Assembly (NCBI GenBank): GCA_964019695.1
Contig: OZ026530.1
Coordinates: forward strand, 35,326,835 to 35,390,834
Direction: 5' to 3'
DNA: 64,000 nucleotides
Source of the DNA: Loripinus fragilis
Lineage: Eukaryota > Mollusca > Bivalvia > Lucinida > Lucinidae
Part shown: positions 1-64,000 of the stretch, piece by piece
Layout: the number at the start of each line of letters is the position of its first letter
How positions within the stretch are numbered: position 1 is the first letter of the stretch
Made by a program: the position numbers and the translations under genes
The notes under the pieces: generated by a model
The model's input: the letters and a program-made list of their open reading frames with translations, nothing else
Database searches by the model: none
Told to the model about the DNA's origin: nothing

Positions 1-821
1 ACAAATGATGAATCTAGGTTGACCGTGACCTACTTTATTAGGTCAAATTGATTCCTAATGCATTTATATGGAGAAAATCTTAAAATGTTCATTTTTCTAT
101 AACTGTTTAAGCCAAATTCATAATAGTTAAACCTATTGAGACAATGGTTTTATATTAAGGACATATGCTACTAAATACTTCCCATATTGAAATATTTTCA
201 AAACTTTGCATACAGTTTGTTTTATGCATGGGCTATCCATTTATGAAGTAAAAAGGATATGTCACCGTGCTTATTTTTTCAGAATCTCATATTGAAGTTT
301 ACAGTATTTGACCAATTTTCTAGAAATATAAAATAATAACACTAGTCCTATTTATCGAGCTAAAACGGTTGTCATCTTCAACCAGCTTCTTTTTTTTAAC
401 TTAAATTACTGCCCATGACCTCAAACTTTTTTGAAAATGTGCATGTTTACTTGTTATCCCATGCTGTGACAAGATACTGCATGATATATTTTGGCAATTC
501 GTCAAAAAATGGAATTTGTTTTTAGAATAAATCATGTATTAAAAAATCTGATATTGAAAATCTTGAAAATTTATTTTTAATTCATGGACTATTATAATAC
601 CTTTCAGAAAAAAGAATAAAAAACTGGGGTCACCGAACTAATTCTCTTTCTAGAGGGCAAAATTTAACCCAACCCCCATAGGTTTCATGCGTAATTCAAT
701 ATAAAAAGTTCGGGGATGACCATTTCTTTCGTTTTGATGATGCCATTTTACTAGTACATGTATATGAAGTAATTTAGCATTAAAATGTTAAAAAAGAAAG
801 AAAAAAACACACTGAAAATAT
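1..821. other. AT-rich intergenic DNA, nothing recognised
   Basis: No coding potential, RNA gene or clear repeat boundary was recognised here. The sequence is AT-rich with short homopolymer runs. Confidence 0.5.
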
Positions 822-895
822 GTGCGCATCCGGGAATCGATCCTGGTCCTCTGGCTTTGTAGCCAGACACGCTAACCACTAGGCATCGAGGTCAG
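822..895 (-). pseudogene. tRNA-like pseudogene or tRNA-derived SINE head
   Basis: On the minus strand there is an A-box match (TAGTGGTTAGCG, about 881-870) and a B-box match (GGATCGATTCC, about 843-833) at normal spacing, with an anticodon-like stem (TCTGG/CCAGA) between them. The acceptor ends do not pair properly, and the anticodon loop comes out at 6 or 8 nt rather than 7. It is therefore read as a degenerate tRNA or the RNA polymerase III head of a SINE, not a working tRNA gene. Confidence 0.5.
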
Positions 896-1417
896 GTCGT
901 GCGCCGCTCTAAATAACCATACAAATAGTATAGACTCGGCCAATATCGTATTCGTAACCAGGGTTATTGTGTACGTCGTTTGATTTCGACTGAGCTACAT
1001 TTATCTGTCTTTAGTGCTGAGACGATCAGTTTTGAAAAGATGTCAATAGATATTTCGAACACACTTTAATTAGTTATTTTGTGAAGAAAATGTCGGAACA
1101 CCGATATGATATAAGAATATCGGAAGCTGTGTTGATCCGAATCCGTTAAGGGTCGAAAGACAAGACCCAGCCAACTTTCCCCGTTTGCAGACGCGGGAAA
1201 GGTGCGCATTGGAAATAGCCGCATATGTCTTTAAGTACCAAATGTCAAGCTGACCTGTGACCTTTTATCCTAAGCTACTCATTTGGACTGCCACACACCT
1301 ATCTAAACATCTTTTTCTCAGAAATCACTGGGCTGTTTGATGAAGTATTCATAAGATTATTTAGGCCACTTGACCAAAATGGCTGTAACCCCCATACATG
1401 GTAAAACAAAAGGGGGA

Positions 1418-2003
1418 CGTGCATTAAGGGGCAAATTTCGCCCCATCTGGAGCCCAAAACTGAAAGTTGCTTTTCACCAATTTCATCAAATTGGTTTATT
1501 AGAAGAATGGTCCAAGTGTAAAATTCTGGCATTTATTTTACTTTTTTCCGTTGCCATGGTAACATAAATGACCAACAAAATAGGCTTAAAATAAAGAAAT
1601 TGTCATCATGGTCATTTTGAGCCATATTTAAGGCTTTTTCTGACCGATATTTTAAGAATTAGATATCAGCACAAGCGAATACAAAAAAAAACAACCTTTT
1701 AATATATTGTGTGCCGTGATAATTCGCACCCTCTGATGAAATATATTTTTGGTATTTGCTTGTGCTCTATGTTAATTTCTCTGTCAAATGTCTTAAATTT
1801 GCTCCAAAATGGTCACTTTCCTATTTTCAGCCTATTTTGGCAGCCATTTTTGTTACCATAGCAACGGTAAAAATAGAATCAATCCCAGACTTTTACACTT
1901 TGGCTATTGTTCTAATAAACGAATAAGAAGAAACTTGTGAAAAGCAATTTTCATATTTTGGCCTCAAATGGGGCCGAAATAGCTTCTTAATGCACGTACC
2001 CCA
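1418..2003. repeat. Foldback dispersed repeat, copy 1 of 2
   Basis: A roughly 590-bp imperfect palindrome. The left half (GTGCATTAAGGGGC..., then a segment with GCCATGGTAACA and AATAGGCTTAAAATA) is repeated inverted in the right half (TTTCAGCCTATTTTGG, GTTACCATAGCAAC, CTTCTTAATGCAC). A second copy with the same plan lies at 18,601-19,188. No coding capacity is seen, so it is probably a non-autonomous DNA transposon. Confidence 0.6.
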
Positions 2004-2242
2004 AAGTTCAATTAAAAGCTGTAGTTGACCTTGACCTATTTTAACATTATTAAGGAGATCAGGCGAGCGCCTAGGACCTTCAGAACCTCTAGTTTATGAA
2101 ATCTGATATCCTCAACATTCATTTAACAAATTTAATTCACAGAATTGATATAGACATCAATAGCCTGAACGTAAACGTCAGTGATACGTAAGGGAGTCAA
2201 ATTAACGGTGTTAAAGTTTCCATGTACTCTACCTTATCACAC

Positions 2243-2411
2243 TTTGAAGTAATGGACACTCAATATATCTAGTATGCGCACCCTTGGTGAATCGCGACGT
2301 ATCCCAATGTTGACAATTCGACGTCTAACGCAGTCAATGAACCACCGGTGTCAAGCTGTCGTTAATACAAGGGATGCGCATACCAGATATTGAATGCCCG
2401 TTATTTCACTG
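2243..2411. mobile_element. MITE-like element with ~45-bp imperfect TIRs
   Basis: The left end contains ACTCAATATATCTAGTATGC and the right end, read on the minus strand, contains CATTCAATATCTGGTATGC. The similarity extends outward on both sides. The interior is about 80 bp and non-coding. The rest of 2,004-2,769 shows nothing recognisable. Confidence 0.45.
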
Positions 2412-2770
2412 AAAAGGTACTTTAAAAATGCGCGTATTGTCCTTCACGATAACCCATCATTATTATGGTAGCCATCTTGGATTTTTCGGCAAAACAGAGA
2501 CGTCTATCGCGCTCGCAAGCGCTTTGGCAGAGAGAGAGCGCTCCATTGCACTCATAGCGCTCGCATTGTTGAACACGCCTCTATAGATTAACCTTTTGGG
2601 CGAGTCACATGTTTTTGTGACACATAAGTGTTCTTTAAGATACCTATGGTATGTCTGTGAAATTCCCAAAGAGAGGGGTGGTTGTCGGGATCTTTTACAG
2701 CTTCTAGTCTAAATGGAGTAATGCAAAATTGTTAAGTCAAGATCATGATCTATGAGTTCGACATCAATCC

Positions 2771-2771
2771 C

Positions 2772-2823
<52 letters not shown>

Positions 2824-2981
2824 GTCTCTCTCTCTTAATATCTGTCTGTCGGTCTGTCTCTCTGCCTGCCCACTCTGTCTGTCTGTCCGTTTCTCTCTCT
2901 CTCTCTCTGTCTGTCTGTCTGTCTGTCTGCCTGTCTGTCTGTCTGCCTGTCTCTCTCTCTGTCTCTCTGTCTCTCTCTCTT
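2771..2981. repeat. (CT)n / (CTGT)n microsatellite
   Basis: About 210 bp of CT-dinucleotide and CTGT-tetranucleotide repeats with interruptions. The Leu/Ser-rich open frames on either strand here are low-complexity translation artefacts. Confidence 0.95.
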
Positions 2982-3007
2982 GATTGACATGCAGAGCAAA
3001 ACAGCTA

Positions 3008-3206
3008 CTGTCGTGCCAGCCAAGAGTGACAGTGACGTTGTGTTTTGTTTATACTTGTTAAGTTAAACATCAACTTGAGCTAATGCGAATCGACAGATAA
3101 CGTGTGTGTTAATCCTATCCTGTGGATAGGATTAATACACAAGTGATTTAGCGATTCTAAGTCCCTGATAACTTGACGTTACTGTCACTCTTGGCTGGCA
3201 GGATAG
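3008..3206. mobile_element. MITE family A, copy 1 (TA-flanked)
   Basis: The ~31-bp TIRs begin CTGTCGTGCCAGCC on the left and CTATCCTGCCAGCC on the right (minus strand), and the element sits between TA dinucleotides (3006-3007 and 3207-3208). An internal palindrome GTTAATCCTATCC / GGATAGGATTAAT lies at the centre. TA duplication suggests a Tc1/mariner-mobilised element. Copy 2 is at 16,060-16,284. Confidence 0.7.
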
Positions 3207-3586
3207 TAATGGACGCAATCTTGATGAGATAAAGATGATTGTAAGAATGATAACAAATCAAGAGAATCGTGTTTGTGAATTTTATTAGTTAGAAATTAAT
3301 GAAAACATAACAAACTGTAGTGTTTTCAAATCAAGTAAACCTCGACCAATCTTTGCAGCGAAACATGTGTTGACCCGAGGTTGGTTCAGGTCAAAGCAAC
3401 CAAAAAGTTGCCAAAGACTGACTCCTCCGGAGGATGTCAGATAACGTGGAATGCTGAAAAGCCTGGTTCGAGTTGGCACTATGTTACATCCAAGGTAATT
3501 CGTAAGGTACCTTTTTCTTTTTTGCAGTAATTTATTTTATCAACTTCTTAAAATGCATAAGTCGTGTTGCAGGAAAATTACATTAA

Positions 3587-3825
3587 TGAGCCAGTGCATG
3601 AGATTTCCAACAATGTGGTATGTGCGACTAGCAAAGCCCAAGATCAGCCTGCGCATATGCGCAGTCTGATCAGAGCCTTTGCTAGTCGCTTGAGTATTCT
3701 ATGATTGTTAAGCTACTGACTGAGCACCATTTGGAGTTTCTAAGCATAAAATGAGGCTTCAGAGGCTCATCGGAGTCTACACTTGTCAAAATCTCAAATT
3801 GTTGGAAATCTCATGCCGCGGCTCA
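3587..3825. mobile_element. MITE family B, copy 1
   Basis: TIR-bounded element of 239 bp. The ends read TGAGCC...GAGATTTCCAACAATGTGG on the left and the inverted equivalent ending GCCGCGGCTCA on the right. An inner palindrome around CTGCGCATATGCGCAG is conserved in the three copies (this one, 4,640-4,871 inverted, 61,825-62,063). Confidence 0.65.
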
Positions 3826-4136
3826 ATTTTATAGTAATCTGGAAAACCGAACATCTGATCAAAAGCTGAAACCTACTCCGTGTCTCGGACCCAATTTAAT
3901 TATACTGGGTCCGAGTCCGTGCCTGCAATGGCGGGTAGTTTTAAAAAGAGAAAGGTCACTACACAAGCTGAATAGGCATCGGGGTTATATTACTTTTTCA
4001 AACTCAGCTGAGCATAAACAAGTGTTCATTACACCACTCTCGATCAGGTTCCGAGGTAAACAACTTTTTATATGTTCAAATCAGCTTAGCATTAAATATT
4101 TCAACTACTAATAAAAACAAACAAAATCACTAAATA

Positions 4137-4313
4137 CTGTAAATCCGGAAATTTTTGCGATAATTTTATTTTCGCGAATAGCGTTAAAAGACATACTTGC
4201 GACGTTTGGACATGATTTACCTATATCAGTATTTGACAGAGTGATTTCGCCATTTCGCGCATATGCGAAGTTTCGCGAAAATAAAACCCTCGCGAAAATT
4301 CCCGAATTTACAG
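4137..4313. mobile_element. Small TIR element (CTGTAAATCCGG family)
   Basis: Ends CTGTAAATCCGGAAATTTT and AAAATTCCCGAATTTACAG are inverted repeats. TTTCGCGAA-type motifs follow inside both ends. The length of 177 bp and lack of coding sequence fit a MITE. Confidence 0.55.
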
Positions 4314-4639
4314 AAGTATGAATTCCCAATGCTCTAAACAGTCAGTGGCTGTATTTGTCATACTGTTTTAAATGTTAAAATGCCAACAATTGTTTGTAAT
4401 TTAAAATTTATGAGCACGACCAATTTCATGAGCAAACCTCGGGACCTAAATATTTGAAAACTTGTATTGATTTGTCCCCTCTGTAAATACGATAAAAAGG
4501 ACATTTTTATTTGATTGACCCAACTATAATTGGCGTTACTGACGGACTGCTGTACTGTCGCCAAAAGATGTTTTATAGTCTTGAAACATGCCTACAAATT
4601 TATCAACCCATCTGAGCATCAACGACTTCTTTTAAATTC

Positions 4640-4871
4640 TAGCCGCGACATGTGATTTCCAACACTGTGGCGTTTTCAGAATGTAGACTCAGACCAGCTT
4701 CTGCAGTCTCCTTTTAGGCTTAGAAACTCAAAATGATGTCCAATCAGTAACCAAAGAATCATAGACTAGCGACTAGCAAAGGTTCTGATCAGACTGCGCG
4801 TATGCGCAGGCTGATCTTGGCCTATGCTGGTCGAACATACCACATTGTTGGAAATCTGATGTCGCGGCTCA
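4640..4871. mobile_element. MITE family B, copy 2 (inverted)
   Basis: Same terminal motifs (AGCCGCGACATG...GATTTCCAACA and CAACATTGTGG-type complement ending GTCGCGGCTCA), but the inner CTGCGCGTATGCGCAG palindrome lies near the right end, so it is inverted relative to copies 1 and 3. Confidence 0.65.
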
Positions 4872-5278
4872 AATTAATTTTAACGCTTTGAGTTTTCCAA
4901 AAGATTTATATCAGTATACAAAAATGGCCCCGGATATCGGATTGACAGTCCTTATTTATATGTAGTAAAATTCAGCACTATAAGGTTAAACTAACTTGTC
5001 ATCATTAATTTTCTATTGCTTTCAAACCATGCTCTATCCGATTTTATCAGTTACCTCTCATAATTTATTAACTGCATTGCTGCACATTGCCTGATAAACA
5101 TTGTCTAACTCACGGCATGTTCCTTTATCAGGTCATGATGACGTTGCACTTTTTGAATGACGTCGCTAATGACGCTGAATCAACACAAAAATCGAAAATT
5201 ACGTCATAATCGCTAGTTTGAAAAGTGTAACAAAGGGTAAACTGATAAATAGAAAACCAGGTTCGCGTTTTTTTTTAT

Positions 5279-5381
5279 TATCAAGTTTACCAGGCTCTGC
5301 TTTGAGAAAGCATGTTGAATGGCTCGGAAAGCCTCGCGATGTCAACAAGCGTTCTCAAAGCCTTGCCTGGTAAACTTGATA
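5279..5381. repeat. Hairpin, ~103 bp
   Basis: TATCAAGTTTACCAGGC at the left pairs with GCCTGGTAAACTTGATA at the right, followed inward by GCTTTGAGAA / TTCTCAAAGC. A strong single stem-loop, probably a foldback MITE. Confidence 0.6.
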
Positions 5382-7744
5382 TCAAAAGACATTCACCTAG
5401 TATTCTCTATGTATTGGTCCACAGAATGGCTACTTTTTAACAGTTCTGTTTGATTGTATTGATCAGGGTCTTTTGTATTTCATCCTGGTCTTCACAATTT
5501 GGCAAATATGCTACTTTTTTATAGGATGCATTGCTCTATGGATTAATAACTTTCGATATAAAAATGAGTCACTGCTGCTAATTGACTGTTATATTTTGAA
5601 AACCAACTTGGTGTGGTTGACTTCAATAAATATATACTTAAGGAACAAAGAAACGCAACACTCACTTCAATTCATTGTAAACATAAACATAATGCAAGTC
5701 GGTTGTGTAGATGAGGAGCATATATCCGATACATTACAGTAGGTTAAGCCACTATGTCGATTACGTTAGCCGGCTAGCATGCGCGTAATCATCCTGAGCC
5801 CTAGTGGAAAACTGTGAAACACGGTCAATAAAAGTCAATTTTCTACCAAAAACCGGGTTGTTGTTTACAAAACCTTTGGAATAAATCAAGGGGTCCAAGA
5901 AATTATCAGCTCGCAGCCTAACGTTATGATTCCAAACGCGTAACTCCAATAACTTCAAGACCAAATATTGACTTAAATGCGGTAAAACTCTTTTCCTCTT
6001 GAGTTTTATTCAATAAAAGCACATTTACTGCAAGAATTATGACCTTAGAATGTTAGACGTCAATAATATATGTATCAATATTCTGCACTTTAAAGGCAAC
6101 ATAATATTTACGCATTTTTCTGACGAGAGAATGGCCAAGTGGTAAAGTTTCGGTTACAGAATGTGAGTTGTAATGGTTCCAGGGATACGCAGCCGTGTTT
6201 GTAATCAACAGGCGCATATGTAAAAACTACCCGAAAACTTTACCCTGTCGCCATTATATACTTCGCACATAGCAAAGCGTGAAATATACAAAATAAACAG
6301 TTTATTATACAGCATGATTGATGATAGAATGATGATAACACAGTAAACTTTACATACATGGAGCAAATATATTGAAATAATATAATTTAATGATGAATAT
6401 CCAATATGAAATATTGCAATGGAGTTACACTATGATCTTTTAAAAAGCCGCCAATGGGTTAGGCTTTGCAAATGTATTGTATTAAATTGTGGCATAACAG
6501 TTTTTGTAATACATGTAGAATTTTGTGTTAGTAGGACAAAAGTGTTCGAAAAAGCTTTCAATATACATGTATTGTTTCATATTGCATTATCGAGCGGTTA
6601 AAATTTGGCGAAAATTTAGGCGAGCCTTCGCATGTAGGGTATTTGGAGGTTTGAATTTTGAATAATGTCTAAAGCAGACTCAATCTCGCAGATCTAGATA
6701 CTCAGTCTTGAAATGCCAATTCAGGCTGCACAATGTATTCACCGCAACATATGCAGAACTATGTTTCTAGCCTGGATGAGGTAATGGAGGAGGGTTAAGT
6801 TTACTTAGTTAATTTTGCAGAACTAAAAATGTTAAACTTTGTAAGAGTTTGTTTTTGGAAAACAATATTGGCATCCGGCAGCCCTTCACATCATGTATTA
6901 ATCCTATTCTATGCTCACCAGTTTACTTTGAGCCTATGGCCTAGAAAAAATATCTTGAAATTCCAAATACATGTACATGTAATCTCGTCAAGTACTCATT
7001 AAAACCATATCTTTGGACAGACGTTTTTAAGTAAGAGATTTATCTGATATATGGGTATATCCTAACAATGTTTCAGGACTGAGACCAGTCTTCCTTTGGG
7101 AACCATATCAGTAAGCGGTAATCAAATGTTGCATATTGATGTTTCTTGACTGGGGCCAGTCTAAGTTCATCGGTCAATTAAGGTCATCATTAACACAATA
7201 GCATGGATTTCACCAGAATTTCATTGATATGACCTAAGTAAATGGGCCTTCCTCTTAATAAAAGGGGTGATATTGTCTTTATTTCTACCTGTACAAGTCA
7301 TCACTGCGGGATCAAAAGTAATGCAACCAATGATGTAAAGACAACTTAAGGTGGGATTGCATTTTTGCTTGCGGCCCTGCAGGGCTGCAAGCATTTAAAA
7401 AGGAATAGTGATACCCTCAGCCATTTTGCCTATCTATATAAACCTACCGAGGACTTGAGGGAAAATACCTTTTAATAACCAATATTGAACCACAAGTAAA
7501 GATAACTATGGAAAACGGAAGTACTGTTAGCATAACGTTGGAGGTAGATGTTTAAGAGTTAAGAAACGTCCCAAGTAAACACACCATCAACAAAGTCATT
7601 TAAGCGTCAAAAGGGAAACATACATAGTACTCAATCACTAGTAATTAATCACACTGTTCATTCTTAGTGCCTGAGGCTTCACATCGTGAATGGAGCATGC
7701 CTCCATTACTGTTAATGGTAGCTATTCCAAAATCAGTATGGATG
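5382..7744. other. Intergenic DNA without recognised genes
   Basis: No convincing gene. A tRNA-like A-box (TGGCCAAGTGGTAAAG, about 6132) lacks a proper B-box downstream. Short CATGTACATGTA motifs are scattered through the stretch. Confidence 0.4.
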
Positions 7745-8985
7745 CATCTTAGGGTGCAAAGTGCTGTGTACCATTTCTGGGGTTACTTTGACCTTGACCT
7801 CTTGCCTCAGTCATCCTAGAATAATGGTGTTCCGAGCATATCTCAGCAAATTACGTGTTTGGATGCATTTTGATGTTGTTTGTAGCGAACTATTTTGGGG
7901 TCACTGTGACCTTGACCTCTGACTTTGACCTTTTAAAATCGTGTACGGAGCATATCTCCTATACATGACATAGTAATCTCATATAAGGGATACATACTGG
8001 GGTAGCGGAATGTTGCAAACTGTTAAATAGGTCACTGTGACATTGACCCCTGGCCACAAAACTTGAAAAAGAATATCCCCAACTTATCTCTTACACGTTT
8101 GAACAATCTAAAATCGTGTATGTGGATGCATCAGGATGTTGGAGATTGTAACCTACTACTTTTGGGCAACTGTGATCTTGACCTTTGGCCTCACATGTAT
8201 AAAAATCGTGTACTGAGCATGTCTTCTATATTATAGGACATAGAAATCTCAAAGGGGGATTTCCACCCTATACGGAATTTACATAGAGTTCTGCCCATGC
8301 AAATTATAACACTGTTACCGGTGTCCTCATTTTATGAAAATTTACATGCATAAAGAAGATGTGTTTGACCTACTTTTCTGAAAATATTATGGGTTGACAA
8401 AAACTGGAACATGGTAAATAGTAGGACAGAATCCCCTATAGACACTAACTTTAGTGTTCAATATGGGGATAGTTAAAATTTTGATGGGTCAGAAAAAATT
8501 ATCTAGATGTATTCCTATACATAAATGATAGTAAGGTATACCCTTTGGAGTGTTCTTTCATATTCCATTCAAATAATGTAGCAGTCAATAATGTTAATGA
8601 TTTGAGACTGATATTTAATAGGTCATATATTAGTACAAAGAGGGTGTACATCAAGGTACCCCCTTGTGCCGTAACAGCCTGCGAGGAATAAAATAATTTT
8701 TGTAGTTTATAACGTAGGTATTCAACATACAAAATATTATCGAAATCCATGCGTGGGCAGATTTGGAACTCCCCCTTTGGTATGTGAATACATCTATTGG
8801 CCACGGTGTGTCACCTACTGTTTTAAGGTCTCTGTGACATTGACCTCTAACTACAGTTCTAGATAGGTCGAGCCCAGACACTATCTTTATATTATGTGAG
8901 GTAGGAATGCAAAATTTGGTGTGTGGATACATTTTTGGGTTGCAGAGTGTCGCATACTGCTCTGTGTCACACTGACCCTGCCTTT
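7745..8985. repeat. Diverged tandem array with TGACCTTGACCT units
   Basis: Repeats of roughly 140-190 bp share GTGACCTTGACCTCT, a GCATATCTCCTATA-like segment, and GGATGCATTTTGG...TTGCAGAGTGT. About seven recognisable, strongly diverged units. The internal open frames are not conserved between units and are not treated as genes. Confidence 0.55.
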
Positions 8986-9399
8986 GGCCTTGTTTAAGAA
9001 AAATCGAGGAAAACCCGGGTAACAGGAAACGTTTCTGAAAAGTTTGTGTTTGGTTGTATTAAAGTTTTTTTAAACTTAACCATTTAGAAACGCTATTTAA
9101 ACATTTCACATAGGTTTGTTCAAACGTAACCTTTCAGAAACGTTATATAAACCTTTCCACATGGGTACTGGTTACTGCCAAGGAACAACCACAAAACGTT
9201 CTTATTGAATAATAATCAAATTCTAATATATATGTAGATAATAAATCGTAACGGTAAATAATGGACCAATCTCAAAGGAAAGCTCAATTTAGAAACAAGC
9301 ACTTGATGCGGATCTGTAAACTGTCACAACCAAGTAGTGATTGCAAACAAAGGCCTCGCTTTTAAATTACTGTTTTAGCTGAATAAACGTTTTTTATAT

Positions 9400-9730
9400 A
9401 GAGGATCTTACATGAGTGCTCATGTTTTATTGAATTTATTAAACGAGTTGGGGAAAAGAGATAAAATGCGAGGCTTGCCGAGCATTTTATCTCTTTTTCG
9501 CAACGAGTTTAATAAATTCAATAATACAAGAGCACGAATGTTAGATTCTATTTATCATATGACAAATTCTTTGAAATTTCATTTCTGGCGTAAAAACGTT
9601 ATGATTTTGTTATCATGTACGCAACGTTGTTATGGACGTAATAACGTTTCCCGTAAATCGATAAACCACTAGTGGTTTACAGATTTTATTGCATGGCGTT
9701 ATTTCACTCCCAGACGCGACGTCATATGAT
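9400..9730 (+). repeat. 330-bp hairpin repeat (family C), copy 1
   Basis: Begins GAGGATCTTACATGAGTGCT and ends near CTCCCAGACGCGACGTCATA. The core is a very long hairpin: TTGAATTTATTAAACGAGTT...AGAGATAAAATGC on one side and GCATTTTATCTCT...AACGAGTTTAATAAATTCAA on the other. Other copies: 11,759-12,091 (inverted), 14,855-15,191, and a copy split by another repeat at 50,874-51,546. Confidence 0.75.
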
Positions 9731-10527
9731 AAATTATATTATTTTTACAATAGATGCTCATCTAACTGAACAAAGTATATTTAATACGAAACGGGAGGTA
9801 GTTTTTTAGTGCTTAAACATAGTGATTCCAAACGTAGAAATTTACATAAGCACTTCATAAGGTTATATTTGGTATTTTCGATAGGATTTGCTTCGAAAAG
9901 CATTAATAAAAGTAGTTAGAAGAATGTTTGATTCGCATTTTAACTGTTTGCTTCAAATAAATTTATTGTATAACCCAAAATTTTAGTTCTGGCGATTGTC
10001 ACATATTTTCATGGCGCTAAATAAATAGTGCATGATAAATACTTGCAGTTACTTGCAGATCCGGTGTCGTAGTTATGAATTTTAGTTTGAGACACAACAC
10101 ACATCAGAATCAAAATTTATGAAATTGAAAAACTACATGAAGGTTGAAGGGTTTCAGAGCGGGGTTTTTTTTTTCGAAACGTTTGTCAAAAACATTTAGG
10201 AACCCAAAAATTTGATTGCAAAAATAGGATTTCTAAACGTTAAAATCAAACGTTCCCCTGATGTAAACAAAATGTTCCCTCAACGTTTCGATAACGTTAT
10301 TTTGTTACCTGGGAGTTGTCAAATAACTTTTTCACAATGTCTTGCATTTGTCACGTAACTGTGAAATATCCTGTTTACTATAGACTATAATTGGTCAGGC
10401 ATTAGCCTGAGGTTTGGGATCCAGCAACATAAAAAGAGTAGGGTACTTGCTAGAGGCCCAAGCAGGACTTTTTCTCATCCTTTTTCTCATCACCGTCCAA
10501 TTGCAAACATTTTACGCTGTCAGACTA
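9731..10527. other. Intergenic DNA
   Basis: Nothing recognised beyond scattered AACGTTT motifs. Confidence 0.4.
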
Positions 10528-10638
10528 AGATACTGCATACTCCTCAGCAGACATGAAAATGTAATCGATTACAATAATTGTAATTGATTACATTTTCATG
10601 TAATCGACCCCATGTCTGCTGAGGAGTATGCAGTATCT
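10528..10638. repeat. Near-perfect palindrome, 111 bp
   Basis: The arms AGATACTGCATACTCCTCAG and CTGAGGAGTATGCAGTATCT flank an inner inverted repeat built on ATGTAATCGATTACAA / TTGTAATTGATTACAT. It has no gene content and is probably a foldback repeat. Confidence 0.7.
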
Positions 10639-10963
10639 GCGCACGTGCTTTGGAATTTCATGAGTACTGATTACAATTACAATTACTTTATTCCATATGT
10701 TACGATTACAATTGAAGATTAAAATGCAAAGTAATCATGATTATTTTATGATTGCTTTTCATTACTGTTCAGGCAAAAGATTTGGCCACTGTTTTTATCA
10801 CATCTCCATCTATGTGCTTCAGATTTATGTTTTTGCTGAAGAAGATAAAATAAAAACTATTGAAAAAATATCTTTCCAGTAATGAAGCAACAAATGCATA
10901 TAGCTGTGTGAAGCACAATTAGTTGTTTATGTTGAGAAAATTAGTGTCTTTCTAGCCCAATGG

Positions 10964-10965
10964 TA

Positions 10966-11018
<53 letters not shown>

Positions 11019-11019
11019 T
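10964..11019. repeat. (AAT)n microsatellite
   Basis: About 18 uninterrupted AAT/TAA triplets. The poly-Asn open frame across it is an artefact. Confidence 0.95.
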
Positions 11020-11758
11020 ACAGTATTGAGTATATGAAAATAAAAAATGTAAAGCACATCTTAAAGGTACCAGATAACACATGTTTTGTTCTAAACATTA
11101 ATTCTGTGGGCCCTTCAAAAAGAATTTTTCAGGACAAAAAAATGAACTTGGTTAATAAAATAAATGTTTTTTTCTTATCCCGAGCATTGCATACTGATTT
11201 TATACTTTCTTAATTTCTTATATTTGGACTTAAGGTAGTACTGGATCCATGCTTAAAGATAACTGAGTGGTTTTATAAAAGTAAGGGTTATCTCTATTTA
11301 TTGTCTTAAAACGTACAAGTATTGGCGTTCACAAAAAATACTTGTGATTTAGCAACACATCTGTATGACCAAATATATTTTGACCGTTGGGTCCGGTTTC
11401 ATCCCTCAATACGTTCCATGTTATACCTGGTCAGACAATTCTGGTCAGAAAAGATAATATTCATGCGTTCTCAATGTCTGTTTCGCCATCCACGCTGAAT
11501 TGAAGAAAGATAGCTGCCACTCATGTTTCTAGTTAAGCTATGCACGCGGAGAGTTTGAATAATAAACTATTTGTATGATGTAACTGCCGTTAAGTAAACA
11601 CCTTGATGTGCCTGCGCACGCGCGCAGGCAGATCAAAGCATCTGCTTTTCCCATCTCTTTTCAAATTATTCGTCATTCTAGTATGGAGTATTTTGCTTTA
11701 TCTGTCAAAGTCTTCTGGTTTTAATATGCCAAACCAATATGACAGTATAACAAATATT

Positions 11759-12091
11759 ATCATATGACGTCGCGTCTGAGAGTGATATTACGCCATGCAA
11801 TAAAATCGATAAACCACTAGTGGTTTATAGATTTACGGGAAACGTCATGACGTCCATAACAACGTTACGCACATAATGACAAAATTATAACGTTTTACGC
11901 CAGAAATGAGATTTCAAAGTTTTTGTCATATGATAAATAGAATCTAACATTCGTGCTCTTGTATTATTGAATTTATTTAACTCGTTGCGAAAAAGAGATA
12001 AAATGCTCGGCAAGCCTCGCATTGTATCTCTTTTCCCCAACTCGTTTAATAAATTCAAAAAAAACATGAGCACTCATGTAAGATCCTCTAT
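11759..12091 (-). repeat. 330-bp hairpin repeat (family C), copy 2
   Basis: Inverted copy. It starts with TCATATGACGTCGCG and ends CATGAGCACTCATGTAAGAT plus CCTCTAT. It faces copy 1 across about 2 kb. Its final 25 bp match the unit of the 36-bp minisatellite at 24,122-25,045. Confidence 0.75.
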
Positions 12092-12419
12092 TTTAACGAT
12101 GGACAAAAAAAGAAAAAAAAACAACAACACAGGAAACAGAATCTGAGGACGAACTACCAAGAGTAAGCCCCAGTGAACAAAAAGGGTTGAAACATATTCT
12201 TGTCGCCGGTGATGCTTTTCCCGTACTTATAAGATATGCATGGAAACAGCGTTGTTTCAAAGGCTGTTTTTTCATGACCCAACTTCTCAAGATAAGAAGT
12301 TGCTGCTAATGTTACCATCTTAAGAGAGCAATGGAGGCATGGGAGGGAAATGTGTGTCATCTCTGGTGTATGCATTTCAGTATGAGCGACGGCTAGTCAA
12401 GGAATCCTCTATTTTACGC

Positions 12420-13300
12420 CCTTTTGTTTTGTTTGAAATGAGAGAAAAATGGTAATGACTTAAAAGGGTGTACCCACAAAATTACTCATATCGTAGCTGC
12501 TATTATTCCTAGACTACCACACTTGGTATCGACTTAAAGCTAAGACATTTTACTTTACCCAATAGTCATTATGTGAAATATCCAATTTTTAAATTTATTT
12601 ATATAAATGCTATTATTAGAAATGAAAGAAAAACATAGAAGTATTTATGGAGGACTTCTGAAATTACTCATATCTATTATTTTAATAGTTCTAGACAATT
12701 AATCTTAGTATCAAATTAAGGTTGAGACATAGTGACATATTCCAATGGTCAGGTATAAAATCATTAAACAAATATATTCATTTGATAAGGTTGTATCTTC
12801 AGAACGTACTAATTAATAAACAAATTAAATAGTTGCGTATCAGACAACACTATCATAGAACGTGTCCTGGACTTTAATTTTTAAACAAGTTTAGAAAGTA
12901 AGTGAGTATGATATCAAGGATAAAGAGCAGCTGAGATATGAGTTATTTGGTATGTACATTCTATTAACTGTTCTCTTTTTGCTCATTTCTAATATTCTAA
13001 TTAATATTCATAAATACAATTTTAGATAATTTGCATTGGTAGTATAGGATAGTAAGCAACTGAGATGTAGATCATTTTGCATGTACACCCCCTTATTGTT
13101 TTATGAATTTTCTCTCATTTCTAATGTTTTCATTAATATTCATGAATATGCAAATTTGATAATAAGCAAATTTGATAATTTGCAAATCTGAACATCAGAT
13201 CAAAGTCCTATGTTTTAACGTTCAGTTGGTAACAAGTTGAAAAGTTTAGGGTGAGTTGCTGCAGAGATTTGAGTACTTTTGTAGGGACATCCCTATTCTT
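12420..13300. repeat. Foldback-like inverted array, locus 1
   Basis: Left part: direct units with ACCCACAAAATTACTCATAT...CTTGGTATC and GAAATGAAAGAAAAA. Right part (from about 12,890): inverted units with CAGCTGAGATATGAG, ATGTACA and CATTTCTAAT...TAATATTCAT. The plan matches the larger locus at 53,228-55,935. Confidence 0.5.
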
Positions 13301-13761
13301 TAATAGCGCATTATGCGTTGCCATGAAAATCATGCAATTCTTCATAGCTCATATGGGTTTATTCTTCAGGGCAATATTTTCCCCATTTAGATGGTCTCAT
13401 AAAACAATTTGTCACACATAAGACGTTTTCCTAATGGTGCAACTTTGGCCTTATTTGACCCTAGGGTACTAAGAAATGTACTCAGATTGCCCACATTGGT
13501 TTTTGGATTCAGCATGCCAAATTACCCATAATCAAGATGTCAAACCCTTTTGTTCACAAAATGCATGTACTTGTTTACTTGTCTGATTATTTCCAGACTG
13601 TAGTTGGTGTAATGAGCTAGGCTGGTGAAATTTTTGAAAAAGTAAGGGGTTTTGGTATTATAGCTTCTCAATGATGGATTTGTGCCATCCAATTTTAGTG
13701 CTATTTTCTAAATTTTGGCTACTTCAGTGATCCTGAGACTCGCATGACTGGTTACATGCAT

Positions 13762-14851
13762 CACAGTATATAGGCGCAAAGGAGCCTATCCGTGCAAAAC
13801 TGCTTTTCCTGAGCCATATCCGGTCCAGAAAAGGAGCCTATCCGCCAAAAACAAGACATGGGGAGAGGAGATACTTTAAATCTGGGCCAATATTAGATTA
13901 TTGGCGATATAAGTAACATAAGATCAAACGCCACGGGACTTTTAAGTCTATGACTGGATGGATTTTGAAACATATGATAAGGCTGATATATAGTCAGGTC
14001 TTAAAAAATGGAACAATAAATGACTGCTCTGATTTCGGCAATTTAGTTTGAGTTGGAAAATGAAGTAAAACTAAACAATTCAGTCAATTTTACCGGCGTA
14101 CACCACAGCAGAAAATGTTTTATGTTCCACCCTCTTACTTAATGCGTCTGTTTTGCTTTTAAAATTTGTTTTCCATAGAAAAGAAGAGTCAAGTTTGAAA
14201 ACAAGACGGCCAAGTAGCCTATATGTTGAGAGAAAAATGACCATTTTGTGGCACATGATAATGAGCCGTACCCGTGGCACAGGAGCCATTATGTTTTCAA
14301 CCAAGTGCCATGGGAGCCTATAGGTTATAAAAGTAGGAAATAGCATATAGGATCCGTAGCCAGTAACCATATAGGCTCATTAGCCAATGACAAATAGGAT
14401 CCCTAGCCAGATCATTTTCCTTTCCATGCTATTTATAGAGATAATAACGTATTTTTTGGTCTGTGAGGATATAAGAAATTATCCACATAAATTCTTTACA
14501 AAATACCAAAAAACGATTGCGAGAACAGCCCAAATTGTTCGAAAAAGTTTGTTTTCTGTGCTGTTTAATCGTCTGTGGACGTCACAACAATGAAGATTGT
14601 GTCTTGTTATAAAAAATCTGCATCCTCAACGAACGTGTGGCAGTTTGGATTTTGTCTTTATAGCCTCTCTGTTGTTCCGTTGCATTGCCATTTTCTTCAT
14701 GTAATTAATGGAACTAATTATTTTACTTACCTTTTAATGTCACTGTCTATCGCTAAGCTTGTTTTAAGCTAATAAGCTCCTTTTTTGGAGCGGATAGGGC
14801 CCAGGAAAAGCAGTTTTGAACCGATAGGCTCCTTTGCGTCTATATACCGTG
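13762..14851. mobile_element. Non-autonomous DNA transposon, ~1.09 kb, long TIRs
   Basis: The left end CACAGTATATAGGCGCAAAG continues into GAGCCTATCCGTGCAAAACTGC and GCTTTTCCTG. The right end is its inverted equivalent (CAGGAAAAGCAGTTTTGAAC, then GATAGGCTCCTTTGCG, then TCTATATACCGTG). TIRs are about 48 bp with few mismatches. No transposase is visible in the interior. Family C copy 3 starts four bases after its right end. Confidence 0.6.
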
Positions 14852-14854
14852 TAC

Positions 14855-15191
14855 ATAGAGGTTCTTATATGAATGCTAATGTTTTATTGAATTTATTAAA
14901 CGAGTTGAGGAAAAGAGGTAAAATGCGTGGCTTGCCGAGCATTTTATCTCTTTATCTCTTTTTTTGCAACGAGTTTAATAAATTCAATAATACAAGGGCA
15001 CGAATGTTAGATTCTATCTATCATATGACATTAAGATTACTTTGGAATCTCATTTTTGCAGTTATAATTTTGTCATTATGTACGCAACGTTGTTATGGAC
15101 GTCGTAACGTTTCCCGAAAATCGATAAACCACTAGTTGTTTACAAATGTTATTGCATGGCGTTATTACACTCCTAGAGACGAGTCCATATA
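14855..15191 (+). repeat. 330-bp hairpin repeat (family C), copy 3
   Basis: Same hairpin core as copy 1, with a small internal duplication in the descending arm (TTTATCTC twice) and a more diverged tail. Confidence 0.7.
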
Positions 15192-15279
15192 ACGAATTTG
15201 CGTATCAAGTTGTGAACATGCTCTGCAGAATCTATCCAAAAATTATACAACATTTTCTGTTTCTCGTTCGAAACTGTCC

Positions 15280-15560
15280 AAGATTGTAAACTGTTGGTTC
15301 CTCGTTTCATTTTGCAATACTTTATGTCCATTCTAGTTTTTCAGCCATCTGGATTAAGAAGAGAAGGTTGCTTAGTTTACATTATTTGTTATTGTTCTGT
15401 TGCTCTTCCTCACGGTGCCACATGGTAGTCTACAGTGTGTGATTGAGGTATTCTCTGGTCTTATGTACTAGTAGTATTTCCATGTTATGCGTTTTTCCTG
15501 ATCTTTTATCCTTAGTGGCATTTCGTTGTCTGATCCAATGGCGTAGCCAGAACGATGAAA
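15280..15560 (+). pseudogene. 3' fragment of a reverse-transcriptase retroelement
   Basis: Shares TGTCCATTCTAG, GCTCTTCCTC.CGGTGCCAC, GTGATTG.GGTATT and neighbouring sequence with the tail that follows the reverse transcriptase pseudogene at 51,785-53,225. It contains only 3' non-coding sequence, as expected for a 5'-truncated insertion. 15,561-16,059 holds a further short palindrome (CTCTAAAAGGAAAGAATT / AATTCTTTCCTTTATGAGA) and no gene. Confidence 0.45.
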
Positions 15561-16059
15561 ATAACGCACATCAAAGAGAGACTACTGGATCAAGCAATGA
15601 GTCTCCTCTATTGCGTACCTTATCAAAATGGAAACTTCTCTAAAAGGAAAGAATTTGCTCTCGGAGGGAGCCAATTCTTTCCTTTATGAGAAGTGCCTTA
15701 TTGTATGGAAAATCACTATTATCACATTAAGTGACCTGACTGTCTGACTGTTTTCAGTTATGATGTCGGTGTGCCGCGGTCCCTTCGCACTAGGCATATA
15801 TAGTACTCACGGCACACCTAGTTTTATGCATCCACTTTGGCTTCAAAAAAGGAATTCGGACTGTATCCTGTCCTTATTCTATGCCTATTAAGTGATCTCC
15901 CTTGAATGTTACTATTTTTATCACGGACGGACGTGCGTAACCTGAGTAATGGGTGCTACGCAAATGTTAGTGGCATTTCGATGTCTGATCCATCTCCTTG
16001 TTCTGTCCTTGCTGATTCATAGGTATGAGTTATAGGTACTTTTTTCAAATCTTGTGGTA

Positions 16060-16284
16060 CTGTCGTGCCAATTAAAAGTGACAGTGACGTATTATTGTGT
16101 TAACATTTGCTAAGTAAAAAGTAACTTGTGCTCTAAACTTGATCCGGCGCGAATCGATATATCACGTGTGTATTAATCCTATCCTATGAATAGGATTAAT
16201 ACACAAGCGATCTATCGATTATAAAGTCCTGATAATGTTATAAACAAAACATGACGTCACTGTCACTCTTAGCTGGCAGGACAG
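16060..16284. mobile_element. MITE family A, copy 2 (TA-flanked)
   Basis: 225 bp between TA dinucleotides (16,058-16,059 and 16,285-16,286). TIRs CTGTCGTGCCA... and ...GCTGGCAGGACAG. The central palindrome ATTAATCCTATCC / GAATAGGATTAAT matches copy 1. It lies just downstream of the sulfotransferase stop codon and may form part of its 3' untranslated region. Confidence 0.75.
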
Positions 16285-16330
16285 TAGTTTCTTGTTTCTT
16301 CAGCCAAAGCGTTATACTTTTGTCAAGCAA

Positions 16331-17424
16331 TCAGTGTTGCATTGAAGGTGGATCGAATGAATAGTCAAATAGGTGGAAGTCTTGCTTATATAATTTCTTT
16401 ACTTGATCCAAAATATCATTACTCACGCCATCAAATGCTTTCATTAAGGCTCGTCGTCTTTGTAGAGTAGCCTCGTCAGGTGACATAGGATGTTTCTTTA
16501 CTGTTACAAGTATCACCTTTGTCAGGAAGTCCGGATCTTTTGCTTTTTCATTTGTATTGATAATGTTTGACGGAAATGGTATGTCGTCTTTAATGTAACC
16601 TTGTATTTGAAACGCTGTCCAGAGGCGCCTGGCACGTTCTGATCCATCCATGCATTTTTCGACTCCCTTCCCCTTCCCAAATTTCAACGTCATTGCCACT
16701 ATGCCAGGTATATTCGCTTCTATTCTATGATCATGCAAAGCGTCATATATCACTTCAAACTCATCTTTTGCTATTCCTACTTCCTTTAAAACGTACTCAA
16801 CATCGTCTGTAAATGATTCTAGTTTAACTACAGCAAAAGCGTTAACATCACACGGCTTACAGAGATTGACAATCGGAGTCCAGTGAATATCAAGGTTCTG
16901 ACCTCCCCTCACGCTGGTGATAATATCTGTCAAAAATTCTTCAAAAGTTAAATCATTCGCGCATGCTTTCTTCGTTTTTCTTTGTCTTTGTACAATGTCA
17001 ACCGCAAATTGGTATTTAATCGGCAGAAACAATTTATCAACAAATGCTGAAAACAATCTCGAATAAGGATCACGTGATACGAGAACTGTGCGAGAAGCGT
17101 GTTCCATAGCCAATTCCAGCGGTAATTTTTCTTTTTTCCCCAGTTTAAGATGGACGTCATATTTTGACAATCTGAAAACGTCTTCATGATCAGCTACACC
17201 TTTTCGTAAAATGGTGAATACCTGTGTCCAAAACGTGCCACCAGCCTTATGCACTTTACAGTAGCTAAAATTATACTTCGATGATGAATAGTATACAATG
17301 TGGTTTTGTTTTTTGTACATCACATTTTTGAAAACATTTTCATCAGCGCAAGCACGTCGGAGATGTTGTAAACGTTCAAGTTGTTGATGGGAATCCTCAG
17401 GTACACTGGGAAGGGACGCCCGAT
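16331..17424 (-). CDS. Carbohydrate sulfotransferase (HNK-1/CHST8-14 type), exon 2
   Basis: Second and last coding exon of a Golgi type II sulfotransferase that moves sulfate from PAPS to a glycan. With exon 1 (25,054-25,177) the protein is 405 residues, normal for the Sulfotransfer_2 family. The 5'-phosphosulfate-binding motif is YCKVHKAGGTFW (about residues 96-107) and the 3'-phosphate motif is VLVSRDPYSRLFSAF (about 155-169). The C-terminus ends with the usual Y-x-x-D-F-x-L-F-D-Y pattern. The acceptor is TTACCTTTTCAG before 17,424 and the reading frame is open to the stop. An internal Met at 17,320 would drop the start of the lumenal stem and the anchor, so it is not chosen. The exact acceptor sugar cannot be told from sequence. 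Confidence 0.9.
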
Positions 17425-18600
17425 CTGAAAAGGTAACAAAGATTATTAGAATCTATTATGGGTGCGAGGGTGGGGTAGAAAATCCACCAAGAAGATCACC
17501 GTTAGGTATTACAAGGTTTGCCGAGTCAGAGGAACAGATAAGCCGCTTTTTGGGGGTATTTAAGCAGTTAAATTTGTGAAAAAAGCAATTGTTTTCAAAT
17601 GAAGGGGTGACAAAAATCAATTAAAATTTGGAAAAAGCAATTGTTTTATAAATGAAGGGGTAATGAGAAGCAATTAAATTTTTGAAAAAGCAAAAGAAAG
17701 AAAAAAATGATTCAAATATGAATATATCCCATGGTAGCACACTCAGTGTGGTAGCCAGTTCAAGCCTTTCTTTTGTTGTGATGATACTCAGTCTCCTTTG
17801 ATACATTAAGCAAGTCATTTGTCAGTTACTGGCTGATGTATTTGCACAAAGTATTTAAAGTCACTTCAATCTGTGTGTTTCTTCCATAACTAAGATTATT
17901 ATTTAAATTATTTACTAAGATTATTAGGTACGTATAATTAAGCAATTTCAAAATTCTAAGTGGGGTAAAACAATTTTTTTAAGCAATTGCTTTTGGAAAA
18001 AAGCAATTCATGAAAATCTTGTGGGGTAAATACCCAATTGAACTGAAAGCTTATCTGGAACTCTGCCAAGTGATGACAAATGGTGATCGCGGGGAAAAGA
18101 TTGTTTTGCTACCCATCCTCACACTAATTTTGGATCCAATTTTTTCCTCACCATTAAGTACCCCATTTATTTATATTATATTACGTTTAAAAAAGGCCCA
18201 CAGAAGTTCCTAATTAAGCTGGGATGCTACATGACATGATGACGTCACTTGAACGTTACACTGACGTTCCAACGCAAAATAAAAATCCATTGGCGTAGCT
18301 CCCATTACGCAATGTATGCACGTGCGTAATAAAAATAGTAACATTCATTGGAGCTCACCTTATATGGTGAACGTGATTTTCCTTAAGGAACTGCTCTTGA
18401 AGAAAAGAATGTATTCTTTAAGAGAAGTTCCCATTTTAAAAAGGGACACAATTGAAGTGAATCACTGCTTGGTCCAGCAGTCTCCCTTTGATGCGCGTAA
18501 CATTTTCAGCGTTCTTGCAACGCCATTGAAATCTCAGATGTCCACCTCTGGAGTGCAAGATTGAACGGAACAAAACTAACTTCATTGAAAGAGCTACGTG

Positions 18601-19188
18601 CATTAAGAGGCTATTTTGGCCCCCCTATGAGGCCAAAAAATGAAATTCGCTTTTCACCTAATTCTTCTTATTACTAATAGTTTATTAGAACAATGACACA
18701 AGAGTTTAATTCTGGCACTTAGTTTACATTTACCGATTGCTATGGTAACCAAAATGGCCGACAAAATAGGCTTAAAATAGAGAAATTGCCATTTTAGACC
18801 AAATTTGAGGCTTTTGGAGACCGATTTGTAAGAATTAGACATCAGCACAAGCAAATGCCAAAAAAAACTTTTGATATATTGTGTGCCGTGTTAATTCTCA
18901 TCATCTGTTAGAATGTTTTTTTGGTATTTGCTTGTGCTCTATATTAATTCCTCTGTTACATGTCTAAAATTCGCTCCAAAATGGTTATTTTCCTATTTTA
19001 AGCCTATTTTGGCGGCCATAATTGTTACCATAGCAACCGTATAAGTTGAATCAATGCCAGACTTTTACACTTTGGCTATTGTTCTAATAAACTAATACGA
19101 AGAAACTTGTGAAGAGCAACACTTATCTTTTGACCTCATAGGGGGGGGGGGGGGGGGCAAAAAAGCCTCTTAATGCATGTACTCCTTT
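18601..19188. repeat. Foldback dispersed repeat, copy 2 of 2
   Basis: Same palindromic plan as 1,418-2,003: GTGCATTAAGAGGC at the left, TTGCTATGGTAACC and AATAGGCTTAAAATAG in the left arm, and their inverted forms in the right arm, ending GCCTCTTAATGCATG. The right arm contains a run of 17 G residues (about 19,141-19,157). Confidence 0.65.
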
Positions 19189-19586
19189 ACATTGATGTGA
19201 TTGTTCTAATGTGGGGAAGCTTTGCATAAGTTAACCCACAAAGCGCCACCTATATTTTGCAGCAGACCACAATTACGGATTTTGCTGCCTTTCCGAAACA
19301 ACAAATAAAGCATGATATTTCATGAGAATCGTCTGCAACAGAGGACTCTCAAGAAATATACATTTTTTAGTTTTGATTTTTTGGAAAATTAGGAAAAAAA
19401 TCGCAAAATATGTCGTCTGCTCCAGTCGTGATTGGCGCTTTAAAGCTGCATAGTCTGTAACTTTTCATCTTGTAATTTTGGAAATGAAGTTTCTGTTTTT
19501 CAAGACTAAAAACGGGATTAACTTGGAATACATGGTGACCAATTAGCAGAGATAACCAATCAGGAGTTTTGATCAGTGTATAAATA

Positions 19587-20107
19587 GACTTTTCGCTTAC
19601 TGTAAAGGCGGCAACTTTAATATTCATATCTGGGCGTGGTTCGGCTATTTCATCTGCTAAACAAGGGAAATCATGTCTTATTTATAATTTGGTAAAGAGT
19701 TAATAAGCTTTTTGAACCGCGCAAACGTGCGTGCATTTCATGAAAATCCTAACCGTATACACACTGAACTCACATTTATTACCCTTTAAGCGCATAATCT
19801 CAAAATGTATGTTTTTTGTCGTCCACTTAACTGTTCGAAGCCTCATAGATAAACAGTGTGGACCCAGATCAGACTGCTCCTATAGGAGCAGTCTGATCTG
19901 GGTCTACACTGTTGCCTCTATGCTTATGTTAAATAGACATTCTCAGATGCAGTCATTTTGCTGGCGTTTAAGGACTAAATAATGAGTGAGGTAATTGCGC
20001 AAGATGCTTCAGTTGCGTTTGAATAAAACCACGCCTCATTTTCAGCTTTTACCTATGTCTAAGGTTGACCAGTCCTGAGGCGCCGCCTTTACGGTAAGCG
20101 AAAAGTC
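19587..20107. mobile_element. TIR element with AAATA target duplication
   Basis: The TIRs, ~26 bp, read GACTTTTCGCTTACTGTAAA(GGCGGC) on the left and the inverted form ending GGTAAGCGAAAAGTC on the right. Both sides carry AAATA (19,582-19,586 and 20,108-20,112). A separate palindrome (19,852-19,913) lies inside. Confidence 0.6.
19852..19913. repeat. Near-perfect palindrome, 62 bp
   Basis: CCCAGATCAGACTGCTCC and GGAGCAGTCTGATCTGGG are exact inverted copies around a TATA centre. A related palindrome (AGATCAGATTGCTCCC / GGGAGCAATCTGATCA) is at 60,483-60,518. Confidence 0.7.
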
Positions 20108-20411
20108 AAATAATACTCGTAGCTGATCGGGCTGGAATTTGATTCACCAGATCACATTAAAAACAGGCTTCGTTGTGGCCGGACCCATATAAAACCATAC
20201 TGCCCACTGAATGTACTTAACAACTATGCAAAGAGATTTTCTGAAACACTCTAACCACCAATGGCCATTATTTGATGCCCTGCGCCATGTCTATAAAAGA
20301 TTTAGGGGAAAGCGATAACAACAATGTTCGCCAATCATTGTATCGCTTTTTAGCTTTTCGTCAGGCGAATCACACAAGAGAGACTCGAAATATTCAATGT
20401 TTATGGAGTCA

Positions 20412-20670
20412 TGACTCACTATATATTATAGCATGAACACTCATGTAAGACATTTCTCTATATATTAAAACATGAGCACTCATGTACCCAAGATCCTCTT
20501 AATATAAAAACATAAGCACTGGTGTAAAATAGTTCTCTCTATAAACATGAGATATCATTTAAGACCTGTCTGTATATTAAAATGAGCACCCATGTAAGAT
20601 CCTCTATATATTAAAGCATGATCTCGCTTTAAATTAAAAAAAATAACACTAATGTAAGATATATCTCGTG
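20412..20670. repeat. 36-bp minisatellite, first array
   Basis: Six to seven diverged units of the type ATGAGCACTCATGTAAGATC + CTCTATATATTAAAAC. The same unit forms the larger array at 24,122-25,045. Confidence 0.65.
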
Positions 20671-20830
20671 AAATTCTGGAACAGATTTCTCAATGACAGT
20701 TTTGTGCCATGGACCGTCTACACTATATTCTTAACTCTCTGCATCCAAGCATCAATTTCATTACTGGGTAAAGTCAAAAAGAACATCCGTTTCTCGATGT
20801 TTGGTGAAGAAAATAGGCTCTAGTATTGAT

Positions 20831-21016
<186 letters not shown>

Positions 21017-21641
21017 CCAACAGACCGTCAACAATATTAAATATTTGACTCATGTCATCCGAAACATATCAAATTAAGTATACCTTATTCATTAACACGA
21101 AGGCTAAGAATGATTATATGTAGTGACGGAAAAGTGTCACAGAGAATGTTGGAACTAAAACATACTAACTAAAACAAAAGTATCCAGAAAATGTTATTGA
21201 TGCGGGAATTCAGAGAGCTTTGAATTTAAATAGGTCTGAACATAGACAAGTAAGGCAGAATCCCGAGCATAATGTTGTGACATATGTCTCCACATTTAAT
21301 TCCAAAAATCCAGAACGGTTGGGGTTTATCCTTCAAAACTTGAATATTTTACGTGAAGATCAAAAGATGAATGATATTCCACAGGCGAGTACTATCATTA
21401 AAAGTAAAAGACAACCACGTGATTTAAAACGATTGCTAACACGAGCTAAATTTGATGAAAATATCTAAACTGTAACCATAAATAAATGAAATCGTCCAAA
21501 TTGCGGTCTGTGCAAATGTATGATTGTAGGCAACAGCTTTACTCTTAAATGTGGGAAGATATTTCATGTCACAACAAGCATGGGTTGTGATGCCAAAAAC
21601 TTATTTACGTAAATGCAATGCACGGGATGTGACGAAGAATA

Positions 21642-22697
21642 CAGTGAGCCACTTAAGTTACGCACCACTTATAAACTGTAAAACAATTCAAAAACGAAAT
21701 ATGATATTTGTTTTCTGAGACTTCCAGCGTAAAGCGCATCTATATTTGCATTAGCCATTGAAATTTTATTGTGATCAGATGAGAAACAAGTGAGAAAATG
21801 GATCTTGAAGGACACTACCCTCAAAACACCATTTCACATTGCATTGTTTCGAATGAAACCCAGATCACATTGCACTTTTTTTCAGGGTCGAATTTCTGCA
21901 ATGCCACAGATAAAAGCCGATTTATTCTTGGCAATATCTAAGACTGGATTGTGTTTGTTGACTTTATCAGTTTTTTAAACGTTTTACTGTTTTGGTTCCC
22001 AGCTGACCAAGGTTTGAAAAAAGTTGATTTTATGACTTTTTTTTTTAAAGTTAGTAAAATGTTTGTATGATTCTGTGTAAACTTGTTATCAAAACACTTC
22101 TTTTATAATTTCATTTAAACAACCATGTATCCTCCGTTTATTTTCGTGAAAAAATAAATGGATTTATTGGCGTCATGCAGTTGACGTTAGTGACGACGTC
22201 ACTACTACCAAGGCTATAAGACGTGCCAATGATAAGATGTTTTAGTGTTTTGATACTTCTATGTCAACAAGTGACTCATAACAAAATAATTTGAGAAGGA
22301 AAGCCGGTTTGATTATTGTAACTGACGTTAATATGACGTCAAAACGAGCATTTCTTCAAAAAGTTACAGTGTTACAAGCTTCAAAGACCAAAAAAGGGAT
22401 TTTACTTGAATAAAACAATTGTTTTGGTGCTTTTTCTGTCCCAACAATCACCATGGATAATTCCTAGTGCAAAACGCAACTAGAAAATATAGACGTTCAG
22501 GTTGCACGAGCATTTTTGTCAAAATTGCCTTTGACGTTGCAGAATGATTCGCATGAGTGATTTCGATATTTTTTTTCGATTTCATCAAACATATAAAATG
22601 TCAATAAGTAAACTATCATAGAGAATGTTAGATTCCAGTATTTTCGTCAAAAAATGTGGGCCCTGAAAAGGTGGTGCGTAACTAAAGTGGCTCACTG
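21642..22697. mobile_element. Non-autonomous TA-flanked DNA transposon, 1,056 bp
   Basis: TIRs CAGTGAGCCACTT.AGTTACGCACC on the left and GGTGCGTAACTAAAGTGGCTCACTG on the right (inverted), with TA on each side (21,640-21,641 and 22,698-22,699). It interrupts the Penelope-like endonuclease right after its CTGCDEEY segment. No transposase is visible inside. TA duplication fits Tc1/mariner mobilisation. Confidence 0.75.
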
Positions 22698-22762
22698 TAC
22701 ATATGAGGGACATGCGATAGTCTTTGTCACAGAATGACTGTGCACAGACAACAAATTAGAAA

Positions 22763-23763
22763 GGACCTCGGACAGTTTCCTATTCAATCTGCCCAAATTA
22801 TGGCAGATTGTGGCTAGGATAATGCATAACTGACAACTATATTTGTGTGCTTAAATCAAACCCTTACAATAAGTGCACCTAGCAAAATAAAAATATATTG
22901 AAAATATTGCATAATTATGGCAGGACTTTAGGGGATGGGGTATTTTTGTGACCAAATTTTATTTCACAGAAAGTCAAAGTTTCGTCCAGTATTCACCTAA
23001 ATACATGTAGATATTTTGTTTGGGGCATAACACTCGAGACGAAAGTGATGCGTTTGCATAAAATTCCGGTTGAGAAGATTTCATTGTTTCACCTAAAGAA
23101 GTGTGCAGTCAATTACTTTTTACTTTTACCTGTAATGTTTCAAGGTTAACCATTTGACTTGTGCACTGAGGTGTATCATATCTACATACTGAAATCATAG
23201 TCTAGATAAACACATTTTTGAGCGTAAAATCGTTAGTATTTCTTACACATCAGATTTAACCTATACAGTTGGTGCTAAAAAGAACCTTCTCATTTCAACG
23301 GTTCTTTTGAGTACTCAAAACATATGTTTTGGTTGAGAAATGAGACAATTAATTATTTTATAAGCATTCATAACTAAAGCCCTGATACATGCTTTTTACC
23401 TACAGGTTTTTACAAAACAAGTTTCTAAAGTTTTTTATGATAAAGTGTTTTTGAGCATTTTGACAGTGTACCCCCCGTGACCAACCATGCCGTTTTATAT
23501 GATGTGTGAAATGTAAAACTACAACTGTGTGCTAAAGGATAAGTTTGGTCACGGGGGGGGGGGGGGAGGGGGGAGCACTTCAGTAAAACTATTTTCTATT
23601 TTCTATATGTTGAATATCAAGAACAGAGTTTTCAACCCATATTTTTCAATTGGTACTTGCCCAATGATCTTACTATCTTTTTCATAGAAAAAATATCATT
23701 TTCCTTTAATTTTTTCTCTGGTCATTTTTACGGGCAATCCTTCATTAAGACTGTCCGAGGTCC
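22763..23763. mobile_element. Second TIR-bounded insertion in the Penelope-like element
   Basis: A perfect 14-bp inverted pair, GGACCTCGGACAGT at 22,763 and ACTGTCCGAGGTCC ending 23,763. It separates two parts of the same endonuclease reading frame. Inside is an inverted pair CCCCCGTGACCAA / TTGGTCACGGGGG around 23,470-23,560. No transposase was seen, and the target duplication is unclear. Confidence 0.5.
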
Positions 23764-24121
23764 TTCCAATGTTAGAATTCTACATGTTAGCAACCATATG
23801 GCTACATGTGCAAGAAATTGTGAAACTCCCTTTATAAATTATAAAATGAAGGAAGCAGGAGCAACAATACGCAAGATGAACGAATCATATTTTATTGACT
23901 TGTTTAAAGATAAACTAAATCGAATGTTTTAAATATGTACTTAGGGTTTTTATGCATAAATTGTGGTTTATTTACGTACATTTCGGTACGTTACGTTACG
24001 TTAAGACGTCGTTACTATGACGCCGACGCCATTTTAATTGCATCTTCCTAAAGATCTATGTAGTAGTGAAACCGGTTGAATTAAAATGATGTAATTTACG
24101 ACTTATTCTCAATTGTACTTT

Positions 24122-25045
<924 letters not shown>

Positions 25046-25053
25046 TTATTTAC

Positions 25054-25177
25054 CTGCTTGAGCATGGAGTATATTAAGCTGATATTCTTGATTGTCCACT
25101 ATGATACAAAGGATTAAAACTCCTATAACAAGTCCAAATATAAAACAAAGTTTCTTCCTGTTGTTAAACTTCGCCAT
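25054..25177 (-). CDS. Carbohydrate sulfotransferase, exon 1 (signal anchor)
   Basis: First coding exon: 41 codons plus one base. It starts MAKFNNRKK, a short basic cytoplasmic tail, followed by the hydrophobic segment LCFIFGLVIGVLILCIIV (residues 10-27), then the start of the lumenal stem. This is the type II signal-anchor layout of Golgi sulfotransferases. The donor CAG/GTAAAT follows codon 41 plus one base, the phase that matches exon 2 at 17,424. Too short to stand alone; it is called because of the anchor, the splice site and the phase match. Confidence 0.8.
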
Positions 25178-25526
25178 CTTTATCTGGTCAAAGCTTTCCT
25201 TCTGTCATTTTCCCTGAATAATTATAACCACACCTGTGCCTGTTATATTACATCTATAAAATCATCGATTAATGACATTATTCATGAATAAGTGTTGTTA
25301 AATAAAACAAAACAGCAAATACCAGCTTCTACCAAATAACTCATTTAACGAATGGGGCATTAACAAAAGGCTTAATTCATTTTGGTAGAATCATCACAGA
25401 AAAGGCTTATTTCACCTTGCAGAATAAGAGCAACATAGACAAGGCTTACTTCGCATTGGTAGTAAAAGAACCTTACAGACATTGCTTCATCCCCTTGGGT
25501 AGTATAAGAGCCACAAAGACAAAGTA

Positions 25527-25865
25527 AAATAGTGGCAAAGATCAGAAATAGATAAAATCAAGTACTACACCTGACCCAGGATGCCACATGAGGAAAGTGA
25601 CAAAAACACCATTAAACGTCACAAACGGAGCCAAGAGTTTAGCCCTCTCCCAGCAGGTGACCTCAATACAGCAATGAACAGGCGGGAAAAATGACAAACA
25701 CAAGACAGAAATATCAAAAATGAACCACAAAAGAAGTACCGCCTTGGAACAGTCAGTTAAATATTTTACTGGAAGGCTTTAACCTGTTTCACGCTGCTAA
25801 CCTCATTCTTAGTTCATATGTGGATCAAGGCACATAGATGTTTGGTTTGCATAAAAGACTCCTAA
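25527..25865. repeat. Dispersed repeat family D, copy 1
   Basis: About 340 bp shared with 51,062-51,405 (CACCTGACCCAGGAT, CCCAGCAGGTGACC, AGAAGTACCGCCTTGGAAC, ACACATAGAT.TTTGGTTTGCAT). A partial inverted copy lies at 26,236-26,345. Non-coding and possibly a SINE or MITE. It sits in the 5' flank of the sulfotransferase gene. Confidence 0.65.
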
Positions 25866-27239
25866 CTTATCCATGCATCATCTCCTAGAGCATAAAAATT
25901 AAGATATGAAAAGGAGATACCTTTCACTATAATGGTAGTATAAGAACCTTAAACAGATACATACAGACTCCCATTGGATTATTGATTTTTTAGAGATATA
26001 GGTCATGTTTACGCTGTACAATGTGAGGTACTGCTTTGGCCCTAGAAACATAAACAACTTTTAAATATGACAAGATAGTACAATTAAAGTGGCTTTAAAG
26101 GAATACTGACATTTTACAAGTGTCAAATTAGAGGATGGTATTGGTTCTTCCAACAATTTTTATATTTTCAGTAAACGGATGACCACTATTTCTTTAAACT
26201 GAGGCCCAATTTTGCCATAAATACCCCTCATTTTATAAATTGTTCTAGATGATGCATGGATAAATAAGGGGTATTTCATGCAAACCAAACATCTATGTGT
26301 TTTGATCTATATCTGGCCTCAGGGTGAGATCGGTGCCGTGAAATGGGTTTAAGCACCCCAGAAAGAATATTTGTAAGACCGTGCCACCTTTCTTACTTTA
26401 GTTTGTGTAAAAACTATTTGCTTTTGGTAGATTAAACCACTGAACATGCTCTAGTATTATTTTATACCCCCTCTCAAATATACAGAGAATCCAAAAGTTG
26501 ACATTTTTGACCATCCACCACCAACCTGGGGCCAGAATTATTTTATTTCAGGATTATACTTGTGAATAACACACTAACACAATTTATTTGATTCATGTGA
26601 TGCGCCTTTGAGCAGAGAAATTAAACAAGTTCAAATAAGTGACACAAACGTAACACAAACTTACCCTGCAAATGTGAACAACCTACTTTCTGTATGAAAG
26701 TGATGGTACAAGTTCATTTTTGTCACCGCTGTACCAAAACCAATTTCCTTCAATCCTAATAATAATTTTACCTTCAGCTTACAGTTGAGGGTCTTCCTAC
26801 ATTGTCTTCCAAGTTTCACAAACATTCATTGGTCCAGCTTCCTTGGACATTAAAATGAAACAATCATGTCCATTCTGGGCATACCAATACAAGAAGCCTG
26901 CATTTTTAGAAAACCATTAGGAATTAATACCCCGCCGTTGACAAGTCTGTTCTATTAATATGACTTTCACATATTATATTGTAATTCTGAACCAACATAG
27001 GTACTAAACGCATCAAAGGGTCAATATTGACATTTTGGGAGGACACTAGGTCAGATTTAAATGTCTATTCTCATTACAGTAGCAAAGAAAATGATTTTTC
27101 CCCAAGAGTTGTCTATTTTGTGATTCAAGTTCAGTAAAATGTGGGGGTATGTAAGTTTTATGTCTCAGAAGTTAAGATAGGAGGGTCATTTTTTATGTTC
27201 ATAGAATCGGACTGTACCTCTACAAATATACAATTTACG
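25866..27239. other. 5' flank of the sulfotransferase gene, no gene seen
   Basis: Holds the partial inverted family D copy (26,236-26,345, with GCAAACCAAACATCTATGTG) and otherwise unremarkable AT-rich sequence. Confidence 0.4.
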
Positions 27240-27480
27240 GTATCATACACTACCGCCCGCGTATTTGTCCTGCGAATTCGCGTTTTAAGTGCGTTTCCAA
27301 CGCGTTGTACGTGCGTTGAATTTAAATTGCGTATGAAACGCGAATCAACGTATTTCGAAACTCATGAATTTTCATTAGCAGCCCTCCAACGCGTTTCAAC
27401 GATAAAATATGCGTTTCTTCCTTTAGCCAATCAAATCGTTTTGTTACAACGCAGTGATGCGTAAACCAATCAAAATTTAG
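27240..27480. promoter_or_regulatory. CpG-rich patch with CCAAT boxes, possible promoter
   Basis: Locally rich in CpG (repeated ACGCG, GCGTTTC, GAAACGC) in an otherwise CpG-poor region, with two CCAATCAA elements at about 27,427 and 27,466. It lies about 2.1 kb upstream of the sulfotransferase exon 1, so a promoter with a non-coding first exon is possible. A GC-richer repeat is the alternative. The 107-codon open frame across it has no recognisable similarity. Confidence 0.3.
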
Positions 27481-28095
27481 TTAACCTTGTTCAATGTTTA
27501 CATTGTTATTGCTTAACTTCGGTTTGAATATTTTTGTTTAAGACTTGTCTTGCAAATCTCAATTCCCGTTTCCTTTGAGCTTTTAAAGCCCAGTTTGAAT
27601 TAATATCTCTTTCCATTCGTTTATCAATATTTTGAGCTGACTATCACGACTTTTCAGCGGAGAAATAAATGGAGTTACTCAAGGCCGAAAAATGAATGCA
27701 TAACAGTAAAATCACATCGATCATCATCAGATATAGATCTATAATTAGTCTTTTTAGTGCCCAATGTAAAATATTTTTCTTAAAGCAACAACATGAAGCA
27801 GATAAATTAAAAACATGTTGCTCTTCATTCAATTTTGTTTCCTTGGATTCGCATCAATCAATTTCGAACTTTAAAATTGGGTCAACTGAGATTAGATGCA
27901 AAATCTCCTTGTTGCATGAGTAAAATAATCGAACTCACTTGTTGACATTCTAACTATATAGAGATCTCTTAAAAGAAACAAGAAGGCACTCCTAAGCAAA
28001 CGCAATTGCATGTGCCCAGGCTTCACCTGATCAGTCCTAATATAAAAGTAGAACAGTATCCAGTTCCGCCCCTCTAACCTGCTGATGAAGAAGGA
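27481..28095. other. Intergenic DNA
   Basis: AT-rich sequence with no recognised gene before the minisatellite begins. Confidence 0.4.
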
Positions 28096-28726
28096 ACTGA
28101 CATCGCTTAAACACTGTGCACCCCTGCCCAGCAGTGGTCAGGAGGTAGGTTCCAACCCCTATTATATAGCCTGCACCCCTGGCCCATCAATGCCCTGGAG
28201 GTAGGTTCCGACACCGCTTAAACAGCCTGCCTCACAGTGACGGGGAGGTAGGTAATGACACTGCTTAAACAGCCTGCACCCCTGCCCCGCAGTGCCCGGG
28301 AGGTAGTTTCCAACACCACTTAAACAGCCTGCACCCCTGCAACACAGTGCCCACCTGGTAAGATCTGACACCACTTAAACAGCCTGAACCACTGCAACGC
28401 AGTGCGCGGCAGTTAGGTTCCAAAACCACTTAAATAGCATGCACCCCTGCAACACAGTGCCCAGCAGGCAGATTCCGACACCGCTTAAACAGCCTGCATC
28501 ACTGTAACACAGTGCCCCGCAGGTAGGTTTGGACATTGCTTAAACAGTCAGCACCACTGTAACACAGTGCCCGGCAGGTAGGTTCCGACACTACTTAAAC
28601 AGCCTGCACCACTGTAACACAGTGCCCTGCAGGTAGGTTCCAACACTGCTTATACAACCTGCACCCCTGTAACACAGTTCCCGGAAGGTATGTTCTGACT
28701 TCGCTTAAACAGTCTGCAACCCTGTA
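28096..28726. repeat. 55-bp minisatellite, part left of the Polinton
   Basis: About 11 units of roughly 55 bp (CTGTAACACAGTGCCC, GGCAGGTAGGTTCCGACA, GCTTAAACAGCCTGCACC). The array is cut at CCTGTA (28,721-28,726), the left target duplication of the virus-like element, and resumes in the same orientation at 46,907. Open frames on the minus strand are repeat translation. Confidence 0.85.
28721..28726. other. 6-bp target-site duplication (left)
   Basis: CCTGTA directly before the element's first base. The identical hexamer follows its last base at 46,907-46,912. Six bp is the duplication length known for Polinton/Maverick integration. Confidence 0.85.
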
Positions 28727-28743
28727 AGTAGTAATGGATGTCA

Positions 28744-28812
28744 CTATGGCCCCATTTTTTTTTAAGCCTGAAAAGAACTTAGAATTTTTCAGGCTAAAAA
28801 ATGGGGCCATAG
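28744..28812. repeat. Terminal hairpin, left end
   Basis: CTATGGCCCCATTTTTT pairs with AAAAAATGGGGCCATAG, then AGCCTGAAAA with TTTTCAGGCT, around a loop that contains AACTTAG. The stem of roughly 30 bp starts 17 bp from the element's end. The mirror copy is at 46,821-46,889. Confidence 0.8.
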
Positions 28813-28847
28813 ATGACTACCCTGGTAGGCTTGAGTGACTAGCTGTG

Positions 28848-29378
28848 AATAACTTAGTTTATTTTTGGGGTTAATCTGACTGGGGCTATAATTTTGATAG
28901 TTTCCTGGGCTATCTGGGAATAACTTAGTTTATTATTGAGGTCTTTTCTGGTCGGGTCTATGATTGTGATAGTTTCGTGGGCTTTGAGAATAACTTAGTT
29001 TATTTTTTGAGGATTAATCTGACTCGGGCTATAATTATAATAGTTTCCTGGGCTAATGGGAAATAACTTAGTTTATTTGAGGTCTATTCTGGTCTATGAT
29101 TGTGATTATGATAAGCTCCTGGTCATATCCACTGGTTGGGTTGTGATTATATAATAGTTTCCTGGGCTAATGGGAAATAACTTAGTTTATTTGAGGTTTA
29201 TTCTGGTCTATGATTGTGATTATGATAAGCTCCTGGTCATATCCACTGGTTGGTCTGTGATTATGATTGTTTCCTGGGCTATTGGGAAATAACTTAGTCA
29301 TTTTTGAGGGGAATAAATATTCTGCTGTGGTGATATATAAAATAACTTAGTTAATTTCAGCTTTGAAAATAACTTAGT
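28848..29378. repeat. Subterminal repeats, left arm (eight AATAACTTAGT)
   Basis: AATAACTTAGT begins at 28848, 28919, 28989, 29062, 29176, 29288, 29341 and 29368. The first units lie in 70-73 bp repeats that also share CTATGATTGTGATAGTTTCC; two units are about 112-114 bp long. They may bind the integrase or replication proteins; this is inference. Confidence 0.8.
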
Positions 29379-29592
29379 CATTTTAGGGGTATAGTATGTG
29401 GTGATATATGGTGTGTGTAATAGTCAAGGCTACTAAGTACCATGCGTCTTAGAGTCTCTTGGTCAATCAAGAACTCATCTCCTAGAGGCATCACTCTGTA
29501 GCGTTAACTAGTGTATAGCTAGTCGTCTCAAGCTTACTACTACTGATTTTTTAATGAAAAGAACAACAAAGATTGGTGAACATTTCTATAAC

Positions 29593-29598
29593 TTTATT
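29593..29598 (-). terminator. Polyadenylation signal, left arm
   Basis: AATAAA on the minus strand, 86 nt beyond the protease stop and before the subterminal repeats. It probably ends the outermost left-arm transcripts. The mirror copy is at 46,035-46,040. Confidence 0.5.
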
Positions 29599-29683
29599 GC
29601 CCCGCTAACTATAACTGAATACAATGACAGAGGATTAGGGCCGTCCCTCTGTTCATTGTTTACAATAGAACTCCTTAACATAT

Positions 29684-30268
29684 TTACAACATATTATATT
29701 TAGGATACTTCTTTGAAAGGTGATGTGAATAATTATGACATTTACAAGTCTGTATTCTGTGTTTGAATAAAAAGTCAGGAGGAGCCATGCGTCTCATTCC
29801 ATTCTGGGATAGGATGACTCTGGCATAGTTATAGATGAACCACATCTCGATATCTCTGTCATTCTGGTATAAATCATCTCCAGTTCCATATAGTTCTTGA
29901 TGAATGGCTGTGTTTAGATCTAGTCCTTTGTTGAGCTGGTGAATGATGTAGATACACCAAATTCCACATACTTTGCTCCATGGACTCTGTAAACATTCTT
30001 TGTTATGGATCCATCTTGAAGAGTTTCTTTCAATAAATGGTAGAACATATTGCTCTTCTGGTGGTCTTCCATATGAATCGAAGTAGATAACTTGATCTCT
30101 TCTGAAGTAGATAGCCACCCAATGTTCTCCTGGATCTGTGGATATATCTGTATTTACAATGTAAGCCTTCATATCCAGTGGTTTCTTCTCTGGTAGTAAA
30201 TCCTTGGCACATACTTCTCCTTTCACAGGTATATTGTTTATGACTTTGATTAGTTCAACAGTGTTCAT
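29684..30268 (-). CDS. Adenain-like cysteine protease (left copy)
   Basis: 194 residues, intact. Likely active-site residues in adenain order: His49 in GEHW, Asp64 in YFDSYG, Gln94 in LQSPW and Cys101 in VCGIW. In Polintons and adenoviruses this enzyme matures virion proteins. It is the outermost gene of the arm and starts two bases after the stop of the preceding Cys/His-rich gene, consistent with a packed gene string. It differs from the right copy by one residue (Ile53 here, Phe there). The C-terminus is basic and carries a Cys/His cluster (CKCHNYSHH). Confidence 0.85.
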   Translation of the reverse strand: MNTVELIKVINNIPVKGEVCAKDLLPEKKPLDMKAYIVNTDISTDPGEHWVAIYFRRDQVIYFDSYGRPPEEQYVLPFIERNSSRWIHNKECLQSPWSKVCGIWCIYIIHQLNKGLDLNTAIHQELYGTGDDLYQNDRDIEMWFIYNYARVILSQNGMRRMAPPDFLFKHRIQTCKCHNYSHHLSKKYPKYNML

Positions 30269-30270
30269 TT

Positions 30271-30855
30271 TTATTCTGTTTCTGGGTTCTCGTTTTCTTC
30301 AGTTTCCTTTTCTTCATAGGATTCTATGAGTTTCTTGGCCCAGTACGTCTTCCACTGTTCTGTTAAGTCACTTTGATTTTTCTTGAAGTACTGCCAGTTT
30401 TTATAGGCTTCTTGATTTTCTTCTGGCGTCAGGTGATTGATCCCTGTTGTAAAGTCCATAGGGTGTCGCCAATTGTCGCCATACAGATAGTTCCAGATTC
30501 TATTGTCAAAGTCTTCCATCACATCATAGATGTTTAGGCCCTCTAAGGCTGGATCATGACATCCATAATCTTCAATCCATTCTCTTGGAGAAGTCCATAG
30601 ACAGATATCGTGGTATTTCTGACTTGGGTGGTTCATTTTGCATCCATGACATTCATGCTTCGCACAGTCTCCAACTGCCATCTTTAGACAAGTCAATATG
30701 GCTTGTTTTAGAAGAGTCTTCATAAGACAATCGATATCCTCATTGTCTTCTACTTCTTTCTGTAAGGTACTCTTCTCATCTGATGGCTGGACTGTTGCAC
30801 TGTATGCATCTGTTTGGTACATCAAGTCCTGTTCAATGAAGTATCCTGCATTCAT
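30271..30855 (-). CDS. Cys/His-rich conserved protein, function unknown (left copy)
   Basis: 194 residues, intact on this arm. A cluster at residues 64-85 (CAKHECHGCKMNHPSQ...H..C) looks metal-binding. An acidic tail (residues 178-194) ends the protein. It lies between the major capsid and protease genes, which hints at a virion or assembly role. I recognise similar clusters in other Polinton-type elements but know no assigned function. In the right arm it is cut by a stop at codon 172. Confidence 0.6.
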   Translation of the reverse strand: MNAGYFIEQDLMYQTDAYSATVQPSDEKSTLQKEVEDNEDIDCLMKTLLKQAILTCLKMAVGDCAKHECHGCKMNHPSQKYHDICLWTSPREWIEDYGCHDPALEGLNIYDVMEDFDNRIWNYLYGDNWRHPMDFTTGINHLTPEENQEAYKNWQYFKKNQSDLTEQWKTYWAKKLIESYEEKETEENENPETE

Positions 30856-30857
30856 CT

Positions 30858-32146
30858 TTAGTAATCTGTGGTAACTTCTCTAAGTCCGTTGATTTCTATC
30901 AGGTTGTCAAACTCTGCATACACAAGCACGTTGATCGTCTTGTCAAGTGATGTTGCAAACTGAAGCTCCAATCTGAGGTTCCCAGTTTTTATAGGGTGCA
31001 AATGAGACTGATCGGCTGCTTGATCTGGAGTCAAATCATATCCCCAAAAGCAGTAACCTCCTTTGTAATCTTCATAATCAATGTTGCAATTTTGGACCTG
31101 ATTCTGACTTGCTAATGCTTGGTAAACTGATAGTATCTGAGATACTGATCATTTTCAAATCTAGGTTCAAATGGTTTTCCATAGACACTATGTCCATCAC
31201 AAGTGACATCCATTTTACTTAGATTGAAATGTTGGAAAAAGAAAGGATTAGTATCCAAATTCCCATTAAATGCCTCATTTGTTACTAAACCAATAAAAAC
31301 TCGTTTTGGAAGTTGACCTGTGAGAAGATGATCTTCAATTTTAGATCTTGTGCCACTACTGATTGTAAAAGTTTTGACTTCAACTCTTCTGATTAGAAAT
31401 TTAGCATTATGATGAGCAATAGTTTGATTCAGTTCATTGCTAATGGCTGGTAGAAGCTGAACATTTCGTACTCTCAAGATAGCAGTATCAATTTTGATTT
31501 TTGCAGGATAATTATCACTCATCGAACAAAACTGAGGAGATGATCGATTAAGTCTAAGTTTGAATTCTAAGCCATTAGGTAAATATTTTTCCTGCATAGC
31601 AAGATCCAAATGTAATTTACCCTGAAGCTCCACGGATTTGCTTTTTGCTATGCGTTTGCCACGATCAGTGATAGATGCATTTGTTATATCTTCAAAAGCT
31701 CCAGCTTCATCCTCAGACCAAAATTCTGCTGCCTTCAGTTGATTATCTTTGACATCAGAACCATAAGAAAATAAATTTTCAAGGTATGCTCTGTATGGAT
31801 ACGTGTCTGAATTATTTGTGATCAATTTATTGTTGATATACAAATCTATGCCACTGAACATACTATGAAAAAAGTTATTAATTGGAAATACTTTTGCATC
31901 CGTGTCAAGATCTTCACCCGTTTGCTTTAAGATTCGGAATTTGATATACAGATAGGCTTGAGATAAATCAGTGTAAAACTCAGTGTGAGGTGGAATTAGA
32001 AATTCAATGGGTGCATGATGACTATCGAGAGAAGCGATGGGATGATAATCATTCCACTGAGTGCCTTGCATGGTAGTCATGGTGGGTGGAATGGATTCCA
32101 TATCCAATTCCGTTTTAGTGCAATCGCAAGAACCTTGTTGAATCAT
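30858..32146 (-). pseudogene. Probable major capsid protein, frameshifted (left copy)
   Basis: Matches the intact 430-residue right-arm copy up to about residue 330. There a net 4-bp deletion near 31,130 shifts the frame and ends it after a few wrong residues, so the last ~97 codons are out of frame. Three other residue changes separate it from the right copy. Start MIQQGSCDC overlaps the previous gene's stop by four bases (ATGA). Confidence 0.8.
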
Positions 32147-32592
32147 TTTTCGTCAAATATATCTCTTTCAAATACCAGACGTTTAATTGGATTAAACCTT
32201 TTTGCTCTGCTTTTAAAACCCGTCTTAACAGTTCGGTGTCTAGATTGAGACTGAGGCTTTTTGCGTTTTTGAGTTGAATTTATAGCCAACTGATTTATAG
32301 TAGACTGACCAAAAGATTTCAAAGCTGTTTTTCCTCTTTGTTTTAAAACTTTTTTTACATTTTCACCACCCACAATATCTTTAAGAGCTTGAATCCCTTG
32401 ATCTTTAGCTACTTTTTTCACACTTTTTAAACTTGCTTTTGCGACAGGTTTTAAAATTGGAATCACTGTTCTCAATGCAGCTTTAAAAATGGATCCTAAA
32501 CCATTGCCATATTGTCTTGAAACGCCTCTGTACACGGGAAAGTCTCCTTTCCCAGATTGAAGAGACATAATACTTCTGGATTGTTTCAACAT
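32143..32592 (-). CDS. Basic pVI/X-like virion protein (left copy)
   Basis: 149 residues. An N-terminal GKGDFPVYRG motif is followed by an amphipathic, Lys-rich helix region (about 34-75) and a strongly basic tail with RKKPQSQSRHR. Small proteins with an amphipathic segment and basic tail resemble adenovirus pVI/pX, which bind the capsid interior or DNA. This match is by architecture only. A second in-frame Met nine codons in (MSLQSGKG) is an equally good start. The gene overlaps the capsid gene by ATGA and shares TAATG with the gene before it. Confidence 0.55.
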   Translation of the reverse strand: MLKQSRSIMSLQSGKGDFPVYRGVSRQYGNGLGSIFKAALRTVIPILKPVAKASLKSVKKVAKDQGIQALKDIVGGENVKKVLKQRGKTALKSFGQSTINQLAINSTQKRKKPQSQSRHRTVKTGFKSRAKRFNPIKRLVFERDIFDEK

Positions 32593-33413
32593 TATTCCTT
32601 CTGTCGAAAATGTAGTTTCACTAACGTTTTCCCAGAGATAAATGGCACATTTTCACCTGTATCACCTTTTATACTAATGTGCACCTGATCTATGAAAGAT
32701 TTTGCCACTGGAACGTAGTGTACATTGACAAATTCTTGATGTAAATGATTGTTTTCTCTTTTACTTTCAAATGGCAATACTCTCAAAATAGGTGCAGTAA
32801 CATCACCAATAAATGTATAACTTGCTAAATCAGAGTAAATGTAAAGTTGATGAATTTTTGTATTCAAATCCACACCATATCTGAAAATGTATTTTTCATT
32901 TCCTACTGGTTTATCAAAATGATTTCTATCTACACCTAATATTTCTGCAATTGCCTTTGGAAAAATAATTTTGACTTTCGTAGGATCTTGAACATCAAGT
33001 TTGACTCGAGCACTGTTTTCGCCATAAGTGATTGAAATGGTAGCATTGCTATTTTTCAGTGTCAGTCCATATCGAAAATTGATACTTTTTTGAATTTCTT
33101 CAACTAAGTGGCGTGGAGAAGCATAATAACCATTTTGGATATAGATTTTTTGGTCTACATATGATACATTTTTTGTACAGTTATCAATGTCTTCACACAT
33201 TTTTCTATCAGTAAATCTTAAGATCACATAATTGTTTTCTTTTGTGATATTATTTACTTCAGTTGGAGTTATGACTTCTACCAAACCCACTTCCCAATTG
33301 TCTTTTTCAATTTGTATGGAATGATCTAATTTCACTTTAAAGTCACATTGCGTATTTTTTGAAAATGTACTGAGTGAACTATCACTCAAGAGTGTCAAAT
33401 AAAAGTTATTCAT
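32592..33413 (-). CDS. Probable minor capsid (penton-like) protein (left copy)
   Basis: 273 residues. It begins MNNFYLTLLSDSS, then a WEVGLVEV segment (about 41-48), and is predicted rich in beta strands with few charged clusters, as for a single jelly-roll capsid protein. This N-terminal pattern is common to proteins of Polinton-like elements. The assignment as penton is inference from family context and its place next to the capsid genes. It differs from the right copy at two residues close together (Thr/Ile, Asn/Tyr near residue 80). Confidence 0.55.
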   Translation of the reverse strand: MNNFYLTLLSDSSLSTFSKNTQCDFKVKLDHSIQIEKDNWEVGLVEVITPTEVNNITKENNYVILRFTDRKMCEDIDNCTKNVSYVDQKIYIQNGYYASPRHLVEEIQKSINFRYGLTLKNSNATISITYGENSARVKLDVQDPTKVKIIFPKAIAEILGVDRNHFDKPVGNEKYIFRYGVDLNTKIHQLYIYSDLASYTFIGDVTAPILRVLPFESKRENNHLHQEFVNVHYVPVAKSFIDQVHISIKGDTGENVPFISGKTLVKLHFRQKE

Positions 33414-33721
33414 GGTTTGAGTTTGGGTGAATCTGTTTCGTCAGCAGAAATTGGATTAGTTTGTTTTCTAAATTTTAAACCTGGGGATGGTAGTATGTAA
33501 CCGATAGAACTACTGAGTAAAATTAACCACAATTCTTTATCTGGACTTCTCAGACTGATTTGAACTAGTGATGTGACAATGATCATGTATACAACAATGA
33601 TCTGAGCAAAAAAAAAGAAACGATTTTTAACAATTCGATCACGACCTTCTGCAGATTGTACTGAAGCAGTGTCACCACGTACAAATGATCCTCTGAGATC
33701 CATTTTCATGCTTTTATACAA
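33410..33721 (-). CDS. Two-span membrane protein (left copy)
   Basis: 103 residues with hydrophobic segments at about 35-57 and 63-78 separated by a short RSPDKE loop. The N-terminal side is basic (RDRIVKNR). The start overlaps the end of the integrase gene and the stop overlaps the next gene by ATGA. Met7 is a plausible alternative start. Polintons commonly carry a small membrane protein; its job is unknown. One residue differs from the right copy (Phe/Thr near 36). Confidence 0.6.
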   Translation of the reverse strand: MYKSMKMDLRGSFVRGDTASVQSAEGRDRIVKNRFFFFAQIIVVYMIIVTSLVQISLRSPDKELWLILLSSSIGYILPSPGLKFRKQTNPISADETDSPKLKP

Positions 33722-34784
33722 GATCAGATTCTAAAATCCAACTATCAAATTTTGAAGGATAACCTTTCCAGTGAACTTTAATTTCTTTCACCAACTTTTT
33801 TCATACTTTATGTTTTCTGTGATCTAAAACAGAATCAATTTCGTAAATTTGATCTTTCTCTACACGTTGTAACTCGTGTGAATAGAAAGTGCCTTTGACT
33901 AATTCACCCTCAAGATCTTTTATTTTATAGGTGAAAGGAGTCTGAGTTTTGACCACTGCTAAAATTTGAAATAATTCTTGTGTCCAATTTGGTAAATAAC
34001 CTTTATCAAATGTGCGTTTTGTTTTATTGATACGCACAAAATCATTCACTTTGAATTTTGGTTTGACTTTTTTAGAATTTGATTTTCCATATAAGTTTTC
34101 TCACACCTGTGGTTCATTTTTAAGAGTCACAGACACAGGTGCACATTTAATACTTCGATGATAAGCGTGATTGTAACCATGTACTAATTTGGGAAGAATG
34201 TCTACATATCGCAAAGTGCGATGATGAGTAAAATATTTCCACATGCGAGTTTTCAAAGTTCTTTGAAAACGTTCCACAATACTGGCTTTGGTTTCAGGAT
34301 TTTCAGTAGTGAAGAAATGAATCTTTTTAGTTTTCAAGAAATTTTGAAATTCTTTATTTTTGAATTCAGTTCCTTTATCTGTTTGCAAACTTTTTGGACA
34401 TCGTCCACTTTTTAACACAGATTTGAAAGCAATCACTAAAGTTTTCCCAGTTTTATCTTTAATAGGTACCACCCATGCATATTTTGAAAATACATCTATG
34501 ATGCAAAGTAAATATCTATGTTTGTCATTGAACTTTGATAATTTTGATAAGTCTGCCAAATCTGCTTGCCATTGAGTATCAATTCCAGCCACTACCGTTT
34601 TGCGTCGCAAAAACTTTTTATGAATAGGTTTATGTAAAGTATAAGTTTGTTGTTTTCTTAACCAGTCTCTAATATCTTGAAGTTTTACTTTTTTGGATGA
34701 TTGTTTAGCAAGTTTGTACAAAGCTTGTTCACCTGCATACGCAGCAGGACTTTTAGGATTGTAATACAACTGTTCAAGCTTCAT
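33714..34784 (-). pseudogene. DDE integrase with chromodomain-like tail, two stops (left copy)
   Basis: Retroviral-type integrase that would join element ends to host DNA. The catalytic core is intact: Asp75 (QADLAD), Asp136 (QTDKGTE) and Glu171 (ASIVERF), with D-60-D-34-E spacing. Two nonsense changes break the C-terminal part: one after NEPQV (34,101) and one after HRKHKV (33,801). Both codons are sense in the right copy. The tail beyond holds the chromodomain-like VHWKGYPSKFDSWI. The organisation matches the Polinton c-integrase (C. elegans F54H12.3 type). It overlaps the preceding gene by 11 bp. Confidence 0.85.
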
Positions 34785-35589
34785 TGTAACTGACCCATGG
34801 AGAAGAAAACTCTTCTTTTATACGTTTTTTGGTGGCAGATAAAAGTGCCGGAGAGGAAAAATGGTCTTTGATACGTTTTCTGACACTCAAACTCTTTGCA
34901 GACCTGACAGAAACAGGAATACGACTTGCTGTTTTTCTGATGGTGCGTTTTTGTTTGGGAGTAATATAATCAGTTTCAGGAGTTTCTGGAGCACGATGCA
35001 TCCAGTCCCACCTTTCCCTATTTCCAATGACATCTTGGGGAATATTCATGTCTCTTAAACCTTCTGCAAAAGCTTGCCAACCTGTAGGTTCACTGCCTTT
35101 AAGATGTCTGATGACATCATTGACCAAATCAATAATATTAGACCCTGGAATAGATTTGCCATAAAGTTTAACTGTACCATCATCTTCCCAGGACACATTT
35201 GGGTTAGTTTTTAGAAGTGAAACTAAAAGCTGAGCTTTACGTTTCATAGTGGAAGGCACACTATCTATGACCAATTGATTCATTTTGGAAGAACTAGGGT
35301 CAGATTGGGGAAAAAGAGATGTTTCTTTTAAAGCTTTTTGATGAGCTGTCTTAAATTTGTGCAAGGTTTGGCCATACAATTGAGATTTTTCAGCTTCAGA
35401 CAAATCTTCATTGGCCATGACAGAAGATAAGTCTCTTTGAAGACTGGCTGTGGCAGATACATTAGGATCAGGAGGCAGTCTGGGCTTTTGAATTTGTTCC
35501 TCTTTCCATCGTTTCATGTCTTCCCAAAGTTTAAATGGCACAATAGCCATTTTACGACCATCCATATTTTTATTTTTTGATGATTTCAC
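34774..35589 (-). CDS. Conserved Polinton-type protein, function unknown (left copy)
   Basis: Up to 271 residues; Met9 (MDGRKMAIVPF) is the likelier start because the first codons lie inside the preceding gene. It has a central conserved-looking block, PGSNIIDLVNDVIRH...GWQAFAEGL...IGNRERWDW (about 150-205), and a basic Ser/Arg-rich tail. I recognise the central block from proteins in cnidarian and other invertebrate Polinton-like elements, but no function is known to me. Two residues differ from the right copy. Confidence 0.6.
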   Translation of the reverse strand: MKSSKNKNMDGRKMAIVPFKLWEDMKRWKEEQIQKPRLPPDPNVSATASLQRDLSSVMANEDLSEAEKSQLYGQTLHKFKTAHQKALKETSLFPQSDPSSSKMNQLVIDSVPSTMKRKAQLLVSLLKTNPNVSWEDDGTVKLYGKSIPGSNIIDLVNDVIRHLKGSEPTGWQAFAEGLRDMNIPQDVIGNRERWDWMHRAPETPETDYITPKQKRTIRKTASRIPVSVRSAKSLSVRKRIKDHFSSPALLSATKKRIKEEFSSPWVSYNEA

Positions 35590-35962
35590 CCAAGACAGAG
35601 CCTATGATAGGAGCAATTAATGGTTTTAATATTAATCCTAACAAGGCTCCACCTTTCTGATTAATAATTTTCTTTTTTGTGTCAAGTGGAACTTGCTTAG
35701 AACTCAGTAAACGTATATGTTGCTTTCTAGCTCGTAACTGATTCTTTTGAGCATTTGTCAGACGTACATTGCCTTTTATAAGATTGATGCAACATTCCCC
35801 TACACAATCAATGACTTCTTTAGGAGATTCTTGAATCATTTTCTTACGACATTTATTGGATAAATGAGTCAATCCTTCCAAAAATGTACCATAAGTTTTA
35901 ATCAAAGATTTTTTTCTCATTTTATTTTGCAATTTTCTACGACGTGTTGTTGTTACAGCCAT
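35570..35962 (-). CDS. Small basic helical protein, C-terminal Gly-Gly hydrophobic tail (left copy)
   Basis: 130 residues. An N-terminus rich in Lys/Arg (TTRRRKLQNKMRKK), a helical middle with CCINLIKGNVRLT, then GGALLGLILKPLIAPIIG at the end. It shares this plan with the 110-residue protein at 36,327-36,659, so the two look like paralogues. A structural or DNA-packing role in the virion is plausible. A TATA-like sequence CTATAAAAGG lies about 40 bp before the ATG. Confidence 0.55.
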   Translation of the reverse strand: MAVTTTRRRKLQNKMRKKSLIKTYGTFLEGLTHLSNKCRKKMIQESPKEVIDCVGECCINLIKGNVRLTNAQKNQLRARKQHIRLLSSKQVPLDTKKKIINQKGGALLGLILKPLIAPIIGSVLGEIIKK

Positions 35963-36012
35963 GTTTATGAGTGTGTTTATAATTTAAATGTACAGTCCTT
36001 TTATAGTTTTTC

Positions 36013-36330
36013 TTAAAAATGAAGTCGTCGACGTTCAGAATGAGGTGGCGAAGGATATTTGTTTGGATTTAACATGTGCATGGTAGCACCAAATCCATGT
36101 CTTTTTAACAAATCTTGTGCTCTCAAAGGAGTAAATCTTGCTAAATTAATAGAAGATCGTCTTGCATTTGTGTTTGGAGAATCAAGACCTAAATTTTGCC
36201 ATGAAGCAGGACTTTTACTTTTACGTTTTGTTACAAAACGATCATCAACCTTTCTTTTTTTCTGTTTTCTTGGTTTTTTCACTGATTTTTTCTTAGGTTT
36301 TTTAGTTTTCTTGTTAAATTTTCTCATCAA
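36013..36330 (-). CDS. Lys/Arg-rich small protein, core-protein candidate (left copy)
   Basis: 105 residues, intact on this arm. About 40 of the first 60 residues are polar or basic (KKTKKPKKKSVKKPRKQKKR), then RRSSINLARFTPLRAQDLL. Such composition suits nucleic-acid condensation, as for adenovirus core proteins, but there is no specific match. It overlaps the preceding gene by four bases. The right copy is frameshifted in an A-run. Confidence 0.5.
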   Translation of the reverse strand: MMRKFNKKTKKPKKKSVKKPRKQKKRKVDDRFVTKRKSKSPASWQNLGLDSPNTNARRSSINLARFTPLRAQDLLKRHGFGATMHMLNPNKYPSPPHSERRRLHF

Positions 36331-36692
36331 TTATTTCCATCCCATCGAATCAGACTTCGAATGATCACACCACCAAAGAATCCACCACCTCCAGGTTTTA
36401 AAATGATACTACTTTTGACTTCAGGATCAACAATTGCACTTGCTAATTTTCGAACATCATCCTGATGTCTATCCATAAATTTTTGAGTTTGTTTAGGTAA
36501 TTTCATCTTACCCTGAACAATTTTTCGAGCTGCCAAAGAAAACCATTTGATCATTTCAATTAAACCTGCATTTAAGAGTGATTTTCTTTTATGACTATCA
36601 TGTTCTCTGCTTAAATTATACAGAGCACGTATCAGATTAGCTGATGTTCGTTGAGCCATTTTGACACAAATGATGAATTTGAACTCAAACAC
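36327..36692 (-). CDS. Small helical protein with Gly-rich tail (left copy)
   Basis: The open frame has 121 codons, but MAQRTSANL (from 36,659) is the likelier start because a TATAAAAAG sequence lies about 40 bp before it, overlapping the ATPase stop. The 110-residue product has a helical body with KIVQGKMKLPKQTQKF and ends with GGGGFFGGVIIRSLI. It resembles the 130-residue protein further out. Four residues differ from the right copy (Asp/Glu, His/Tyr, Asp/Asn, Ser/Arg). Confidence 0.55.
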   Translation of the reverse strand: MFEFKFIICVKMAQRTSANLIRALYNLSREHDSHKRKSLLNAGLIEMIKWFSLAARKIVQGKMKLPKQTQKFMDRHQDDVRKLASAIVDPEVKSSIILKPGGGGFFGGVIIRSLIRWDGNN

Positions 36693-36698
36693 ACCTTT

Positions 36699-37397
36699 TT
36701 ATACTCCTGGAAAATAGACAACAGGTCCTTGTTGATCTGATTTTGTAAACCAGTTTTGAAAAATATGTGTTCTGAATCTAAGATAATCAGGTGTATTTGG
36801 TTTCAAATCGACCAATAAGTATCCATGAGGTATAGATGTGGCATCGTTAAATGCATGAATCATATGTGGAGCTTGAAGTTGATTTGCTAATACTTTGATT
36901 TGCATCTTATCTCTTGGACTTTGAAATAAAACTAAATAATGAGCATTCAAACTGATGGTGCGAGAAGATTTACTTTGTTGAAATAAATTTTGAGTGATGT
37001 ACACCACACTTGCGTTTCTATGATGTCCTTTTCTAGTAAACCATAACTTAATTTTTTCTTCATCTTTATCTCCTAACATGTCATCAAAAATCACCAAGTG
37101 CGTTGCACTGGGATCAGTGACAATTTCATCTTCATCATCGGGAATACCTTGAATAAATTTGATGTTTGACCCTTCACGTTCTTGTAAGATATTATAAGAT
37201 TTTTGCCATTCCTTGTAACACCAAACAATTCGTTGGGGTAAAATATCAAATAAATCTTCTTTAAACTCAATCATCTTTTTAACAAATTCAGTTTTACCCG
37301 ATCCACTTGGACCAGAAATAAAAATATTAGAAGGATGTTTAAAAAACAAACTTCCAATATCTTGATTTGAGTCCAACTGGTGTGTAGAAAGTGCCAT
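36699..37397 (-). CDS. A32/FtsK-type packaging ATPase (left copy)
   Basis: 232 residues from MALSTHQL. Walker A is GPSGSGKT at 29-36 and Walker B is LVIFDD at 101-106. This family pumps DNA into capsids in Polintons and large DNA viruses. The open frame extends 15 codons upstream (to 37,442), but a TATAAATA box falls in that extension and CCATGG gives a good context at MALS. The protein sequence is identical to the right copy. Confidence 0.85.
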   Translation of the reverse strand: MALSTHQLDSNQDIGSLFFKHPSNIFISGPSGSGKTEFVKKMIEFKEDLFDILPQRIVWCYKEWQKSYNILQEREGSNIKFIQGIPDDEDEIVTDPSATHLVIFDDMLGDKDEEKIKLWFTRKGHHRNASVVYITQNLFQQSKSSRTISLNAHYLVLFQSPRDKMQIKVLANQLQAPHMIHAFNDATSIPHGYLLVDLKPNTPDYLRFRTHIFQNWFTKSDQQGPVVYFPGV

Positions 37398-37429
37398 GGT
37401 TAACTGTGAAAAAATTACAAAGACAACTT

Positions 37430-37437
37430 TATTTATA
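37430..37437 (-). promoter_or_regulatory. TATA box before the left ATPase gene
   Basis: TATAAATA on the minus strand, about 35 bp before the ATPase ATG at 37,397. It supports the downstream start. Confidence 0.5.
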
Positions 37438-37454
37438 CTCAAATTTTAATGAAC

Positions 37455-37525
37455 ATGAACCAACAGTTTAATACATAATTAAAAAACAGTTTAATACATA
37501 ATTGAAACAGTTTAATACATAAAAA
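37455..37525. repeat. Short tandem motif between polymerase tail and ATPase (left)
   Basis: Three copies of the ACAGTTTAATACATAATT type, about 22-25 bp apart. The mirror set is at 38,105-38,175. Possibly a regulatory element of the promoter region; unproven. Confidence 0.5.
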
Positions 37526-37600
37526 CACCTGTACAATACACCAGTCACAGTTCAATTCATGACTATCAGAAATAATACATGATCATCAGAACTACTCTAT

Positions 37601-37792
37601 CTATGCCAAATACCCATAAGGAACAGTATATCCATCTCCAATAATGACACGTTTAGTATAAGTGAACCGATACATCTTGGATTGCAATTCAGTGGTCACA
37701 GTCTTGTCTTTATGTTTTCTGATCCTATGGTAGTTGACAGTTTCTCTGAAGTCTTTCCTATCTCCCTTCACCAAGTTCAGCATCCGATCAAA
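37601..37792 (-). pseudogene. DNA polymerase B, C-terminal fragment (left copy)
   Basis: The last ~60 codons of a polymerase B gene, ending TKRVIIGDGYTVPYGYLA. This end pattern (a TKR-hydrophobic strand and a final PYGY) is what I associate with Polinton protein-primed polymerases. The palindrome centre truncates the gene: upstream of this point the minus strand runs into antisense spacer with a stop. The last 60 codons, from the Met at 37,783, translate identically to the right copy. Confidence 0.6.
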
Positions 37793-38029
37793 GTGAAAGG
37801 ACTCACTCTAGATTACAATACATCTCAAGTCATTCACTTTGATCGGATGCTGAACTTGGTGAAGGGAGATAGGAAAGACTTCAGAGAAACTGTCAACTAC
37901 CATAGGATCAGAAAACATAAAGACAAGACTGTGACCACTGAATTGCAATCCAAGATGTATCGGTTCACTTATACTAAACGTGTCATTATTGGAGATGGAT
38001 ATACTGTTCCTTATGGGTATTTGGCATAG
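37787..38029 (+). pseudogene. DNA polymerase B, C-terminal fragment spanning the centre (right copy)
   Basis: Reads Ile-Lys-Val-Lys-Gly-Leu-Thr-Leu and onward through the unique spacer into the same tail as the left copy, about 80 codons to the stop. Since the frame crosses the spacer without a break only in this direction, the spacer is original polymerase sequence. The frame stays open further left (to 37,682), but that part is simply the antisense of the left fragment. The polymerase and exonuclease domains are absent from the element. Confidence 0.6.
37798..37832. other. Unique 35-bp spacer at the palindrome centre
   Basis: The only sequence of the element without a mirror copy. It is bounded by GATCAAAGTGAA on the left and TTCACTTTGATC on the right, where the arms begin. 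The symmetry axis is at 37,815. Confidence 0.9.
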
Positions 38030-38104
38030 ATAGAGTAGTTCTGATGATCATGTATTATTTCTGATAGTCATGAATTGAACTGTGACTGGTGTATTGTACA
38101 GGTG

Positions 38105-38175
38105 TTTTTATGTATTAAACTGTTTCAATTATGTATTAAACTGTCTTTTAATTATGTATTAAACTGTTGGTTCAT
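38105..38175. repeat. Short tandem motif between polymerase tail and ATPase (right)
   Basis: Three AATTATGTATTAAACTGT-type copies. Apart from an A/G change in the second interval it mirrors 37,455-37,525. Confidence 0.5.
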
Positions 38176-38192
38176 GTTCATTAAAATTTGAG

Positions 38193-38200
38193 TATAAATA
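38193..38200 (+). promoter_or_regulatory. TATA box before the right ATPase gene
   Basis: TATAAATA, followed after about 33 bp by the ATPase start in the context TTAACCATGG. Confidence 0.5.
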
Positions 38201-38232
38201 AAGTTGTCTTTGTAATTTTTTCACAGTTAACC

Positions 38233-38931
38233 ATGGCACTTTCTACACACCAGTTGGACTCAAATCAAGATATTGGAAGTTTGTTTTTTAAACATCCTTC
38301 TAATATTTTTATTTCTGGTCCAAGTGGATCGGGTAAAACTGAATTTGTTAAAAAGATGATTGAGTTTAAAGAAGATTTATTTGATATTTTACCCCAACGA
38401 ATTGTTTGGTGTTACAAGGAATGGCAAAAATCTTATAATATCTTACAAGAACGTGAAGGGTCAAACATCAAATTTATTCAAGGTATTCCCGATGATGAAG
38501 ATGAAATTGTCACTGATCCCAGTGCAACGCACTTGGTGATTTTTGATGACATGTTAGGAGATAAAGATGAAGAAAAAATTAAGTTATGGTTTACTAGAAA
38601 AGGACATCATAGAAACGCAAGTGTGGTGTACATCACTCAAAATTTATTTCAACAAAGTAAATCTTCTCGCACCATCAGTTTAAATGCTCATTATTTAGTT
38701 TTATTTCAAAGTCCAAGAGATAAGATGCAAATCAAAGTATTAGCAAATCAACTTCAAGCTCCACATATGATTCATGCATTTAACGATGCCACATCTATAC
38801 CTCATGGATACTTATTGGTCGATTTGAAACCAAATACACCTGATTATCTTAGATTCAGAACACATATTTTTCAAAACTGGTTTACAAAATCAGATCAACA
38901 AGGACCTGTTGTCTATTTTCCAGGAGTATAA
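38233..38931 (+). CDS. A32/FtsK-type packaging ATPase (right copy)
   Basis: 232 residues, the same protein as the left copy over its full length, which makes it the best conserved gene between the arms. The gene runs toward the right end of the element. Its stop codon is embedded in the TATAAAAAG box of the next gene, a sign of how tightly the arm is packed. Confidence 0.85.
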   Translation: MALSTHQLDSNQDIGSLFFKHPSNIFISGPSGSGKTEFVKKMIEFKEDLFDILPQRIVWCYKEWQKSYNILQEREGSNIKFIQGIPDDEDEIVTDPSATHLVIFDDMLGDKDEEKIKLWFTRKGHHRNASVVYITQNLFQQSKSSRTISLNAHYLVLFQSPRDKMQIKVLANQLQAPHMIHAFNDATSIPHGYLLVDLKPNTPDYLRFRTHIFQNWFTKSDQQGPVVYFPGV

Positions 38932-38936
38932 AAAGG
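38928..38936 (+). promoter_or_regulatory. TATA box overlapping the ATPase stop
   Basis: TATAAAAAG, about 40 bp before MAQRTSANL at 38,971. The same arrangement exists in mirror form at 36,694-36,702. Confidence 0.5.
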
Positions 38937-38970
38937 TGTGTTTGAGTTCAAATTCATCATTTGTGTCAAA

Positions 38971-39303
38971 ATGGCTCAACGAACATCAGCTAATCTGATA
39001 CGTGCTCTGTATAATTTAAGCAGAGAACATGATAGTCATAAAAGAAAATCACTCTTAAATGCAGGTTTAATTGAAATGATCAAATGGTTTTCTTTGGCAG
39101 CTCGAAAAATTGTTCAGGGTAAGATGAAATTACCTAAACAAACTCAAAAATTTATGGAAAGATATCAGAATGATGTTCGAAAATTAGCAAGTGCAATTGT
39201 TGATCCTGAAGTCAAACGTAGTATCATTTTAAAACCTGGAGGTGGTGGATTCTTTGGTGGTGTGATCATTCGAAGTCTGATTCGATGGGATGGAAATAAT
39301 TGA
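38971..39303 (+). CDS. Small helical protein with Gly-rich tail (right copy)
   Basis: 110 residues from MAQRTSANL; an in-frame upstream Met at 38,938 lies too close to the TATA box to be used by the same transcript. It carries Glu, Tyr, Asn and Arg at the four positions that differ from the left copy, all in the 70-100 region. It overlaps the following gene start by four bases. Confidence 0.55.
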   Translation: MAQRTSANLIRALYNLSREHDSHKRKSLLNAGLIEMIKWFSLAARKIVQGKMKLPKQTQKFMERYQNDVRKLASAIVDPEVKRSIILKPGGGGFFGGVIIRSLIRWDGNN

Positions 39304-39618
39304 TGAGAAAATTTAACAAGAAAACTAAAAAACCTAAGAAAAAATCAGTGAACAAACCAAGAAAACAGAAAAAAAAGAAAGGTTGATGATCGTTTTGTAA
39401 CAAAACGTAAAAGTAAAAGTCCTGCTTCATGGCAAAATTTAGGTATTGATTCTCCAAACACAAATGCAAGACGATCTTCTATTAATTTAGCAAGATTTAC
39501 TCCTTTGAGAGCACAAGATTTGTTAAAAAGACATGGATTTGGTGCTACCATGCACATGTTAAATCCAAACAAATATCCTTCGCCACCTCATTCTGAACGT
39601 CGACGACTTCATTTTTAA
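39300..39618 (+). pseudogene. Lys/Arg-rich protein, frameshifted (right copy)
   Basis: An extra A in the run at about 39,369-39,376 (eight A here, seven in the left arm) shifts the frame near codon 28, and a stop follows almost at once. Two other differences from the left copy are Lys/Asn and Leu/Ile. A homopolymer sequencing error cannot be excluded. Confidence 0.65.
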
Positions 39619-39625
39619 GAAAAAC

Positions 39626-39634
39626 TATAAAAGG
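39626..39634 (+). promoter_or_regulatory. TATA box before the 130-residue protein gene
   Basis: CTATAAAAGG, 43 bp before the ATG at 39,669. It is conserved in the left arm. Confidence 0.45.
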
Positions 39635-39668
39635 ACTGTACATTTAAATTATAAACACACTCATAAAC

Positions 39669-40061
39669 ATGGCTGTAACAACAACACGTCGTAGAAAATT
39701 GCAAAATAAAATGAGAAAAAAATCTTTGATTAAAACTTATGGTACATTTTTGGAAGGATTGACTCATTTATCCAATAAATGTCGTAAGAAAATGATTCAA
39801 GAATCTCCTAAAGAAGTCATTGATTGTGTAGGGGAATGTTGCATCAATCTTATAAAAGGCAATGTACGTCTGACAAATGCTCAAAAGAATCAGTTACGAG
39901 CTAGAAAGCAACATATACGTTTACTGAGTTCTAAGCAAGTTCCACTTGACACAAAAAAAAAAATTATTAATCAGAAAGGTGGAGCCTTGTTAGGATTATT
40001 ATTAAAACCATTAATTGCTCCTATCATAGGCTCTGTCTTGGGTGAAATCATCAAAAAATAA
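39669..40061 (+). CDS. Small basic helical protein, C-terminal Gly-Gly tail (right copy)
   Basis: 130 residues, one difference from the left copy (Leu for Ile in GGALLGL.LKP). The next gene starts inside its last codons. The length and tail match the left copy, so both appear complete. Confidence 0.55.
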   Translation: MAVTTTRRRKLQNKMRKKSLIKTYGTFLEGLTHLSNKCRKKMIQESPKEVIDCVGECCINLIKGNVRLTNAQKNQLRARKQHIRLLSSKQVPLDTKKKIINQKGGALLGLLLKPLIAPIIGSVLGEIIKK

Positions 40062-40857
40062 AAATATGGATGGTCGTAAAATGGCTATTGTGCCATTTAA
40101 ACTTTGGGAAGACATGAAACGATGGAAAGAGGAACAAATTCAAAAGCCCAGACTGCCTCCTGATCCTAATGTATCTGCCACAGCCAGTCTTCAAAGAGAC
40201 TTATCTTCTGTCATGGCCAATGAAGATTTGTCTGAAGCTGAAAAATCTCAATTGTATGGCCAAACCTTGCACAAATTTAAGACAGCTCATCAAAAAGCTT
40301 TAAAAGAAACATCTCTTTTTCCCCAATCTGACCCTAGTTCTTCCAAAATGAATCAATTGGTCATAGATAGTGTGCCTTCCACTATAAAACGTAAAGCTCA
40401 GCTTTTAGTTTCACTTCTAAAAACTAACCCAAATGTGTCCTGGGAAGATGATGGTACAGTTAAACTTTATGGCAAATCTATTCCAGGGTCTAATATTATT
40501 GATTTGGTCAATGATGTCATCAGACATCGTAAAGGCAGTGAACCTACAGGTTGGCAAGCTTTTGCAGAAGGTTTAAGAGACATGAATATTCCCCAAGATG
40601 TCATTGGAAATAGGGAAAGGTGGGACTGGATGCATCGTGCTCCAGAAACTCCTGAAACTGATTATATTACTCCCAAACAAAAACGCACAATCAGAAAAAC
40701 AGCAAGTCGTATTCCTGTTTCTGTCAGGTCTGCAAAGAGTTTGAGTGTCAGAAAACGTATCAAAGACCATTTTTCCTCTCCGGCACTTTTATCTGCCACC
40801 AAAAAACGTATAAAAGAAGAGTTTTCTTCTCCATGGGTCAGTTACAATGAAGCTTGA
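40042..40857 (+). CDS. Conserved Polinton-type protein, function unknown (right copy)
   Basis: 271 codons (263 from MDGRKM), intact. It carries Ile and Arg where the left copy has Met and Leu. The run RKTASRIPVSVRSAKSL near residue 230 is Ser/Arg-rich and could contact nucleic acid, though this is only composition. The integrase gene begins 11 bp before its stop. Confidence 0.6.
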   Translation: MKSSKNKNMDGRKMAIVPFKLWEDMKRWKEEQIQKPRLPPDPNVSATASLQRDLSSVMANEDLSEAEKSQLYGQTLHKFKTAHQKALKETSLFPQSDPSSSKMNQLVIDSVPSTIKRKAQLLVSLLKTNPNVSWEDDGTVKLYGKSIPGSNIIDLVNDVIRHRKGSEPTGWQAFAEGLRDMNIPQDVIGNRERWDWMHRAPETPETDYITPKQKRTIRKTASRIPVSVRSAKSLSVRKRIKDHFSSPALLSATKKRIKEEFSSPWVSYNEA

Positions 40858-41915
40858 ACAGTTGTATTACAATCCTAAAAGTCCTGCTGCGTATGCAGGT
40901 GAACAAGCTTTGTACAAACTTGCTAAACAATCATCCAAAAAAGTAAAACTTCAAGATATTAGAGACTGGTTAAGAAAACAACAAACTTATACTTTACATA
41001 AACCTATTCATAAAAAGTTTTTGCGACGCAAAACGGTAGGCTGGAATTGATACTCAATGGCAAGCAGATTTGGCAGACTTATCAAAATTATCAAAGTTCA
41101 ATGACAAACATAGATATTTACTTTGCATCATAGATGTATTTTCAAAATATGCGTGGGTGGTACCTATTAAAGATAAAACTGGGAAAACTTTAGTGATTGC
41201 TTTCAAATCTGTGTTAAAAAGTGGACGATGTCCAAAAAGTTTGCAAACAGATAAAGGAACTGAATTCAAAAATAAAGAATTTCAAAATTTCTTGAAAACT
41301 AAAAAGATTCATTTCTTCACTACTGAAAATCCTGAAACCAAAGCCAGTATTGTGGAACGTTTTCAAAGAACTTTGAAAACTCGCATGTGGAAATATTTTA
41401 CTCATCATCGCACTTTGCGATATGTAGACATTCTTCCCAAATTAGTACATGGTTACAATCACGCTTATCATCGAAGTATTAAATGTGCACCTGTGTCTGT
41501 GACTCTTAAAAATGAACCACAGGTGTCAGAAAACTTATATGGAAAATCAAATTCTAAAAAAGTCAAACCAAAATTCAAAGTGAATGATTTTGTGCGTATC
41601 AATAAAACAAAACGCACATTTGATAAAGGTTATTTACCAAATTGGACACAAGAATTATTTCAAATTTTAGCAGTGGTCAAAACTCAGACTCCTATCACCT
41701 ATAAAATAAAAGATCTCGAGGGTGAATTAGTCAAAGGCACTTTCTATTCACACGAGTTACAACGTGTAGAGAAAGATCAAATTTACGAAATTGATTCTGT
41801 TTTAGATCACAGAAAACATAAAGTAGGAAAAAAGTGGGTGAAAGAAATTAAAGTTCACTGGAAAGGTTATCCTTCAAAATTTGATAGTTGGATTTTAGAA
41901 TCTGATCTTGTATAA
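40847..41915 (+). pseudogene. DDE integrase, 2-bp deletion (right copy)
   Basis: Frame one runs 40,847-41,050 and ends after ...RRKTV. A 2-bp deletion near 41,035, relative to the left arm, throws the remainder into another frame, open from 41,070 to 41,915. That remainder holds the catalytic Asp-Asp-Glu set and an unbroken chromodomain-like tail (HWKGYPSKFDSWILESDLV). The damage therefore lies just before the catalytic core here, whereas in the left arm it lies after it. Neither arm has a complete integrase frame. Confidence 0.85.
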
Positions 41916-42219
41916 AAGCATGAAAATGGATCTCAGAGGATCATTTGTACGTGGTGACACTGCTTCAGTACAATCTGCAGAAGGTCGTGATCGAATTGTT
42001 AAAAATCGTTTCACTTTTTTTGCTCAGATCATTGTTGTATACATGATCATTGTCACATCACTAGTTCAAATCAGTTTGAGAAGTCCAGATAAAGAATTGT
42101 GGTTAATTTTACTCAGTAGTTCTATCGGTTACATACTACCATCCCCAGGTTTAAAATTTAGAAAACAAACTAATCCAATTTCTGCTGACGAAACAGATTC
42201 ACCCAAACTCAAACCATGA
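41908..42219 (+). CDS. Two-span membrane protein (right copy)
   Basis: 103 residues with the same two hydrophobic spans as the left copy. The first span starts one residue less hydrophobic (Thr for Phe). It overlaps the integrase frame at its start and the next gene by ATGA at its end. Confidence 0.6.
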   Translation: MYKSMKMDLRGSFVRGDTASVQSAEGRDRIVKNRFTFFAQIIVVYMIIVTSLVQISLRSPDKELWLILLSSSIGYILPSPGLKFRKQTNPISADETDSPKLKP

Positions 42220-43037
42220 ATAACTTTTATTTGACACTCTTGAGTGATAGTTCACTCAGTACATTTTCAAAAAATACGCAATGTGACTTTAAAGTGAAAT
42301 TAGATCATTCCATACAAATTGAAAAAGACAATTGGGAAGTGGGTTTGGTAGAAGTCATAACTCCAACTGAAGTAAATAATATCACAAAAGAAAACAATTA
42401 TGTGATCTTAAGATTTACTGATAGAAAAATGTGTGAAGACATTGATAACTGTATAAAGTATGTATCATATGTAGACCAAAAAATCTATATCCAAAATGGT
42501 TATTATGCTTCTCCACGCCACTTAGTTGAAGAAATTCAAAAAAGTATCAATTTTCGATATGGACTGACACTGAAAAATAGCAATGCTACCATTTCAATCA
42601 CTTATGGCGAAAACAGTGCTCGAGTCAAACTTGATGTTCAAGATCCTACGAAAGTCAAAATTATTTTTCCAAAGGCAATTGCAGAAATATTAGGTGTAGA
42701 TAGAAATCATTTTGATAAACCAGTAGGAAATGAAAAATACATTTTCAGATATGGTGTGGATTTGAATACAAAAATTCATCAACTTTACATTTACTCTGAT
42801 TTAGCAAGTTATACATTTATTGGTGATGTTACTGCACCTATTTTGAGAGTATTGCCATTTGAAAGTAAAAGAGAAAACAATCATTTACATCAAGAATTTG
42901 TCAATGTACACTACGTTCCAGTGGCAAAATCTTTCATAGATCAGGTGCACATTAGTATAAAAGGTGATACAGGTGAAAATGTGCCATTTATCTCTGGAAA
43001 AACGTTAGTGAAACTACATTTTCGACAGAAGGAATAA
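42216..43037 (+). CDS. Probable minor capsid (penton-like) protein (right copy)
   Basis: 273 residues, intact, Ile and Tyr at the two variable positions. The stop shares TAATG with the next start, a coupling arrangement repeated in the mirror arm and unusual for eukaryotic host genes. Confidence 0.55.
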   Translation: MNNFYLTLLSDSSLSTFSKNTQCDFKVKLDHSIQIEKDNWEVGLVEVITPTEVNNITKENNYVILRFTDRKMCEDIDNCIKYVSYVDQKIYIQNGYYASPRHLVEEIQKSINFRYGLTLKNSNATISITYGENSARVKLDVQDPTKVKIIFPKAIAEILGVDRNHFDKPVGNEKYIFRYGVDLNTKIHQLYIYSDLASYTFIGDVTAPILRVLPFESKRENNHLHQEFVNVHYVPVAKSFIDQVHISIKGDTGENVPFISGKTLVKLHFRQKE

Positions 43038-43486
43038 TGTTGAAACAATACAGAAGTATTATGTCTCTTCAATCTGGGAAAGGAGACTTTCCCGTGTACA
43101 GAGGCGTTTCAAGACAATATGGCAATGGTTTAGGATCCATTTTTAAAGCTGCATTGAGAACAGTGATTCCAATTTTAAAACCTGTCGCAAAAGCAAGTTT
43201 AAAAAGTGTGAAAAAAGTAGCTAAAGATCAAGGGATTCAAGCTCTTAAAGATATTGTGGGTGGTGAAAATGTAAAAAAAGTTTTAAAACAAAGAGGAAAA
43301 ACAGCTTTGAAATCTTTTGGTCAGTCTACTATAAATCAGTTGGCTATAAATTCAACTCAAAAACGCAAAAAGCCTCAGTCTCAATCTAGACACCGAACTG
43401 TTAAGACGGGTTTTAAAAGCAGAGCAAAAAAGTTTAATCCAATTAAACGTCTGGTATTTGAAAGAGATATATTTGACGAAAAATGA
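43037..43486 (+). CDS. Basic pVI/X-like virion protein (right copy)
   Basis: 149 residues, two substitutions from the left copy (Tyr for Ser at 5, Lys for Arg near 133). The Gly-rich N-terminal motif before an amphipathic helix would suit cleavage by the arm's own adenain-like protease, but no cleavage site can be shown from sequence alone. Confidence 0.55.
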   Translation: MLKQYRSIMSLQSGKGDFPVYRGVSRQYGNGLGSIFKAALRTVIPILKPVAKASLKSVKKVAKDQGIQALKDIVGGENVKKVLKQRGKTALKSFGQSTINQLAINSTQKRKKPQSQSRHRTVKTGFKSRAKKFNPIKRLVFERDIFDEK

Positions 43487-44775
43487 TTCAACAAGGTTCT
43501 TGCGATTGCACTAAAACGGAATTGGATATGGAATCCATTCCACCCACCATGACTACCATGCAAGGCACTCAGTGGAATGATTATCATCCCATCGCTTCTC
43601 TCGATAGTCATCATGCACCCATTGAATTTCTAATTCCACCTCACACTGAGTTTTACACTGATTTATCTCAAGCCTATCTGTATATCAAATTCCGAATCTT
43701 AAAGCAAACGGGTGAAGATCTTGACACGGATGCAAAAGTATTTCCAATTAATAACATTTTTCATAGTATGTTCAGTGGCATAGATTTGTATATCAACAAT
43801 AAATTGATCACAAATAATTCAGACACGTATCCATACAGAGCATACCTTGAAAATTTATTTTCTTATGGTTCTGATGTCAAAGATAATCAACTGAAGGCAG
43901 CAGAATTTTGGTCTGAGGATGAAGCTGGAGCTTTTGAAGATATAACAAATGCATCTATCACTGATCGTGGCAAACGCATAGCAAAAAGCAAATCCGTGGA
44001 GCTTCAGGGTAAATTACATTTGGATCTTGCTATGCAGGAAAAATATTTACCTAATGGCTTAGAATTCAAACTTAGACTTAATCGATCATCTCCTCAGTTT
44101 TGTTTGATGAGTGATAATTATCCTGCAAAAATCAAAATTGATACTGCTATCTTGAGAGTACGAAATGTTCAGCTTCTACCAGCCATTAGCAATGAACTGA
44201 ATCAAACTATTGCTCATCATAATGCTAAATTTCCAATCAGAAGAGTTGAAGTCAAAACTTTTACAATCAGTAGTGGCACAAGATCTAAAATTGAAGATCA
44301 TCTTCTCACAGGTCAACTTCCAAAACGAGTTTTTATTGGTTTAGTAACAAATGAGGCATTTAATGGGAATTTGGATACTAATCCTTTCTTTTTCCAACAT
44401 TTCAATCTAAGTAAAATGGATGTCACTTGTGATGGACATAGTGTCTATGGAAAACCATTTGAACCTAGATTTGAAAATGATCAGTATCTCAGATCTTTCC
44501 TATCAGTTTACCAAGCATTAGCAAGTCAGAATCAGGTCCAAAATTGCAACATTGATTATGAAGATTACAAAGGAGGTTACTGCTTTTGGGGATATGATTT
44601 GACTCCAGATCAAGCAGCCGATCAGTCTCATTTGCACCCTATAAAAACTGGGAACCTCAGATTGGAGCTTCAGTTTGCAACATCACTTGACAAGACGATC
44701 AACGTGCTTGTGTATGCAGAGTTTGACAACCTGATAGAAATCAACGGACTTAGAGAAGTTACCACAGATTACTAA
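43483..44775 (+). CDS. Probable double-jelly-roll major capsid protein, F54H12.2-like (right copy)
   Basis: 430 residues, intact. It has an N-terminal WNDYHPIASLD...PIEFLIPPHTEFYTDLSQ segment, then a beta-rich body with SGIDLYINNKLI and YPYRAYLENLFSYG, and a C-terminal half with LRLELQFATSLD. This family is widespread in invertebrate genomes under the name F54H12.2-like. Reading it as the Polinton capsid shell protein rests on its size, beta-rich pattern, single-copy place among virion genes and co-occurrence with the F54H12.3-type integrase; it is not proven here. Three residues differ from the readable part of the left copy. Confidence 0.7.
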   Translation: MIQQGSCDCTKTELDMESIPPTMTTMQGTQWNDYHPIASLDSHHAPIEFLIPPHTEFYTDLSQAYLYIKFRILKQTGEDLDTDAKVFPINNIFHSMFSGIDLYINNKLITNNSDTYPYRAYLENLFSYGSDVKDNQLKAAEFWSEDEAGAFEDITNASITDRGKRIAKSKSVELQGKLHLDLAMQEKYLPNGLEFKLRLNRSSPQFCLMSDNYPAKIKIDTAILRVRNVQLLPAISNELNQTIAHHNAKFPIRRVEVKTFTISSGTRSKIEDHLLTGQLPKRVFIGLVTNEAFNGNLDTNPFFFQHFNLSKMDVTCDGHSVYGKPFEPRFENDQYLRSFLSVYQALASQNQVQNCNIDYEDYKGGYCFWGYDLTPDQAADQSHLHPIKTGNLRLELQFATSLDKTINVLVYAEFDNLIEINGLREVTTDY

Positions 44776-44777
44776 AG

Positions 44778-45362
44778 ATGAATGCAGGATACTTCATTGA
44801 ACAGGACTTGATGTACCAAACAGATGCATACAGTGCAACAGTCCAGCCATCAGATGAGAAGAGTACCTTACAGAAAGAAGTAGAAGACAATGAGGATATC
44901 GATTGTCTTATGACGACTCTTCTAAAACAAGCCATATTGACTTGTCTAAAGATGGCAGTTGGAGACTGTGCGAAGCATGAATGTCATGGATGCAAAATGA
45001 ACCACCCAAGTCAGAAATACCACGATATCTGTCTATGGACTTCTCCAAGAGAATGGATTGAAGATTATGGATGTCATGATCCAGCCTTAGAGGGCCTAAA
45101 CATCTATGATGTGATGGAAGACTTTGACAATAGAATCTGGAACTATCTGTATGGCGACAATTGGCGACACCCTATGGACTTTACAACAGGGATCAATCAC
45201 CTGACGCCAGAAGAAAATCAAGAAGCCTATAAAAACTGGCAGTACTTCAAGAAAAATCAAAGTGACTTAACAGAACAGTGGAAGACGTACTAGGCAAAGA
45301 AACTCATAGAATCCTATGAAGAAAAGGAAACTGAAGAAAACGAGAACCCAGAAACAGAATAA
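44778..45362 (+). pseudogene. Cys/His-rich protein with premature stop (right copy)
   Basis: A TAG at 45,291-45,293 (TGG on the left arm) ends the frame after 171 codons. The remaining 23 codons, including the acidic tail, are still in frame beyond it. The metal-binding-like cluster is intact, so a truncated product might still fold. Confidence 0.7.
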
Positions 45363-45364
45363 AA

Positions 45365-45949
45365 ATGAACACTGTTGAACTAATCAAAGTCATAAACAAT
45401 ATACCTGTGAAAGGAGAAGTATGTGCCAAGGATTTACTACCAGAGAAGAAACCACTGGATATGAAGGCTTACATTGTAAATACAGATATATCCACAGATC
45501 CAGGAGAACATTGGGTGGCTTTCTACTTCAGAAGAGATCAAGTTATCTACTTCGATTCATATGGAAGACCACCAGAAGAGCAATATGTTCTACCATTTAT
45601 TGAAAGAAACTCTTCAAGATGGATCCATAACAAAGAATGTTTACAGAGTCCATGGAGCAAAGTATGTGGAATTTGGTGTATCTACATCATTCACCAGCTC
45701 AACAAAGGACTAGATCTAAACACAGCCATTCATCAAGAACTATATGGAACTGGAGATGATTTATACCAGAATGACAGAGATATCGAGATGTGGTTCATCT
45801 ATAACTATGCCAGAGTCATCCTATCCCAGAATGGAATGAGACGCATGGCTCCTCCTGACTTTTTATTCAAACACAGAATACAGACTTGTAAATGTCATAA
45901 TTATTCACATCACCTTTCAAAGAAGTATCCTAAATATAATATGTTGTAA
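45365..45949 (+). CDS. Adenain-like cysteine protease (right copy)
   Basis: 194 residues, intact, with His49, Asp64, Gln94 and Cys101 all present. The start ATG follows the sequence AATAAAA after the preceding gene's stop. Phe53 replaces Ile53 next to the active-site His segment. Confidence 0.85.
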   Translation: MNTVELIKVINNIPVKGEVCAKDLLPEKKPLDMKAYIVNTDISTDPGEHWVAFYFRRDQVIYFDSYGRPPEEQYVLPFIERNSSRWIHNKECLQSPWSKVCGIWCIYIIHQLNKGLDLNTAIHQELYGTGDDLYQNDRDIEMWFIYNYARVILSQNGMRRMAPPDFLFKHRIQTCKCHNYSHHLSKKYPKYNML

Positions 45950-46034
45950 ATATGTTAAGGAGTTCTATTGTAAACAATGAACAGAGGGACGGCCCTAATC
46001 CTCTGTCATTGTATTCAGTTATAGTTAGCGGGGC

Positions 46035-46040
46035 AATAAA
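46035..46040 (+). terminator. Polyadenylation signal, right arm
   Basis: AATAAA 86 nt after the protease stop, before the subterminal repeats. It fits a shared 3' end for outward transcripts of this arm. Confidence 0.5.
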
Positions 46041-46254
46041 GTTATAGAAATGTTCACCAATCTTTGTTGTTCATTTCATTAAAAAATCAGTAGTAGTAAG
46101 CTTGAGACGACTAGCTATACACTAGTTAACGCTACAGAGTGATGCCTCTAGGAGATGAGTTCTTGATTGACCAAGAGACTCTAAGACGCATGGTACTTAA
46201 TAGCCTTGACTATTACACACACCATATATCACCACATACTATACCCCCTAAAAT

Positions 46255-46785
46255 GACTAAGTTATTTTCAAAGCTGAAATTAACTAAGTTATTTTATATA
46301 TCACCACAGCAGAATCTTTATTCCCCTCAAAAATGACTAAGTTATTTCCCAATAGCCCAGGAAACAATCATAATCACAGACCAACCAGTGGATATGACCA
46401 GGAGCTTATCATAATCACAATCATAGACCAGAATAGACCTCAAATAAACTAAGTTATTTCCCATTAGCCCAGGAAACTATTATAATCACAACCCAACCAG
46501 TGGATATGACCAGGAGCTTATCATAATCACAATCATAGACCAGAATAGACCTCAAATAAACTAAGTTATTTCCCATTAGCCCAGGAAACTATTATAATTA
46601 TAGCCCGAGTCAGATTAATCCTCAAAAAATAAACTAAGTTATTCTCAATAGCCCACGAAACTATCACAATCATAGACCCGACCAGAAAAGACCTCAATAA
46701 TAAACTAAGTTATTCCCAGATAGCCCAGGAAACTATCACAATTATAGCCCCAGTCAGATTAACCCCAAAAATAAACTAAGTTATT
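46255..46785. repeat. Subterminal repeats, right arm (eight ACTAAGTTATT)
   Basis: Mirror of 28,848-29,378, with the same spacing pattern. Confidence 0.8.
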
Positions 46786-46820
46786 CACAGCTAGTCACTC
46801 AAGCCTACCAGGGTAGTCAT

Positions 46821-46889
46821 CTATGGCCCCATTTTTTAGCCTGAAAAATTCTAAGTTCTTTTCAGGCTTAAAAAAAAATGGGGCCATAG
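46821..46889. repeat. Terminal hairpin, right end
   Basis: Inverted counterpart of 28,744-28,812, with CTATGGCCCCATTTTTT and AAAAATGGGGCCATAG as stem. The last 17 bp of the element follow. Confidence 0.8.
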
Positions 46890-46906
46890 TGACATCCATT
46901 ACTACT

Positions 46907-47180
46907 CCTGTAACACAGTGCCCAGCAGGTAGGTTTGGACATTGCTTAAACAGTCAGCACCACTGTAACACAGTGCCCGGCAGGTAGGTTCCGACACTAC
47001 TTAAACAGCCTGCACCACTGTAACACAATGCCCTGCAGGTAGGTTCCAACGCTGCTTATACAGCCTGCACCCCTGTAACACAGTTCCCAGAAGGTATGTT
47101 CTGACACCGCTTAAACAGTCTGCAACCCTGTAACACAGTGCCTGGCAGGTAGGTTCCGACACCGCTTAAACAGTCTATAA
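46907..47180. repeat. 55-bp minisatellite, part right of the Polinton
   Basis: About five units in the same orientation as the left part. Its first 220 bp (46,907-47,126) are a near copy, unit for unit, of the last 220 bp before the left target site (28,501-28,720), with about 8 differences. Its first six bases are the right target duplication. Confidence 0.85.
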
Positions 47181-47283
47181 AAATCCACCCTGGTTTTCAA
47201 ATCTTGGAATAAAACCTGCATGCCTCCTGATAAGTATGCGTAATTGAAAATTATTTTTCTTATTTCTCAACCAAAACATATGC

Positions 47284-47849
47284 TAGGCCAAAAAAGAAAC
47301 GCCGCATAAAATAACTAAAATATTTCGTGTTAATTGAGGGTAGCAAAATTTCATCTGCTATCTATCTTTTGCTTTTTATCTTGCCGCACATTTTCCGCAT
47401 TGTTTTATTGAGGTCAGTCAATCAAAACCAGTATATTGACCGATTTTCCATTTTTCTGTTTTTCACGTGCACGCTCACGTCCATTAAGATTTAAATGTGT
47501 ACTAACTACTGAAATCTCTAGTCGAACACCCCAAACGTTTAAAACACTTGAAAACTTTGGAATTAAATATTACACATGCCAATTTGCGGTGAAAAATTGA
47601 CACCTGTGAAACATAAACGTGCAATAGGAATGTCAAACGCTACCGTGACGCCGTCGGTAGTAACCAAACAATTTCGGTGCCATGTTAGGACGATTGGACG
47701 TCTTAAGAATCGTTTCCAACAAACCTGGACCACGCCAGACCGTCCTCGTCCAGGACGTCCCTGTGTGTTGACGCGGCGTCAAGATCCATCAGAAACTATG
47801 GCCGCCAGGGGATGTAATAACTTACTTTCGAAAATGCTGGTCAGATTTT
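47284..47849 (+). pseudogene. Tc1-like transposon fragment with transposase N-terminus
   Basis: 47,576-47,790 encodes a helix-turn-helix region, RAIGMSNATVTPSVVTKQF...TIGRLKNRFQQT, followed by DRPRPGRPCVLTRRQD, the GRPR-type linker of Tc1 transposases. The catalytic domain is missing; the fragment ends where the next repeat begins. AGGCCAAAAAAGAAACG at 47,284 may be its left TIR. Confidence 0.65.
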
Positions 47850-49788
47850 AGCTCACCTGAGCCATTGGCTCAGGGTGAGCTATTGTGATCATTGGATGGT
47901 AGTCGTCCATCGTGTGTCGTCCGTCTTCAACAATTGCTTCAAACAACATCTCCTCCTAAACAACTGGCTGGATTTTGACCAAACTTGGTAGGAATGATCC
48001 TTATATGACCCTCTTTTAAAATTGTTCAAATAATTTTGGTCCATTGCATATATAGGTCACACGGGCTAAAATAGATTTTAAAAATCTCCTTCTCTGAAAC
48101 CCAAAGGCCTAAAGCCTTGATATTTGGTATGTAGTATAATCTAGTGGACTTCTACCAAGTTTGTTCAAATTATAGCCCTTGGGCCAAAAATGGTCCGTCC
48201 CGGGGTCGCATGTTTTACATAGGCTTATATATATAGGTAGCAACATGAAAAAATCTTCTTGTCTGAAACCACGAGTCCTAGAGCCTTGATATTTGGTATG
48301 TAGTATCATCTAGTACACCTCTAACAATTTCGTCTGAAACCACAAGGCCTAAAGCCTTGATATTTGGTATGTAGTATAATCTAGTAGACCTGTATCAAGT
48401 TTGTTCAAATTATATCCCTGGAGCCAAAAATGGCCTGGCCCCGGGGGTCACATGTTTTTTTACATAGGCTTATATAGGGAGCAACGTGAAAAATCTTCTT
48501 GTCTGAAACCACAAAGCCTAGAGCCTTGAATTTTGGTATGTATTATCATCTAGTGAACTTCTACCAAGTTTGTTCAAATTATAGTCCTTGGGCCAAAAAT
48601 GGCTCCGCCTCGGGGTCACAGGTTTTACATAGGCTTTTATAGTGAGAAACATGAAAAAATCTTCTTGTCTGAAACCAAAAGGCCTAGAACCTTGATATTT
48701 AGTATGAAGCATCATCTGGTGGACCTCTACCAAGTTTGTTCAAATTAGATCCCGTGGGCCAAAAATGGCCACGCCACATGTATCACATGCTTTACATAGG
48801 CTTATATAGGGAGAAACATAAAATCTTCTTGTCTGAAACCATAAGGCCTAGATCTTTGATATTTGGTATGTAGCATCACCTTGTGGACCATTAACAAGTT
48901 TGTTAAAATTATGCCCCTGAAGCCAAAATTGACCCCGCCCCAGGGGTCACATGCTTTATATAGACTTATATAGGGAGAAACAGGATTTTTTTTGTCTGAA
49001 ACCACAAGGCCTAGAGCCTTGATATTTGGTATGAGCATCATCTAGTAGACCTCTACCAAGTGTTTTCAAATTATACCCCTGTGGCCAAAAATGGCCCCTC
49101 CCGGGGGTCACATGCTTTACATAGGCTTAAATAGAGAGAAACATGAAAAAATCTTCTTGTCTGAAACCATTAGGCCTAGAGCCTTGATATCTGGTATGTA
49201 GCATCACTCTGTGGACCTCTACCAAATTTTGCCCCTAGGGCCCAAATGGCCCCGCCCCTGGGATCACATGCTTTACATAAAATCTTTTTGTCTGAAACCA
49301 TTAAGCCTAGAGCCTTTATATCTGGTATGATGCATTATCTAGTGGTCTTCTACCAAGTTTGTTCAAATTATAACCATGAGACCAAAGCTGGCCCCACCCT
49401 TGGGGTCACATGCTTAACATAGGCTTAAATAGGGAGAAACATGAAAAAAATCTTCTTGTCTGAAACCATTAGGCATAGAGCCATGATATTTGATATGTAG
49501 AATCACCTTGTGGATTATGCCCCTGGGGCCAAAAAAGGCCCCCGCCCCATGGGTCACATATTTTACATTGGCTTATATAGGGAAAACATCGAAAAATCTT
49601 CTTGTCTGAAACCATAAGGCTTAGAGCCTTGATATTTGGTTTATAGCATCACCTAGTGGACCTTAACCAAGCTTGTTCAAATTATGCCCCAGGGTCGCCA
49701 TGGACATGGTCAGCTTTCTACAGATACCTATATGCAAGCTTTAAACAAAACTCAGGTGAGCGCTTTAGGGCCACTTGGCTCTCTTGTT
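47850..49788. mobile_element. 1.9-kb repeat element with ~200-bp internal tandem array
   Basis: Starts AGCTCACCTGAGCC and ends with CTCAGGTGAGCGCTTTAGGG and CTCTTGTT. Inside, about nine diverged units of roughly 200 bp repeat ATCTTCTTGTCTGAAACCA, GCCTTGATATTTGGTATG, TACCAAGTTTGTTCAAATTA and GGGGTCACATG. Open frames on the minus strand are repeat translation. Elements with this start are abundant in bivalve genomes as far as I know. Confidence 0.65.
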
Positions 49789-50645
49789 ATTTTAGATAAT
49801 GGCAGGAATGGTCACTAATTAACCTTCTACAAAAATAGCCAAAACAAAGTAAACCTTTTGAAAAATATGGCTATATAGTGGGAGATTTACATAGTGTGGC
49901 TGTTTTCCTTATATGCCTATAAAATACACTTTTAACCTCTCCTGAAACCATTAATCAGCATTCAAAATAATTTAGCAGAAATAGTCTCCAGGTGACTATA
50001 GAAATATTTATTCCTAATCCAAATTCGTCTATAAAAAACATGGCCACCAAGGTGTAGCTTATTGGGGCAAAGGTTCTGGGATGACATTAAACCATATATG
50101 ACATAAAACTATGTTTTACTTTACAGGACTAGAGATCAGACTGGGGGAAGTGCGTAATAACCTGTTGGGACCAGTCTACATTGCCAAGGGGAAAAACTCA
50201 TGGGATAAAACAATTTAGGTATTTACACTTGAATTTTAGATAATTTTGCATTGATCGATATATCTGATTGTTGATTGTAATTAAAACGGAATATCCATTA
50301 TCCAAAATTGAAATGAAGCAAAAGCAATGTATGGAACCACTGAAAATCTCAACAGATAAGCAGCTGCCATGAATCATGTTGCTGATTTAAACAGAGGTTA
50401 ATGTGCATATGTTTAATGCCAATTACTGTAAGATCTGCCCCAAGATGTTAAGATAAAAACAATAAACACTGCTGTGATTAACTTAGCAGATGAAGGAATA
50501 ATCTGTGAAAATTAAATCAGTACATAAAAAAATATTTTAATTATGGTTTAAATAAAATGTTCAAAATCATGAATATACACTTTGAGATATAAACTTGCAC
50601 CGTTGAAATCTGAAGTTCATATAATGTAAACAGACCAGAAAGTAT
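49789..50645. other. Intergenic DNA
   Basis: No gene, RNA or repeat boundary recognised. Confidence 0.4.
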
Positions 50646-50856
50646 TTAACTCGTTGCATGCTGGGTATTTTTCCATGCCTCTATTGTCGTCTGCAGACTT
50701 TTTTCAAAATTGACCTTTTTAAAAAAATCTTTCAAGAACACTATCAGAGTGTCAAACAATTTGGATCCAGATCAGGACCGACATTTTGTAGGGCCTGATC
50801 TTGGTCCAAGCCGTTTGCAACAGTTATCGGCAGACGACACTAGTTGACAGAGAGTT
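50646..50856. repeat. Palindromic repeat family E, copy 1
   Basis: TCGTCTGCAGACTTTTTTC at the left and GGCAGACGACA at the right enclose a segment with GAGTGTCAAACAATTTGGAT and CCAGATCAGGACCGACA. Other copies: 58,250-58,442, 62,810-63,062 (inverted) and 63,190-63,362 (inverted). Ends resemble AACTCTTTGCATGC. Confidence 0.6.
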
Positions 50857-50873
50857 AAGTCAAGCATGGTATA

Positions 50874-51546
50874 AAGAGGATCTTACATGAGTGCTCATGT
50901 TTTTATTAAATTTATTAAACGAGTAGGGGGAAAGAGATCAAATGTGAGGCTTGCGAAAATTTTATCTCCTTTTCGCAACAAGTTTAATAAATTCAATAAT
51001 ACAAGAGCACGAATCTTAGATTCTATTTATCATATGACATTAAGAATACTTTGAAAGTAAGTAAGAGTGCAAAGATCAGGAATCGATACAATCAAGTACC
51101 ACACCTGACCCAGGATACCAATGGGAAAGTGACAAACTCACAGTAGACACCACAAACGAGAGCCAAGAGGTCAGCCCTTTCCCAGCAGGTGACCACAAAG
51201 CACACATAAACAGACGCGCACAAAGACATAGCAAACACAAGACAGAACAAAAACATAAAAGATCCACAAAAGAAGTACCGCCTTGGAACGGTCAGTAAAA
51301 TATTTTACTGGAGGGCTTAAACCGGTTTAACGGCGCCAACCTCACCCTTAATTCAGATGTGGATCAAGACACATAGATATTTGGTTTGCATGAAAGACTC
51401 CTAATCTCATTTCTGGCGTAAAAACGTTTTAAGTATGTCATTATGTTCACGATGTTGTTATGGACGTCATAACGTTTCCCAAAAACTAGTGGTTTATTGA
51501 TATAATTGCGTGGCATTATTTCACTCCCAGATGGACGTCATATGAT
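50874..51546 (+). repeat. 330-bp hairpin repeat (family C), copy 4, interrupted
   Basis: The first part, 50,874-51,055 (GAGGATCTTACATGAGTGCT ... ATCATATGACATTAAGAATA), and the second part, 51,409-51,546 (CATTTCTGGCGTAAAAACG ... GGACGTCATATGA), are one repeat split by a family D copy. Confidence 0.65.
51062..51405. repeat. Dispersed repeat family D, copy 2, inserted in family C
   Basis: Matches 25,527-25,865 over its length (CACACCTGACCCAGGATACC, CTTTCCCAGCAGGTGACCAC, AAGAAGTACCGCCTTGGAAC). Its clean position inside another repeat defines its ends and shows it is mobile. Confidence 0.65.
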
Positions 51547-51596
51547 AAAAGGTATTTTTTATGTTTTCGGGGCATGAATCAATAAGGCAATCTTAA

Positions 51597-51784
51597 AGAG
51601 TTGGGTATACCTACAAAAATACTCATAGATAGCCAGCAACGCATTCTATGATACAAAACTTGGTACCAAATTAATGCTATGTCATAGCACTTTTACCTGA
51701 AGGGCCGATTGGCAAAGGATTTTAGTTGCATATAAATGAATTTAATGAAAACATTAGTAATGAGAGAAAACTTGTAGAAAAATA
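51597..51784 (+). repeat. Single unit of the foldback-like array
   Basis: TATACCTACAAAAATACTCA...AAAACTTGGTACCAAATTA...ATGAAAACATTAGTAATGAG matches the unit repeated at 53,228-54,560. It is separated from that array by the retroelement fragment. Confidence 0.5.
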
Positions 51785-52673
51785 TCTTTTGGACAATATA
51801 TGTATAAGATTTGGCTCTAAATTATACAGACAAATTGTCGGTATTCCAATGGGTACTAATTGTGCTCCTCTTGTTGCAGATTTGTTTTTGTTTTGTTATG
51901 AGAGAGACTTTATGTTATCTCTGTCAGATAATAATCAAGCTGATATTATTGAAGCTTTTAACTCTACCTACAGATATTTAGATGACTTACTTAATATTGA
52001 TAATCCTTATTTTGAACAAATGGTAGGTCAGATATATCCCACTGAACTTCAGTTATTTAAGGCGAATTCTTCTGATATTGAAGCTCCGTTTTTGGACTTG
52101 AACTTGTCAATAACAAATGGCATAGTTTCTTCTAAAATTTATGATAAACGGGATGATTTTAATTTTGAAACAGTAAATTTCCCATTTCTTGATGGAGATG
52201 TTCCTCGCCTTCCTTCCTATGGTGTTTTTATTTCTCAGCTTCTTCGTTTTGCTAGAGTGTGCTCTAATGTTGATGACTTCAACAACAGAAACTTATTTTT
52301 AACTGCTAAATTATTAAAACAAGGTTATAGATATCATAAAATTCGAAAAACATTTTCTAAATTCTACTACAGACACTCAGAGTTAATTGTTTAATACAAC
52401 TTTGGGTTAAAAACTCTTCTGCAACAAGGCATATCAGAACCTATATTTAATGGTGATTTAGTCTATAAATTCAAACGAATTGTTGGAAAACCTAATTTTA
52501 GTGATCAATTCAAAAAGATAGTAAAACGTTATATAAGGGCTGGATATAATTTGGATATCATGCGACAGTCTGCATGCCTAGTTTTAAACCCAATCACGGT
52601 TTATAGCTATGGTTTCCTCTTTAATTGCACGACGGTGGGTCAGGCCTCAATCTCTATGACGGCTATGACGTAA
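51785..52673 (+). pseudogene. Reverse transcriptase fragment of a retroelement
   Basis: C-terminal part of a reverse transcriptase with the motifs GIPMGTNCAPLVADLFLF and YRYLDDLL (the two-Asp catalytic box), then EAPFLDLNLSI. An in-frame stop at 52,392-52,394 precedes about 92 further codons that continue the same protein to 52,673. The first ~20 codons of the open frame (from 51,726) are translated array repeat, not retroelement. The class is uncertain: a Penelope-like or a non-LTR element. The tail 52,674-53,225 looks like its 3' non-coding end and recurs at 15,280-15,560. Confidence 0.65.
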
Positions 52674-53227
52674 AGCTTTAATCGGTGGGTTGGTGCCTGA
52701 TGCTTATCTGTAGCTGGACCCACCGTGGCTCAACTTGAGGTTTTCTTTAGCTCTTACTATCTGTGAGTCATGAGCCCTTTTCTTTATTTCATCATGGAGT
52801 GTTAATTTGATTAGAGTGTTTTCCATGATGATACATTGCATTAGTTAGATGACCTCCATGCGAGCTGAACATTTCTTGTACTTCAACAACAGCAGAATCT
52901 AGGGCGAAGATTTGGTACCAGTAAAATGCATTTAAGCCCCCCGGTGGCTTAGGCTGCTGTCCGTTCTAAGGCGGTGGTTCTGTTGTTGTTGACTTTTTGT
53001 TTATTGTTACTCCCATTGTGGGAGTCTGTAATTGTTCTATGTTTTGTTGTACGTTACTATATGTCCATTCTAGTATTGCAATCATTATGATGGGGAAGAG
53101 AGAGCTGATTGCTTTGCTTAATTTGTTTTCCTGGTGTCTTGTGATGGTTGAGCGGCTCTTCCTCGCGGTGCCACGGGGTTGTCTGCAGTTTGTGATTGTG
53201 GTATTTACTGATCATACTCACTTACTA

Positions 53228-55935
53228 TTTTTGTACCTACAAAATTACCTATATATCAGCTGCTTACCAGCACAGTCTACCAAACTTGGTACTAAATCAA
53301 TGCAAAGGCAACGCGATCTTACCCAAATGGTACGATATGCTGATTGCATAATTTGAATGTTCATGAATTTTAATGAAAAGAATTGAAATGCGAAAAATTG
53401 CAGAACAATTAGGGGTGTACCTACAAAATTACCCATATCTTATTTGCTAATTGATCTAGAGTACTAAGTCTGGCACCAAATTAATGCTTAGTTATAGCAC
53501 TTTTATCCACTGGTTTAATATGCAAATGATCTGATTATTATAAGCATTGTTATTCATGAAAATATGAAAAAATAAAGAAAATTTGAGGACAGTTAAGGGG
53601 ATGTGCCTACAAAATGTCTTCTATTGTCCATTGGCCCAGAGCACCTAACTTGGTACCAAATATATGCTAAGGTACAACCATTTTACCTAATGATAAAATG
53701 TGCAAATTATCTAATTATCATATTCATGAGTATTAATGAAAACATTAGAAATGAGAGGAAATCATAAAAGAAATGGGGGTGTATCTACAAAACTACTCCT
53801 ATCTCAGCTGCCATTATTTACAAACTTCAAAACTTGGTACCTTACTAAAGCCTAGATAATTTTGTTTGATTCTGTTATTTGGTAAGCGAATTATCTAATT
53901 TAAAAAAGGTATGCATGTTAATGAAACCATTAGAAATGAAAGCAAAACTTGCAGAAAAATAAAGGGAGGCACCTACAAAATTTCTATTATCTCAGCTGCT
54001 AATTGCCATAGAGTACTAAACTTGGAGCCAAATTTATGCTAAGACAAAGTCCATTTACCCAATGGACTTAAATTTAAATCATCTAATTCTAATTACCATG
54101 AATATTAATAAAAACATGAGAAATTAGATAAAATTTGGGTTTACCTAGTAAATTTCTCATATTTTAGTTGGTTATTGCCTTTAGAGAACCAAAGTTGGTA
54201 CCAAACAGGTGCTTAGGTACCAACCTTTTATCTATTGATAAGATATGCAAATTATCTAATTATTATATTCATGAATATTAATGAAAACACTAGAAATGAG
54301 AGAAAATCGTGGAAAATATTAATGAGGATGTACCTACAAAACTACTCATATCTCAATAGCCATATATCGTAAACTTCAAAACTTTGTACCAAATCAAAGT
54401 CAATTTAATGTTCTCTGTTATTTGATGTGCTAATTCTCTGATTTAGATATGCATGTATGTTAATGAAAACGTAAGAAAAAAGAAAATATTAGAAGTAAAT
54501 TTAATGAGAGTGTACTTACCATATCACTAAGATCTCAATTGCTAATTATCTAATACTACTAAAAGTAAATTAATTAAATTTTGTTATGTCTTAGCATTAA
54601 TCTGGTACCAAATTGGTAGTATATAATACCTAGCAGCTGAGATATAGCTGTTTTTGATAGCATACCCCTTTCATTTTTTTTAGATTTTCCCTCTTATTTC
54701 TAATGTCTTCATTGATATTCATGAACATGTAAATGAAATAACTTGCACACCAGACTATTAATTGAAGGTGGCATTTCGTAGCATTAATTTTGTACCAATT
54801 TCAGTTGAAAGGATAATAAGCAGCTGAGATATAGGTAATTTTGTAGGTACACCCCCTTAAATTTTCTGCAATTTTTCTTTCATTTCGATTGTTTTCGTTA
54901 ATAATTATGAACACGCAATTAGAACACTTGCGTATTTGACCAATGAGTGAAGTTTAAGCTTTAATTTGGTACATGTACCATTAATAGTATTCAGTTATGA
55001 GATACTGCTGAGATATGAGTATCTTGAGAATCGCAATATGAGTTACCATGGATTGGAAACTATGCATTTTCACAAAGCCCAAACAGATTATTTTATATAA
55101 CAACTTTTTTTTTCATTTAGCATGCCTGACAAAATGCCCTAAGGGTGCAAGTTAGGTCTAATAACCAACAGCCTCACCCAGGGCTTATAGATTTATATGA
55201 TTTTCTCTCTTTTTTAGATTTCATATAATATATTATATTCACGAATCTGCAAATAAGTCAATATTCAAATAGGACAACTGGATGAATGAACTAGACAAAT
55301 TGTATCACTGATGAAAAAAAAACATGCAACAAAAATACATGGGAGGTGAAATCAACCTGTTTATGTTTTTAATGATGCTTCCTAATTTTTAACGTTTTTT
55401 TTCTAATATCCAGCAGGCTTTTAGTTAAAAGTGCGTACCAAAAAGTAATTTTCTTATTTCTCAACCAAAGCATATGTTGTGGGTAATCAAAAGAACCGTT
55501 TCAATGAGACTGTTCTTTTGAGCACTCACATCATATGTTTAAACTGATAGGTTAGAATTATATACAATTTTATGCTCAACATTTTGTTTATCTAAACCTA
55601 TGATTCATGAATACGCAAATTATGCAAATAAGATGATTTGTTTATCTGACCATGAATTAAAGGGCTTGTGTCTAAGCTTTTATTTGGTACCAATTTTAGT
55701 AGTCTATGATACGTAGCAGCTGCAATATCATTGATTTTGTAGGTACATCCCCATTATTGAATCATTTTTTTAATGTTTTCATAAATGTTTATGAATATGC
55801 AATTTGATAATTTGCATATGACAAATAAATAAAAGGTATATGTCTAAGCTTTAATGTGGTATGACGTTAAGCAGTCTCGGATAAGTAACAGCTGAGATAT
55901 GAGTAATTTTGCAGGCACATCCCCATTCTTGAATC
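53228..55935. repeat. Foldback-like element: tandem arrays in inverted orientation
   Basis: Left array (to about 54,560): around seven units of 180-200 bp with GTACCTACAAAATTAC, CTTGGTACCAAAT, TATTCATGAATATTAATGAA and AACATTAGAAATGAGAG. Right array (from about 54,590): the same unit inverted (AATTTGGTACCA, CAGCTGAGATAT, GTAGGTACACCCCCTTA, CATTTCTAATG). Termini made of inverted tandem arrays are the hallmark of Foldback/Galileo-type transposons. No transposase was found. Confidence 0.55.
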
Positions 55936-56299
55936 TGTAATGGGTTGCCATGTAAACCATGCATTTTCTCATAGCCCAAACAGGTTTATTTTTTGGACAA
56001 CTTTGTTTTGCATTAAGGGGGTCCTAATTTTAAAAACAATGGTACCCATGAAAAGTTGTCCAAGAGTGCAAGGTAAGCTATGTTGGCCCCTGGACTATTT
56101 ATAAGGAGCTCTTTAAATATATTTTTATGAATTTAATAGCCAATTAAATTACAGATGTTTGACTTTGACCCCTTTTGAATTTTGCAAGATGGGTTAAGGC
56201 AAGATAAAAAAAGTATAGTTATTATTCTTATTATGGAAAAAACACACAAGACAACATAAGTTCTTCAATGGGTATGTAAGATTGCATTATTTTCCCTCA

Positions 56300-57640
56300 T
56301 AGATTTCGAATATCATAGTATCGAGTTATCTCCCCATTTTACACTGTGACGCAACACCTTTTCGAAGTGGCAATGCCTGTATATTGAAAATAGAGATGAT
56401 GCTTTAGACTGAGACCATTTTCACCTTTTCGAATGAGTGGTGTATTTTTCTCATTATTCAGGGCCTATAATGACCCTATTGAATTTCATATACTTATGAA
56501 ATCATGTCAAATATGGCAGATTGCTCGCAAAGGGGTTGGTATCTTTAAAGTGGTATAACTTTCTGCGTATGAAAAATAGGAAACAACTGTTTATATATTT
56601 GCAAAGCTAAGACATTTGGGATTTGATAATGAAAATTATTTGGTAGAATATTGAATATCCGGTTCAGGAAACAATGTGAAAAAGTTTATTTTAACGATTT
56701 TTTAGGGTTAAGTTACGTAACGTGACGTCATTAACGTCAAAACAGCTTAAATTATATTTAAAAAAAAACAAATCTCCTTAAAATTGATTTTACCTTTGAA
56801 AAATATAAACATTTGGAGTACAATAAGAATGAAAACATGTCGATTTTATCTTTTAAATAACTATGCGGTATTTTTCAGATATGCATGGTACAGAGTTATC
56901 TGCCCATTTTACACTATGGCGCTACACTTTTTCGCAGTGTCAACAGGCGGATATTGATAGCATACATTATTGGCTAAATTTTGAGACCACTTTCATCCTT
57001 TCTAACGATGGGTATATTTTTGACTTAAAAAATCGAGTCCATACACCAGACTATCTGGAGAGTTCCTCTAGTGAACCACACTCTTTCCACAGCAGACATA
57101 GTGCTTCTGTTTGGTGCAAATATATCTGGTCCCTATTGAATGGTAAAAGCTGAGCAGGTGGGTTGTTGAAAGTTTTTAGGATTATACCTAAATTCAGGAT
57201 TTTTTGGCTGACTTTCCATGGAAAGTCAGCCTTAAAATACTGAATTTGCCAGGTTAAAATAGCTTCTCGATTTACTTCCATTTTACCTAAAGAAAATTGA
57301 CCATTTATTTTTTAAATCATTAATTATTTTATGTGTACTGCAAGCTTAAAAATTTGAAATTCTTAAGTTCAGAATTTAGGACATTTTGAACATTCACTGC
57401 ATGACCTCAGTGTGATGACTATACCTTAGTTAGTACCGGACAGAATGGTATCAGGAGAGTTCTAGTAAACCACTCTCTTCTTATGGCAGATATAATGAGT
57501 GCTTCTATTGGGTGCAACCACATCTGGTCTCTATTGTGTGGTCTGTAGCTGAGCAGGGGCTATTCTTTTATTCATGATTTTGAGGCTGACATTCCATAGA
57601 AAGTTGGCCGCAGATTATAATAGCTACTCAATTTACTTAA
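56300..57640. repeat. Diverged duplicated repeat with palindromic cap (family F)
   Basis: GTTATCT.CCCATTTTACACT and following sequence occur twice (about 56,325 and 56,895). GCTGACTTTCCATGGAAAGTCAGCC (quoted only as its two halves GCTGACTTTCC / GGAAAGTCAGC) at about 57,203 recurs diverged near 57,580, 59,372 and 63,495. The 96-codon open frame at 56,863 lies within this repeat and is not supported as a gene. Confidence 0.45.
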
Positions 57641-60600
57641 GGAGAAACTTTAGAAAATGATCATTGACACTTGCTATGGGTACATGCCTATGGTTTTCAG
57701 TAAAAATAAAAGTTTGTCAATCGTCCCTTTCTTCACCTTAAAGCTACCCTGACCTGAGTACTTTTTGGCTGTGAAATCCGTTTTCGATATTATATGCTTC
57801 AAGGATGTAAAATTTTGGGTAGAACAATCAGTTTTCCATTAAGATATATAGAAATCCGAAAACATTTTTTAAAATATCATTCCCCCCCGTGTGCCAGCAA
57901 AAGCTTTTGCATGTATATGTGTTACCATATTTTATACATTGTATGGAAGTGGCTTGCTGGCACAAGGGGGGGAAAGATGTTCAGCAGCCAAAAAACCTAG
58001 GGCCTAAGCCCATAAAATGCCTTTTCTACCAAATAAGAAATGAATGACAGTAAAGAAGTTCTCTAGAACCAGCCTTCTAAATTGCTTTGTATTCTGTGCT
58101 AGTTTAATATTAAGTACTTGAAGATTAAAAGTACAATTAGCCAGATTTTATGCATTTTTTCATAAGAAAAAATCTCACTGTTATTAAATGACACATTATT
58201 TTGCAAACGTCCTGTACTTATATATTTGCATGCTAGTGAATTGTTCATGTTTTTATTTTCGTCTGCTGACTTTCTTCAAAATTAAGTTTTTGAAAATAAA
58301 CCACCCAGGACCACCATTAGAGTGTCAAACAGTTTGGATCCAGATCAAGACCGACATTCTGTTGGTCTTCAACTTGGTTCAAACTGTTTGCAAAAGGCTA
58401 TTGGCAGACGACAAAATTATCCACTGGCATGCAAAGAGTTATAATAGGTAAATACTTTAGTGTTCAATATATTGTCTCATATAGGTATATACATGCATAT
58501 GTATACCATAAATATTCGGACACTTTAAATACATTCAACATGCTATGCCCTCTAAACAAAGCAAAAGTAATATTCAAAGGATCTAGTAAGAATCAGTTTT
58601 ACTTTCCAATGCTAAATGGGACACTTTCATTCCTTCTAAAATATTTATTTCTTTTGTTGAGCTTTCAGTATTGTATTATTTACGGTGCATGTAGTCAAAA
58701 ATGTACAGGTAACTTCTAAATTATCTCCCCAAAATCATTTTATTGCAAAACATATTTTGTTTTTAAATCAATTTCATCAATTATTGTGACTCGTTAATAC
58801 TCTGCGTATGGTATGTTCAATAGATATCACCATGCCTACCAAATAAATCAAGAAAACGTGCAGAAATCACTTTTTAAAGCACTTTTTATTTTCATGAATT
58901 TTCAGACCCCCTCCCCTTTCTACCCGCCATAACTCTCGAATGCGTAGGAATTTTGCAAATATTTTGCTGGCTGGCTCTTGCCATTAGATTTACCTATTGC
59001 ACTGATACTACATGCACCACACTAGAAGCCCAAAAGCAGCGTTCTGGGAATCAGAAAAATAGGCGTATAAGGCCCAAACCGTCAATGATCCTTGACAACT
59101 TAAACTTTAAATCATTAAAATTTGTATGCGTACTGCAAGTTTTGAAATTTCAAAGTTCAAGATTTTGGTAATTGTGAGCTTTTCCCATGATTTCAGTGTT
59201 ACCTAGTTGATGACTGCACTTTAGTGCCAGTCAGAATGATATCTGAGGAGTTCTAGGAAACCTATATCTTTGCTTGGTAGATATTAGTGCTTCTAATAAG
59301 TGCAAATACATCTGTTCCCCATTGCATGCTTTGGTGAGAGTGTTCAGGATTGTTCATGAGTTCAGGATTTGGAGGCTGGCTTTCTGTGGAAAGTCGGCCT
59401 CAAAATCCTGAATGAAGGACATTATTAAAGCTTCAGCATCATAGGTTAATTTCAGTATAAAATGTTCCTGTCAGTCAAGTCATAGGGCAGATTGATTCAG
59501 TTCATGAAAGTGCTGTTTATCTAATGTATACTCAGATAAACAATTGAAGGATATTTAGATTCAGCTCCTTCTCTAAGATTCAATACAATAAAAACTAAAC
59601 TAATTTTGCATGCATTCCATAGTTCCAGATATCTGCAATCAAAAGGAAAGTTAAATTTAAGTCACGTTTCAATGATAAAAATACAATACACAGTACACGT
59701 CCAAATGGTGCAACCCTTTATACTGAAAAGTCGGAACCCTTAAGAAATGATTGAAACCATTTTTTTATCGTTTGTTTTCCATAATGACTGGCTCCAATAT
59801 CATTGCTGGCTTTCTGTCAAAAGTATGACACCTAATTTTGTAAAAAAAAAAAAAAAAAAAAAAACAACCTAATTTTGTAGTAAGTTTCAGTGTTTTACTC
59901 CCAAATTGTTGTCATATTGGCTGGGGTATGCCATATCTGTGCATTTTTGTTGAAGAAGTTATTATGTGCATTAACTGTGTGAACACTTGTCTGTGGTCAG
60001 AATTAGAACATAAGCAATGACCAGGTAAAGGTTGCAGCAAAAAAATATGAACGGTATTTTTTTGCTTGTGAACCTTTGGTAAAGAGGGTTGGTATATTTG
60101 GTGTGGTACTGTATCGTAACCAATGAACCGTAAATTTTATTTTTCATTTTGCTGAATTGCATATTGGTAGTTCTATCAGATACGAAAATACTTTGTTTGG
60201 AAATTATTTTCTCAAATGTTGAATAATAAAAAGAATTTTAATATCCTTCAATTGTTTTTCAGAGTACAAGAAAGGGATTTCCTTTCCATAACAAACTCAG
60301 AATTTGTTCCATCATTGTATTTCTACCCACGGCTGAAAGCAATTTTCGGCGTCTGTATACCTGGCCATCCCTCTGTACACTTTACATGTACTTAACTTTT
60401 TACCTGCCACTCACGATTTTTATCATCTGCTCTCATCTTATAAATGTTCTGAGGTAGCCTATATTGCATACAATATGGACCAAGATCAGATTGCTCCCCA
60501 GGGAGCAATCTGATCAGGGTTAGTAGTGTATGCCTTTATCATAAAATCAAGTCTGAAGTGAACTTGAATATATGCAGCAGATGTAAGAAGCAGACAACAT

Positions 60601-61039
60601 TTTCAGGACAAAAAATATTGGTGGGTTAAGGATAAAGAGGTCTTTATATAGGATTGTCTTTTTTTGATCATGTTGACTAAACTTTATTCAAACTCAGCAT
60701 ACATGTCGGAGTTAAATATCAAGGGGGAGTGGTTTAAGAATGTAGATGAGTAAACTACGTATTATAAAAACAATCACCCTAAATTGATCAATGGTGTAAA
60801 AACCACATGTTGTTGCATCTCTTTGGGACAAATGAATGGATTTTGTTATAAATTGTATATGCATTGCTATCAAGAGTATTAGAACCGATGTAAAATGAAA
60901 TTATTAATTTCACACAATGGCTCCCTATGTTGCCTCCTACATAAATTGCTCAAACAGTTGTATTGCGCTAACTACAATGGCTGCCGGAGCAAAGAACGCA
61001 AAAAAAGTCAGTCTTTGCCTAAACAACTTGCCTAATTTT
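57641..61039. other. Repeat-rich intergenic DNA
   Basis: Contains family E copy 2 (58,250-58,442), a family F cap (59,330-59,430), a poly-A run (59,839-59,862) and a palindrome at 60,483-60,518. No supported gene. Confidence 0.45.
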
Positions 61040-61041
61040 TA

Positions 61042-62776
61042 TCTCCACGCTTTTTTAAAAAAGCGAAGGGGATATTGAATTCGCCTCGGTCAGTCTGTCT
61101 GTTATGCTATCTCCTCCTAAACCATTGGACGAAATTCAACCAAATTCAGGGTGCCCACTGGTCAGGGAAATGTCAGGGAAATTAGTTTGTTCTTCAAGGT
61201 CAGGGAAAAGTCAGGGAATTCTGTAAAATGGTCAGGGAAATTAGAAATTCTTCAAAAGAAAGGCTACATAAGATTTTGGGCTGATTGGATAGGAGCATAA
61301 AGCTCACATAGACTTAGAATGGGAAAAACTTTATAAATCTTCTCTGAAACCATAAGCCCCATAGCTTATAGATTTACATGTAGTATGTAGCAATATCTAG
61401 TGGTCTCCTATATATGTCCTGCCAACCATGCCCCTGGGATCCAAATTGGCCATGCCCTGGGGGTCATTTGCTCCCATAGACTCATATTTAAAAAAAATGG
61501 AAAAATTCTCTGAAACCAGGAGGTATAGGCTCATTGAGTTTCAACTTTCCTTGGGTCTTATGTTGTTACTTGAAGACTGAAATGACCTTGCAGACCTTAC
61601 CTCTAGAGCTACTTCACTAATTTATTTAATATCTAATTGCTTAGGGTTATTCATTTTTAGGTTTGGAATTGCTTTCACGCTTTTGAGCAGAAACTTAAAC
61701 ATTTAACTCGACATATTAACAAAACATTTTTCGCAACACAAAGTTATGTTCTTTTCTTAAATGCTTGCCGCCTGTTGTTTGTCTTTTTTGTTTATAAACA
61801 CGTTTTTCTGAAGTAAAGCTCATATGAGCCGCGACATGAGATTTCCAACAATGTGGTATGTGCGACCAGCAAAGGCTCAGACCAGCCTGCGCATACGCGC
61901 AGTCTGATCAGAGCCTTTGGTAGTCGCATGAAGATCCTATGAATATTAAGCTACTGACTGAACATCATTTGGAGTTTCTAAGCTTAAAAGTAGGCTGCAC
62001 AGGCTCGTCTGAGTCTGCACTTGTCAAAATGCCACATTGTTGGAAATCATATGTCACGGCTCACACATTTTAAAGATTTTGTTTGATTGATGTCACTAGT
62101 AAAATGTGGGCGTGGCAGGAGGATGAAGATGAAAGCGTGGTACAATGGTCAAGGGAAAACTGAATTTTGGTCTGGGAAAAGTCAGTGAGAAGTCAGGAAA
62201 TTTAATTTCAGACTAAGAGTGGGCACCCAGAAATTTGGTGTGTGAGTTACTTCATGAATGGGGCGTGCATTCAATTTTTTTTGTCCCCGCCCCATGCGGC
62301 CCTAGGGAGGGGTCAAAAGGTCAAATATAATTAATTTCGATTACAAAGTTAATTTAAATTTTTTTATACCAAACTTTGTATGTGTTCTCACAAATGAAAG
62401 ATACAAAACATATCAGACGGAATTTTCATTTTGTCGCCTGGGTCATGCCCTAGGGGTGGGACTTTGGGCGCTGGATGTGCACAGGGGGTTCAAACAACTT
62501 TTTTTCAAACATGGTCATGTGGCATATCAAATCGACGGGGATGACGAGCAGAACAGAATGCAAGTAAAATTTTCATCCTAGGGTCAAAATGGTGACCTTA
62601 GATTTAGGTCAAAAGGTCAAATATCATTAAATTTTGACTACCATGTCAATTCTAAGATTTTTCTACGAACTTTTTTCTGCGTTCTTACAAATAAAAGATA
62701 GAAAACATATTGAACAGAATTTTCATTCTGTTGCTGGGGTCATGCCCTAGGGGTGAGCCTTTAGCGTGGAGATTTG
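61042..62776. mobile_element. Repeat element with nested insertions
   Basis: Outer ends ATCTCCACGCTTTT and AGCGTGGAGAT are inverted. Inside lies a second element with ends GGGTGCCCACT (61,149) and AGTGGGCACCC (ending 62,228), and within it MITE family B copy 3. The outer body resembles the ~200-bp units of the element at 47,850 (TCTTCTCTGAAACCATAAG). Confidence 0.5.
61825..62063. mobile_element. MITE family B, copy 3
   Basis: TGAGCCGCGACATGAGATTT at the left and the inverted form ending GTCACGGCTCA at the right. Same orientation as copy 1, with CTGCGCATACGCGCAG inside. Confidence 0.7.
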
Positions 62777-62809
62777 CGATGGCGCCCCATCGACTGCGCA
62801 TTCTAGTTA

Positions 62810-63362
62810 ATTCTTTCCTTGCTAGAGGTGACTTTTGTCATCTGCTGATAACCTTTGCAAACAGCTTAGAGCCAGATCAGGACTAAGGGTTCTGATCCTT
62901 ATTGATCCTGATCTTGATCCAAACTGTTTGACACTCTGATAGTGTTCCTTTAAGAATTTTTGAAAACTTTAATTTTGAAAAAAGTCAGTAGACTTTAATT
63001 TAAAAAAAAAGGTCAGTAGACGAAAACAAAAGCATGAAAAATTACCCAGCGTGCAAATAGTTTAATAATTTCACTATTTTATTTCCCCATGTTGCTCTCT
63101 TCGAAAATAGCTCAAGCCCTTCTGCTTCAATGAACAAAATGTATGCCAAGTGCTTATTTCCACTTGATAACACTGAATACTGCTGGTTTCTGCAAAAAGC
63201 CTTTGCAAACAGATTAGACCCAGATCAGGCCTGACAATATGTTGGGTTTGATCATGATACAAACTGTTCTATACTATGGTGTATTTCTAAAAGAATTTTT
63301 ATAAAAAAATCCGCAGAGGGCAAAAAAAATCATGAAAATTTTCCTAGCATGCAAAGAGTTGG
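62810..63362. repeat. Palindromic repeat family E, copies 3 and 4 (inverted)
   Basis: Two adjacent inverted copies: TTTGCAAACAGCTTAGAGCC...AAACTGTTTGACACTCTGAT (62,810-63,062) and TTTGCAAACAGATTAGACCC...GCATGCAAAGAGTTG (63,190-63,362). The remainder to 64,000 holds a family F cap near 63,495 and no gene. Confidence 0.55.
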
Positions 63363-64000
63363 GAAGACGTCTACTTTTGTCTCAGAAATTCTTATGTCTG
63401 GTTGGTTACTGCTAACAGTATCTAGTAATAAAACCTGCTGTATGAGTCACATGGGTGAAAGTTTTCAGGATTATTCCTGAATTCAGGATCTTGAGGCTGA
63501 TTTTACATAAAAAATCAGCCTCAAAAGGCTGAATGGAGAGATTATAATAGGTTCTCTGATTCATATTCAGTCTGTCTAAAGACAATTGGTCATTTAACTT
63601 GAAATTGTAAATATTTAATGGGCATACTGTAAGTTTTAAGACCGGAGTTTCAAAAGTTCAGGATTTTTGAAATTTTGAACTTTCATCCATAGAGTCATGC
63701 CTGAAGGAAGTAAGCATTTGTCTGGGCATCACTTATAGTGTAGATTTTCTTGCATGACGGATACAGTCTAGGATATAATGCCAAATACCTCAAATAGGTA
63801 GAAACTCTGGTTGCTCTTTTTCTGAGTATCAACTTAGCACTTTGAAAGTGGTTCCTGCTGTAAATTTCATTTAGACCACAGAGAAAAATATCAGTGCTGG
63901 TCAAATCAGTTTATAGTTCTTTGTAAGAAGGACACTAGAAAAAGGTAAGAATGTATGCAATGATCAGTTGCATGAAAAAATACGTTCTATTTCTTCTGAT

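Follow-up and report, generated by a model that had tools for sequence, protein, structure and literature searches.

A single-palindrome Polinton of Loripinus fragilis as a probable copy-back genome formed before integration

The closest described system is the Polinton/Maverick (polintovirus), with which the element reported here shares an RVE integrase, an A32-like ATPase, a probable adenovirus-type protease, a double-jelly-roll capsid fold, terminal inverted repeats and a 6-bp target-site duplication (TSD), the latter being the rule for Polinton insertions. In contrast to known Polintons, it has no polymerase beyond the tail, its terminal repeat is a whole arm, and its virion genes are doubled in mirror order. 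Palindromic derivatives of terminal-protein replicons are represented by the symmetric defective genomes of adenovirus (Ad12 SYREC) and by the yeast hairpin plasmids arising from pGKL1 which, unlike the present element, are not integrated transposons. The snapback genomes (SBG) of AAV are self-complementary, contain one moiety of the genome and are either symmetric or carry an unpaired loop; 5'-SBG contain a part of rep and 3'-SBG a part of the capsid region (PMC8235507, in part). The division into half-genomes with replication or capsid genes resembles the situation described below, but AAV is a hairpin-primed parvovirus and its snapback genomes are packaged molecules (PMC8235507, in part), whereas here a member of the PolB family is integrated with a TSD. 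Racquet or panhandle replication intermediates may be the cause of long inverted repeats at the integration sites of pAL2-1, an invertron-type linear plasmid of Podospora with a terminal protein (PMC1864894, in part). Those repeats consist of host mtDNA around the insert, whereas in our case it is the element, not the host DNA on either side, that is mirrored. Searches of a library of open-access papers listed no description of a palindromic Polinton.

The window (the whole 64,000-nucleotide stretch analysed, contig OZ026530.1, positions 35,326,835 to 35,390,834) contains the element at 28727-46906. BLASTN of the window against itself produced one inverted match of this region (18,197 columns, 99.3%), and the base-level alignment agreed with it. 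The element is thus a single 18,180-bp palindrome, in which two arms of approximately 9.07 kb, the left (28727..37797, minus strand) and the right (37833..46906, plus strand), flank a 35-bp spacer (37798..37832, plus strand). This confirmed the first-pass annotation, which had described one giant palindrome with an inverted repeat spanning the whole element except 35 bp. Between the arms, the 9,067 aligned positions contain 41 substitutions, or 0.45% (19 transitions and 22 transversions), and there are 11 gap columns. Small indels between the arms account for the drift of the mirror sum of gene coordinates from 75,630 to 75,633 which had also been noticed. The element was previously considered to be of about normal Polinton length; this did not hold, since it is 1.23 times as long as the sole ordinary relative measured (14,723 bp).

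The ends of the element are Polinton termini, AGTAGTAATGG...CCATTACTACT, and reading them revealed a perfect TSD (CCTGTA, 6/6 bp) at 28721..28726 and 46907..46912 (plus strand). The insertion target is a 55-bp minisatellite detected by TRF, whose left part covers 28106..28726 and which continues in the same orientation at 46907..47176; CTGTA recurs in 55-bp steps on both sides of the insertion. The rejoined flanks matched neighbouring minisatellite units over 220 bp without a gap (best match 88.6%). The flanking minisatellite is unmirrored and in register, and the mirror symmetry reaches to the Polinton termini and no further. Because the TSD lies within a minisatellite that continues unmirrored, the element behaves as one insertion and not as an assembly join.

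Integration and virion genes, which had been ascribed to each arm, were found in both of them, but their frames are broken unevenly. The packaging-type ATPase (38185..38931, plus strand; mirror copy 36699-37445, minus strand) was assigned by a match to Pox_A32 (PF04665, E 3.3e-6, 27.2 bits, cut-off 22.8). The RVE integrase with a chromodomain (PF00665, 47.2 bits, cut-off 32.6; PF00385) lies at 41040..41915 (plus strand) with its frame broken upstream; according to the ORF list, the left copy (33801-34817, minus strand) is split over two frames. A 282-aa ORF (42189..43037, plus strand; mirror 32592-33440, minus strand) matched no family and is a candidate for the minor capsid protein, a label derived from its position only. 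The product of 43477..44775 (plus strand) had no sequence match in Pfam, NCBIfam or PDB sequences and was matched by fold comparison alone: the best PDB matches of its AlphaFold2 model (mean pLDDT 71) were the major capsid proteins of Sputnik (E 9.0e-17) and mavirus (E 2.7e-16). Judging by this predicted fold, it is a double-jelly-roll major capsid protein. Its left copy (30858-32152, minus strand) is split into two frames. The gene at 45335..45949 (plus strand; mirror 29684-30298, minus strand) codes for a probable adenovirus-type cysteine protease, with a Peptidase_C5 score (PF00770, E 0.0013, 18.9 bits) just below the cut-off of 21.3. The coding state of the arms is no longer equal: an intact capsid frame remains only in the right arm, and neither arm has kept the integrase frame whole. 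As had been proposed, polymerase B is reduced to its last codons in the ORF list (37789..38029, plus strand, frame open to 38029). This tail matched no family; in the ordinary copy L052, the same sequence continues the PolB frame. With only the tail of a protein-primed PolB, the element is a non-autonomous derivative and not a complete Polinton. The earlier view of a real, self-complementary Polinton lacking the polymerase is supported by the termini, the TSD, the unmirrored flanks and the ordinary mutations between the arms.

The turning point of the palindrome is a 9-bp inverted repeat natural to PolB, formed by the inner stems CAAAGTGAA (37789..37797, plus strand) and TTCACTTTG (37833..37841, plus strand) around a 35-nt loop. 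Comparison with ordinary copies showed that the loop is single-copy PolB sequence and that the spacer and the right arm are contiguous in these copies, whereas the putative copy-back left arm is not contiguous with the spacer. The arms come from one template and the single-copy loop is contiguous with one of them in the parent. This repeat is one of only two with a stem of at least 9 and a loop of at most 60 in the 3,495 bp of PolB scanned (mean of 0.8 in 20 shuffles). The left piece (6,023 bp) of the ordinary copy contains six repeats with stems of at least 9, including stems of 15 and 10, and the turn is therefore not located at the strongest repeat of the element. A 52-bp pattern across the spacer was found at 416 genomic places, and all 38 other loci fetched read through the stem into upstream sequence unlike that of the window. 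The junction of the window was found at one place in the 1.99-Gb genome (up to 3 mismatches allowed). No reciprocal left-end palindrome was detected at the same PolB repeat; the one genomic place found at 3 mismatches is ordinary sequence. Both the turn at a natural repeat and the recurrence of palindromes in the genome go beyond what the first-pass annotation had seen.

Relatives bearing PolB occur in the same genome, including the full-length ones with one copy of each gene which the first-pass annotation had proposed to look for. The ordinary relative of 14,723 bp has the TSD TATATC and unlike left and right ends. The window element shares 97% DNA identity with an ordinary Polinton copy found elsewhere in this genome, and its two arms are about equally distant from the ordinary copy (2.56% and 2.64%). 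There are 419 protease sites in the genome; in a 1.3-kb protease region, the best match of the window arm among 39 other loci scored was the other arm. In the outermost 180 bp, the left and right ends of five palindromes differ by 0, 0, 1, 3 and 3 substitutions, with 4 gap columns in one of them, whereas 26 substitutions and 8 gap columns separate those of the ordinary copy (n=1).

Further palindromic copies do exist, several with TSDs of their own. The second palindrome with virion genes, C2:49.12, is 17.1 kb long and has the TSD TGCTCC (6/6). C2:56.54 (GCCAAA) and C10:11.25 (CACAAG) also have 6/6 TSDs, and C11:25.97 has CATCTA/CACCTA (5/6). The arm divergence in the other palindromes is 0.69-1.58%, compared to 0.45% in the window. 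The PolB-module class has 21 marker sites, 16 of which are arranged as eight close divergent pairs. The TSDs of two such pairs were read, as were those of a ninth element belonging to this class. The turn points differ among palindromes: C2:56.54 shows micro-homology of a few bases at most, and the centre of C2:49.12 itself forms a hairpin, for which a natural counterpart was sought and not found. No common centre was found among the PolB-module palindromes; the centres compared differ, and propagation as a palindrome is therefore unproved. Since the tree of this class includes just one ordinary row, a single origin of the class is beyond its reach. Some PolB-module copies are not palindromes: among the loci with a single marker site, L077 and L079 are small and internally deleted, and L078 is non-palindromic across the 2.75 kb read. 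The remaining candidates for palindromes are C11:41.83, C148, C10:55.60, C2:48.41, C5:83.56, C2:109.54 and C9:5.25. In C9:5.25, the mirrored arms extend over only 128 bp within the stretch read. The middles of two other divergent spacer pairs, L050 and L051, which are PolB-module marker pairs with long DNA in between, are not mirrored (4 kb fetched), save for 0.6 kb at 74% in L051. L049 is not an inverted duplication of host DNA enclosing a transposon: the element has its own termini, and most of its centre is common to the other copies of that subfamily. The spacer copies at C5:8.15 Mb lie 4.5 kb apart on the same strand and form a tandem array, not a palindrome.

We consider it likely that the element in the window is a copy-back (snapback) Polinton genome which was formed in protein-primed replication and integrated afterwards. 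Protein priming, assumed here from the family, would be initiated at an ordinary element's right end, and synthesis would pass the protease, capsid, integrase and ATPase genes and enter PolB. The growing 3' end may then have folded onto its own strand at the 9-bp repeat and been elongated as far as its own 5' end, which would leave a hairpin whose open end carries the right terminus. A further round of terminal initiation would convert this hairpin into a linear, double-stranded palindrome, both ends of which are of the right type, and an integrase that probably came from an intact relative would insert it with a 6-bp TSD. Similar events at other turn points could have generated the other palindromes of the genome. 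The data suggest that Polintons of this genome copy outside the chromosome, sometimes fold back, and then insert.

The main rival explanation places the change after integration: an ordinary Polinton was inserted, and a chromosomal break at the PolB repeat, or a fold-back of the fork there, then replaced its left part with an inverted copy of its right part. The TSD and the locus would be retained, the 9-bp repeat could be used by repair or fork template switching as well as by replication, and the finished structure taken alone would be similar with either timing. However, the copied tract would have to stop precisely where the terminal repeat ends, and such an event would have to recur at different turn points. 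The near-identity of the ends in all five palindromes (0-3 substitutions per 180 bp), compared with the unlike ends of the one ordinary copy, also argues against it. Moreover, none of the 40 ordinary-type PolB-start loci scored (query included; 838 candidates) lies in an inverted pair. We therefore regard such a late change as improbable. Long palindromes are a known assembly hazard, but a hairpin read, a missed adapter or collapsed inverted copies is a highly improbable source of a mirror that ends exactly at Polinton termini, with a TSD, unmirrored flanks and ordinary mutations between the arms (the 41 substitutions and small indels), and of other palindromes with different TSDs and different arm divergence; these features contradict the assembly join that the first-pass annotation had named as a possible refutation. 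Two Polintons inserted tail to tail or nested, with a subsequent deletion, might have been chance neighbours among hundreds of copies (416 spacer and 419 protease sites), but this origin is equally implausible given the single outer TSD pair, a centre which has no terminal repeat and is one contiguous PolB stretch, and arms whose protease regions (1.3 kb) resemble each other more closely than they do any of the 38 further copies scored.

Apart from the origin by copy-back before integration, the palindromes might constitute a lasting split system, in which those with virion and integration genes but without the polymerase (the window and C2:49.12) are complemented by PolB-module palindromes with the polymerase but no virion genes. 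Such self-complementary genomes would be a heritable form that folds again whenever it replicates and relies on shared enzymes to move, and would not be only dead accidents. This proposal is tentative and we find it rather doubtful.

To our knowledge, Polinton replication has so far been deduced from gene content. A copy-back genome integrated with a clean scar, if true, would be a fossil of linear, end-initiated, strand-displacing replication that took place outside the chromosome and preceded integration. As any long-read genome can be screened for palindromes, the question becomes testable by counting. The palindromes also suggest that integration may work without different left and right ends and that a virus-like element's defective, self-complementary genomes can reach a germ line.

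Comparison of the window (C19:35,326,835-35,390,834 of an assembly of 1.99 Gb) with itself confirmed the first-pass annotation of a Polinton/Maverick built as a single palindrome: positions 28727-46906 match themselves inversely as arms of 9,071 and 9,074 bp flanking a 35-bp spacer, and CCTGTA is present in both flanks, as for a single insertion. The terminal sequences are AGTAGTAATGG at the start and CCATTACTACT at the end of the element. A 55-bp minisatellite surrounds the element and keeps its direction from one flank to the other, and the joined flanks match neighbouring minisatellite units without gaps over 220 bp (up to 88.6%). Tandem repeats of a unit of about 164 bp lie shortly beyond the element (window 48080-49690). 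Over 9,067 aligned positions the arms show 41 substitutions, of which 19 are transitions and 22 are transversions; 11 gap columns come in addition. Eight ORFs have the same length in the two arms, and the differences between their copies, 6 synonymous and 15 non-synonymous, look like unconstrained decay from the time the arms were formed.

Each arm carries an integrase with a chromodomain, an A32-like ATPase and a protease which matches Peptidase_C5 slightly under the cut-off score (the right-arm copies were tested); of PolB, only the tail remains. Passages of PMC4028283 and PMC6431247 served as the reference for Polinton gene content. The 432-aa protein of each arm has no sequence family, and the best matches of its AlphaFold2 model (mean pLDDT 71) were the capsid proteins of Sputnik and mavirus (E 9.0e-17 and 2.7e-16). 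Relatives of this capsid protein include proteins of oysters (about 42% identity) and a named protein of Mercenaria (54%), which makes a bivalve host probable. Another capsid protein (P0012), 75% identical to that of the window, is located in a MAG that bears the name of the bacterium Candidatus Thiodiazotropha, and probably represents animal host DNA within the MAG. When the capsid model was compared with a viral library, the top E-value was that of the Cotesia bracovirus protein R9XLG5 of unassigned function (30% identity, but TM-scores as low as 0.36 and 0.32), which hints that bracovirus DNA may include a Polinton capsid gene.

An ordinary, non-palindromic copy of 14,723 bp with TATATC as target-site duplication (TSD) on both sides is located at C17:79,919,978-79,934,700 and was read as two separate, unjoined pieces (L052, L057). 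It consists of the left terminal repeat, small ORFs, PolB (PF03175, E 1.9e-46) and then a gene row equal to one window arm, and it is 97% identical to the window; the palindrome is therefore about 1.23 times as long as this relative. In this copy, the TSD of which is intact, the left and right terminal repeats share only about 83% identity within their first 187 bp (n=1 copy).

The 52-bp pattern across the spacer was found at 416 places in the genome (at most 3 mismatches), which identifies the spacer, by its sequence, as ordinary PolB. Normal upstream sequence was present in all 38 other fetched loci bearing the pattern. At the window junction, an inverted copy of the downstream side stands in place of the upstream side, beginning at CAAAGTGAA; this motif and TTCACTTTG, which follows after 35 bases, are complementary. 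The 3,495-bp PolB of the ordinary copy contains only two inverted repeats whose stems reach 9 bp or more with loops no longer than 60 (mean of 20 shuffles, 0.8), one of which is the window turn; the whole 6,023-bp left piece contains six (shuffled mean, 1.7), of which two exceed the turn in stem length (15 and 10). The left-junction pattern occurred with at most 3 mismatches in the window alone, and the central 1,031 bp used as a DNA query gave an end-to-end match only there (best 40 of 454 candidates scored). The reciprocal product of the junction was looked for in the genome and not found.

A second palindrome with the virion module is located at C2:49,124,000-49,141,080 (17,081 bp; TSD TGCTCC, 6/6), and its centre lies just outside the PolB stop. 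It was read at the centre (3.1 kb) and at both ends (1 kb each), thus covering the arms in part. Its host flanks (L075, L076) are partly inverted repeats of one another, so that the element may have inserted into a host hairpin sequence. The protease pattern occurred at 419 places, and among the 100 listed there was one divergent pair less than 20 kb apart, which is this second palindrome. In a search with 1.3 kb of protease DNA, the two window copies were mutual best matches and no other close pair appeared among the best 40 of 1,431 candidates scored; this list leaves out the second virion palindrome and is therefore no count of palindromes.

Elements of the PolB module, which have the polymerase without virion genes, have been stripped of the whole stretch between the start of the ATPase and the terminal-repeat array, and they share a single deletion joint. 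The joint was found at 21 places (union of two pattern searches, 18 each): 16 form eight divergent pairs 2.0-19.7 kb apart, the arms all pointing outward, and the others are one divergent pair 38 kb apart (positions only) and three singles. Seven of these eight pairs were read in part (the C2:48.41 Mb centre incompletely), C5:83.56 being represented by positions only, and the PolB middle lies mostly outside the stretches read. The palindromes at C11:25.97 (about 19.5 kb) and C10:11.25 (14,325 bp) have the TSDs CATCTA/CACCTA (5/6) and CACAAG (6/6), respectively. A pattern-unmatched member of the class, C2:56.54 (6.7 kb with a 648-bp PolB loop; TSD GCCAAA, 6/6), has a unique junction like that of the window and was the only palindromic one, within 1.5 kb, of 20 spacer loci chosen by their order in the hit list. 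The centres differ wherever they were compared. In a tree of 875 bp, the arms of C10:11.25 (full support) and of C11:25.97 (89/90) are sisters, and for C11:41.83 and C10:55.60 arm sisterhood is undecided against a near sibling; containing only one ordinary row, the tree does not reach to a single origin of the class. Small PolB-module copies with terminal-repeat arrays around PolB fragments and internal deletions were observed at C2:135.20 Mb (L077) and C9:49.61 Mb (L079).

The arms diverge by 0.69% to 1.58% in six palindromes of the PolB module, by 0.88% in the second virion palindrome (stretches of 0.9-2.0 kb), and by 0.45% over the whole window element; the palindromes are therefore probably unequal in age. 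The outermost 180 bp, compared end against end, differ by 0-3 substitutions in five palindromes (one with 4 gap columns) and by 26 substitutions and 8 gap columns in one ordinary copy (n=1).

Three pairs of opposite-strand segments at C2:109,539,856-109,545,197 of the assembly (G000), each with the coordinate sum 219,085,053 and the left side outward, make this locus a candidate left-end palindrome on the basis of match positions. Of the PolB-start loci that were scored (best 40 of 838 candidates, counting the locus of the query), none lies in an inverted pair. Two PolB-start copies on the same strand, 4 kb apart (C567:3,591,395 and 3,595,355), are possibly another tandem duplication besides the array of a 4,544-bp PolB-ATPase fragment at C5:8,145,500-8,151,000 (L058; spacer matches up to 8,159,875), in which two units are identical over 957 comparable bp and four one-strand spacer matches occur at unit spacing.

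The best reading of the window element is that of a copy-back derivative of a Polinton, which we consider quite probable. A later chromosomal fold-back could yield the same product, but only by ending on the final base of the terminal repeat every time. Had the mirror come from a read artefact or from an inverted duplication at the level of the host, the flanks would be expected to be mirrored as well; those of the window element show no mirroring. Copy-back in end-primed replication explains all observations by one kind of event, the steps preceding the integrated duplex being those that we infer: a strand started at the right terminus would grow by end-primed replication, fold back at a short repeat and copy itself as far as its own end, and opening of the resulting hairpin would give a linear palindrome with a right terminus at each end, for insertion by an integrase.

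Symmetric recombinants of adenovirus and hairpin plasmids of yeast are parallels to such a structure. Also known are the snapback genomes of AAV populations, symmetric or looped, which according to passages of PMC8235507 fall into a class that carries part of the replication gene and a class that carries the capsid region. For the Podospora plasmid pAL2-1, a further parallel, panhandle intermediates of such plasmids are suggested in passages of PMC1864894 as a possible cause of long inverted repeats at integration. No description of a palindromic Polinton was found by title or abstract among the matches listed in the open-access literature. A lasting split system of palindromic Polinton genomes would be a bolder reading and seems rather unlikely. 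The window element is one of several palindromes in the Loripinus fragilis genome, and its structure is a variant on a known theme, new as such.
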